Shown piece by piece: positions 1 through 34,442 of a stretch of DNA of 34,442 nt. Origin of the DNA: a virus; IMG/VR virus record IMGVR_UViG_3300046642_000155, positions 1 to 34,442 of that record, one strand, 5' to 3'. The position numbers and the translations under genes were made by a program. The number at the start of each line of letters is the position of its first letter. The stretch's first letter is position 1. The notes under the pieces were generated by a model that did no database searches, had not been told where the DNA came from, and worked only from the letters and a program-made list of their open reading frames with translations.

Positions 1-1
1 G

Positions 2-70
2 ATGGAGCGTGCTTGCCAAGAGGCGGAGGTTATCCCCGAACCCCAATTCTTCAGTTGGGCGGACCTATAA
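2..70 (+). CDS. C-terminal end of an upstream gene, probably terminase large subunit (partial)
   Basis: Frame 2 is open from the window edge to a TAA at 68-70 and encodes a peptide ending in PEPQFFSWADL, which reads like normal protein. The gene directly upstream of a portal/protease/capsid block in HK97-type phages is usually the large terminase subunit, so that is the inferred identity. The visible part is too short to show any ATPase or nuclease motif. Frame 1 is also open up to 84, so the frame choice rests on amino-acid quality and on the AAGGACGG ribosome-binding site that follows the stop. Confidence 0.45.
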   Translation: MERACQEAEVIPEPQFFSWADL

Positions 71-80
71 GGACGGATCA

Positions 81-233
81 ATGAAGTTCAGTCGGCGCCT
101 GATAGGCGAAATTGCCGATGTTTTCGGCGTCGGTTGCCTGGTGGGCGCCGGTTGGGAGTTCAACACCGTTCTTGGCCTTGCGCTGGCTGGTGTGGGACTC
201 ATCGTCATTAGCGCTGTGGTGGTGGACAAGTAA
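81..233 (+). CDS. Small membrane protein upstream of portal
   Basis: This 50-residue protein starts at ATG 81, which has a good ribosome-binding site (AAGGACGG, 69-76); an upstream ATG at 9 would overlap the previous gene. It holds two hydrophobic stretches, about residues 12-25 and 28-47, around a short turn with GWEF, so it is probably a two-pass membrane protein or hairpin. Its stop shares bases with the portal start (TAATG), so the two are translationally coupled. I do not recognise the family. Small membrane ORFs between terminase and portal occur in other actinophages, but their role is unknown. Confidence 0.6.
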   Translation: MKFSRRLIGEIADVFGVGCLVGAGWEFNTVLGLALAGVGLIVISAVVVDK

Positions 234-1486
234 TGAGCCTGCTAAAGCGCGCTGCCACCACTACGAAGCGTTTCTATGCGCCGTCTGGTGCTGGCGACCC
301 TTGGACCATCCCTAGCAACGGCAGTCTTGCGGCGTACACAGCCTCAGGTGTCCCTGTGACGGACGAAACGGCCATGCAGATGGTTGCGGTTGCTGCCTGC
401 GTCCGGCTGCTGTCTGACGCCGTTTCTGGCCTTCCCTTCGATGCTGTCAAGGCTGATGGCGAGTTGCGGAAGACCATCGAGCCTCCGCCTGCCATCGTCG
501 CTGACCCGTTTGGCGGAGCGTCTACCCCTGGTCTGCCCACAAGGCGCCAGGGTTTCGTTCAGATGATGGTGTCGTTGCTGCTGCGCGGTAACGCGTACTG
601 CCTGATTCTCTCGAAGGACAGTTACGGTCGTCCGACTCGACTCATGGTCATTCACCCCGATCGGGTGCGCTGTGAGTTTGACGAGTTCGGGCGCCGGAAG
701 TACGAGATTGACCGCCAGACCGTCAACGCTGACAACGTCGTGCACATCATGGGCATGGGTTACCCCGAATCGCCCACGGGTCTCAGCGTGATCAGCTACG
801 CGCGACAGGCCATCGGTCTGGGTCTCGCCGCTGAGGAATTCGGCGCCCGCTTCTTTGGCGAAGGCGCGCACATGACTGGCGTTGTCGAGATCGAAGCCGA
901 CCTAGACATCGACCGCGCACGCCGGATCAAGGAGAATTTCTCCGCCTCTCACAGCGGACTCAAGAACTCACACACGGTCGGTGTGCTGTCTGGCGGAGCG
1001 AAGTGGAAGCCCATTTCGATCTCGCCGGAAGATGCACAGTTCCTCGGCACTCGCGCTGCTCAGAACCTAGACGTTGCCATGGTGTTTGGCATTCCGCCCC
1101 ACATGCTTGGCCAGGTTGACAAAACCACGTCGTGGGGTACTGGCATCGAGCAGATGGGACTTGGCTTCCTGGCGTACACGCTGGGTGCCTGGCTTGGCCG
1201 TTTCGAAGACGCGTGGTCCGCCATGCTTCCGCGCCCTCAGTCTGCCCGCTTCAACGCTGACGCTCTGCTTCGCACCGACACAGCGGGTAGGTACGCGGTT
1301 TATTCCGCTGCCCGTTCGGCGGGAATCCTCACCACCAATGAAATCCGCGCCCTTGAGAATTACGGGCCCGTGGATGGTGGCGACAACATTTCTGCCCCGC
1401 TGAACTCTTCTACGCCGGGACTCACCAAAGACAACGGCGCTTCACCGAGTGCGCAGAAAGCAGATGCGTTGGGAGCTGTTCTCTAA
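233..1486 (+). CDS. Portal protein, HK97 family
   Basis: The 417-residue protein has the features of HK97/phage portal proteins: an N-terminal segment rich in alternating hydrophobics (MVAVAACVRLLSDAVSGLPF), a middle region with RGNAYCLI and VVHIMGMG, and a C-terminal stem/clip region containing FGIPPHMLGQVDKTTSWGTG. Portals form a dodecameric ring at one capsid vertex through which DNA is pumped by terminase and to which the neck attaches. Length is normal for the family. It overlaps the next gene, the protease, at TAATG (1484-1488), and the order portal-protease-capsid is the classic HK97 head cassette. Identification is by motif and synteny. Confidence 0.9.
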   Translation: MSLLKRAATTTKRFYAPSGAGDPWTIPSNGSLAAYTASGVPVTDETAMQMVAVAACVRLLSDAVSGLPFDAVKADGELRKTIEPPPAIVADPFGGASTPGLPTRRQGFVQMMVSLLLRGNAYCLILSKDSYGRPTRLMVIHPDRVRCEFDEFGRRKYEIDRQTVNADNVVHIMGMGYPESPTGLSVISYARQAIGLGLAAEEFGARFFGEGAHMTGVVEIEADLDIDRARRIKENFSASHSGLKNSHTVGVLSGGAKWKPISISPEDAQFLGTRAAQNLDVAMVFGIPPHMLGQVDKTTSWGTGIEQMGLGFLAYTLGAWLGRFEDAWSAMLPRPQSARFNADALLRTDTAGRYAVYSAARSAGILTTNEIRALENYGPVDGGDNISAPLNSSTPGLTKDNGASPSAQKADALGAVL

Positions 1487-2196
1487 TGACCGATTTCTCT
1501 ACCCGCGATTCGCTGCGCAACATACGCGAGGATCGCAGGCGCCCGTTTGAGGGTATGGAACTGCGCGAGCAGTCCAACGGCACTCTTCGTTTCACTGGCT
1601 ATGCGTCCGTCACGGAAACCCCGTACGAAATGCAGGACTTTCTAGGTGACTACACCGAAGTTGTCCGGCGCGGGGCGTTCAGTAAGACGTTGGCCGAAGG
1701 TGCAGATGTCCCGTTCAAGCTCAATCACGATGGCATGACGCTTGCTCGGACCAAGTCCGGCACCATGCGGCTGTCTGAGGACAGTACGGGCCTGCACGTT
1801 GAAGCGGACCTAGACCCTGGTAACGGCCAGGTACGGGACATCCGCAGCGCCATGGAGCGTGGCGACCTTGACGAGATGAGTTTCGCTTTCCGCGTGACTC
1901 GTCAGGAGTGGTCGCCCGACTGGACACAGCGAGACATCACCGAAGTGAACATGAACAAGGGTGACGTCAGCATCGTGAACTATGGCGCCAACCCACACAC
2001 TTCAGGGCTCACGACTCTTCGCAGCGCGCTGGCTGATGGTGCGCTGACCCGTGATCAGCTCGAATCGCTGCTCCGCTCGATTCCTGAGCTTGCGGACATG
2101 GTGGCCGATCGGCCCGTTGTCGAAGAGCCTGCCCCTGAACCCCGCAGCGAGGATCTTTCGCTGTTTGAGGCGCGGTTGCGCGCCCTGCATCTGTAA
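1486..2196 (+). CDS. HK97-type prohead protease
   Basis: The 236-residue protein matches the U35-type prohead protease fold: a beta-strand N-terminus with GYASV, then DYTEVVRRGAFSKTL, the LNHDG box with the probable catalytic His81, and the EMSFAFRV box with the probable nucleophile Ser132; Glu153 is a candidate third residue. The last 60 residues are acidic and likely dispensable after autoprocessing. It should cleave the N-terminal delta domain from the capsid protein encoded next door during prohead maturation. Translation is coupled to the portal gene (TAATG). A 22-bp palindromic repeat separates it from the capsid gene. Confidence 0.9.
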   Translation: MTDFSTRDSLRNIREDRRRPFEGMELREQSNGTLRFTGYASVTETPYEMQDFLGDYTEVVRRGAFSKTLAEGADVPFKLNHDGMTLARTKSGTMRLSEDSTGLHVEADLDPGNGQVRDIRSAMERGDLDEMSFAFRVTRQEWSPDWTQRDITEVNMNKGDVSIVNYGANPHTSGLTTLRSALADGALTRDQLESLLRSIPELADMVADRPVVEEPAPEPRSEDLSLFEARLRALHL

Positions 2197-2317
2197 CGGC
2201 CCCGGATCACGCCGGATCTCACGCCGGATCACCTACGGATTTCCGTACGTGACACCACCTGAGACACCACCTGACGCAGCGTGGGCAACCCCTCCATTCC
2301 TATGAAAGGTCCCTCCC
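2197..2317 (+). promoter_or_regulatory. Intergenic region protease-capsid with palindromic repeat copy 1
   Basis: The region holds one copy of the 22-bp imperfect palindrome at 2230-2251 (core TACGGATTTCCGTA, outer arms CAC...GTG). Just before it the phrase GGATCACGCCGGATCTCACGCC contains short direct repeats of CACGCCGGATC, and just after it ACACCACCTGAG is repeated imperfectly. A GAAAGG ribosome-binding site (2304-2309) precedes the capsid GTG. No convincing -35/-10 pair is visible. Confidence 0.6.
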
Positions 2318-3649
2318 GTGGACAAGCGTTCCCTGATTTCTGACCTGGTGGCCAAGCGCAGCGCTGAGCGCACGAAGCTAGATGCCCTTCTGGGCGAGGC
2401 TCGCTCCGCTGAGGCTGGCATGACCGACGAGCAGCGCGCCGAGTTTGACAAGGGCGAAGCCGAGATTCGTTCGCTAGACGAGCGGGTTGCCGAGCTTGAC
2501 GCGCAGGTTCGCGCTGATGACGCTGCGGCCGAGATGGCTAAGCGCTATGCGCCGAAGGCTGGCGATGGTGTCAAGTCTGAGCCTGAGGTTTACCGTTCCG
2601 GCCTGGGCGGTAACTCGTACTTCCGCGACATGTGGAATGCCCAGAAGAACCATGACCGTGACGCCGTTGAGCGGCTCGCGCGCAACAACCAGGCCCGTGC
2701 GACTGAGGCGCGTGCCCTGAGCACCACGAACGGCGCCGGTGGCGAGTTTGTTCCTCCGCTGTGGCTTGAGCGTGAGTTCATCAAGCTTGCTCGCCCTGCC
2801 CGCATCACTGGCAACCTGGTCCCGACTCAGGCCCTGCCCGCTGGCACTGACTCGATCAGCATCCCGAAGGTGAACTCTGGTACTGCGGTTGGCGTTCAGG
2901 CCACGCAGAACACTGGCGTTCAGCAGACTGATCTGACCACGGGTTCGATCTCGTCCAGCGTGACGACCATCGCGGGTGGCCAGACCGTCAGCCTTCAGCT
3001 CATCGAGCAGTCTCCGCTGAACGTGGATGACGTGATCCTGGCTGACCTTGCTGCCGCGTACGCCGCTCAGTACAACACCCTGATCCTCAGCGGTTCGGGT
3101 GCCGGTGGTAACCCGACCGGTCTGTTTACGCTGTCTGGCACCAACGCAATCGCCATGAGCGCCACCGGTTCGGCGAACCTTTACAAGGCCATCGCGAACG
3201 CCATTCAGACCGTTCACACGAACCGGTTCCTTCCGCCCGACACGATCATCATGCACCCGCGCCGTTGGGCTGCGCTGCTTGCTGACTCGGACTCGACCGG
3301 GCGCCCGCTGGTGGTCCCGAACGCGTCCGCTCAGAACTCCCTTGCCACGACCGGTGAGGTTGCGTCTCAGGGTTACGTGGGCACCATTCAGGGTCTGCCG
3401 GTTTACGTTGACTCGCTGATCCCGACCAACGTTGGTGCTGGTACCAACCAGGACCGTGTGATTGTCGCGCGCATGGCTGACCTGATGGCTTGGGAGGGCA
3501 ACGTCAAGGCGGAAGCCTTCCCGCAGACGTACGCCAACCAGCTCAGCGTGTTCATTCGGCTGTACAACTACATGTCGTTCCAGCCTGGCCGTTACCCGAA
3601 GTCGATCTCTGTGATTGACGGCGCTGGCCTGGTCACGCCTGCCTTCTAA
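2318..3649 (+). CDS. Major capsid protein, HK97 fold
   Basis: This 443-residue protein begins at GTG 2318 behind GAAAGG. The first 75 or so residues are highly charged and predicted coiled coil (repeated E, K, R, A with LDERVAELDAQV), as expected for the scaffolding delta domain of HK97-type capsid proteins that lack a separate scaffold gene. After a linker come typical capsid stretches: FVPPLWLEREFIKLARPARI, the N-arm/E-loop region with TTIAGGQTVSLQLIEQSPLN, and the A-domain segment IMHPRRWAALLADSD. It assembles the icosahedral head with the portal and is presumably trimmed by the adjacent protease. It is followed by a palindromic repeat. Confidence 0.92.
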   Translation: MDKRSLISDLVAKRSAERTKLDALLGEARSAEAGMTDEQRAEFDKGEAEIRSLDERVAELDAQVRADDAAAEMAKRYAPKAGDGVKSEPEVYRSGLGGNSYFRDMWNAQKNHDRDAVERLARNNQARATEARALSTTNGAGGEFVPPLWLEREFIKLARPARITGNLVPTQALPAGTDSISIPKVNSGTAVGVQATQNTGVQQTDLTTGSISSSVTTIAGGQTVSLQLIEQSPLNVDDVILADLAAAYAAQYNTLILSGSGAGGNPTGLFTLSGTNAIAMSATGSANLYKAIANAIQTVHTNRFLPPDTIIMHPRRWAALLADSDSTGRPLVVPNASAQNSLATTGEVASQGYVGTIQGLPVYVDSLIPTNVGAGTNQDRVIVARMADLMAWEGNVKAEAFPQTYANQLSVFIRLYNYMSFQPGRYPKSISVIDGAGLVTPAF

Positions 3650-3671
3650 GTGAGCCTGTGAGGGTCGGGGT

Positions 3672-3693
3672 CACCTACGGATTTCCGTACGTG
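3672..3693 (+). repeat. 22-bp palindromic repeat copy 2, inside a longer hairpin
   Basis: Copy of the dispersed palindrome with core TACGGATTTCCGTA. The flanks GGGG...CCCC (3667-3697) extend the dyad so that transcribed RNA could form a stem of about 15 bp with a tiny loop, one mismatch and one G-U pair. It lies just after the capsid gene and is not followed by a T-tract, so it could be operator DNA, an mRNA-stabilising or processing hairpin, or a weak terminator that lowers expression beyond capsid. Confidence 0.75.
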
Positions 3694-3738
3694 GCCCCGG
3701 CCCTTGCTGCTGCCTGCTAGTGACGACGAGAGGAACAC

Positions 3739-3984
3739 ATGAACCCCATCAACTACGCGCTTGGACTGGCTCACGAAGTCAGCCACCACGCGCAGGGTGA
3801 CAAGCAGCGTGAGGCTTCGGCCCGCGAGTCCCTGACGTGGGCTGCTGCGGAGCTAGAGAAGCTCGACCCCGCGAAGCTCAGCGCCAGTGTCCGCGCGCTC
3901 TTCGAAGAGGCTAAGCAGGCTGCTGCTGACGCGCTGGCCAGCAAGCCTAAGAGGGCAGCGAAGGCGCCCACCGCAACTGAGTAG
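3739..3984 (+). CDS. Small Ala/Lys-rich helical protein after capsid
   Basis: The 81-residue product starts at ATG 3739 behind GAGAGGAA. It is almost entirely helical: ASARESLTWAAAELEKLDPA and then a long Ala-rich amphipathic helix, ending in a basic KPKRAAKAP tail. I do not recognise the family. Its place between capsid and the head-tail connector suggests a head-associated or assembly role, but nothing in the sequence proves it. The next gene begins 8 bp downstream. Confidence 0.7.
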   Translation: MNPINYALGLAHEVSHHAQGDKQREASARESLTWAAAELEKLDPAKLSASVRALFEEAKQAAADALASKPKRAAKAPTATE

Positions 3985-3992
3985 GGGATGAC

Positions 3993-4883
3993 ATGCCGCT
4001 GATTTACTTCACGGGGCAGGACGTAGCGCTTACGGCTAACCCGCTCGATGACAGCGGTAACCCCGTCAGTGGCGCTGTGAGCGTCTCTGTGGCTGTCACG
4101 GACCCTTCCGGCGCCACCAGTACCCCGAACGTCTCCGGGCCCGTCAGCGGGGCGTACACGGCCGTTGTGCCGTCTGTCAGCGTTAGCGGTGTGTGGCTCG
4201 CTCGCTGGACGGCAACCGGCACGGGCGTTGCCTGGTCGCTGGAGACTCAGTTTCAGGTGCGCCCGCTGGGGCTGGAACAGCTAGTAGACCTTGCCAGCGT
4301 GAAGGCGCACCTGAACATCCCCACCAACGACAATCGCCAGGATGACGAGCTACAGGGCTTCATCCTGGCCGCAGGCGAGTTGGCCCGTAACCACTGTGGC
4401 CCGTTCATCCCGGAGACTCACACAGAGTTCTTCGATGGCGGGGTGTCGTCGGTCATGCCTGCCTTCACTCCGGTTGCCAGCGTGCTCAGCATCACTGAGT
4501 ACTACGGCCTGAGCGCGTTCCCGCTGACCGAGCAGCCGCTAGGGGGTCAGTCGAGCGCGTTCGCGTTCACCGTGGACCCCAACACTGGCCTGATCACGCG
4601 CCGGACCATGGGCGGGGAGGCTGCAACCTTCGCCTTCGGCACGAAGAACATCAAGGTTGTGTACTCCGCTGGCCGTTCCGGCGCCGTTCCCTGGTCCGTT
4701 CGTCTCGGCACGCTGGAACTGATCCGGCACCTGTGGCAGATGACGCAGCAGGGTGGCGGACGTCCCAAGTTCAACGCTGGCGCCTATGACGGCGGGGAAG
4801 CTGTGGTTCCCACTGGCTTTGCCATTCCGTCCCGTGTGCTTGAACTCTGGCAGACCTATTACAGGGGCCCCGGTATCGCATGA
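3993..4883 (+). CDS. Head-tail connector (gp6-like) with N-terminal Ig-like domain
   Basis: This 296-residue protein seems to have two parts. Residues 1-92 form a beta-rich Ig/FN-like domain (ALTANPLDDSGNPVSGAVSV ... SGVWLARWTATG). From about residue 93, LVDLASVKAHLNIPTNDNRQ starts the helical head-tail connector family (HK97 gp6 / phiE125 gp8 type), which forms a ring under the portal. Connectors of this family are usually 100-200 residues, so the N-terminal Ig-like domain is an addition that might project from the capsid or neck. It ends in ATGA overlap with the next gene. Function of the C-terminal part is fairly secure; that of the Ig part is inference. Confidence 0.8.
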   Translation: MPLIYFTGQDVALTANPLDDSGNPVSGAVSVSVAVTDPSGATSTPNVSGPVSGAYTAVVPSVSVSGVWLARWTATGTGVAWSLETQFQVRPLGLEQLVDLASVKAHLNIPTNDNRQDDELQGFILAAGELARNHCGPFIPETHTEFFDGGVSSVMPAFTPVASVLSITEYYGLSAFPLTEQPLGGQSSAFAFTVDPNTGLITRRTMGGEAATFAFGTKNIKVVYSAGRSGAVPWSVRLGTLELIRHLWQMTQQGGGRPKFNAGAYDGGEAVVPTGFAIPSRVLELWQTYYRGPGIA

Positions 4884-5347
4884 CCATTCCAAATTCAACG
4901 GCCCCTGCCGTCCGACAGTGGCTCTTTGACCAGTGCACGGCAGGGCTCGCGCCTGATCCGGACAATGTCCGCGCTTCGCTGCTCGTCTGTTTCGACCAAC
5001 CGGGACCCAATGAGCCTGATGACATCGTGGCCATTGGTCGCGTTCATCGTCAGCTCAGCGTGGGCGCGATGATCGGGGGTGGTGGCGCTGGCTGGCTTGA
5101 CGAGTCGTACACCGTGGAAATCGTCATCGACGTATTCCGGAGTAACGACAGCGGGCAGGTTGCCTACTCGCGCGCCATGGACCTTGCAGGCGCCGTAATC
5201 GCCATCGTGCGAACGGACCTGACCCTAGGTGGCCACGTCATCAAGTCCGTGCCTAAGGGCGATACCGCTGAAGTCGAGTGGGACACCGACCATGCCGGTA
5301 AACACGCCACGGTAACTGTCGAAATCGAGTGCGTAACGAGGATCTAA
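4880..5347 (+). CDS. Probable neck or tail terminator protein
   Basis: The 155-residue protein starts at an ATGA overlap with the connector gene. It has a mixed alpha/beta look with a repeated beta pattern (ESYTVEIVIDVFRS; HATVTVEIECVTRI) resembling tail terminator/tail completion proteins that cap the tail tube and dock it to the neck. Position, after the gp6-like connector and before the major tail protein, fits this. The internal glycine run MIGGGGAGW probably lies in a loop. The family is not recognised with certainty; head closure protein is an alternative. Confidence 0.6.
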   Translation: MTIPNSTAPAVRQWLFDQCTAGLAPDPDNVRASLLVCFDQPGPNEPDDIVAIGRVHRQLSVGAMIGGGGAGWLDESYTVEIVIDVFRSNDSGQVAYSRAMDLAGAVIAIVRTDLTLGGHVIKSVPKGDTAEVEWDTDHAGKHATVTVEIECVTRI

Positions 5348-5553
5348 TGCCTGACTTCACGTACAACGGCGCCGACGCGCGCTATTACCCGTCACTCTCG
5401 CTGGACGTGAAGCCTGGCGACACCGTGACGCTTGACTCTGACCCCGGAGACGGACGCTTTGGCCCTCAGGGCTCTGCCCCGCTTTCCGCCCCTGCCCCTG
5501 CGCCGGTTGCTCCCGCGCCCGCGCCCGCTGACGTCCCGGAGGTTGGCAACTAA
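5347..5553 (+). CDS. Small protein with Pro-Ala-rich tail
   Basis: This 68-residue protein is taken from ATG 5347, which overlaps the upstream stop (TAATG); an in-frame ATG at 5329 lies inside the previous gene. The N-terminus YNGADARYYPSLSLDVKPGD is a pattern seen in short actinophage proteins between the neck genes and the major tail protein. The C-terminal third is a low-complexity PAPAPVAPAPAPADVP stretch, likely an extended linker. Its stop overlaps the next start (TAATG). Function unknown; it may be a structural decoration or assembly factor. Confidence 0.65.
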   Translation: MPDFTYNGADARYYPSLSLDVKPGDTVTLDSDPGDGRFGPQGSAPLSAPAPAPVAPAPAPADVPEVGN

Positions 5554-6518
5554 TGCCTAAGGCAACACAGCTATCGTTCCTCGGAATTGCGAAGGAAGTT
5601 ACGCCCGGTACGGCGGTCCCTTCCACCAACTTCATTCCGGTTACCCAGGTAACCCCGAAGGACAACCTGACCCTTCTACAGGACAAGGGCCGCAGGGGAA
5701 GCTTCGTTGATGTCTACGACGAAATCGCGGGCACGCTTTACGCGACGCTTGACTACGACGGTGACGTTTTCCCGGACACGATCGGTTTCCCGCTCGCTGG
5801 CATCCTGGGCGACGTAACCACTACCGGCGCTTCCGCCCCGTATACGCACGCGTTCGCTGTGCTCAACAACGGCACCGGCCAGCCTGGCACGTACACCCTG
5901 AACGACAATTACGTTGCTGGAAACCGTCAGTACGCTTCGGCCAAGTTCTCTGAGCTTGGTTTCAAGTTCACTGATGATGGTCTTCTGACGTACAGCGCGA
6001 AGACCACAACTTATGGCTCTGTCGCTGCGTCTGCCCCGGTTACCTCCTTCACTGGCGTTCCGCCCATGGTTGGCTGGCAGGGAACCGTGACCATTGGTGG
6101 CGTTGCTCAGGCTGGCGTGATCGACGGTGAAGTCACCATCAAGCGCAACGTGACCGTCATCAACGCTATTGACGGCTCGCAGAACCCTGCATCTCTGTGG
6201 TCTGGCCCCGTTCAGGTGGACGGTAAGGCCACTCTGATCATGGAGGACGACACCCAGCTAACCAACTACCTGACGAACGCGAAGCCTTCGGTTGAATTCC
6301 TCTTCAGCGCGGGTACCGGTGCGGCTGCTGTTCAGCTAAAGCTGCACATGACCAAGTGCGCCATCAGCGCTGCGGACATTACGCGTGGCAAGGACTACAT
6401 AGAAGTTCCCATCACGTGGACCGCGCTTTCCAACACCACTGACGTAGGTACTTCCGGCGGTTACAGCCCCATCAAGGTGACCGTTCAGAATGCCGTGATT
6501 TCCGGGACGTACAAGTAA
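5553..6518 (+). CDS. Major tail protein
   Basis: The 321-residue protein carries the N-terminal signature of actinophage tail-tube proteins: FLGIAKEVTPGTAVPSTNFI, followed by a beta-rich body with DYDGDVFPDTIGFPLAGILG and an Ig-like C-terminal half (GVPPMVGWQGTVTIGG onward, including EVTIKRNV). It polymerises into the tail tube around the tape measure protein. Its place, directly before the two-frame tail chaperone, is the expected one. Starts by TAATG overlap with the previous gene and ends in TAATG overlap with the chaperone. Confidence 0.9.
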   Translation: MPKATQLSFLGIAKEVTPGTAVPSTNFIPVTQVTPKDNLTLLQDKGRRGSFVDVYDEIAGTLYATLDYDGDVFPDTIGFPLAGILGDVTTTGASAPYTHAFAVLNNGTGQPGTYTLNDNYVAGNRQYASAKFSELGFKFTDDGLLTYSAKTTTYGSVAASAPVTSFTGVPPMVGWQGTVTIGGVAQAGVIDGEVTIKRNVTVINAIDGSQNPASLWSGPVQVDGKATLIMEDDTQLTNYLTNAKPSVEFLFSAGTGAAAVQLKLHMTKCAISAADITRGKDYIEVPITWTALSNTTDVGTSGGYSPIKVTVQNAVISGTYK

Positions 6519-6949
6519 TGCAGCATCTGACCCTTCCTTCGGGCAACACCGCTGACCTACGTGAAGTTGCCGACGTTACCGAGCGCCAGCGCAGGCCCAT
6601 CAAGCGCATTCAGACCAAGCTTGCTGGTCTTCCTGCCTTCGTCAATGCGGTTGAAGAGGCTAAGGCGCAGGGCGATGGTGTCGACCTGACCCCGGACCAG
6701 CAACTCAAGATTGCTGCGGGCATGGGCGAAGCGTTTGACCTACTCGAAGAGCTGAATGACGCGCTCGTCGCTGCGCTCGTCGCTGGCTGGTCTTACGGCT
6801 TCGTGGTCAGCGCTGACGCCGTGCAGGATCTACCGGGCCGGGACCTTGACGCGCTGCGTACCGCCGTGGCTCCGTTCCTGGCGCAGCTAAACCCGGACTT
6901 TGAGCCGAGCCCGGACGCCGCTTCCCCTTCCGTGGCCTCCGTCGCCTAA
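6518..6949 (+). CDS. Tail assembly chaperone, upstream frame (G-like)
   Basis: This 143-residue, mostly helical acidic protein (LTPDQQLKIAAGMGEAFDLL) lies between the major tail protein and the tape measure, the conserved place of lambda-G-type tail assembly chaperones. Such genes bind the tape measure during tail assembly and make a longer G-T product by programmed ribosomal frameshifting. Here the next frame is open for 250 bases past the stop and has no start codon of its own, which supports the same mechanism. Confidence 0.8.
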   Translation: MQHLTLPSGNTADLREVADVTERQRRPIKRIQTKLAGLPAFVNAVEEAKAQGDGVDLTPDQQLKIAAGMGEAFDLLEELNDALVAALVAGWSYGFVVSADAVQDLPGRDLDALRTAVAPFLAQLNPDFEPSPDAASPSVASVA

Positions 6950-7158
6950 CAGAGGCCCTATCCCACAAGGGTGGAAGCACCTACACAGCGGATGAACTAC
7001 CGAGCGAGGAATACCGGACGTGGCGACTCTGCACACTGCTGCATTGTCGCCCGTCCGATCTCGATGGCGAATCCGCTGTGGCCCTTGACTGGCTATTGGC
7101 CGTAGATGATGCCGTTGAGAAAGCTCGCAAGATCGTAGAGGAGCGAGCCAATGGCTGA
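6904..7158 (+). CDS. Tail assembly chaperone, frameshifted C-terminal part (T-like)
   Basis: Frame 1 is open from 6904 to the TGA at 7156-7158 and, past about 6953, encodes a coherent helical sequence: EALSHKGGSTYTADELPSEE, then EYRTWRLCTLLHCRP and a helix ending in VEKARKIVEERANG. It has no plausible start except a GTG too far inside, so it is probably read by a -1 shift from the 6518 gene, giving a fusion of about 210 residues. TTCCCCT near 6922-6928 is a possible slip site, because a proline tRNA on CCU could re-pair with CCC. The exact site is not certain. The stop overlaps the next start at ATGGCTGA. Confidence 0.7.
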   Translation, partial: AEPGRRFPFRGLRRLTEALSHKGGSTYTADELPSEEYRTWRLCTLLHCRPSDLDGESAVALDWLLAVDDAVEKARKIVEERANG

Positions 7159-7639
7159 CGATTTCGGCGTGGTCATCAAGGGCATTCGGGAAGTTAGCGC
7201 TTCGCTGGACCGGAAGGTACTAGCTACCAACGAAGGCACCCGCAAAGCGCTGGGTAAGGCAACTTCCTACACACGCACGCGAATCAGGGGCGGTATGCGG
7301 GGTGAGCCTCGCTGGGACCGTAAGGGCCGTGACAGGGTCACTGGCCAGATTGGCGTGAACCTGAACCGTGAACCCCACGTGATCCGACGGAATGGCGGGC
7401 CTGGTCAGTTGACCGGAAGCCTTTACCGCTCGATTCGCAAGAGTAAGAAGCCACGCCTTCAAGGTGTTGGCAGGTATTCGCAGGTGGTCATGTCTGGTGG
7501 CGAAGGCGGATTCCAGAACCGATACAAAGGCACCATCGAAGGCAAGTACCCGTACTTCAAGCCGGGCGTATCCAAGGCAACTCCCAAGGTGCGCGCCATC
7601 TTTGAAGCTGCCTGGGGAACTGCGGTGAAGAACAAGTGA
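7151..7639 (+). CDS. HK97 gp10-like tail protein
   Basis: The 162-residue basic protein resembles the HK97 gp10 family (tail completion / head-tail joining): an N-terminal IKGIREVSASLDRKV helix, then KATSYTRTRIRGGM, a basic beta middle with TGSLYRSIRKSKK, and YPYFKPGVSKATPKVRAIFE at the end. In most siphoviruses this gene lies upstream of the major tail protein, but here it follows the chaperone and precedes the tape measure. It overlaps the end of the frameshifted chaperone by 8 bases. Family assignment is by pattern. Confidence 0.65.
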   Translation: MADDFGVVIKGIREVSASLDRKVLATNEGTRKALGKATSYTRTRIRGGMRGEPRWDRKGRDRVTGQIGVNLNREPHVIRRNGGPGQLTGSLYRSIRKSKKPRLQGVGRYSQVVMSGGEGGFQNRYKGTIEGKYPYFKPGVSKATPKVRAIFEAAWGTAVKNK

Positions 7640-7640
7640 G

Positions 7641-7662
7641 CACCTACGGATATCCGTACGTG
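7641..7662 (+). repeat. 22-bp palindromic repeat copy 3
   Basis: The repeat starts one base past the TGA of the gp10-like gene and lies 10 bp before the tape measure start. Its core TACGGATATCCGTA is a perfect 14-bp palindrome. Unlike copies 2, 4 and 5, this copy has no GC-rich complementary arms. Confidence 0.8.
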
Positions 7663-7672
7663 ATAGGGAGGT

Positions 7673-10600
7673 ATGACCGTGGGTGCTCTGCCTCCGGTAT
7701 TCATCGAGTTTCTCGGCAAGTCAACCGGCTTCATGGCCACCGCGCGGGGTGTCAAGACTGAACTTGGCACCGTTCAGCGCGAAGGTGGCAGCAACATGGC
7801 CAAGCTTGGCGCCGTGTCCAAGGCTGCGTTGCTCGGTATTGGTGTGGCCGCTGGTGTCGCTGCCGTCAAGACAGTGCACATGGCCGCTGACTTTCAAACC
7901 CAGATGACTCGTGTTCGCACGGGCGCTGGCGAAGCTGCAAAGAACATGGACCTTGTGTCCAACGGCGTACTCAACATGGCCGGAAAGGTCGGCGCCAGTA
8001 CCAAGGATCTGACGTCCGGCCTGTACATGGTTGAGTCCGCTGGCTTCCACGGGTCTGCGGCCCTGAAGGTGCTCGAAACCAGCGCCATGGGTGCCAAGGT
8101 TGGTGCCGCTGACCTTGCCACGGTTACGGATGCCACCACTACGGCGCTGAACGCGTACCACATGGGCGCTAAGGACGCTGTACCGGTCATGAACGCTTTG
8201 GTTGCGACTGAGGCTGAGGGCAAAACCAACATGGAAGCCCTAGCGGGCAGCATGGCGAGCATTCTCCCTGTGTCTTCGGCCGCGCACGTTGGCCTGAATG
8301 AGGTACTTGGCGCCATGGCGACCATGACCGCTCAGGGCACCAGCGCGGACGTTGCAGCCACCTACCTGCGCCAGACCATCGGGCAGTTGTCTAACCCTTC
8401 GGCCAAGGCTGCTGCCACCATGAAGGGTCTAGGGCTCAGCGCGGTTGATGTGTCCAAGGAGCTGGGTAAAAAGGGGCTGGCCGCCACGCTGGACACCCTA
8501 ACGAGCGCCATCAAGAACAAGATGGGCCCTGACGGTACGGTCCTTATCAGCACGCTGCAAAAGGCTTCGAAAAACTCGAAGGACTTCAACGGCGCGCTTC
8601 AGCATATGAGCGGCTCACAGAAGACGTACATTGGCGCGCTGGCCACCATGGTTGGCGGTACCAAGTCAATGATGGGTGCGCTTCAGCTCACTGGCTCGCA
8701 CATGTCCACCTTCAAGAAGAACGTTGCCGGTATCGCCGACCACGTGCACAAGGGTGGCAAGAGTATTGAGGGCTGGGCGGACGTTCAGAAGACCTTCAAT
8801 CAGCGCATGGCCGAAGCGAAGGGCGCAGTTGAAGCCGTTGGCATCAAGATTGGCCAAGTGCTTTTGCCGTACGCCACGAAGTTTGTTGGCTGGCTCGCGT
8901 CTAGCGTCACGTGGCTGACGAAGCACAAGACAGCCGTTTACGTGCTCGCTGGTGTCATTGGTGGCATCTTGACCATTGGTCTTGCTGCTGCTGCTGTAGC
9001 GGCATGGGACTTCACTGCCGCCATCCTGGCGAACCCCGTTACGTGGATCGTCGTCGGTGTCATGGCGCTGATTGCTGGCCTGGTGCTGCTCGTCATGAAG
9101 TGGAAGAGCGTTTGGGGATGGATCAAGAGTGACATTCCCGGAGTGGCCAACTTCCTGAAGGCAACTTGGCACGCTGTGCTTGGCTGGCTGTCGACTGCAT
9201 GGAACGCCACGATGAAGGTAATTCACGCGGTTGCCAAGTGGTTCAATGACAATGTCCTGAAGTGGGTCAACGACCGAATGAAGGACTTCTCTTCCTGGTG
9301 GAAGGGGCACAGCGCAGAGCTGAAGGGCACTTGGGATCTTCTCTGGAAGCAGATCAAGCTTATAGCCAATACCGTCTGGCAGTTCCTAAAGGTCGGAATC
9401 GGCGTACTGATGTCCGCCTTCAAGCTTGGCTGGGACGTCATCGTTGGCGTGGTAAAGACGGCGTGGGCGCTGATTTCCGGCGCGGTGCAGACCGGATACC
9501 ACCTGGTGATGAACATCATCGGAATCTTGATTGATGTTCTGACGGGCCATTGGTCTAAGGCGTGGTCGGATATCAAGAAGCTGGTTTCTCAGGCTTTCTC
9601 GGACATCATCAGCACCATCGGTAACACGGTGTCTAACTTTGGCTCGCTGCTGTACAACGCTGGCGCCGACTTGCTCAAGGGCTTGATCAACGGTGTGAAG
9701 TCGATGATTGGGGCCGTTGGCTCCGCCATCAGCAACGTTGGTTCCGGCATCCTGAACACGGCTAAGTCCGTGCTGGGCATCAACAGCCCCTCTCGCCGCA
9801 TGCGAGACGAAGTGGGTAAGTGGATTCCCCTAGGGCTCGCCGAGGGCATCAGGGCGCATTCTGGGGACGCTCACGCCGCCGTACGGGAAACCGCTAACGG
9901 CATGGTGACGTCATTCAGTGACGCGCTCGGTATCGCGTCGCCTTCGAAGGTGTTTCGCTCGCTGGGCATCTGGATTCACACGGGCCTAGAGCATGGCCTT
10001 ACTGGCTCGCGCAGCAAGGTTGACAGCGCCATCAAGCACACTGAGACGCTGCTCATACAGGCACGCAATCGCCTGGCTGACATGCTGGGCACGAAGGCCG
10101 CGAAGGGTTACAGCGGATGGATCAAGTCACACGAGAAGTCCATCACGCACCTTGAAGGCTACGTCAGCAAGGAAGGCAGGGCGCTCGATCGTCTCGCTGA
10201 CAAGCGTATTTCGATCGGAGTGCGCCTAAAGGCTGCTCAGAAGAACCTTGCGACCATCCAAAAGGAGTGGGGCAAGGTTCAGGCGGATGTTGCCAAGAAC
10301 ATCATGTCCAGCGCATCAGTCGTGACGTCGAGCCAGACTCCCGATATCGCGCTGACCGCTGACAATGTGCTCGACAACATGCGCGCGCAGGTGGCCGATG
10401 CGCAGGGCTTTGCAGGCAACCTTCAGGCACTCGCCAAGAAGGGTCTACGCGCTGACCTGATCAAGCAGATTGCCGATGCTGGCGTGTCCGGTGGCGGTGA
10501 GACTGCACGTGCTCTGGCTACGGCCAGCGGTGACCAGATCAAGCAGCTAAACGGCCTTCAGAAGTCGATGTCATCTGCCGCCAATGGTGTTGGCGCTGGC

Positions 10601-11050
10601 GTGGCTAACGGCATGTACGGGACTGGCATCAACGCTGCCAAGGGTCTGATCAAGGGACTTCAGTCCCAGGAAAAGGCCATTGACAAGCAGATGTTGAAGA
10701 TAGCCAAGTCCATGGAAACGCAGATCAAGAAGGCTTTGGGTATCCACTCGCCTTCGCGTCTCTTCCATGAGATTGGGCGATTCGTCGCGGCCGGTCTGGT
10801 GAACGGCATCGACGCTGGACACGGTGACGTGACTCGCGCTGCTGACCGCATGTCCGGGGCCGTTCTGTCGGGTACCAAGGTTCCCGCGCTGAGCGGTACT
10901 GCGAACAGTGCAGGCGGTCACACGGTGGTTGTGAACGTCCACGTTGAAGGCAGCGTGACAGCGGACCGAGACCTAGCGGACACCATCCAAAAGGTTATGG
11001 CTCGCCACGGTGCGCGCAACTCGCAAACCTGGGTGCCGTATCGACGCTAA
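7673..11050 (+). CDS. Tail tape measure protein
   Basis: At 1125 residues this is one of the two longest genes, as expected for the ruler that sets tail length. It starts at ATG 7673 behind AGGGAGG. The N-terminal third is the helical TP901-type tape measure domain (AADFQTQMTRVRTGAGEAAK; ALVATEAEGKTNMEAL). A strongly hydrophobic segment at about residues 420-473 (VYVLAGVIGGILTIGLAAAA and VTWIVVGVMALIAGLVLLVM) could insert into the host membrane during DNA entry. Three repeats of the type LGI-x-SPS at about residues 699, 752 and 1022, each followed by an amphipathic GL-x-x-GI segment, are typical of these proteins. A hydrophilic coiled-coil lies between the second and third repeat. Confidence 0.93.
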   Translation: MTVGALPPVFIEFLGKSTGFMATARGVKTELGTVQREGGSNMAKLGAVSKAALLGIGVAAGVAAVKTVHMAADFQTQMTRVRTGAGEAAKNMDLVSNGVLNMAGKVGASTKDLTSGLYMVESAGFHGSAALKVLETSAMGAKVGAADLATVTDATTTALNAYHMGAKDAVPVMNALVATEAEGKTNMEALAGSMASILPVSSAAHVGLNEVLGAMATMTAQGTSADVAATYLRQTIGQLSNPSAKAAATMKGLGLSAVDVSKELGKKGLAATLDTLTSAIKNKMGPDGTVLISTLQKASKNSKDFNGALQHMSGSQKTYIGALATMVGGTKSMMGALQLTGSHMSTFKKNVAGIADHVHKGGKSIEGWADVQKTFNQRMAEAKGAVEAVGIKIGQVLLPYATKFVGWLASSVTWLTKHKTAVYVLAGVIGGILTIGLAAAAVAAWDFTAAILANPVTWIVVGVMALIAGLVLLVMKWKSVWGWIKSDIPGVANFLKATWHAVLGWLSTAWNATMKVIHAVAKWFNDNVLKWVNDRMKDFSSWWKGHSAELKGTWDLLWKQIKLIANTVWQFLKVGIGVLMSAFKLGWDVIVGVVKTAWALISGAVQTGYHLVMNIIGILIDVLTGHWSKAWSDIKKLVSQAFSDIISTIGNTVSNFGSLLYNAGADLLKGLINGVKSMIGAVGSAISNVGSGILNTAKSVLGINSPSRRMRDEVGKWIPLGLAEGIRAHSGDAHAAVRETANGMVTSFSDALGIASPSKVFRSLGIWIHTGLEHGLTGSRSKVDSAIKHTETLLIQARNRLADMLGTKAAKGYSGWIKSHEKSITHLEGYVSKEGRALDRLADKRISIGVRLKAAQKNLATIQKEWGKVQADVAKNIMSSASVVTSSQTPDIALTADNVLDNMRAQVADAQGFAGNLQALAKKGLRADLIKQIADAGVSGGGETARALATASGDQIKQLNGLQKSMSSAANGVGAGVANGMYGTGINAAKGLIKGLQSQEKAIDKQMLKIAKSMETQIKKALGIHSPSRLFHEIGRFVAAGLVNGIDAGHGDVTRAADRMSGAVLSGTKVPALSGTANSAGGHTVVVNVHVEGSVTADRDLADTIQKVMARHGARNSQTWVPYRR

Positions 11051-11053
11051 AAG

Positions 11054-11092
11054 GTGGGGGGTCACATACGGATTTCCGTACGTGACCCCCCT
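11054..11092 (+). repeat. Palindromic repeat copy 4 in a long hairpin after the tape measure gene
   Basis: The 22-bp palindrome (11063-11084) uses the CACA variant of the left arm. Its flanks GGGGGT and ACCCCC are exactly complementary, so the whole unit can fold as a stem of 17 bp with a single A-C mismatch. It sits between the tape measure stop and the next start, and is followed by only two T residues, so intrinsic termination would be weak. Confidence 0.8.
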
Positions 11093-11110
11093 TGAGCTGA
11101 AGGTGTTCAA

Positions 11111-14100
11111 GTGACAATCTCCGCAATCGGCAGCATGGCGCAGGCGCACGGTACTGCCGTTACCACGCTGAACGTTGGCGCCCCCGCTACGGGTCATACG
11201 CTGGTGCTCGTCGTACGGGCGTCCACTACCGCTGTGACTGCAACTGCCGTTTCCGGTGGCTTGGTTAGCACCTGGTCCAACGCAACCGGCTTCACTGACG
11301 CGCTTACTGGCTCGCGTATAGACATCTTTTACGGCACGGTCACTGGCTCAGGCTCCGCCACGGCTACTGTGACGTTCAGCGGGTCCGTTGCAGGCGTCAG
11401 CACTGAGATATGCACGCAGGAATTCGCCTCTTCCGTTCCTAACACTGCCTGGCTGATTGGCGCCGCTGGTGCCAAGAACAATGGCACTGGAACGACCCTG
11501 ACTCTCCCCACTCTTACCGCTGGGATCAGCGGACAGCTTTACTTCGGTTACGCCTTCGTGGCGAACAACTCGATTGCTGGCGCTACTCCGGGGTTCACGT
11601 ACAACGTGACTACGGCCGGAAACCTTGTTGCCTTCAACCCTGCCGCCAACGGGCCTACTTCTCCGACTGCTGCGCAGAGCCCTTCGGGTAACTGGACAAC
11701 GGTTGGTGTGGTCCTGGGCGAAGTCACCCCGGCCCCTGCCCCCGGCCTGAACCAGAATTTCCCGCAGATGGAATACGGGTGGGGTCCGATCTGGAATGCC
11801 AACGCGGGTGATGTTCCGCTCGACCGCTATGTCAACGTGACTCCGCGCTCGTACGGCACGGCCGGATCTTCGCGCGGGCGCCAGTACGAGACTGACCAGG
11901 TGCAGGCTGGAACCCTCTCGATGTCGCTCAGCAGCACTGACGGCGCACTCGACCCCAACAACGCGTCTGGTCCGTACGCTGGCCACATCTGGCCGTACCA
12001 GCCTTACCGCATGCGTGCACAGTGGCCACCTACGGCCAACCTGCTTGACCCTGTCACGGCCAACGGTGGCGATGGTCTGGCGGCGGGCAACCTAGACAAC
12101 AGCGGTAGCGGGCAGGACATCTTTTCGCAGACCGACCCTGGCCCTGGTCAGATTGTGGCCAGTAACAGCGCGTACAACGGCAGCAACGTCTTTCAGTTCA
12201 ACGTGCCTGCCGCTTCGGCCGTTGGCGCCCGTATCGGGTACACCCCGCATTCCGCTGTGGTTCCTGGTCAGACGTACACCATGACGATGCGCGTGCGGAA
12301 CGTCACGGATTCCACCAGCCTTGATGTGAAGCCCTTCGTTGGGTGGTACGGTCCTCCGCCTGTCAGCGCCCCTTCTACGTACGTCTACGGCGCCACGGTG
12401 ACGCTCACAGGGTCGTCAACCGCAACCGGCTGGACCACGGTCACAGTCACCGCTACAGCGCCAAGTAACCCGTACGGCATGGGTGTTGGTCTGGCCGTAG
12501 CTACGACTGCTGCCGCCACTTGCAACGTGCAGGTTGATGGCTGGCAGCTAGAGCGGGGCGCCGTTGCCAGCGCCTTCGTGTCTCCGGGCACCTGGTACCC
12601 CATGTACGGCGGTTTCGTTGAGCGCTGGCCCCAAACCTGGGACCTTGACGGAACGTACGGCCTGGTGACCCCTACGGCCGTTGATGCCTTCGCGCTGCTT
12701 TCTCAGCGACAGTTGCGCGACCCGCTGACCGAGGAAATCAACCTTCGTTCGCCCAACTTCCTGTACACGCTGGGTGATCCGGCGCTGTCCACCACGTTCA
12801 CGGACACGGCCGGTAAGAATCCTGCTGCGCCCTACGCCGCAGGCAAGTACGGGGGTGGCTCGATTGCCTCAGGTGTCAGCATCAGCGCTGCCACTACCGC
12901 AGGCGTTTACACCGGTTCGAACAACTCGGTTGTCACCATCAGCAACAACCAGCCTGGTACCAACACGGTTGGCCCTGCCACGTTCATCAGCCTGTCTAAG
13001 GCTGGCATCAAGGGGCCGCAGACTGCTAACACCTGGTCACGCCTGATTGCGTTCAAGTACACCGGTCCGACTCCCACGTCTGCCGCGTACATCTGGACTG
13101 CGTTTGATGGCCAGCGCGCGAACAACCTTCCCGCTGGTTCGCGTATCGGATTCCGTATCGACACGTCCGGGCGCTTCGTGGTCGACCTTGCTGGGCCTAG
13201 TGGCAACGTGGTTGCGTATATGCCCTTGTCCGGTGGGTCTGGCGTGAACGTCGTTGACGGGAATTGGCACATCGGGGGCATCTCGATGAACGCCACTACC
13301 GGTGACGTTTACGCGACTGTCGACGGGAACACGTCGTACTGGTCCGCCCAGGGCGCCAACAATCCGGTTGGGTGTGTCTCTGACTCGCTCGGAGGCTGGG
13401 TTGATCCCACGGTCGGAAACGGCACAGCATGGAACTACAAGGGTGATCTGTCGTACGCGATGGAATTCCCTTCCGCGCTGACGTCCTCCGATTTCGGCGC
13501 CATCTACGGTGCTTGGAAGAATGCATTTACGGGTGACTCGTCGGATACCCGTTACATGCGAATTCTGGTCTATGCCGGTTACAGCGGGCCCCGGAACCTG
13601 CAAGCGGGCATGACTACCAGCATGGGGCCGATGGTCACTGAAGGGCAGGATGCGCTAAGCGCCCTGAATGAGGTAGTCACTACGGAGAATGGCGAACACT
13701 TCGTAGACCGTGCAGGCGTGATCACCTTCCGTTCGCGCGCTGCCCGGTACAACTCGACAACCCCTGTGTACACCTTCGGTGAGCGCACAGACTTGGGCGA
13801 ACTCCCGTATGACACTGTCGAACTGGACTACGACCCCACACACCTGGGGAACCTGGTCACAGTCACACAGAAGAACACGGGGCAGACCTTCACGGCCGTT
13901 GACGCCACGTCGCAGGCGAACTACTTCCCGCGCACCATCACGCGCACGGTCGACACCACGTCAGCGCTCGAAGCCCAGGATGCTGCAAGCTATCTGATGG
14001 GTCGCTACAGGAACCCTCTTCCGCGCGTGAGCAAGCTAGAGCTGAGCCCTTCCAGCAATCCGGGATTGTGGGCAGCGTGTCTCTCGCTGGAATTGGGCAC

Positions 14101-14593
14101 CCGCGTGCGGATCATGCGTCGACCGCTTGGCGCCCCTGCCATTCAGATTGACGCGTTCGTTGAGCAAATTCAGTGGAGTGTGACGGACAAGGGCACTGCC
14201 ACTGTGTCGCTGCAATGCTCACCGGTCGACCCTCAGCCTTACGCCGAATTCGCCGCTTGGCGTACGACGCTGGGCGCTGATGTCGCTGCGGGTGCAGCCA
14301 CGATCACTGTCAAGGCACCTGCATTCGACAGCGTGAATCCGCTCGCTGCACAGATCACCCCTGGGCAACAGCTCGTCGTGGGTCAGGGTGGCGTGGTTCC
14401 GGAAACCATGACAGTACTGTCTGTGTCCAACACGGGTACCAACTGGACTACGGGAACCATCACCTTCACTGCCAACCTGGCGCACAACCACACGAATGGG
14501 TTCGCCATCGGTGAACCTTTGCCGTCCGGCGTAAGTGACGTGAGCACCTACGACAGCTTGTCTGTCTTCGATTCCGTCGCGTTTTCGTACTAG
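11111..14593 (+). CDS. Large tail/baseplate protein with CBM-like and LamG-like domains
   Basis: The 1160-residue protein starts at GTG 11111 behind GAAGG. Residues 1-210 are Ser/Thr/Gly-rich beta sequence. Residues 215-310 contain MEYGWGPIWN and QVQAGTLSMSLSSTDGALDP, a pattern of actinophage minor tail proteins. Residues about 343-490 look like a CBM4/9-type carbohydrate-binding module (GQTYTMTMRVRNVTDSTSLD ... VQVDGWQLERG). Residues about 556-810 look like a LamG/concanavalin fold (FRIDTSGRFVVDLAGP ... DGNWHIGGISMNATTGDVYA). Residues about 830-1045, with ENGEHFVDRAGVITFRSRAA, resemble gp37-type baseplate proteins. It probably forms the tail tip and binds cell-surface glycans. Domain limits are by eye. 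Confidence 0.8.
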   Translation: MTISAIGSMAQAHGTAVTTLNVGAPATGHTLVLVVRASTTAVTATAVSGGLVSTWSNATGFTDALTGSRIDIFYGTVTGSGSATATVTFSGSVAGVSTEICTQEFASSVPNTAWLIGAAGAKNNGTGTTLTLPTLTAGISGQLYFGYAFVANNSIAGATPGFTYNVTTAGNLVAFNPAANGPTSPTAAQSPSGNWTTVGVVLGEVTPAPAPGLNQNFPQMEYGWGPIWNANAGDVPLDRYVNVTPRSYGTAGSSRGRQYETDQVQAGTLSMSLSSTDGALDPNNASGPYAGHIWPYQPYRMRAQWPPTANLLDPVTANGGDGLAAGNLDNSGSGQDIFSQTDPGPGQIVASNSAYNGSNVFQFNVPAASAVGARIGYTPHSAVVPGQTYTMTMRVRNVTDSTSLDVKPFVGWYGPPPVSAPSTYVYGATVTLTGSSTATGWTTVTVTATAPSNPYGMGVGLAVATTAAATCNVQVDGWQLERGAVASAFVSPGTWYPMYGGFVERWPQTWDLDGTYGLVTPTAVDAFALLSQRQLRDPLTEEINLRSPNFLYTLGDPALSTTFTDTAGKNPAAPYAAGKYGGGSIASGVSISAATTAGVYTGSNNSVVTISNNQPGTNTVGPATFISLSKAGIKGPQTANTWSRLIAFKYTGPTPTSAAYIWTAFDGQRANNLPAGSRIGFRIDTSGRFVVDLAGPSGNVVAYMPLSGGSGVNVVDGNWHIGGISMNATTGDVYATVDGNTSYWSAQGANNPVGCVSDSLGGWVDPTVGNGTAWNYKGDLSYAMEFPSALTSSDFGAIYGAWKNAFTGDSSDTRYMRILVYAGYSGPRNLQAGMTTSMGPMVTEGQDALSALNEVVTTENGEHFVDRAGVITFRSRAARYNSTTPVYTFGERTDLGELPYDTVELDYDPTHLGNLVTVTQKNTGQTFTAVDATSQANYFPRTITRTVDTTSALEAQDAASYLMGRYRNPLPRVSKLELSPSSNPGLWAACLSLELGTRVRIMRRPLGAPAIQIDAFVEQIQWSVTDKGTATVSLQCSPVDPQPYAEFAAWRTTLGADVAAGAATITVKAPAFDSVNPLAAQITPGQQLVVGQGGVVPETMTVLSVSNTGTNWTTGTITFTANLAHNHTNGFAIGEPLPSGVSDVSTYDSLSVFDSVAFSY

Positions 14594-14597
14594 TAAT

Positions 14598-14640
14598 GGG
14601 GCCGGGGTCACCTACGGATATCCGTACGTGGTCCCGGCTT
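14598..14640 (+). repeat. Palindromic repeat copy 5 in a hairpin after the tail-tip gene
   Basis: The 22-bp unit is 14609-14630 with the perfect core TACGGATATCCGTA. GCCGGGGT on the left and GTCCCGGC on the right continue the dyad, giving a long GC-rich potential RNA stem. It separates the 1160-residue tail gene from the fibre gene. Confidence 0.75.
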
Positions 14641-14650
14641 CGGAGGACCC

Positions 14651-15187
14651 ATGACCAACCTTCCTGTCCCTACGCCTAGCACTGCTGCCGCAGGCAACTT
14701 CCTGACGTCAGCGCTGTGGAACGCGCAGGTACGCGATGCAGTCAACTTCCTTCTAAACCCGCCCATGTTCTACGGCTACGCCACAACTGGTGTCGCCATT
14801 ACGGCTGGTGGCTACTCCGCCATCGGCCTGGACACCGAAATCACGGACAACTACGGCGGACACTCGACCACCACCAACACCAGCCGCTATGTGTGTCAGT
14901 TGGCTGGCTTCTATGAAGTTGGCGGCAGCGCATCCCTTCCGGCTTCGGCCAACACTTCAACCGCCCTCATGGCAGCGCACATCAGCAAGAACGGCGTTGA
15001 AATCCCGCCCTCTCGCCTTGAAGTTCCGCAGATGGCAAACCACTACAACGGCTCCGCCATTCCTACCGCTGGCGTTCAGCTCAACGTGGGCGACTACATC
15101 GAGTTGTACGTCGACTGTGACACGAACGCGACTACCGCTGGTGGCGGTCCCTGGTGCTCGCTGTACGTCAAATTCCTACACCCGTAA
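14651..15187 (+). CDS. Tail fibre protein with C1q-like domain
   Basis: The 178-residue protein begins at ATG 14651 after CGGAGGA. Residues 1-35 form a short helical lead (GNFLTSALWNAQVRDAVNFL) found at the start of many actinophage fibre or adhesin proteins. Residues 40-178 read as a C1q/TNF-like jelly roll: GYSAIGLDTEITDNYGGHST, RYVCQLAGFYEVGGSASLPA, then HISKNGVEI and VGDYIELYVDCD near the end. Such domains trimerise at fibre tips and bind host receptors. It follows the tail-tip gene and precedes the lysis genes, a normal place for a receptor-binding protein. Confidence 0.8.
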   Translation: MTNLPVPTPSTAAAGNFLTSALWNAQVRDAVNFLLNPPMFYGYATTGVAITAGGYSAIGLDTEITDNYGGHSTTTNTSRYVCQLAGFYEVGGSASLPASANTSTALMAAHISKNGVEIPPSRLEVPQMANHYNGSAIPTAGVQLNVGDYIELYVDCDTNATTAGGGPWCSLYVKFLHP

Positions 15188-15196
15188 GGGGCAGAA

Positions 15197-15442
15197 ATGC
15201 AGAACTCAGCTGGTACGCAGTATCACGTCTATCTTCAGTGCTCGAATGGCGAAATCGGCACCCTGGTTGTCAGCGACTTCATGGGTTTCGACGACGCTAA
15301 GGCCGCTGACTTCGTCCAGATGCTACGGGATTTCGCGTGGCCTTCCGGGGTGGGTTCGCTGTCGCTGAGCGCGAGCAAGACCTACCAGAGCACGGACACC
15401 TATACGTGCAACACGGCCAGCACTCCGCCCACCTTCAACTAA
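15197..15442 (+). CDS. Small orphan protein before endolysin
   Basis: The 81-residue protein starts at ATG 15197 just after the fibre stop, with a GGGGCAG ribosome-binding site. It is mixed alpha/beta: an N-terminal strand pair (QYHVYLQCSNGEIGTLVVSD) with the helix DDAKAADFVQMLRDFAW, then a Ser/Thr-rich tail. I do not recognise it. Between a fibre and an endolysin it may be a tail accessory protein or part of the lysis cassette. Confidence 0.65.
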   Translation: MQNSAGTQYHVYLQCSNGEIGTLVVSDFMGFDDAKAADFVQMLRDFAWPSGVGSLSLSASKTYQSTDTYTCNTASTPPTFN

Positions 15443-15452
15443 GGGAGACTCA

Positions 15453-16721
15453 ATGGCAGTTCTAGGCGTAGACGTTTCGAGCTATCAGCCCATTGCATTC
15501 GATACCAAGGGACTTGCGTTCGCCTTCGTCAAGGCCACTGAGGGCACTGGCTACACCAACCCTCGGTACAGCGGGCAGGTTGCGCACGCGCGTTCCGCTG
15601 GCCTGGTGGTCGGGCACTATCACTTCGGCAAGGCTGGCAACGGCGCTGCGCAGGCTGACTACTTCCTGAGCAAGCTATCGCTGAAGGCTGGCGATATCCT
15701 CGCGTTCGATTGGGAGGACTCTGGCGTAACCCAGGGCGAGCGAGACGCGTTCGTTTCCCGCGTAAAGGCGAAGGCGCCCGGTCACCGTGTGGTGCTGTAC
15801 TGCAACACCGATTTCTGGAAGAGCCGGGACAGCAACAACGGCGGTCCTATGGATGGACTTTGGATCGCTGACCCCAACCGCGCAGCCGGTAAGCCTGGCA
15901 TTCAGCACGCGTGGACGTTCCATCAGTACAGCTTCAGCGGCGGGATAGACAAGAACGTCGCCAACTTCAAGGACGCTGCCGCTCTGCGCGCCTGGGCCAT
16001 GCCTACTGCGCCGAAGGTTCCCGTTCCCGCGAAGCCTGCTCCCGCTGGTGGCCACGTCGCTGACGTGCTGCGCATCGCTAAGGGTGAGATCGGGTACCAC
16101 GAAGGCAAGGATGCTTCGGGCCACTGGAACAACATTCAGAAGTATTCGCCTGCCGTACCGGGTCTTGAGTGGTCGCAGGGCCAGGCATGGTGCGCCACGT
16201 TCGTTTCGTGGGTTGCGCTGAAGGCTGGCGTTGCGAACCTGTTTCCCCGCACTGCCTCTTGCGCTGACGCTGTTGCGTGGTTCAAGCAGGCTGGCCGGTT
16301 CAGCGCGTACCCCGCCATCGGTGCGCAGGTCTTCTACGGGCCTGGTGGTGGCTCGCACACTGGAATCGTTGTCGACTACGACGCTGACACCATCACGACC
16401 GTTGAAGGCAACACGAACAACAACGGCAGCGCTGAGGGCGATGGCGTGTACCTAAAGAAGCGCAACCGCCGTGACGTCAACACCTACGGTTACGGGTACC
16501 CCAAGTACGCCGAAGGCATCAAGTCTGCTGACCCTGCGTACGCGTCTCAGGCCCCCAAGCCTGCCCCTGCGCCCGTTCCGGTGAAGCCTGCCCCTGCGCC
16601 TGCGCCTGCCCCTAAGCCGGTCCCTGCGCCCGTTCCGGCGCCTGCACCTGCACCGACCATGGAGCAGCGTGTCAGCGCGCTAGAAACGGCCGTGAAGGCT
16701 CTTCAGTTGAAGGTCAAGTAA
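15453..16721 (+). CDS. Endolysin: GH25 muramidase plus CHAP amidase/peptidase
   Basis: The 422-residue protein has two catalytic domains. Residues 1-182 are GH25 (lysozyme M1 type): VDVSSYQ with Asp7, and the DWED box with Asp86 and Glu88, the usual acid pair. Residues 201-355 are a CHAP domain: Cys247 in WCATFVSWV, His302 in GSHTGIVV, and Glu318/Asn320 as third-residue candidates. A Pro-Ala-Lys low-complexity linker (about 366-400) leads to a short C-terminal coiled coil (MEQRVSALETAVKALQLKVK). It should cut both glycan strands and peptide bridges of the host wall. No signal peptide is visible, so it depends on the holins next door. Starts at ATG 15453 behind AAGGGAG. Confidence 0.92.
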   Translation: MAVLGVDVSSYQPIAFDTKGLAFAFVKATEGTGYTNPRYSGQVAHARSAGLVVGHYHFGKAGNGAAQADYFLSKLSLKAGDILAFDWEDSGVTQGERDAFVSRVKAKAPGHRVVLYCNTDFWKSRDSNNGGPMDGLWIADPNRAAGKPGIQHAWTFHQYSFSGGIDKNVANFKDAAALRAWAMPTAPKVPVPAKPAPAGGHVADVLRIAKGEIGYHEGKDASGHWNNIQKYSPAVPGLEWSQGQAWCATFVSWVALKAGVANLFPRTASCADAVAWFKQAGRFSAYPAIGAQVFYGPGGGSHTGIVVDYDADTITTVEGNTNNNGSAEGDGVYLKKRNRRDVNTYGYGYPKYAEGIKSADPAYASQAPKPAPAPVPVKPAPAPAPAPKPVPAPVPAPAPAPTMEQRVSALETAVKALQLKVK

Positions 16722-16726
16722 TCGTG

Positions 16727-16760
16727 CGGGCCGCTCACCCGATCCACTAAGGGTGGGCGG
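16727..16760 (+). promoter_or_regulatory. TCACCCGAT motif copy 1, within a hairpin before the holin gene
   Basis: 16727-16748 is a copy of the dispersed 22-bp motif (core TCACCCGATCCAC). In this copy CCGCTCACCC (16731-16740) can also pair with GGGTGGGCGG (16751-16760) to give a 10-bp stem with one G-U pair, so it may act as a terminator of the endolysin transcript, as a promoter element for the holin genes, or both. The holin start is 40 nt further on. Confidence 0.55.
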
Positions 16761-16788
16761 TCCGCCCTATCGCCAAAGGTGAAATTTA

Positions 16789-17106
16789 GTGAGCCTACTC
16801 GACGGATCGGGCCAGATGTCGCCGGACACGGCATGGACGATCGGCGCCATTGCCGTTTCGCTGATTACCACGGGTCCGGCGTATCTCGCTGCCCGTAAGT
16901 CACGTGGTGCAGCGCGGGAAGAGGGAGCGCTAACGCGTGACGCCGTTTCCAGCGCAATAGGTGAGCTTCACGGGCGCCTTGATGGCCTGCGCGATGACCT
17001 TTCCGAAGTCAGGGATTGGCAGGCAGCGCACACGACCGAACACGCCGTATCTGCGTTCCAGCATACAGACCCACACCCGCGCCTTGAGCGCAGAAACTTG
17101 GAGTGA
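16789..17106 (+). CDS. Holin-like protein with one membrane span and coiled coil
   Basis: The 105-residue protein starts at GTG 16789 behind AAAGG. Residues 14-35 (TAWTIGAIAVSLITTGPAYL) form one hydrophobic span, followed by a basic stop-transfer segment (AARKSRGAAREEG) and a coiled coil (SSAIGELHGRLDGLRDDLSE). This resembles DUF2746-type proteins found next to actinophage endolysins and considered holins. It could form the membrane lesion that releases the endolysin, or be a regulator of the second holin. It ends directly before the next gene. Confidence 0.7.
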   Translation: MSLLDGSGQMSPDTAWTIGAIAVSLITTGPAYLAARKSRGAAREEGALTRDAVSSAIGELHGRLDGLRDDLSEVRDWQAAHTTEHAVSAFQHTDPHPRLERRNLE

Positions 17107-17108
17107 GA

Positions 17109-17423
17109 ATGAAGGCCATTTCTGGCAAGGTCACTGCGTCCACGGTTGCGGCCGCTGGTACCACGATCGTTGCGGGAATCCTCGCGCCGCACGTGTTCAG
17201 CCACAACGTTCCCAGCGACGTGCGCGGACTGGTGCAGGGTGGCGTGACTGCTGCGCTCACCTTCGTGTCTGGCTACCTGGCGAAGCATGGCGTCAGCTAC
17301 GAAAAGCTCGTTCAGGACTCTGCGGCTGTCGCCTCTGACTTGGGTGTGCCGTTCATGGCGCTGTCTGAGTCCGCCCCTGAGCCGCTCGCTGTCGAGCCTG
17401 CCCCTTCGGCCCCCGTCGCGTAA
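17109..17423 (+). CDS. Second holin-like protein, two membrane spans
   Basis: The 104-residue protein is taken from ATG 17109, since GGAG (17099-17102) is ideally spaced for it; a GTG at 17103 overlapping the previous stop is possible. Two hydrophobic spans (about residues 8-32 and 41-62: STVAAAGTTIVAGILAPHVF and GGVTAALTFVSGYLAKHG) match class II-type holins. The C-terminus is acidic and Pro/Ala-rich. The pair of membrane proteins after an endolysin is common in actinophage lysis cassettes. A terminator follows. Confidence 0.75.
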   Translation: MKAISGKVTASTVAAAGTTIVAGILAPHVFSHNVPSDVRGLVQGGVTAALTFVSGYLAKHGVSYEKLVQDSAAVASDLGVPFMALSESAPEPLAVEPAPSAPVA

Positions 17424-17429
17424 GACATC

Positions 17430-17460
17430 TGCCCCTCTGCAATCCCGCAGGGGGGCATTT
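17430..17460 (+). terminator. Terminator after lysis genes
   Basis: TGCCCCTCTGC (17430-17440) pairs with GCAGGGGGGCA (17447-17457) over 11 bp with one G-U pair and a 6-nt loop, followed by TTT. This probably ends the late transcript at the boundary with the early/metabolic genes. Confidence 0.75.
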
Positions 17461-17482
17461 GGCTACCCACAGAGGAGAGACT

Positions 17483-18043
17483 GTGTACAACATTGCGCTT
17501 ATCGGTAAGGCCCGTTCGGGCAAGGACACTGCCGCCGCTTTCCTGGTGCGTGAGCGCGCCTATACCCGCATCGCCTTCGCTGACCCGCTCAAGGAAATGG
17601 CGCTGGGCGTTGACCCGTTGGTGCCTACGCACCTTTGCGGGGAGCGACTCATCCATGTACGTCTCAGCGCACTCGTGCGTGACGTTGGGTGGGAATACGC
17701 AAAGGACCACTACCCCGAGGTGCGCGCCGTACTCCAGCGCATCGGGCAGACACAACGCGAGTTCGATGCCGATTACTGGGTGAACGTGGCAGCGCGGAAG
17801 ATAGCGGGTGCAGAGCGCTGGAACATGCCCGTAGTGGTGACAGACGTTCGCTATGCGAATGAAGCGGACATGTTGCGTGCCCGTGGGTTCCGCATGGTGC
17901 GGATCATCCGGCCGTTCGCTGAGATGCGTCAGGGCGCAGCAGCCCAGCATGCCAGCGAAACGGAGCTGAACGACTACCCGACCGACGCAGTGATCTACAA
18001 CGATGGCGACGTGACGCAGCTACAGCGCGCGATCCTCTTCTAG
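17483..18043 (+). CDS. Deoxynucleoside monophosphate kinase-like protein
   Basis: The start is taken as GTG 17483, which has AGGAGAG 4 nt upstream; an in-frame TTG at 17459 lies in the terminator. The 186-residue protein opens with MYNIALIGKARSGKDTAA, a P-loop of the G-K-x-x-S-G-K-D-T type used by phage dNMP kinases, followed by FADPLKEMAL. Later blocks include LQRIGQTQREFDADYWVN and VVVTDVRYANEADMLRARG, typical of the same family. It would phosphorylate dNMPs from degraded host DNA for phage replication. It follows the lysis terminator and is closed by its own terminator, so it may have its own promoter, but none is clear. Confidence 0.85.
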   Translation: MYNIALIGKARSGKDTAAAFLVRERAYTRIAFADPLKEMALGVDPLVPTHLCGERLIHVRLSALVRDVGWEYAKDHYPEVRAVLQRIGQTQREFDADYWVNVAARKIAGAERWNMPVVVTDVRYANEADMLRARGFRMVRIIRPFAEMRQGAAAQHASETELNDYPTDAVIYNDGDVTQLQRAILF

Positions 18044-18048
18044 TACCG

Positions 18049-18088
18049 GGCCCCTGGCTTGCGCTTCGCGCGCAGGTCGGGGGCTTTT
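18049..18088 (+). terminator. Terminator after dNMP kinase
   Basis: GGCCCCTGGCTTGCGC and GCGCGCAGGTCGGGGGC form an imperfect GC-rich hairpin around a short loop, followed by TTTT at 18085-18088. It separates the kinase from the early operator-promoter. Confidence 0.7.
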
Positions 18089-18109
18089 CTGCGTTTGCGC
18101 TGCCCGCAT

Positions 18110-18131
18110 CACATACGGAAATCCGTAGGTG
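18110..18131 (+). promoter_or_regulatory. Operator candidate: palindromic repeat copy 6
   Basis: This copy of the 22-bp palindrome (core TACGGAAATCCGTA, outer arms CACA/AGGTG) ends 2 bp before the -35 box of the promoter at 18134. The same spacing recurs at 31526. This geometry would let a bound protein block RNA polymerase. Confidence 0.75.
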
Positions 18132-18133
18132 AG

Positions 18134-18163
18134 TTGACAGTCACAAGATCACGACGCTAGTCT
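18134..18163 (+). promoter_or_regulatory. Early promoter, sigma70-like
   Basis: TTGACA (18134-18139) and TAGTCT (18158-18163) are spaced by 18 bp. The -35 is a perfect match to the vegetative consensus and the -10 is a fair one. The predicted start is about 18170, giving a leader that contains CAACGAAGGGGCGGGG just before the GTG at 18202. The leader is similar to the one at 31595. No other plus-strand site in the window matches vegetative consensus as well. Confidence 0.75.
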
Positions 18164-18201
18164 CTGCGGTGTAAGTTCAAAACAACGAAGGGGCGGGGAC
18201 A

Positions 18202-19437
18202 GTGAACGTAGTCAGCGTGAACGGCGGCAAGGTCCACTCGATGATGTCGGGTACGGACGAGCACCCCTACCCGCTGTGTCGTGGCGGTGGCCAGAACCAA
18301 ATGGTCACTAAGTTCCGCGCTGTCGACGCCCCGCTGTCCTGCAAGACCTGCCTGACCTACGAAGAGCGGCGCAACGCTGCTGCCGCGAAGACTGAGGGAG
18401 AGACCACCATGACCGCCCGTAACGACGTCACCACCGAGCAGGGTCAGACTGTGATCGAGCAGATTGACGCCAACATCGAGCGCGCCTCTTCGCTGGTGGA
18501 AGCTGAGAATCACGAAGGGCTTGACGAGCTGTACAAGGAGACTGAGGCGCTCGTCTCGTCGCTCAGCGGTAAGGGCTCCATCGCCATCAAAAAGGAGAAG
18601 CGCGAGGCTTGGACTGCTGCCGCCATGGCTGCCCCGAAGCCGAAGGCGGAAGTCAGGAAGGTGACGGTTGGTCAGATCGTAGAGAAGACCTGGGACCAGT
18701 ACGAAGGCGTTGAGGAACTCGTCTCGCTGGGCGCCGAGAAGATCGGCGAAGGCGTCACCGCTCACGTCAAAATCTCGCACCTGGCGAAGGACGTTGCAGC
18801 CATCGTCTTTGACATGTGGACCAGGATTCCGAACAAGGAAGGTGCCCCGGACCTGATGGGCGCCAGCGACCCCGCCAAGAAGGCTTCCGGCGAGATGCTG
18901 AAGCGCGCCGGTAACGGCTTCGAAGACAACTACGACAACAAGCAGGCTCTGAAGAGGCTGACGCGCTCCGTGCAGGATCAGCGCAGTGACGTTCGGGCCG
19001 AGTGGCTGCGCTCGCTGGACGAAGACACGGAGGCTGGCGCCGCTCGCCGCGAGATCATGGCGAAGGTGCTCGAAGGCAAGCCGGAAGACCAGCCTGCTTC
19101 CGCTTGGGTGGCGGACAAGTACGGCGCTTCGCTTCTGGGTATGACCGAGCGCAAGCGTCTGGAGTACGCCGCGAAGGTGGCTGGCAAGGAACTTGAGTCC
19201 GGCGCTGGCGCTGGCGGGGGCGAAGGCGAAGGCGAAGGCGAAGGAGAGGGCGAAGGCTCCGACGAGTCCACGCCGGATGAGCGCGTGACCAACGTCGCCA
19301 AGAGGCTTATCAAGGACATCGGCATGGTCACCCCGGATGACTTCGAGAAGAGCAGCGAGGAGACGAAGGAAGCCGTCCGTACCCAGCTCGAAGAGGCCAT
19401 CAAGGCTCTGCGCGCGATGGTCAGCGCCACCCTGTAG
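18202..19437 (+). CDS. First early protein: zinc-ribbon N-terminus, charged helical body
   Basis: The 411-residue protein starts at GTG 18202 behind GAAGGGGCGGGG. Residues 1-50 contain His12, Cys26, Cys47 and Cys50, a zinc-binding pattern often seen in small actinophage proteins. An in-frame ATG at 18409 has its own GGGAGAG site, so a shorter product lacking the zinc region is possible. The body is helical and acidic with VTVGQIVEKTWDQYEGVEEL and many Lys/Glu, then a Gly-Glu repeat (nt 19218-19259) as a linker and a C-terminal helical tail. I do not recognise the family. As the first gene after the strongest early promoter it may be a regulator, host-takeover or DNA-binding protein. Confidence 0.85.
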   Translation: MNVVSVNGGKVHSMMSGTDEHPYPLCRGGGQNQMVTKFRAVDAPLSCKTCLTYEERRNAAAAKTEGETTMTARNDVTTEQGQTVIEQIDANIERASSLVEAENHEGLDELYKETEALVSSLSGKGSIAIKKEKREAWTAAAMAAPKPKAEVRKVTVGQIVEKTWDQYEGVEELVSLGAEKIGEGVTAHVKISHLAKDVAAIVFDMWTRIPNKEGAPDLMGASDPAKKASGEMLKRAGNGFEDNYDNKQALKRLTRSVQDQRSDVRAEWLRSLDEDTEAGAARREIMAKVLEGKPEDQPASAWVADKYGASLLGMTERKRLEYAAKVAGKELESGAGAGGGEGEGEGEGEGEGSDESTPDERVTNVAKRLIKDIGMVTPDDFEKSSEETKEAVRTQLEEAIKALRAMVSATL

Positions 19438-19449
19438 GTAAACCGACGG

Positions 19450-19480
19450 GGGGCCCTGGGTGACGAGCCTGGGGCCCCTT
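19450..19480 (+). terminator. Hairpin after first early gene
   Basis: GGGGCCCTGGG (19450-19460) pairs with CCTGGGGCCCC (19468-19478) with one mismatch and one G-T pair, loop TGACGAG. Only two T residues follow, so it may be a weak terminator or an attenuator before the next small gene. Confidence 0.5.
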
Positions 19481-19496
19481 CCCACTTGGAGGAACC

Positions 19497-19703
19497 ATGA
19501 GCGACGAACACCAGAACTGCAAGGGATGCACGGACGAGCGCGCGCCGGAACCTGGGCCAGTCTCGTTCGCAGTGCAGCCGCAGACTGAAAGCCCGGCCGA
19601 TCTCTCGTTCTGCTGCGCGCGGCATCTGCCGATCGTGGTTGAGGCGTACTCGCGTCAAGGCTGGCTGTCGCTGGTCCGTGCGCTGCGCCCTCGGAACACG
19701 TAA
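19497..19703 (+). CDS. Small Cys-rich protein
   Basis: The 68-residue protein starts at ATG 19497 after TTGGAGGAA, a strong site. Cys8/Cys11 (CKGC) and Cys39/Cys40 with His43 (FCCARH) could bind one zinc ion. The C-terminus is helical with a hydrophobic face (WLSLVRALR). Not recognised; a small zinc-finger DNA- or RNA-binding protein is possible. The next 300 bp have no gene but a structured regulatory region. Confidence 0.65.
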   Translation: MSDEHQNCKGCTDERAPEPGPVSFAVQPQTESPADLSFCCARHLPIVVEAYSRQGWLSLVRALRPRNT

Positions 19704-19948
19704 GCGGCCCTCTCGCAGCCTTCCAGCCCCATCGGACCCCCGTGGACCGGTGGGGCTCTTTCATGCCCGCAGACAGGCGCACAGAGCTTCCGGCCGCAGG
19801 CGTGACGCACAGCGCGAAGGCTGACAGCGCAAGAACCCCTCTGACCAGCAAGAAGTGATGAAGTGACGATTTAGACCCAACTTCCACAATCACATAAGAA
19901 GTTCTATAGGGATTCTGAGACTGCCCTTCAAACCGTCACTTCGTCACC

Positions 19949-19970
19949 AGGGCCGCTCACCCGATCTACC
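19949..19970 (+). promoter_or_regulatory. TCACCCGAT motif copy 2, upstream of exonuclease
   Basis: Copy of the 22-bp motif, with GGGCCGCTCACCCGATCTAC at its centre. It ends 32 nt before the GTG at 20003, the same distance as two other copies have from their genes. Confidence 0.6.
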
Positions 19971-19996
19971 CCTCTCGACAGACCGAACGAGAGGGG
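19969..19996 (+). promoter_or_regulatory. Hairpin covering the exonuclease ribosome-binding site
   Basis: CCCCTCTCG (19969-19977) and CGAGAGGGG (19988-19996) are perfectly complementary over 9 bp with a 10-nt loop. The AGAGGGG half is the only Shine-Dalgarno candidate for GTG 20003, so in the folded mRNA it would be hidden. Confidence 0.6.
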
Positions 19997-20002
19997 CCCA
20001 CA

Positions 20003-20845
20003 GTGGCAATCCGCACCATTCAGCGAAGCGGCTCGCGCTTCTATTTCAATGAGTCGTTTCCGGATATCAAGTATCCGGGCGTGACTTCCGTCGTTGGCAT
20101 GCTGCCTAAGCCGTTCCTGGCTTTCTGGCAAGCGAAGATGGTTGCCGAACTCGCCGTTGACTCGCTGGACTTCATACAGCAGATGGCGGACCGGGACCGG
20201 GACGGCGCCGTGCAGTACCTGAAGGGCGCTGCCAACCGATACACCAAGGTTCGCGCCAACGTTGGCAGCGACGCACACGACCTGTTCGAGCGCATGATCA
20301 GGGGCCAGCACATCGGGCGCGTTCACCCTGACATGGTTCCGTATCAGCGCCACTTCGCTGCGTTCCTTGACGCCGTGCAGCCTGAGCTTGTGCGTGCTGA
20401 GGATGTGGCCTGGTCCGACACGCACGAGTACGCGGGCAGCTTTGATGGCATCCTGCGCCTGAGGCTGGACGAGCACGGGAAGCCTGATCCCGCTGGTGAG
20501 CCTGCCCTTGTGGTCGCTGACTGGAAGACCAGTAAGAGCACCTATCCGGACGTTGCGTTGCAGATGAGCGCGTACGCGAACGCTGACAAGATCATTGCGC
20601 CGGATGGCACCGAGACACCCATGCCTGAGTTTGATGGCGCCCTGGTGCTGCACATCACTGAGGACCAGGCGTCTTTCAAGCCTGTGCGCATCGCCGCTGA
20701 GAATGGCAAGCCTGATGTGTTCGCACACTTCCTGCACCTGCGGGACACGTTCGAGTGGGTTCAGCGCGTGAGTAAGACCGTGCTGGGCGACCCCATCTGG
20801 TCGACCGATGGCGCGCTGATCACTGGTACTCAGCGACGCGCCTAG
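20003..20845 (+). CDS. RecB/Cas4-like PD-(D/E)XK exonuclease
   Basis: The 280-residue protein has the nuclease motifs in order: a helix with His92 (SDAHDLFER), the GSFDG box with Asp148, the VVADWKTSKS box with Asp173 and Lys175, and the QMSAYA box with Gln187 and Tyr191. This arrangement is that of the RecB/Cas4 family used by many phages for recombination or DNA degradation. Start is GTG 20003 behind AGAGGGG. In phiC31-type phages a nuclease precedes the directionality factor gene, and the same order is seen here. It probably acts in phage DNA recombination or replication. Confidence 0.82.
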   Translation: MAIRTIQRSGSRFYFNESFPDIKYPGVTSVVGMLPKPFLAFWQAKMVAELAVDSLDFIQQMADRDRDGAVQYLKGAANRYTKVRANVGSDAHDLFERMIRGQHIGRVHPDMVPYQRHFAAFLDAVQPELVRAEDVAWSDTHEYAGSFDGILRLRLDEHGKPDPAGEPALVVADWKTSKSTYPDVALQMSAYANADKIIAPDGTETPMPEFDGALVLHITEDQASFKPVRIAAENGKPDVFAHFLHLRDTFEWVQRVSKTVLGDPIWSTDGALITGTQRRA

Positions 20846-20846
20846 C

Positions 20847-20868
20847 GGGGCCGGTCACCCGATCTACA
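20847..20868 (+). promoter_or_regulatory. TCACCCGAT motif copy 3, upstream of directionality factor gene
   Basis: A close copy of the 22-bp motif starts two bases after the exonuclease stop. The leader to the next gene is longer (135 nt) than at the other sites. The phrase CAACGAAGGGG that follows it is the same leader phrase seen after the two sigma70-like promoters. Confidence 0.6.
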
Positions 20869-20879
20869 ACCAACGAAGG

Positions 20880-20956
20880 GGAACGGGCGGCAGGAACGGG
20901 CAGCAGATGCGCACAGCGCACGTGGACATGCCCGCAACCCCGCCCGTTCCCGTTCC
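20880..20956 (+). repeat. Repeated GGAACGGGC arms in leader
   Basis: GGAACGGGCGG (20880-20890) and AGGAACGGG (20892-20900) can pair with CCGCCCGTTCC (20940-20950) or CCCGTTCC (20949-20956). The resulting stem closes a loop of about 50 nt. The two pairings are mutually exclusive in part, so the leader could switch between folds. Function unknown. Confidence 0.45.
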
Positions 20957-21003
20957 ACATTCACAGCCTGCGCGCGAGCGCTTCACAGATACGGCGGTAC
21001 CCC

Positions 21004-21732
21004 ATGGCCCTGCGCATTTTCGACACCGACCCTGACGCCAAGCCTAAGAAGCGCGAGGCTAAGCGCGAGTACGAGCGCCCCGTGTTTCAGTTCCGGTCCG
21101 GCATGCAGGTGCGCAACCCTGACACTCGCCGCATGGAGCCTGTCAGCCTCTCCAACTGGCGTGTGCTGACCGACGATCCGACAGTGGCCGAGGGTATCGC
21201 CGAGCTTCTCGGGGGCAGCGCTGAGGAGTATGACCCGACGAAGGCCATGCACCTGCACGTCATGACTGAGTCGCCCTCTGTGGAGATCGTCATCAACGGC
21301 AGCAAGGCCATTGAGGACAAGCTCATCTTGTGGGGCATTGGTGGCCCTGCCCATGAGTGCGATGGCGAGTATTCGCTACTGCCGGATGACAAGGGCGAGC
21401 CGTGTGGTTGCCCGCGCACCATGGCCGAGCGTAAGGACCTTGCGAAGCGCCGTCCGCCCAAGGGTCCGTCCCCTTCGATCAACGTCACTTTCCGTCTCGC
21501 TGGCCACGGTTACGAGCTTGGTACCGGGAAGCTCATCGCAACCGCCTGGTCCCTGGCCGAGGTGATCCACGAAGTCAAGGACGCTCTAGACCAGGTCGAC
21601 GGAGAAGCCCTCTGCCGCCTGGAACTTGAGCACGTCCAGTACACCAACAAGGCTGGCATTGACGTGAGTTACCGCAAGCCGGTTATCACGGTGCTCGGTT
21701 CCTACAACGATGCCATCGGCGAAGAGCGGTAA
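21004..21732 (+). CDS. Recombination directionality factor, phiC31 gp3-like
   Basis: The 242-residue protein resembles the actinophage directionality-factor family of which phiC31 gp3 (about 244 residues) is the studied member: an N-terminal FDTDPDAKPKKREAK segment, YERPVFQFRSGMQVRN, RVLTDDPTVAEGIAELLGG, a Cys-rich middle (Cys119, Cys134, Cys136 in ECDG...GEPCGCP), then PSINVTFRLAG and a GKLIATAWSLAEVI block. In phiC31 this protein binds the serine integrase and turns it from integration to excision. No integrase is in this window, so a serine integrase is expected outside it. Start is ATG 21004; the ribosome-binding site is poor (GGCGG). Confidence 0.78.
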   Translation: MALRIFDTDPDAKPKKREAKREYERPVFQFRSGMQVRNPDTRRMEPVSLSNWRVLTDDPTVAEGIAELLGGSAEEYDPTKAMHLHVMTESPSVEIVINGSKAIEDKLILWGIGGPAHECDGEYSLLPDDKGEPCGCPRTMAERKDLAKRRPPKGPSPSINVTFRLAGHGYELGTGKLIATAWSLAEVIHEVKDALDQVDGEALCRLELEHVQYTNKAGIDVSYRKPVITVLGSYNDAIGEER

Positions 21733-21736
21733 TCAG

Positions 21737-21910
21737 ATGCCCACTCCCGAACAGTGGGCGCACGCGCTGAAGGGTGCCTCTGACGAGCAAGTTGGGGGCC
21801 CCCTGTGGCGCTACCCGCCCGACGCTATTCCCGCTGTGATGCACGAGCGCAGGAAGCGCAACATTCTTCAGAACGACCCTGAGCCTTCGGGCGATTCCGA
21901 GTACAGCTAA
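21737..21910 (+). CDS. Small hydrophilic protein
   Basis: The 57-residue protein is taken from ATG 21737, with AGAGCGG 8 nt ahead; an in-frame ATG at 21710 inside the previous gene would add 9 residues. It starts PTPEQWAHALKGASDEQVGG, then a helical basic part (AVMHERRKRNIL) and an acidic end. Not recognised. It lies between the directionality factor and another small gene, in the same transcript. Confidence 0.6.
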   Translation: MPTPEQWAHALKGASDEQVGGPLWRYPPDAIPAVMHERRKRNILQNDPEPSGDSEYS

Positions 21911-21929
21911 CACAAGGAGAGTGCAACGC

Positions 21930-22166
21930 ATGGCCCTTTACGAAGTTATCCGCGTGGACGAGCCGAAGCCTGGCGAGTTTGTTTCCGCCTTCGTCATCGC
22001 TGGCGGCACTGCGCAGGCTCGCGCTGCTGTGGCGCACCTGAAGGGTGTGACCAAGAAGAACGTGCTGGCTGACAAGGTCGACACCACGAAGCGCGTTCAG
22101 CTCATCAGCGTGTATGAGGACGAGCGCGAGGCACGCGAGGCTGAGCACACCATCCCGCTGTACTAA
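21930..22166 (+). CDS. Small alpha/beta protein
   Basis: The 78-residue protein starts at ATG 21930 with AAGGAGA upstream. It shows a beta-alpha-beta pattern: YEVIRVDEPKPGEFVSAFVI, a helix AQARAAVAHLKGV, then a strand VQLISVYEDERE. This is a common shape for small phage accessory proteins, and I do not recognise a family. A hairpin follows at 22174-22208. Confidence 0.65.
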   Translation: MALYEVIRVDEPKPGEFVSAFVIAGGTAQARAAVAHLKGVTKKNVLADKVDTTKRVQLISVYEDEREAREAEHTIPLY

Positions 22167-22173
22167 GCCAATT

Positions 22174-22208
22174 GCCCGGAGCTTCCGCACTGCGCGGGGG
22201 TTCCGGGC
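22174..22208 (+). terminator. Hairpin after small protein gene
   Basis: GCCCGGAGCTTCCGCAC and GCGCGGGGGTTCCGGGC pair across the region when G-U pairs are allowed. There is no T-tract, so this may be a weak terminator or an mRNA-stabilising hairpin. Confidence 0.45.
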
Positions 22209-22291
22209 CTTAGGCGGTAGCGAAGCAAGGAGAGAGGCTGCGCCGAATGGCTTTCATCTTTACCCCCGAACGTGACCCGAGGAGAGAAAAC

Positions 22292-22603
22292 GTGGCTGCT
22301 TTCAAGGCTGGCGACAAAGTCAAGTACCGCAACATGACCATGCCCGCTGAGATTCTGTCCGGCCCGCACCAGTCCCCTGGGGCCGCGCGTTACCTGATTC
22401 GCAAGGCCGATGGGAATGTGTCGCTGGCCCCTGTCACCTACCTTGAGCGGATCGTTCCGCGCCTTGACCAGGTGGCGGGAACGCTGGCCATGGTCCTTTA
22501 CGGGCGCTCGTTCGTGTCGCTGCCCCCGCACACTCGGTTGCAGGTGATGCAGGGTGCTTCCCGCGCAATCGCCATCGCTGACAACACGAAGGGCCAGGCG
22601 TAA
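22292..22603 (+). CDS. Small protein with KOW/SH3-like start
   Basis: The start chosen is GTG 22292, with GAGGAGAG 7 nt ahead; an ATG at 22247 in the same frame is possible and would add 15 residues. The 103-residue product begins AAFKAGDKVKYRNMTMPAEI, a pattern of small SH3-like or KOW-like barrels. A beta segment with RYLIRKADGNVSLAPVTYLE follows, then a helical C-terminal part (HTRLQVMQGASRAIAIAD). Not recognised. The next gene follows after 3 nt. Confidence 0.6.
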   Translation: MAAFKAGDKVKYRNMTMPAEILSGPHQSPGAARYLIRKADGNVSLAPVTYLERIVPRLDQVAGTLAMVLYGRSFVSLPPHTRLQVMQGASRAIAIADNTKGQA

Positions 22604-22606
22604 CAC

Positions 22607-22906
22607 ATGGGCAAGCGGGGAGTAGTCACCGACTATGCAGGCGAAGAGCTTTACGCGGGCGACCTGATCAGCTTTGCCACGCGCCATGGCAACCGGGTCC
22701 GCATGACTGACGCCATCGTCCGGGACGTCACCACGAAGAACGTTGGGGGCCGTCTGCTGCCCACGCTGGTTGTCGAGCCGACCGGTACTGACTCCGGTTG
22801 GGGACTTGGCGCCCGCAAGACGCTGCGACCCGTGGAGATCAGCGCGGAGCATGTGCGCCTGGTCACCCCGGATTTCCTCAACCAAGGGAGCGTGCGGAAT
22901 GTTTGA
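22607..22906 (+). CDS. Small beta-rich protein
   Basis: The 99-residue protein starts at ATG 22607, three nt after the previous stop. It is strand-rich (GDLISFATRHGNRVRMTDAI; LLPTLVVEPTGTDSG) and could again be a small barrel, like its upstream neighbour. Not recognised. The C-terminus overlaps the next gene by 8 bp. Confidence 0.6.
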   Translation: MGKRGVVTDYAGEELYAGDLISFATRHGNRVRMTDAIVRDVTTKNVGGRLLPTLVVEPTGTDSGWGLGARKTLRPVEISAEHVRLVTPDFLNQGSVRNV

Positions 22907-23045
22907 CATGTTCAGCGAGACAAGGCGTCACGCTGCGCTACTGCGCGAGTTTTACGACGCGTACAAGGCGGAGGGGTTCAGCGACGAAGAGGCATTCGCG
23001 CTGGTTCAGTCCGTACTGAAGTCGGTCCTGGGCCTTCGCGCCTAA
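22899..23045 (+). CDS. Small helical protein
   Basis: The 48-residue protein starts at ATG 22899 with AAGGGAG upstream, overlapping the end of the previous gene. It is a pair of helices: HAALLREFYDAYKAEGFSDE and EAFALVQSVLKSVLGLR. Not recognised; the pattern with FSDEEAFALV is common in short actinophage proteins. A strong terminator follows. Confidence 0.65.
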   Translation: MFDMFSETRRHAALLREFYDAYKAEGFSDEEAFALVQSVLKSVLGLRA

Positions 23046-23052
23046 CGAATTG

Positions 23053-23090
23053 GGGGTCAGTGTGCTGCGCATGCACGCTGGCCCCTTTTT
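23053..23090 (+). terminator. Strong terminator
   Basis: GGGGTCAGTGTGC (from 23053) pairs with GCACGCTGGCCCC (to 23085), using two G-U pairs, and is followed by TTTTT at 23086-23090. This is one of the clearest intrinsic terminators in the window and closes the transcript that includes the directionality factor. Confidence 0.85.
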
Positions 23091-23124
23091 GCCGTAGGTA
23101 CCCACCTACGGATATCCGGAGGTG
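23091..23124 (+). promoter_or_regulatory. Palindromic repeat copy 7 with an extra half-site and built-in SD
   Basis: The 22-bp palindrome is 23103-23124 with core TACGGATATCCGGA; the right arm deviates to GGAGGTG, which is a good ribosome-binding site for GTG 23129. Upstream, CCGTAGGT (about 23092-23099) is an inverted copy of ACCTACGG (23104-23111), so three half-sites lie side by side. Confidence 0.65.
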
Positions 23125-23128
23125 ACCC

Positions 23129-23302
23129 GTGTTCGTCGTGTCCGTTCGCTCCGCCCCTGCGCTGGGAGACATCCGCGCCATGGGGAAGGGTGACACGGTC
23201 TGGCTTGCCGAAGACGTTGAGACACGGCGAGATTGGGGCCGGTTTCTCGACGCACTGTCTAGCGCCATCACGCGTGGCGCAGAGGTTAGGTGGATCAGAT
23301 GA
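23129..23302 (+). CDS. Small protein, 57 residues
   Basis: A GTG at 23129, 4 nt after GGAGGTG, opens a frame encoding FVVSVRSAPALGDIRAMGKG then DTVWLAEDVETRRDWGRFLD and a final helix ending in AEVRWIR. The sequence reads as protein, and the stop overlaps the next start (ATGA). Not recognised. Its ribosome-binding site is part of the palindromic repeat, so a protein bound there, or the RNA fold, could affect translation. Confidence 0.6.
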   Translation: MFVVSVRSAPALGDIRAMGKGDTVWLAEDVETRRDWGRFLDALSSAITRGAEVRWIR

Positions 23303-23367
23303 GTTACTTGGTAATCGCCCTGGTGGCGCTGGCCGTTGGCTTCGCGTTGGGGATGACTGCCCGATGA
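23299..23367 (+). CDS. Tiny membrane peptide, 22 residues
   Basis: ATG 23299 overlaps the previous stop (ATGA), and the stop overlaps the next start (ATGA). The product is MSYLVIALVALAVGFALGMT plus Ala-Arg, a single hydrophobic helix. The coupling on both sides and the clean membrane helix suggest that it is translated, although it is very short. Similar one-helix peptides are known in phage genomes; the function is unknown. Confidence 0.5.
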   Translation: MSYLVIALVALAVGFALGMTAR

Positions 23368-23786
23368 AGGTATGCCGACTATGCGGGCGGGGAAAGCCCG
23401 CTGAACAGTTCCTCGCTGGCAAGGCCCAGAAGCCGTCTTCGACGTGCAGCACCTGCCGCCGTAAGAAGCAACAGCAGCACATCAAGAGCTTCTATCGGAA
23501 CCTTCCGCCTGACGAGCGTCACAGGCTGACTCACAAGCGCCGTGCAGATGCCTACGGTGTTGAGCACCAGGCGTACAGCCGTACGGCCATCCTGGCTCGC
23601 TGGCGGCACATGTGCGCCTACTGCAACGGGGTGGCCACGCACCTAGACCATGTGCACCCGCTGAGCAAGGGCGGGGCGGACGCTGAACACAACATCGTTC
23701 CGGCATGCGCTCCGTGCAACCTGAGCAAGGGCGCTAAGACGCTGGCTGAGTGGGCGGAGACGTTCACATACGAGCCACCGTTCTAG
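23364..23786 (+). CDS. HNH endonuclease 1
   Basis: The 140-residue protein starts at ATG 23364 (ATGA overlap). An N-terminal zinc ribbon has Cys4, Cys7, Cys28 and Cys31 (CRLCG ... CSTCRRKK). The C-terminal HNH fold has CAYC, the HLDHVHPLSKGG box, HNIVPAC and APCNLSKG. This family cuts DNA and occurs as free-standing homing or packaging-related nucleases in phages. A shorter paralogue is at 29746. The stop is directly joined to a TCACCCGAT motif. Confidence 0.88.
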   Translation: MKVCRLCGRGKPAEQFLAGKAQKPSSTCSTCRRKKQQQHIKSFYRNLPPDERHRLTHKRRADAYGVEHQAYSRTAILARWRHMCAYCNGVATHLDHVHPLSKGGADAEHNIVPACAPCNLSKGAKTLAEWAETFTYEPPF

Positions 23787-23807
23787 GGGCCGGTCACCCG
23801 ATACACC
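23786..23807 (+). promoter_or_regulatory. TCACCCGAT motif copy 4, upstream of primase
   Basis: GGGGCCGGTCACCCGATACA plus CC. It is identical over 22 bp to the copy at 30005 and shares its first base with the last base of the HNH stop. It ends 28 nt before the primase ATG. No other promoter is visible for the primase gene. Confidence 0.65.
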
Positions 23808-23835
23808 TTCAGCGAACCCCGAGAAAGGGCAGAAA

Positions 23836-26280
23836 ATGCAGTTCGTAGAGTTCCTCGCACGGTTCGCTGAGGTGACGGAGCAAGAGGACGGGGGTTACCT
23901 CGCAGTGTGTCCGGCGCACAGTGACTCCCGTCCTAGCCTGCGTATTTGGCGGGGTGATGACTACAAGGTTCGGCTCACCTGCCGCGCAGGCTGTGACACC
24001 AACCTGGTCCGCGTTGCCGCTGGTCTTCAGTGGGCCGATCTGTTCGGCGTTGAGGGCGATGGCGCCACGGTTCCGAAAGAGCGCCCTGCCATGGTTGGCA
24101 TAGCGCACATCGCTGGCCTTCAGAGCTTCGTTGACATTGCTGGCCAGCATCTACGGGGCAGCGTGACAGCCAATGCCGATCGCGCTGTGAAGTACGCCGC
24201 TGACAGGTTCGGGCTCACTCCGTCCATGTTCGAAGATCTTGAGCTTGGACTCAGCGACGACGAGACAGGCGCCACCTTCCCTTACCTGAGCCGCGCGTTC
24301 CTGGCGTTCCCGCGCCTGACTGTCCCCCTGTGTGACTTTGACGGCACGGTGCGCGGTTTGCAGGGGCGTGACATCAGCGGCGAGTGTCCGGGGCGCTGGG
24401 TATCGCTGAGCAACCCGCAGGGCCACCGCTGGGCCCCGTACGGCGTGTTTCGCGGGCAGGGTGGCTATGGGGTCACGCTCATCACTGAGGGGCCGGGAGA
24501 CGGGCTCACAGCGGTTGCCGTTGGCTACGACGTGGTCATGGTCCGGGGCGCTGCCCTGGTGTCCTCCCCTGAGTTGCTGGCCGAGATTGCCGAAGGTGTG
24601 CGCGGCACACAGGTAATCGCCTGCGGTGACAAGGACAAGTCGGGGCAGGACTTCAACCAGAAGTTGGCCGATGGACTCAAGGCCCATGGCATCGACGTTT
24701 ACGCGCTGGCGCTTCCCGCTAGCCTGCCCAGCAAGGGTGACCTTACTGACTGGCGCGCGCTGGACCCTGCCGCCTTCGCGGGAGCGCTGCACAGCGCCGT
24801 CAAGGCTGCTCGCCCCGTTGCTAAGCCTGAAGAGGCACGGCGCGAGGCAGTCAGTGTTGAGCTGAACGAAGCTACCGGCGCCGACACAGTCAGCCGTGAC
24901 CAGGGCGCCGAAGCCGGGCGCATCCTGGCGAGCCTGATTGAGCGCTACGGCGAGTCTGACGCCATGAACGCTCACGCGCTGGTGGCATGGACCGACGGAC
25001 GTATCAAGTACGCGCCTGGTCTTGGCTTCTACGTGTGGAACGGCCGAACGTGGGAGCGCTCGGAAGTGAAGGTGCGTCAGGAGATACACCGCATGGGCGC
25101 TGCCCTGGTGCTCGCTGGCAAGCTTGCTGAGTCCAAGGGTTTCACCATGACCACGCGGATTGATGCGCTGATGACTGAGCTTCGCAGCGTGCCCAGCGTG
25201 TACGTGGCGCCGCAGGACTTTGACGACCGACCGGAACTGTTGAGTTTCCGGAATGGCACCGTTGAGCTGCGCACGGGTCGCCTGCGTCCGCATGCGAAGC
25301 AAGACATGCTGACGTACTGCTTGGCGCTGGACTACGACGAGCACGCGCAGTGTCCGCGCTGGGAAACGTTCTTGCGGGAGATCATGCCTGGCATGCCTGA
25401 GATGCCTGCCTATCTGCAACGCCTCATTGGCTACGGCGCAACCGGGTCCACAGATGAGCAGTGCTTCGCTGTGTTGTGGGGCAAGGGCGCCAACGGTAAA
25501 TCTGTCCTTACGGAGACGCTGGCAAGCGTGTTCGGCAACATAACGAAAACGACCCCCTTTGCAACCTTCGAAGAAAAGCAGTCCGGCGGCATTCCGAACG
25601 ATATTGCTGCGTTGCGGGGTGCGCGCCTGGTCATGGCTTCTGAGGGCGAGTCGGGCAAGCCGATGAGCGAAGCGGTGCTGAAGCGGGTCACCGGAAAGGA
25701 CATGGTCAGCGCACGATTCCTCCGTCAGGAATTCTTCGAGTTCCGGCCATCCTTCCTGCTGATGCTGGCGACCAACCACAAGCCGAAGTTTCGCGGGCAG
25801 GATGACGGGCTGTGGCGCCGAGTCAAGATGATTCCTTTCAAGCGCTTCTTTGCGCCCCATGAGCGGGATTACGACCTTGACAGCAAGCTTCGCGCGGAGG
25901 CGCAGGGTATTGCGGCGTGGGCGGTGCGGGGCGCTGTCGAGTGGTTCGCCAACGGCTTGCAGGACCCTGCCGTCATCACAGCAGCGAGCCGGGAGTATCG
26001 CGAGACGTCCGATGCGCTGGTTGGGTTCTTCCCTGGGGTGTACGAGCGTGACGAAGCTAGCTCAATCCCTGGGGCGGACGCGTACAACGCCTACCGCGAG
26101 TGGTGCGAGGCTGAGGGACTCCCGTCCAAAGAGATCTGGACCCGTCGCAGCTTCTATGACGCGATGGAAGAGCGGCAGGTGAGCCGTAAGAAGACCAACA
26201 AGGGGATCACTCTGGTTGGCATCCGGACCGCTCACCCGATACAGGCAAAGCAGGGTCCGGGCATCTTCGCCCAGGACTGA
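23836..26280 (+). CDS. Primase-helicase
   Basis: The 814-residue protein joins three activities. Residues 20-60 form a CHC2-like zinc finger (Cys25, His28, Cys49, Cys53). Residues 213-282 are a TOPRIM-like domain: ITEGPGDGLTA with Glu218, and ACGDKDKSG with Asp265 and Asp267. Residues about 420-780 are D5-type helicase: a D5_N part with PELLSFRNGTVELRTGRLRP, the Walker A box GKGANGKS (549-556), MASEGESGKPMSEAVLKRVT, and the ATNHKPKF motif of SF3 helicases. It probably primes and unwinds DNA at the replication fork, as in phiC31-type phages. Start ATG 23836 is behind GAGAAAGGG. Confidence 0.92.
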   Translation: MQFVEFLARFAEVTEQEDGGYLAVCPAHSDSRPSLRIWRGDDYKVRLTCRAGCDTNLVRVAAGLQWADLFGVEGDGATVPKERPAMVGIAHIAGLQSFVDIAGQHLRGSVTANADRAVKYAADRFGLTPSMFEDLELGLSDDETGATFPYLSRAFLAFPRLTVPLCDFDGTVRGLQGRDISGECPGRWVSLSNPQGHRWAPYGVFRGQGGYGVTLITEGPGDGLTAVAVGYDVVMVRGAALVSSPELLAEIAEGVRGTQVIACGDKDKSGQDFNQKLADGLKAHGIDVYALALPASLPSKGDLTDWRALDPAAFAGALHSAVKAARPVAKPEEARREAVSVELNEATGADTVSRDQGAEAGRILASLIERYGESDAMNAHALVAWTDGRIKYAPGLGFYVWNGRTWERSEVKVRQEIHRMGAALVLAGKLAESKGFTMTTRIDALMTELRSVPSVYVAPQDFDDRPELLSFRNGTVELRTGRLRPHAKQDMLTYCLALDYDEHAQCPRWETFLREIMPGMPEMPAYLQRLIGYGATGSTDEQCFAVLWGKGANGKSVLTETLASVFGNITKTTPFATFEEKQSGGIPNDIAALRGARLVMASEGESGKPMSEAVLKRVTGKDMVSARFLRQEFFEFRPSFLLMLATNHKPKFRGQDDGLWRRVKMIPFKRFFAPHERDYDLDSKLRAEAQGIAAWAVRGAVEWFANGLQDPAVITAASREYRETSDALVGFFPGVYERDEASSIPGADAYNAYREWCEAEGLPSKEIWTRRSFYDAMEERQVSRKKTNKGITLVGIRTAHPIQAKQGPGIFAQD
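26224..26245 (+). promoter_or_regulatory. TCACCCGAT motif copy 5, inside primase 3' end
   Basis: A weaker copy (CGGACCGCTCACCCGATACA plus GG) lies inside the coding region, 110 nt upstream of the DNA polymerase start. Its core matches fully, and it could supply an extra start point for the polymerase transcript. Confidence 0.45.
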
Positions 26281-26296
26281 CACAAAGAACGTTCGA

Positions 26297-26330
26297 AGGG
26301 GTCACCTACGGATATCCGTACGTGGCCCCT
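26297..26330 (+). repeat. Palindromic repeat copy 8 in a hairpin
   Basis: The 22-bp unit is 26303-26324 with the perfect core TACGGATATCCGTA. AAGGGGT and GGCCCCTT extend the dyad as in the late-region copies, and TTT follows, so it could also serve as a terminator of the primase transcript. Confidence 0.75.
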
Positions 26331-26355
26331 TTGCGCTGTGCAGAGAGGCTACGCA

Positions 26356-28212
26356 GTGAAGGTCTACCCGTACGAGATTGCTGGCGAGCTGGTTACCGTC
26401 AAGGTTCCCGAGACGCGCGAGGATCTAAGCGAGTTCCAAGAGTGGTTTATGCGCGCCAACGCTGCGGGACCCATCGCGCTGGACACTGAAACCACGGGCC
26501 TTGACATCTACTCCCCCGGATATCGCCTGCGCACGGTTCAGTTCGGCGATCGGCGCACAGCGTGGGTCATCCTGTACGAGCTGGGTGGGCCCTTCGTGAC
26601 TGCTGCGCTGGGGGCCCTGCGTCGCGGGAACCGCTTCCAGATTCACAACGCGCCCTTTGATTGGGCGGTCATTGACCGACATGCAGGCGTCAGCATTGAG
26701 TCACTCGCCCCGCGCACTATCGACACCAGGCTGAAAGCCGGTCTGGTTGACCCGCGCCAGCCGCAGGAAGGTGGGCGAGGAACGGCCCTGAAGCCTCTCA
26801 GCGCGTACTACGTCGACCCCTCAGCGCCGGACACACAGGGAGACCTGACGGCAGTCTTCCGCTCGCTGAAACTGACCAAGGCAACGGGCTGGGCCGGTAT
26901 TCCGCTGGACCACCCCACTTACCTTCTGTACGCGGGTCTCGATGTGCTGCTCACGGCTCGCCTTGACATCGAGTTGGACCGTGAACTTGCAGCGCTCGAC
27001 GTCCGTCCGCGCCTGGTCCAGTACGAGCACGAGATAGCGCGTATCTGCGCCGTCATGCAGCGCAAGGGCATGGTGCTTGATGTCGAGTACACGCGCACCC
27101 TTGACGAGTCGCTACAGGCGGAGGCAGCAGAGTTCGAGTTGCGGGCCCAGCGCTACGGCGTGACCAACGTCAACGCGCCTGCACAGCTTCGCGAGGCACT
27201 CGCCGGTATGGGTGAAGAGTGGGGCGCTGACGAGATCACAGCAACCGGTGCGCTCAAGGTCGATAAGGCCGTGTTGCATCGCTTCGCTGATCTTGACTTC
27301 CAGACCGGTAAGCGACTCAATGCACGCACACCTAACCCGCTGGCCGAAGCCATCATTCGCAGCAAGCGGGCCGGTAAGTGGCGCAGCGCGTACACGCAAA
27401 CGTTTCTCGACACCATGGACGCCGATGGCAGGGTGCATGCCTTCGTAAACAGCATGCAGGCTCGCACGGGTCGCATGTCCATCACTCGTCCGGCGCTGCA
27501 AACCCTGCCTTCCGGTGACGCCATGATCCGGCGCGCACTGCTCGCTGAGGAAGGGCATGTGATCGTCTCCACTGACTTCGCTGCCGTTGAGCTTCGAGTG
27601 TTGGCAGCGCTGGGGGATGTCAAGAACATGAAGCGTGCCATCACTGCTGGCGAGGATCTGCACTCGTTCACGGCGCGCATGGTGTTTGGCGAAGACTTCA
27701 CGCCGAAGCATCGCAAGATCTCTAAGGGGATTGCCTTTGGCAAGGTCTATGGGGGTGGCGCTGCCACGATCAGCCGACAGACCGGCGCTCCGATTGAGGA
27801 TGTGCGCCGAGCCATGGCCGCGTATGACCGTGTGTACCCCGAGATCAGGCGCATGTCGAATGCCTGGCAGCGCGAGGCATACGAGACAGGCATGGTGCAC
27901 GTGTCCGTCACTGGGCGCAGGCTTCCGCTGGACCGGGACCGTACTTACGCCGTCGTGAACTACGGGGTGCAGAGCGCAGCGCGTGACTGCCTGGGACAGA
28001 GCCTGATCAACCTTGAAGAGGCTGGACTCTTGGAGTACATGCGCCTGCCGATTCATGACGAAGTGCTGTGCTCCGTGCCTGAGGCGGAAGCCAGCGACTA
28101 CGCGCGCGAGATTGAGCGCTGCATGACGTTCGACCTGTACGGGGTGCCGATCGAAGCTGAGGCGGAGATAGGGAAGCGCTCTTGGGGGTCGCTGTACGGA
28201 GCTGACATCTAG
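26356..28212 (+). CDS. DNA polymerase, family A with 3'-5' exonuclease domain
   Basis: The chosen start GTG 26356 has AGAGAGG 8 nt ahead; an in-frame GTG at 26338 has no site. The 618-residue protein has the proofreading motif LDTETTGLD (Asp43, Glu45), then NRFQIHNAPFDWAVIDRH and the YAGLDVLLTARLDIELDREL block. The polymerase part contains motif A (STDFAAVELRVLA, Asp407), motif B (HRKISKGIAFGKVYGGGAA) and motif C (IHDEV, Asp568/Glu569). It is a compact polymerase I-type enzyme of phages. It should be the main phage replicase with the primase-helicase just upstream. Confidence 0.93.
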   Translation: MKVYPYEIAGELVTVKVPETREDLSEFQEWFMRANAAGPIALDTETTGLDIYSPGYRLRTVQFGDRRTAWVILYELGGPFVTAALGALRRGNRFQIHNAPFDWAVIDRHAGVSIESLAPRTIDTRLKAGLVDPRQPQEGGRGTALKPLSAYYVDPSAPDTQGDLTAVFRSLKLTKATGWAGIPLDHPTYLLYAGLDVLLTARLDIELDRELAALDVRPRLVQYEHEIARICAVMQRKGMVLDVEYTRTLDESLQAEAAEFELRAQRYGVTNVNAPAQLREALAGMGEEWGADEITATGALKVDKAVLHRFADLDFQTGKRLNARTPNPLAEAIIRSKRAGKWRSAYTQTFLDTMDADGRVHAFVNSMQARTGRMSITRPALQTLPSGDAMIRRALLAEEGHVIVSTDFAAVELRVLAALGDVKNMKRAITAGEDLHSFTARMVFGEDFTPKHRKISKGIAFGKVYGGGAATISRQTGAPIEDVRRAMAAYDRVYPEIRRMSNAWQREAYETGMVHVSVTGRRLPLDRDRTYAVVNYGVQSAARDCLGQSLINLEEAGLLEYMRLPIHDEVLCSVPEAEASDYAREIERCMTFDLYGVPIEAEAEIGKRSWGSLYGADI

Positions 28213-28239
28213 TCACTACTCCGCTGAGTGAGATACGGG

Positions 28240-28261
28240 CACCTACACATCACCGTAGGTG
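28240..28261 (+). repeat. Diverged palindromic repeat copy 9
   Basis: Outer arms CACCTAC and GTAGGTG form a perfect 7-bp inverted pair at the normal 22-bp span, but the centre (ACATCACC) no longer matches the family core. Confidence 0.55.
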
Positions 28262-28430
28262 TCCGTGTCCTACCCGTGACCTGATGTTCACCTTGGAAGA
28301 TCACTCCTTAGATTCGAAACGCCTGGCATATGCCAGAGCGGGCCGCCCGAATGAATCGAAGGGCGGATGTGCGGTTACGCCTTCGAATCCCATACAACGA
28401 TGCCCGCTAGTAGCTGGTCTAACTGGTCAT

Positions 28431-28475
28431 CACCTACGGAGACGCGTTGACCACCTACGGAAAAACGCGTTTAGT
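28431..28475 (+). promoter_or_regulatory. Promoter candidate with tandem half-operators
   Basis: TTGACC (28447-28452) and TTTAGT (28470-28475) are spaced by 17 bp. CACCTACGGA occurs twice as a direct repeat, before the -35 and inside the spacer, so binding of one half-site protein would cover the promoter. The sigma-like gene starts about 175 nt downstream. Confidence 0.5.
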
Positions 28476-28605
28476 TCACACCGCAACGACGAGCGATCCG
28501 GCCGGACGCTCGAAGTCGCAGACACCCCGCCCACAAGGGGGTCAGTCTGCTGATTCGCGCTGCCCAGACCCGCTCTGACCTGCGCTTTTCCGGCCGATTC
28601 CCCTT

Positions 28606-28627
28606 GGGGCCCTTCACCCGATCCACA
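28606..28627 (+). promoter_or_regulatory. TCACCCGAT motif copy 6, upstream of sigma-like gene
   Basis: GGGGCCCTTCACCCGATCCA plus CA. It ends 25 nt ahead of GTG 28653, which has a perfect AGGAGG site. GATCC/GGATC inside and after it can form a small hairpin. Confidence 0.6.
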
Positions 28628-28652
28628 TGGATCGAACCCCAGGAGGAACCCC

Positions 28653-29753
28653 GTGCTCACTGTTCAGACCATCCTTGCTGCGCAGGCCAACGACACCGAC
28701 GCTGTTCGCGAGGTTTGCAGCGCGACCGAAGCCACCATCAACCGTCTCGCTGGCAAGGCCGCTCAGCGCATGGGGCAGGGCCAGTACAGCCACTACCGGG
28801 ACGAGTTTGCCCAGGTTGGTCGACTCGCCATGTGGGAGTGCCTGAGCCGCTTCAACGGTGACAACGAAGCTGAGTTCTTCGGGTACCTGATCAAGACTGT
28901 TGAGTCCGCCCTGTACGACGCTGTGCGCAGCGAGAAGAACGGCGGGGCGGGCATAGACAAGGACGCCGTTTGGATTTACTCGCAGATGATCGTCAAGGCC
29001 GATGGTGACCCGTTCAAGGCTGCGAAGCTTGCGCAGACTGAGCCGAAGGCTGGTGACCGACTCAGCGCGGACCGGGCGCACGCTGCGCGGCTGGCGTACC
29101 ACGGTGCCGTGTCGCTGGACGCTCCCACTGGCGACGATGACGCGACGCTTGCTGACTCGCTGGCTGCTCCGCAGAGTGAGACCCCGGACGCCATACACCC
29201 CAAGGTGGGCGCTGGTGCCGCTCTGGAAGCCCTGTCAGTGCTTCAGCGGTACTCGTCGGCGTACCAGGTGCTGAACGCCCTTCCTAGGGCCGCTGAGGAC
29301 GTTGACGCCATCGAAGACGCTGTGACGCTTCCCCGCGAGGCTTCCGAGCGCCGGTATGTGCTCGACGCCTGCGCCATCCTGCGTAGCTACGTGTCGACTG
29401 CCCAGGATGGTGACCTTGCCGAAGAGCTGCGGAACGAGTCCGACGAGCGAAGCGACGAGCGGGCCGAGAAGCACGCGAAGGTGAACGCTGCCGTTGACTC
29501 GATCGCTGGTCTTCGCGGGGATGTGCTGCGCTACAGCTTCGGCCTGGGTGGCTTCCAGTGCTACGGGCACGGCAACGATGGCGATGCGGCCGGACTCGCT
29601 GAGCACCTGGGCAAGACTCAGGTTCAGATCACTGACTCTCGCCGTAAGGCGTACGCGTCCTTCGCGAAGAACTATGCGGCGATGCACAGCGCGGAGCGTG
29701 CCGCAGACCTCATGGCCGGTTTCGCTGCGACTCGTCGTGTGAAGCGTGCCTAA
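28653..29753 (+). CDS. Sigma-70-like RNA polymerase factor
   Basis: The 366-residue protein starts at GTG 28653 behind AGGAGG (28641-28646). Residues about 45-95 match sigma region 2: YRDEFAQVGRLAMWECLSRF, then EFFGYLIKTVESALYDAVRS. Residues about 285-345 match region 4 with a helix-turn-helix shape: LRGDVLRYSFGLGGF, AAGLAEHLGKTQVQITDSRR. The middle is an acidic, less conserved linker. It could direct host RNA polymerase to phage promoters. An unusual point is the long linker between the two regions. Family assignment is by pattern, and its promoters are unknown. Confidence 0.7.
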   Translation: MLTVQTILAAQANDTDAVREVCSATEATINRLAGKAAQRMGQGQYSHYRDEFAQVGRLAMWECLSRFNGDNEAEFFGYLIKTVESALYDAVRSEKNGGAGIDKDAVWIYSQMIVKADGDPFKAAKLAQTEPKAGDRLSADRAHAARLAYHGAVSLDAPTGDDDATLADSLAAPQSETPDAIHPKVGAGAALEALSVLQRYSSAYQVLNALPRAAEDVDAIEDAVTLPREASERRYVLDACAILRSYVSTAQDGDLAEELRNESDERSDERAEKHAKVNAAVDSIAGLRGDVLRYSFGLGGFQCYGHGNDGDAAGLAEHLGKTQVQITDSRRKAYASFAKNYAAMHSAERAADLMAGFAATRRVKRA

Positions 29754-30030
29754 GTTGGCCCCCCGTATGGCTGCTCTGTACATGGCCTCTCGTCGCCAGC
29801 GCAGAGCAGCCCCATACAGGCGCGCGGAGGTGTTCGCCCGATGGGGCCATGCCTGCTGCTACTGCGACGCGCCTGCCCAGCACCTAGACCACGTCCAGCC
29901 GCTTTCACGTAAGGGCCGTGACGTCCCTTCCAACGTGGTCCCTGCCTGCGCTGACTGCAATCTCGATAAGGCCGCTCTGACGCTGGCCGAGTGGGCGCAG
30001 ACATGGGGCCGGTCACCCGATACACCCTGA
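29746..30030 (+). CDS. HNH endonuclease 2
   Basis: The 94-residue protein is a short paralogue of HNH nuclease 1: CCYCDAPAQHLDHVQPLSRK, NVVPACADCNLDKAALTLAE and then W-A-x-T-W. It lacks the N-terminal zinc ribbon and keeps a basic lead (MASRRQRRAAPYRRAEVF). Start is uncertain: GTG 29746 overlaps the sigma-like gene, while ATG 29767 and 29782 are alternatives. Its last codons (GRSPDTP) are written in the TCACCCGAT motif itself. Confidence 0.82.
   Translation: MPKLAPRMAALYMASRRQRRAAPYRRAEVFARWGHACCYCDAPAQHLDHVQPLSRKGRDVPSNVVPACADCNLDKAALTLAEWAQTWGRSPDTP
30005..30026 (+). promoter_or_regulatory. TCACCCGAT motif copy 7, at the end of HNH gene 2
   Basis: GGGGCCGGTCACCCGATACA plus CC, identical over 22 bp to copy 4. 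It overlaps the 3' end of the HNH 2 coding region and ends 32 nt before ATG 30059. Confidence 0.65.
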
Positions 30031-30058
30031 GCACAGAACGAGAAACGGAGAGAATCTC

Positions 30059-30223
30059 ATGACTTACAACCTGCGCAACGGTTACAGCGTGGTCACTCGC
30101 AAGGTCGACACGGGAACCGAATTCGAGACGCGTAACCGCAAGGGCGAGACGATTTCCTCGGTCATCCTGGGGTTCGTAGAAGCGCGTGAGCTGGTGCTGA
30201 ATCTCGCTAAGGGCGTTATCTGA
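30059..30223 (+). CDS. Small basic/strand-rich protein, 54 residues
   Basis: ATG 30059 follows ACGGAGAGAATC, a fair site. The product is MTYNLRNGYSVVTRKVDTGT and EFETRNRKGETISSVILGFV followed by a helix EARELVLNLAKGVI. Not recognised. Its stop overlaps the next start (TGATG), so they are coupled. Confidence 0.65.
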   Translation: MTYNLRNGYSVVTRKVDTGTEFETRNRKGETISSVILGFVEARELVLNLAKGVI

Positions 30224-30396
30224 TGGCACGCGTAGACGCTGCGATCAACGACCCCACCCCTACTGGTGGTGTAGCTGACAGGGCTGATGTGTATCGGGTG
30301 GCTACGGCGCTGATACGGCAGGCGGGATTGGTCAGCGACGCTACGCCGGAAGACCTGCTGATGTTGGCCCAGTTCCTCGCTGGCGACGATTTCTGA
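30223..30396 (+). CDS. Small acidic helical protein, 57 residues
   Basis: ATG 30223 overlaps the previous stop. The product is MARVDAAINDPTPTGGVADR, then ADVYRVATALIRQAGLVSDA and TPEDLLMLAQFLAGDDF. It is helical with an acidic end. Not recognised. The palindromic repeat copy 10 follows within 10 bp. Confidence 0.65.
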   Translation: MARVDAAINDPTPTGGVADRADVYRVATALIRQAGLVSDATPEDLLMLAQFLAGDDF

Positions 30397-30401
30397 GAGG
30401 G

Positions 30402-30433
30402 GGGTCACCTACGGATTTCCGTATGTGACCCCT
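30402..30433 (+). repeat. Palindromic repeat copy 10 in a hairpin
   Basis: The 22-bp unit is 30406-30427 (core TACGGATTTCCGTA, right arm ATGTG). GGGGT and ACCCC complete the dyad, so RNA could fold into an almost perfect stem. It lies between the small acidic gene and the winged-helix candidate. Confidence 0.75.
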
Positions 30434-30454
30434 CATTCATTGGATGGAGAGAAC

Positions 30455-30679
30455 ATGACGTACCGCACGGTGGGCGAGATCTCAGCCGCTGAGTTCCTGG
30501 CAGCGCTGACCACTACGCCTCAGCGACAGGCAGACATCTTCGTGAGTCTTGGCGGTGACCCCACGGACCACAATTACGCGCGCTTGTCCTTCCTGACTCA
30601 CAAGCTGCGCGCCAACGGCGTTGAGATTCTGACCGACCGCAGAAAGGGTGTGTGGCTTCCTTGCGCACAAGACGCGTGA
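30455..30679 (+). CDS. Small winged-helix-like protein
   Basis: The 74-residue protein starts at ATG 30455 behind TGGAGAGA. The pattern ISAAEFLAALTTTPQRQADI, YARLSFLTHKLRANGVEIL and RRKGVWLP resembles a winged-helix fold, with a recognition-helix-like stretch then a beta wing. It could be a DNA-binding regulator. It sits next to a palindromic repeat, which would be a natural target, but this is inference. Its end overlaps the lipoprotein start. Confidence 0.6.
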   Translation: MTYRTVGEISAAEFLAALTTTPQRQADIFVSLGGDPTDHNYARLSFLTHKLRANGVEILTDRRKGVWLPCAQDA

Positions 30680-30867
30680 TCCTGGCCATTGGCGCCATGC
30701 TGGTTGCGCTGCTCGGTCTGAGCGCGTGTGACCCTGGTCCCGAGTGCATCAAGGACCACACGGAAATCACGTACACAACCGTGATCGGCCCTAATGGCAG
30801 CGTGAGCCTTCAGCCGACTTTCACTGACGTGTGTGACGAGTACGCGAAGGAGACAGCGAAGCCGTGA
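30652..30867 (+). CDS. Small lipoprotein 1
   Basis: The 71-residue protein starts at GTG 30652 (AAAGGG upstream); a GTG at 30676 is possible but would lose the positive n-region. SLRTRRVILAIGAMLVALLG then LSAC is a classical lipobox signal, so Cys26 should be lipidated and the protein held on the outside of the cell membrane. The mature part is only about 45 residues with two more cysteines (GPECIKDH, FTDVCDEY), perhaps a disulfide. Phage-encoded lipoproteins can block superinfection, a possibility here. The stop overlaps the deaminase start. Confidence 0.7.
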   Translation: MASLRTRRVILAIGAMLVALLGLSACDPGPECIKDHTEITYTTVIGPNGSVSLQPTFTDVCDEYAKETAKP

Positions 30868-31271
30868 CCAAACGCCCTTCCTGGGACGCGTATTTCCTCG
30901 CTGGCGCCGAATGGGTGGCCACTCGTGCGGACTGTACGCGTTCCCAGGTGGGCGCAATTCTCGTCAATGCTCAGAACGAAGTGCGCGGCACTGGCTATAA
31001 CGGGGCGCCTGCGGGTGTGCCTGGTTGCCTTACGGCGAATGCCTGCCCGCGCGGAAAGCTGAGCGTCAGCGAATGCGCCCCTAATTCCGATTACAGCAAT
31101 TGCCTTGCGGACCACGCCGAGCGCAACGCCATTAGGCACACACCCGCTGGCGAATTGCGCGGAGCCACCCTGTACATAACCCGCGCGCCCTGCCTTGCAT
31201 GTTGGACGCTGATTCGAGCCAGCGGCATCAAGCGCGTAGTCACTCGCGAAGCGAAATGGAGACTCAATTGA
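30864..31271 (+). CDS. dCMP deaminase
   Basis: The 135-residue protein starts at GTG 30864 (GTGA overlap). It has the zinc-binding deaminase signature: HAERNAI (His84, Glu86) and APCLACWTLI (Cys110, Cys113). Upstream, the N-terminal part contains CTRSQVGAILVNAQNEVRGT and GYNGAPAGVPGC, typical of deoxycytidylate deaminases. It produces dUMP for dTTP synthesis. Together with the dNMP kinase it alters the nucleotide pool in favour of phage DNA. Confidence 0.88.
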   Translation: MTKRPSWDAYFLAGAEWVATRADCTRSQVGAILVNAQNEVRGTGYNGAPAGVPGCLTANACPRGKLSVSECAPNSDYSNCLADHAERNAIRHTPAGELRGATLYITRAPCLACWTLIRASGIKRVVTREAKWRLN

Positions 31272-31471
31272 TCTGGCGCGTACGCCTGTTGGTCGGATTC
31301 ATCGCAACTCTGCTGCTGCTGTCCCTCAGCGGGTGCGGGGCATCTGACCCGTACAACTCGGGTGATTCGGTCGTTGTCGTCCACCACCATCACAGCGTGA
31401 TTCATCACACAGTGGTTCACCACGTGGTCACGCACAAGGTTCGCCGCTCGCTGTCGCTACACAAGCGCTGA
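31268..31471 (+). CDS. Small lipoprotein 2 with His-rich tail
   Basis: The start is taken as TTG 31268 (TTGA overlap with the deaminase stop), because GGAG is 6 nt ahead; ATG 31256 in the same frame lacks a site. IWRVRLLVGFIATLLLLSLS then GC is a lipobox signal. The 45-residue mature part is remarkable: VVVVHHHHSVIHHTVVHHVV then THKVRRSLSLHK, with at least ten histidines alternating with beta-branched residues. It could bind metal ions outside the cell. Not recognised. A terminator follows. Confidence 0.65.
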   Translation: MIWRVRLLVGFIATLLLLSLSGCGASDPYNSGDSVVVVHHHHSVIHHTVVHHVVTHKVRRSLSLHKR

Positions 31472-31478
31472 CCTGCAC

Positions 31479-31515
31479 AAACCCCCGGTAGGGCTTCGGC
31501 TCTGTCGGGGGTTCC
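31479..31515 (+). terminator. Terminator before second operator-promoter
   Basis: AACCCCCGGTAGGGC and GCTCTGTCGGGGGTT pair across a TTCG loop with two mismatches. Only a weak T-rich end follows. It separates the lipoprotein gene from the operator at 31526. Confidence 0.65.
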
Positions 31516-31525
31516 TGCGTTGGGT

Positions 31526-31547
31526 CACATACGGATTTCCGTAGGTG
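31526..31547 (+). promoter_or_regulatory. Operator candidate: palindromic repeat copy 11
   Basis: The copy has core TACGGATTTCCGTA with outer arms CACA/AGGTG, the same arm variants as copy 6. It ends 2 bp before the -35 of the promoter at 31550, exactly as copy 6 does. Confidence 0.75.
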
Positions 31548-31549
31548 AC

Positions 31550-31579
31550 TTGCGCGAGCCCTTCGCTGCCCCCTAGATT
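31550..31579 (+). promoter_or_regulatory. Second early promoter, sigma70-like
   Basis: TTGCGC (31550-31555) and TAGATT (31574-31579) are spaced by 18 bp, the same as the promoter at 18134. The leader contains a run of ACAACAACAACAACG followed by AAGGGGCGGG, the shared leader phrase. It probably drives 31615 onward. Confidence 0.65.
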
Positions 31580-31614
31580 GTGACCACAACAACAACAACG
31601 AAGGGGCGGGCGGG

Positions 31615-32055
31615 ATGTACATCGAGGTCAAGCAGCTTTGCGGCAAGTTCTTCTCTCAGGTGCGCAACAGCTACGCGGACGGCGACAACATCCTGTTCGA
31701 GTCCCCGGACTACCTGACTGAGGCCATGGCGCTCGCGGATGCGAAGTGCTGGATGGCCTTTCACGGAGAGGCAAAGCCCATGGACAAGGTGACGGTTGAC
31801 CCCAGCGAGGTCTACACAGCGCGCGGGGGTGGCGCATCGCTGCTTGAGTACAGGGATATCTCGGCCGAGTATGTGGCGTGGCACGTGGCTGCCGCTTATG
31901 AGTCCGGGCTTACCGTGGAAATCCGCACCAGCACAGTAGAGGGCACGAAGTACATCATGGTCAGCAATGGCAAGGGCGCATGCTACGGCCGGTATTACAT
32001 CGGGGCCGTCTTCGCAGACTGGGCCCTCAACAAGCGCTGGAACGAAACCGCCTAA
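31615..32055 (+). CDS. Orphan alpha/beta protein, first gene behind second operator
   Basis: The 146-residue protein starts at ATG 31615 behind GAAGGGGCGGGCGGG. It looks globular: YIEVKQLCGKFFSQVRNSYA, a helix TEAMALADAKCWMAF, and later VEIRTSTVEGTKYIMVSNGK with a final helix. Four to five aromatic-rich positions suggest a stable core. I do not recognise the family. As the first gene of an operator-controlled unit it may serve early takeover or lysogeny-related functions. Confidence 0.7.
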   Translation: MYIEVKQLCGKFFSQVRNSYADGDNILFESPDYLTEAMALADAKCWMAFHGEAKPMDKVTVDPSEVYTARGGGASLLEYRDISAEYVAWHVAAAYESGLTVEIRTSTVEGTKYIMVSNGKGACYGRYYIGAVFADWALNKRWNETA

Positions 32056-32070
32056 CCGCATCCGCTGAGT

Positions 32071-32098
32071 GCCCGGGGTCGCAACCACGGCCCCGGGC
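32071..32098 (+). terminator. GC-rich hairpin
   Basis: GCCCGGGG (32071-32078) and CCCCGGGC (32091-32098) pair perfectly over 8 bp with a 12-nt loop. There is no T-tract. The hairpin lies just ahead of the next ribosome-binding site, so it may be an attenuator or a stabilising element. Confidence 0.5.
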
Positions 32099-32111
32099 TG
32101 GGGAGGGAATC

Positions 32112-32357
32112 ATGTTCGTTCACACTGAGAACATTCGCCGCATCTTCGCTGTCACGGCCGAGATGGGCGAGGATGGCACCTACGTTCTGTGCATTGAGGT
32201 GCAGACAGCGGGGAATGTGCGCAAGGTTCTTCGCGTACCGCATTACCAGGCTGACTTTCTGCGCGCATCGCTGGAAAGCGAGTTTGATATCATGCCCGAA
32301 GATGAGCGCAAGCGCAGTTTTCAGACCAGCATGGCCAACGTCCGTAAGGGGAAGTGA
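32112..32357 (+). CDS. Small orphan protein
   Basis: The 81-residue protein starts at ATG 32112 behind GGGGAGGGAA. It is strand-rich at first (IRRIFAVTAEMGEDGTYVLC, IEVQTAGNVRKVLRVPHY) and helical at the end (ADFLRASLESEFDIM). Not recognised. The next gene starts immediately after its stop. Confidence 0.65.
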   Translation: MFVHTENIRRIFAVTAEMGEDGTYVLCIEVQTAGNVRKVLRVPHYQADFLRASLESEFDIMPEDERKRSFQTSMANVRKGK

Positions 32358-32358
32358 C

Positions 32359-32535
32359 ATGGCGCAGCAGGAATACCAGACGCGAGAGTTCCGGGCGGAC
32401 ATGACGTGCGAGTACAGCACGCGGGATCGCTGGGACGGAATCCGGGCGGTAAAGCTCATTGATTGCGGGCCGATAGTCGGCATGGTGGCAGCGTGCCAGC
32501 GGTGCGCGGACATGTACGAGCGGCTGAACGCGTAG
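32359..32535 (+). CDS. Small orphan protein with three cysteines
   Basis: ATG 32359 lies at GTGACATGG with AAGGGGAAG upstream. The 58-residue product (MAQQEYQTREFRADMTCEYS to the end CQRCADMYERLNA) has Cys17, Cys36 and a CQRC pair, which might bind zinc. Not recognised. A strong terminator follows. Confidence 0.65.
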   Translation: MAQQEYQTREFRADMTCEYSTRDRWDGIRAVKLIDCGPIVGMVAACQRCADMYERLNA

Positions 32536-32540
32536 CACTG

Positions 32541-32575
32541 AAAGGTAACGGGCCCCTTCGGGGGCCCTTTCTTTT
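32541..32575 (+). terminator. Strong terminator with TTCG loop
   Basis: GGGCCCC (32550-32556), loop TTCG, GGGGCCC (32561-32567), then TTTCTTTT. AAAGG upstream can also pair into the T-tract. This should end the transcript started at the second operator-promoter. Confidence 0.88.
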
Positions 32576-32716
32576 ATCTGATTAGGTTTGTTAGGGCAAC
32601 TAACGACATTTAGTTGAATGTACCGTACAGGCTTGGCAAAGCGGGGCACTAAGCGGACTGTTGCCGTCCGGAAAGCTTTACGCTCCCTGTGTGCCTTCTG
32701 TCCGTTTCGCCAGGTT
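32576..32716 (+). other. AT-rich intergenic region with inverted repeat
   Basis: CAACTAA (32598-32604) and TTAGTTG (32611-32617) form an inverted pair in a stretch much richer in A+T than its surroundings. It probably carries the promoter of the next gene, but no clear -35/-10 pair is visible. An ORF track through this region to ATG 32618 exists, but its first part looks non-coding. Confidence 0.4.
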
Positions 32717-32722
32717 GTGATC

Positions 32723-33124
32723 ATGGTCCATATAGTCTCCGCCCCTACGGTTGATCTCTTCGTATTCGTGCCCGGCCCGCTTGGCGCTGGCTCATGGGCA
32801 TGGACCGACCATCCGCGCTGGCCTGGTGTGCTGGCCTCTGAGTACTGCTACAGCGCGCGGGAAGCTGTCGCCCTGGTACGCGCCTACGCAGTGACCATGG
32901 GGCGCCTGGTGACCCCCAGAGAGGCACCCAGGTTCACCGTGCTGGCACGGGGCCGGACAACCGGTCTGGTGGTCGCGCGGGATGAGTGGGAATGGCACCA
33001 GCGGGATCACGCCTTCGAGCCGACAGACGAGCCCTGGTGCACGTGGAAGCAGGTTGCGCGCCGGTACTACGAAGTCACTGGCGTACGCATCGAATCACGG
33101 TGCTTCAGAGCGAGGTTTGAGTAA
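32723..33124 (+). CDS. Orphan protein
   Basis: The 133-residue protein is taken from ATG 32723 (GTG 32717 is possible; CCAGG precedes both). It opens with a strand VHIVSAPTVDLFVFVPGPLG, followed by SWAWTDHPRWPGVLASEYCY and the helix SAREAVALVRAYAVTMGRLV; the end has WCTWKQVARRYYEVTGVRIE. Tryptophans are frequent. Not recognised. The gene is separated from its left neighbours by a strong terminator, so it needs its own promoter. Confidence 0.6.
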   Translation: MVHIVSAPTVDLFVFVPGPLGAGSWAWTDHPRWPGVLASEYCYSAREAVALVRAYAVTMGRLVTPREAPRFTVLARGRTTGLVVARDEWEWHQRDHAFEPTDEPWCTWKQVARRYYEVTGVRIESRCFRARFE

Positions 33125-33155
33125 TGAGCAGCCGCGCGCCGGTACGCTCGCCTGC

Positions 33156-33374
33156 ATGGATGACGAGATGAACGGGATCACCCCGCCCAAGATCAAGACC
33201 TACGGCAGCGTGGCCGAGCTGCTCGCCAAGCTTGAGGGGCGCGCAGCCATGTGGGAGCGCATAGCGCGGGAGAACAAGGAACGGGCGGAAGACTTCGAGC
33301 GCGCTGCCCAAGAGATCAGGAACGGTGCCGCAAGCGTTGTCGTGGGGCGTACAACGTACGTGCTAGGGGAGTAG
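33156..33374 (+). CDS. Small coiled-coil protein, possibly leaderless
   Basis: ATG 33156 opens a 72-residue product: MDDEMNGITPPKIKTYGSVA, then a long helix AELLAKLEGRAAMWERIARE with KERAEDFERAAQEIRN, then GAASVVVGRTTYVLGE. No ribosome-binding site is present, but TACGCT (33143-33148) lies 7 nt ahead, as in a leaderless promoter. Not recognised. Confidence 0.6.
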   Translation: MDDEMNGITPPKIKTYGSVAELLAKLEGRAAMWERIARENKERAEDFERAAQEIRNGAASVVVGRTTYVLGE

Positions 33375-33432
33375 TCTGATTCAACTAGTCCGGCAACGGG
33401 CCGGGCGTGGTGGTGAGTTAGGACAACCGAAG

Positions 33433-33657
33433 ATGCCACAAGCGGACAGCGTGCAAGCGCTGAGAATGTCGCTTGACTCGGAGCCTGCGGGTGCCGGGCA
33501 AGCGAAGATCGTTTACCCGGAATCGCGGGCTTGCTGCATTCTGTGCGGCGGGCCGACTGAAGTCCTGGTGGTGATCGCTGTCTTTGAGTCTGCGTCGAAT
33601 TCCGGCGTACTCAAGGGCTGTGGCTACTGCGCCGAGCTACTCGGGGTGGCGGCATGA
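33433..33657 (+). CDS. Small zinc-ribbon-like protein
   Basis: The 74-residue protein starts at ATG 33433 with TAGGAC upstream. Cys35-x-x-Cys38 (CILC) and Cys63-x-x-Cys66 (CGYC) could bind one zinc ion, with a hydrophobic strand (EVLVVIAVFES) between. Not recognised. It overlaps the next start (ATGA). Confidence 0.6.
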   Translation: MPQADSVQALRMSLDSEPAGAGQAKIVYPESRACCILCGGPTEVLVVIAVFESASNSGVLKGCGYCAELLGVAA

Positions 33658-33866
33658 GCGCGGGAACGGGGCCCACGGTCCCCCAGAAGGGATATGAGGC
33701 AGCGTGGGCGGCATACGTCGACCACGTGCACCCCAGGGACGGAGAGACCCCGCCATGCCCCATCTGCGTCAGCTCTAAGGGGCCGAGCCAGGGTTGTGAA
33801 GAGGGACAGAGGCTTCACGGTAACTACCGGCTCGCGAGGATCGGCAAGCCCATAGCGGCTGGCTGA
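33654..33866 (+). CDS. Small orphan protein with CxxC
   Basis: The 70-residue protein starts at ATG 33654 by ATGA overlap. It contains YEAAWAAYVDHVHPRDGETP, then PCPICVSS and GCEEGQRLHGNYRLAR; the three cysteines and a histidine may form a small zinc site. Not recognised. A bidirectional terminator follows. Confidence 0.6.
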   Translation: MSAGTGPTVPQKGYEAAWAAYVDHVHPRDGETPPCPICVSSKGPSQGCEEGQRLHGNYRLARIGKPIAAG

Positions 33867-33879
33867 TCGCAGACAGAAA

Positions 33880-33913
33880 AAGACCCGTCCGGGTGGTTTC
33901 CCGGACGGGTCTT
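33880..33913. terminator. Bidirectional terminator
   Basis: AAGACCCGTCCGGG (33880-33893) and CCCGGACGGGTCTT (33900-33913) are perfectly complementary over 14 bp with loop TGGTTT. A-rich sequence on the left (AGAAAAAGAC) and T-rich on the right suit termination on both strands, between the plus-strand small genes and the minus-strand gene. Confidence 0.9.
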
Positions 33914-33919
33914 CTGTGT

Positions 33920-34114
33920 CTAGTAAGGGGGCGCTGGTACTCGCCACAGCGCCCACCCCTGCCCGTATGTGCGGATGGCTACTCGGAACGGCATTCGCAG
34001 CCTGGTGTACAGCCGTGCGGTTTCATGCCAGCGAACCAGCGAGTCATGACGGTCGAGACAACCTGTGATCTGAATGGCGCCCGGAGGAAGCGGCGCACCC
34101 TTGCTCTTTCCCAT
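33920..34114 (-). CDS. Minus-strand small basic protein, probably leaderless
   Basis: The 64-residue product (GKSKGAPLPPGAIQITGCLD, then RHDSLVRWHETARLYTRLRM, then AIRTYGQGWALWRV) is basic and Arg/Trp-rich with a central helix. There is no ribosome-binding site, but TACAGT (plus strand ACTGTA, 34121-34126) lies 6 nt ahead of the ATG, which fits a leaderless promoter. It is the only convincing minus-strand gene. Not recognised; a DNA- or RNA-binding role is only a guess. Confidence 0.6.
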   Translation of the reverse strand: MGKSKGAPLPPGAIQITGCLDRHDSLVRWHETARLYTRLRMPFRVAIRTYGQGWALWRVPAPPY

Positions 34115-34208
34115 GCCTCAACTGTACGAATTCCGGCCCGTTACCGAATCGCCCTGCGGTATGGGAAAGGGGTCACACGCTGGTCACGGGGCCCATATGA
34201 TCTTGGGC

Positions 34209-34418
34209 ATGAACCGTAGATATGTGATCACGCGAACCCCGGGCGGTTGGGGAATACGCGACCAAGTGATGTCCGGCCCGTGTGCGCTGCAAGACGACCA
34301 GGGCGCCACGCTGCCTCTTGGGTGGGCCGATCCCGCTGGCGCCGAAGAGTGGCTGTACCGGTGCCGCGTAGCTTGGGGCGCTGGCCTGGTCACAGCGCCG
34401 GACGGCTGGCGCGGATAG
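34209..34418 (+). CDS. Small orphan protein, probably leaderless
   Basis: ATG 34209 has no ribosome-binding site but TATGAT (34196-34201) lies 7 nt ahead, a good -10 box for a leaderless mRNA. The 69-residue product reads NRRYVITRTPGGWGIRDQVM, then LPLGWADPAGAEEWLYRCRV and AWGAGLVTAPDGWRG. It looks like small actinobacterial proteins with repeated Trp. Divergent from the minus-strand gene. The window ends 24 bp after its stop. Confidence 0.6.
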   Translation: MNRRYVITRTPGGWGIRDQVMSGPCALQDDQGATLPLGWADPAGAEEWLYRCRVAWGAGLVTAPDGWRG

Positions 34419-34442
34419 GTCCATGTACTCAAGGGTGTGCAT

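Follow-up and report, generated by a model that had tools for sequence, protein, structure and literature searches.

The closest described counterpart of the system considered here is that of phiC31 (Lomovskayavirus), a phage that underlies much of Streptomyces genetics. Its conserved inverted repeats, the CIRs, are the operators of repressor c, and record X91149 annotates them (CIR7, CIR8) as repressor-binding. The c gene and further genes of phiC31 each have a CIR, a TAGNNT -10-like box and a AACGAAGG leader, an arrangement also found in the DNA described below; both c and gp21 are CIR-linked and carry this leader. The control of genes other than c by the repressor is little described in the accessible literature. 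Another well-known network is that of the mycobacteriophages L5 and Bxb1, in which repressor sites are scattered genome-wide, few of them at promoters and most between genes, and in which the stoperators of L5 are 13-bp asymmetric sites bound by a repressor monomer (PMC9283540, PMC6550527).

The stretch of DNA analysed here, called the window, comprises 34,442 nt (positions 1 to 34,442 of IMG/VR record IMGVR_UViG_3300046642_000155) and, judging from its sequence, is a fragment of a Streptomyces phage of the phiC31-like type. A serine integrase was found in 6/6 relatives checked, and the group is therefore temperate. The closest named relative is the Streptomyces phage Rowa (Rowavirus), whose repressor is 59% identical. 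The window and phiC31 share the position of their homologous repressor genes, each has 10–16 palindromic operators between genes, and the palindromes of the window appear to be the counterparts of the phiC31 CIRs in a different sequence. They occupy junctions also used in phiC31 (before c, gp4/gp5, gp9a/gp11, after gp11 and after gp20); the late regions of the window and of phiC31 do not contain the same set of genes. The network resembles those of L5 and Bxb1 in its many genome-wide sites, of which a few adjoin promoters and the majority are intergenic. Unlike those of L5, however, the sites are 22-bp palindromes, many are built into hairpins, and the repressor belongs to a different family; the palindromes rule out an identity with L5-type stoperators, which are short, asymmetric and oriented with transcription. 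The window system is a variant, not seen before, of the already known phiC31 c/CIR system.

An earlier note on this DNA had described two operator-promoter modules of identical geometry at 18110 and 31526, and every element that it named is present: a palindrome, 2 bp, a TTG -35 box, 18 bp, a TANNNT -10 box and a common leader, CAACGAAGGGGCGGG. A strong hairpin terminator lies 5' of each. The features of module A (at 18110) and module B (at 31526), with their genes and flanking hairpins, are the following.

18048 to 18086, plus strand: intrinsic-terminator hairpin with a 17-bp stem (-34.5 kcal/mol, z -3.6), after which comes UUUUCUG
18110 to 18131, plus strand: predicted CIR operator of module A, CACATACGGAAATCCGTAGGTG, from a palindrome search of the window
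18134 to 18139, plus strand: -35 box TTGACA of module A, conserved in relatives L016, L019 (TTGACT), L021 and L041
18158 to 18163, plus strand: -10 box TAGTCT of module A, after an 18-bp spacer; conserved in relatives
18183 to 18197, plus strand: leader CAACGAAGGGGCGGG of module A, ribosome-binding region of c; exact repeat in module B, and also present ahead of the phiC31 c gene
18202 to 19437, plus strand: repressor gene c, 411 aa (PF25746, E 1.3e-84; phrog_19947, E 8e-89; Rowa immunity repressor, 59%)
19450 to 19478, plus strand: GC-rich hairpin 3' of c, candidate terminator on moderate evidence (-29.4 kcal/mol, z -1.6)
19725 to 19757, plus strand: hairpin with a tail of CUUUC, separating c from the replication region (-23.3 kcal/mol, z -3.4; also found by the terminator scan)
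31480 to 31513, plus strand: terminator-like hairpin (15-bp stem, -32.5 kcal/mol for the folded stretch, z -4.0)
31526 to 31547, plus strand: predicted CIR operator of module B, CACATACGGATTTCCGTAGGTG, from the same palindrome search
31550 to 31555, plus strand: -35 box TTGCGC of module B, identical in 8/8 B modules compared and in Rowa at 19362
31574 to 31579, plus strand: -10 box TAGATT of module B, after an 18-bp spacer; conserved in relatives
31596 to 31610, plus strand: leader CAACGAAGGGGCGGG of module B; kin keep it, with ACAACAACA upstream
31615 to 32055, plus strand: 146-aa gene, candidate lysogeny cargo, in a family with Rowa gp25 and phiC31 gp32/ORF6 (N-terminal domain)

The two bases between operator and -35 box are AG in module A and AC in module B, and transcription is predicted to start at about 18170 and about 31586, ahead of the GTG start of c at 18202 and the ATG start of the 146-aa gene at 31615. 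The 15-base leader has exactly two occurrences in the window, and the pattern TTG-N3-N18-TANNNT (TTG-N21-TANNNT) is found on the plus strand at 18134 and 31550 only, with no occurrence on the minus strand. A generic sigma-70 scan of the window called neither module promoter, because TAGTCT and TAGATT resemble the E. coli -10 box poorly; both are compatible with Streptomyces vegetative promoters, and the case for the promoters is based on conservation in relatives, not on scan calls. The CACA/AGGTG arms that had been singled out in the two modules are indeed carried by both; elsewhere they also occur in the copy at 30406, where no promoter is adjacent.

The geometry is conserved in the IMG/VR relatives of the same-operator group, where a gap of 2 with a spacer of 18 was found in 14/14 distinct promoter-type contexts in a test that allowed 20 combinations, these contexts being related sequences and not independent events. 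Spacer identity is 46% between A modules, 44% between B modules and 35% between A and B. A-type promoters (TTGACA/T) lie 5' of c and B-type promoters (TTGCGC) mostly 5' of the 146-aa family: six of the eight distinct B modules read out precede genes of this family, and the remaining two stand before small genes outside it. Three further modules with the 2/18 geometry and TTGCGN are found in Rowa, at 19362, 35490 and 36416, and Rowa gp25, a 33% identical homologue of the 146-aa protein, stands behind a TTGCGC module with the gap and spacer of module B. As in the window, further modules of this kind follow the dCMP deaminase gene of Rowa, whose record makes no mention of operators in its annotation. 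Rowa gp25 is directly upstream of c, whereas the 146-aa gene lies in the right arm of the window.

The gene driven by module A would be c itself, the immunity repressor. It has the setting of the c family, between the dNMP kinase and the early region with a gp52 homologue upstream and a gp1 homologue downstream. Repressors of the phiC31 type have several in-frame isoforms, and a short form of this protein may begin at a good internal start, 18409; the equivalent position is the sole c start in L021 and L041. The predicted structure of the repressor core (pLDDT 83, all helical) gave no informative match in a structure search, and no operator was found inside the c gene of the window, where phiC31 has one at 19773. 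The proposal that module A serves the replication genes is not supported, as the next gene is c and the hairpins at 19450–19478 and 19725–19757, which have terminator character, precede the first replication-region gene, which begins at 20003. Upstream, the 18048–18086 hairpin is a candidate insulator against the dNMP-kinase transcript, and the same element precedes the c modules of L016, L019 and L041. The hairpin at 31480–31513, found at the same place in relatives, may likewise shield module B against the transcript of the dCMP deaminase gene.

The gene behind module B had been called an orphan, a description that no longer fits, given that its family recurs behind the same module type in relatives. 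The protein has no significant match in Pfam, PHROGs or PADLOC. Its AlphaFold2 model (mean pLDDT 78, pTM 0.51) has an N-terminal beta-beta-beta-alpha domain, with weak resemblance to HVO_2922 (Z 6.3, rmsd 6.1 over 55 residues), the AP2 domain of WRINKLED1 (Z 5.0, rmsd 2.7 over 51) and several dsRNA-binding domains (Z 4-5); Foldseek returned no match below E 0.1. A domain of about 40–50 aa at the N-terminus is common to this protein and phiC31 gp32/ORF6, and the C-terminal parts differ. Family member L037 matches gp32 at 51% over 39 aa (E 1.7e-9 in a small pairwise set, E 3e-3 against all phages), and the window protein matches gp32 at 54% over 24 aa only, within that domain. Record X91149 lists gp32/ORF6 as 'expressed in uninduced lysogens'. 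Unlike the 146-aa gene, gp32 neighbours the large terminase gene and is encoded on the opposite strand; upstream it has CIR8 and a TAGGCT -10-like box, the operator centre being only 14 bp from the -10. CIR8 is flanked by divergently oriented genes, either of which it could serve. In bacterial genomes the 146-aa gene alone found zero matches, and a search with the family alignment turned up a single gene, in a Streptomyces uncialis prophage, where, like gp32 in phiC31, it lies opposite the terminase.

Outside the two modules, the palindrome recurs between genes. The consensus TACGGAWWTCCGTA at three or fewer mismatches has 11 matches in the window against 1.58 expected (maximum 6 in 100 shuffles). 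Ten of the 11 are real intergenic copies; the match at 13144 is a chance match and is not counted. A degenerate copy at 28240 is additional to the ten. The copies other than those of modules A and B, mostly within GC-rich hairpins, are the following.

2230 to 2251, unstranded: CIR with no promoter link and little hairpin extension
3672 to 3693, unstranded: CIR in a long intergenic hairpin (-41.9 kcal/mol, z -6.8)
7641 to 7662, unstranded: CIR just 5' of the tape-measure gene, with no extended hairpin
11063 to 11084, unstranded: CIR in an intergenic hairpin (z -5.9)
14609 to 14630, unstranded: CIR in an intergenic hairpin (z -3.0)
23103 to 23124, unstranded: CIR with one mismatch between gp4 and gp5 homologues, the junction of the phiC31 CIR at 24364
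26303 to 26324, unstranded: CIR in a hairpin at the primase/DNA polymerase junction (z -6.3), the junction of the phiC31 CIR at 27543
28240 to 28261, unstranded: degenerate CIR in a strong hairpin 3' of DNA polymerase (z -5.8), the junction of the phiC31 CIR at 29548
30406 to 30427, unstranded: CIR in a hairpin (z -5.6), exact reverse complement of the 18110 copy with the CACA...AGGTG arms

Terminator-like hairpins hold operators in the phiC31 group too (phiC31 34782, phiBT1 27028). In 55 non-promoter contexts, 5.69 of 8 flanking positions are pairable against 4.75 in permutations (maximum 5.31), whereas the promoter copies have no extra flank pairing (3.79 against 4.46 permuted); hairpin extension within single phiC31-group genomes is a trend only.

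We consider it probable that the two modules are insulated units under the repressor that one of them makes, c in one and swappable lysogeny cargo in the other, with the remaining CIRs acting as roadblocks or terminators. The palindromes would be operators of the phiC31-type repressor C encoded at 18202–19437. At 18110 and 31526 the operator stands 2 bp upstream of a putative host-type (sigma-70/HrdB-like) promoter and behind a terminator, so that each module would form an insulated transcription unit, in which initiation would be set by host RNA polymerase and by the occupancy of the adjoining operator by C. We infer C binding, promoter use, expression in the lysogen and the sign of regulation from this anatomy. 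Unit A would make C itself, an autoregulation, and unit B the 146-aa protein in amounts that depend on C, which would make expression most likely in lysogeny and just after infection; the 146-aa protein is thus probably made while the virus is dormant. The lytic genes would be held off in the lysogen by the other CIRs, mostly in hairpins, which would serve as repressor roadblocks or as terminators. The earlier note's claim of two operator-promoter units with one repressor in common stands, and the two are hence probably co-regulated. Negative autoregulation is thought likelier than activation, although an operator wholly upstream of the -35 box might barely affect initiation, or even activate it.

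The two units had also been called early; a lysogenic role, alone or combined with an early one, is more likely, because the CIR8-adjoining phiC31 protein that shares the N-terminal domain is the one recorded from uninduced lysogens. The full form of this idea, that both modules are early lytic promoters, silenced by repressor in the lysogen and active after infection, that supply replication and right-arm genes, would account for operators that adjoin promoters and for the CIR after dCMP deaminase in phiC31, phiBT1, TG1 and Rowa as well. We find it unlikely, as the first gene of module A is c, which must be on in lysogens, and hairpins separate c from the replication genes. It is just as doubtful that CIR-bound C activates the abutting promoter, like lambda cI at PRM, with the hairpin CIRs as roadblocks. 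This would explain the fixed 2 bp, invariant despite diverged spacers, and the variable spacing in the phiC31 group with its promoter-overlapping operators. However, the operator centre is near -49.5, which is not a classical activator position, TTGACA of module A is already consensus, the gap is 1, 4 or 7 in relatives further removed, and common descent alone may account for the fixed spacing. That the palindromes are mainly RNA or DNA hairpin elements, as terminators or processing signals, with promoter adjacency a by-product, is very improbable: the strong hairpins at 3672, 11063, 14609, 26303, 28240 and 30406 and the excess pairing in non-promoter contexts speak for it, but the core is conserved far beyond pairing needs, and the promoter copies stand 5' of their promoters, outside the transcripts that would start there. 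In related phages the core differs uniformly across all copies, a pattern that a protein-binding site would be expected to show.

Returning to repressor-governed c and cargo units, a more tentative extension would make terminator, operator, promoter and leader a portable lysogeny cassette, copied around genomes for swappable cargo, in which C contacts RNA polymerase at the 2-bp spacing and tunes or activates it. If so, the cargo (the gp32/146-aa family and other small genes) would be expressed in step with the repressor. The pattern CIR-NN-TTGNNN-N18-TANNNT with a AACGAAGG leader is a signature by which genes with probable expression in lysogens can be sought in phiC31-like prophages. One cargo family emerges from it, to which phiC31 gp32 belongs through its N-terminal domain and whose members may modify the host or keep other phages out.

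The operator core is CACMTACGGAWWTCCGTASGTG in the window and CCTACTCACGTGAGTAGG in phiC31, with CCTAC and an A two bases from the centre common to each half, hence a different specificity in the same kind of system; in Rowa the half is more often CACCTCCGAAAAT. The window phage is outside the phiC31 immunity group by this comparison and probably not phiC31-immune. The window operator lies upstream of the -35 box at fixed distance, whereas that of phiC31 overlaps or lies inside the promoter with variable spacing. The operator centre precedes the -10 by 37.5 bp in the window but by about 10–22 bp in several promoters of phiC31, which means that the mode of repression in phiC31 does not carry over directly. 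The clade is a natural case for the study of immunity-specificity divergence, with operator sequence and place relative to the promoter changing together across about ten sites.

Two operator-promoter modules with identical geometry, as described in the earlier note, were both found in the window, and the arrangement is more than chance would give; what that note read into the genes behind them has to be corrected on two points. The features concerned are as follows.

18110: palindrome of module A
18134, + strand: promoter of module A
18202-19437: ORF behind module A
31526: palindrome of module B
31550, + strand: promoter of module B
31615-32055: 146-aa family gene (candidate cargo gene) behind module B

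The string TTG-N3-N18-TANNNT occurs on the + strand only at the two promoter positions in the whole window, each time beginning exactly 2 bp past a palindrome, and the 15-base leader likewise has exactly two occurrences. An IMG/VR scan for the window-type operator, taken together with repressor loci and the window, yielded 69 distinct contexts, with gaps (operator to -35) of 0-4 and spacers (-35 to -10) of 16-19 allowed. A promoter adjoins the operator in 14 of them, and the gap is 2 and the spacer 18 in all 14, a count of contexts related by descent and not of independent events. The spacers are 35-46% identical across modules, as against the conserved -35 and operator. Subtype A promoters (TTGACA or TTGACT) always lie 5' of c, the gene of repressor C, and subtype B promoters (TTGCGC) lie 5' of small genes. 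The 2/18 geometry recurs in phage Rowa, in three further B-type modules whose operator sequence differs from the window's; in more distant relatives the gaps differ from 2, and the operators of phiC31 and phiBT1, unlike those of the window, either overlap the promoter or sit inside it. The phiC31 system is already known, and the variant seen here is new.

Both gene order and DNA place the window with the phiC31-like Streptomyces phages Rowa, phiC31, phiBT1 and TG1. No integrase was seen within its 34,442 bases, and it is probably a fragment. A large serine integrase is present in all six close relatives, and the phage group is therefore temperate. One relative, the 81.7-kb record IMGVR_UViG_3300046690_000279 (L018), has two integrases, at 39472 and 80696, and appears to contain two related phage genomes of ~40 kb each, possibly an assembly joint.

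Ten good copies of the palindrome CACMTACGGAWWTCCGTASGTG and a degenerate eleventh occur in the window, far more than chance would give. Its counterpart in phiC31 and phiBT1 is CCTACTCACGTGAGTAGG, and a phiC31 record labels such palindromes "conserved inverted repeat, CIR7/CIR8", repressor-binding; CCTAC and an A two bases from the centre are kept per half, whereas the remaining positions differ. Five of the window's copies occupy gene junctions where phiC31 also has a CIR, and further relatives carry other variants genome-wide. Judged by sequence, this is what an operator set co-evolving with its repressor should look like. The CACA...AGGTG arm variant is common to both modules and to the copy at 30406, which is on the opposite strand and has no promoter. 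A Streptomyces uncialis prophage (L088) has a perfect palindrome, GACCAGTGACTCACGTGAGTCACTGGTC, close to the phiC31 CIR core, at ~6530, 3' of a gp32-like gene.

Six window copies form long intergenic hairpins. Across the 55 non-promoter contexts the flanks are complementary at 5.69 of 8 positions, against 4.75 when permuted (maximum 5.31 in 2000 permutations); extra complementarity was looked for in the 14 promoter contexts and none was found. Each hairpin copy probably unites a terminator with a repressor roadblock, a role comparable to that of mycobacteriophage stoperators (PMC9283540, PMC6550527), from which these copies differ in being palindromic and in their repressor family. A strong hairpin, a candidate insulator, also stands 5' of both modules and a similar one 5' of nearly all kin modules, the exception being the L021 c module, which directly follows a cargo gene.

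The ORF behind module A matches PF25746, "Streptomyces phage repressor protein c" (E 1.3e-84), and its product is 59% identical to the Rowa immunity repressor; by homology, it is the immunity repressor gene c. In phiC31, c is likewise preceded by a CIR and a -10-like TAGGGT, and its leader, AACGAAGGGGCGGG, is also that of module A; this identifies module A as the promoter of c. The replication unit that had been proposed here is unsupported, because hairpins separate c from the replication region, although readthrough is possible. The N-terminal 69 aa of c (18202-18408), which include a Cys-x2-Cys motif, are an optional part of the protein: some relatives begin at the equivalent of an internal start, and others have a different N-terminal piece.

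The gene behind module B, previously taken for an orphan early gene, is better read as a candidate lysogeny-expressed cargo gene, since its family lies behind 6 of the 8 distinct B modules (window included), phiC31 gp32, which shares the family's N-terminal domain and is preceded by CIR8 and a TAGGCT -10-like box, bears the annotation "expressed in uninduced lysogens", and the S. uncialis prophage has a similar gene opposite terminase. The other two B modules (L035 4129 and L041 6899) precede other small genes. Family members have an N-terminal domain of ~50 aa in common, and several diverge beyond it. In L021, L023-L025 and Rowa the gene is directly 5' of c, in the order module B, cargo, CIR promoter, c; in L035/L036/L044 and the window it lies away from c, in the window in the right arm past dCMP deaminase. 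L035 carries tandem B modules at 4129 and 4507, with a separate terminator and cargo gene for each, which suggests that cassettes duplicate and accumulate.

Host RNA polymerase would most likely start at ~18170 in module A and ~31586 in module B, and C, bound at ~-60 to -39, would modulate both promoters, so that C and the cargo protein would be at linked levels in the lysogen. Activation, with bound C raising promoter activity, would account for the rigid operator-promoter spacing; we rank it below repression, in which C would crowd the -35.

A second repeat, GGGGCCGSTCACCCGATMYA, is present at 16733, 19955, 20853, 23792, 26230, 28612 and 30011. All copies read along the + strand, and most stand 40-70 bp 5' of gene starts, including those of a cas4-like exonuclease, a primase and a sigma factor. 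It is present in L019 as well and was not found in phiC31 or Rowa; the copies are candidate phage-specific promoters. The sigma factor gene, at 28653-29753, is of the phiC31 gp12 type (phrog_15865, E 3.6e-105), and its product is a candidate for turning on late or middle promoters.
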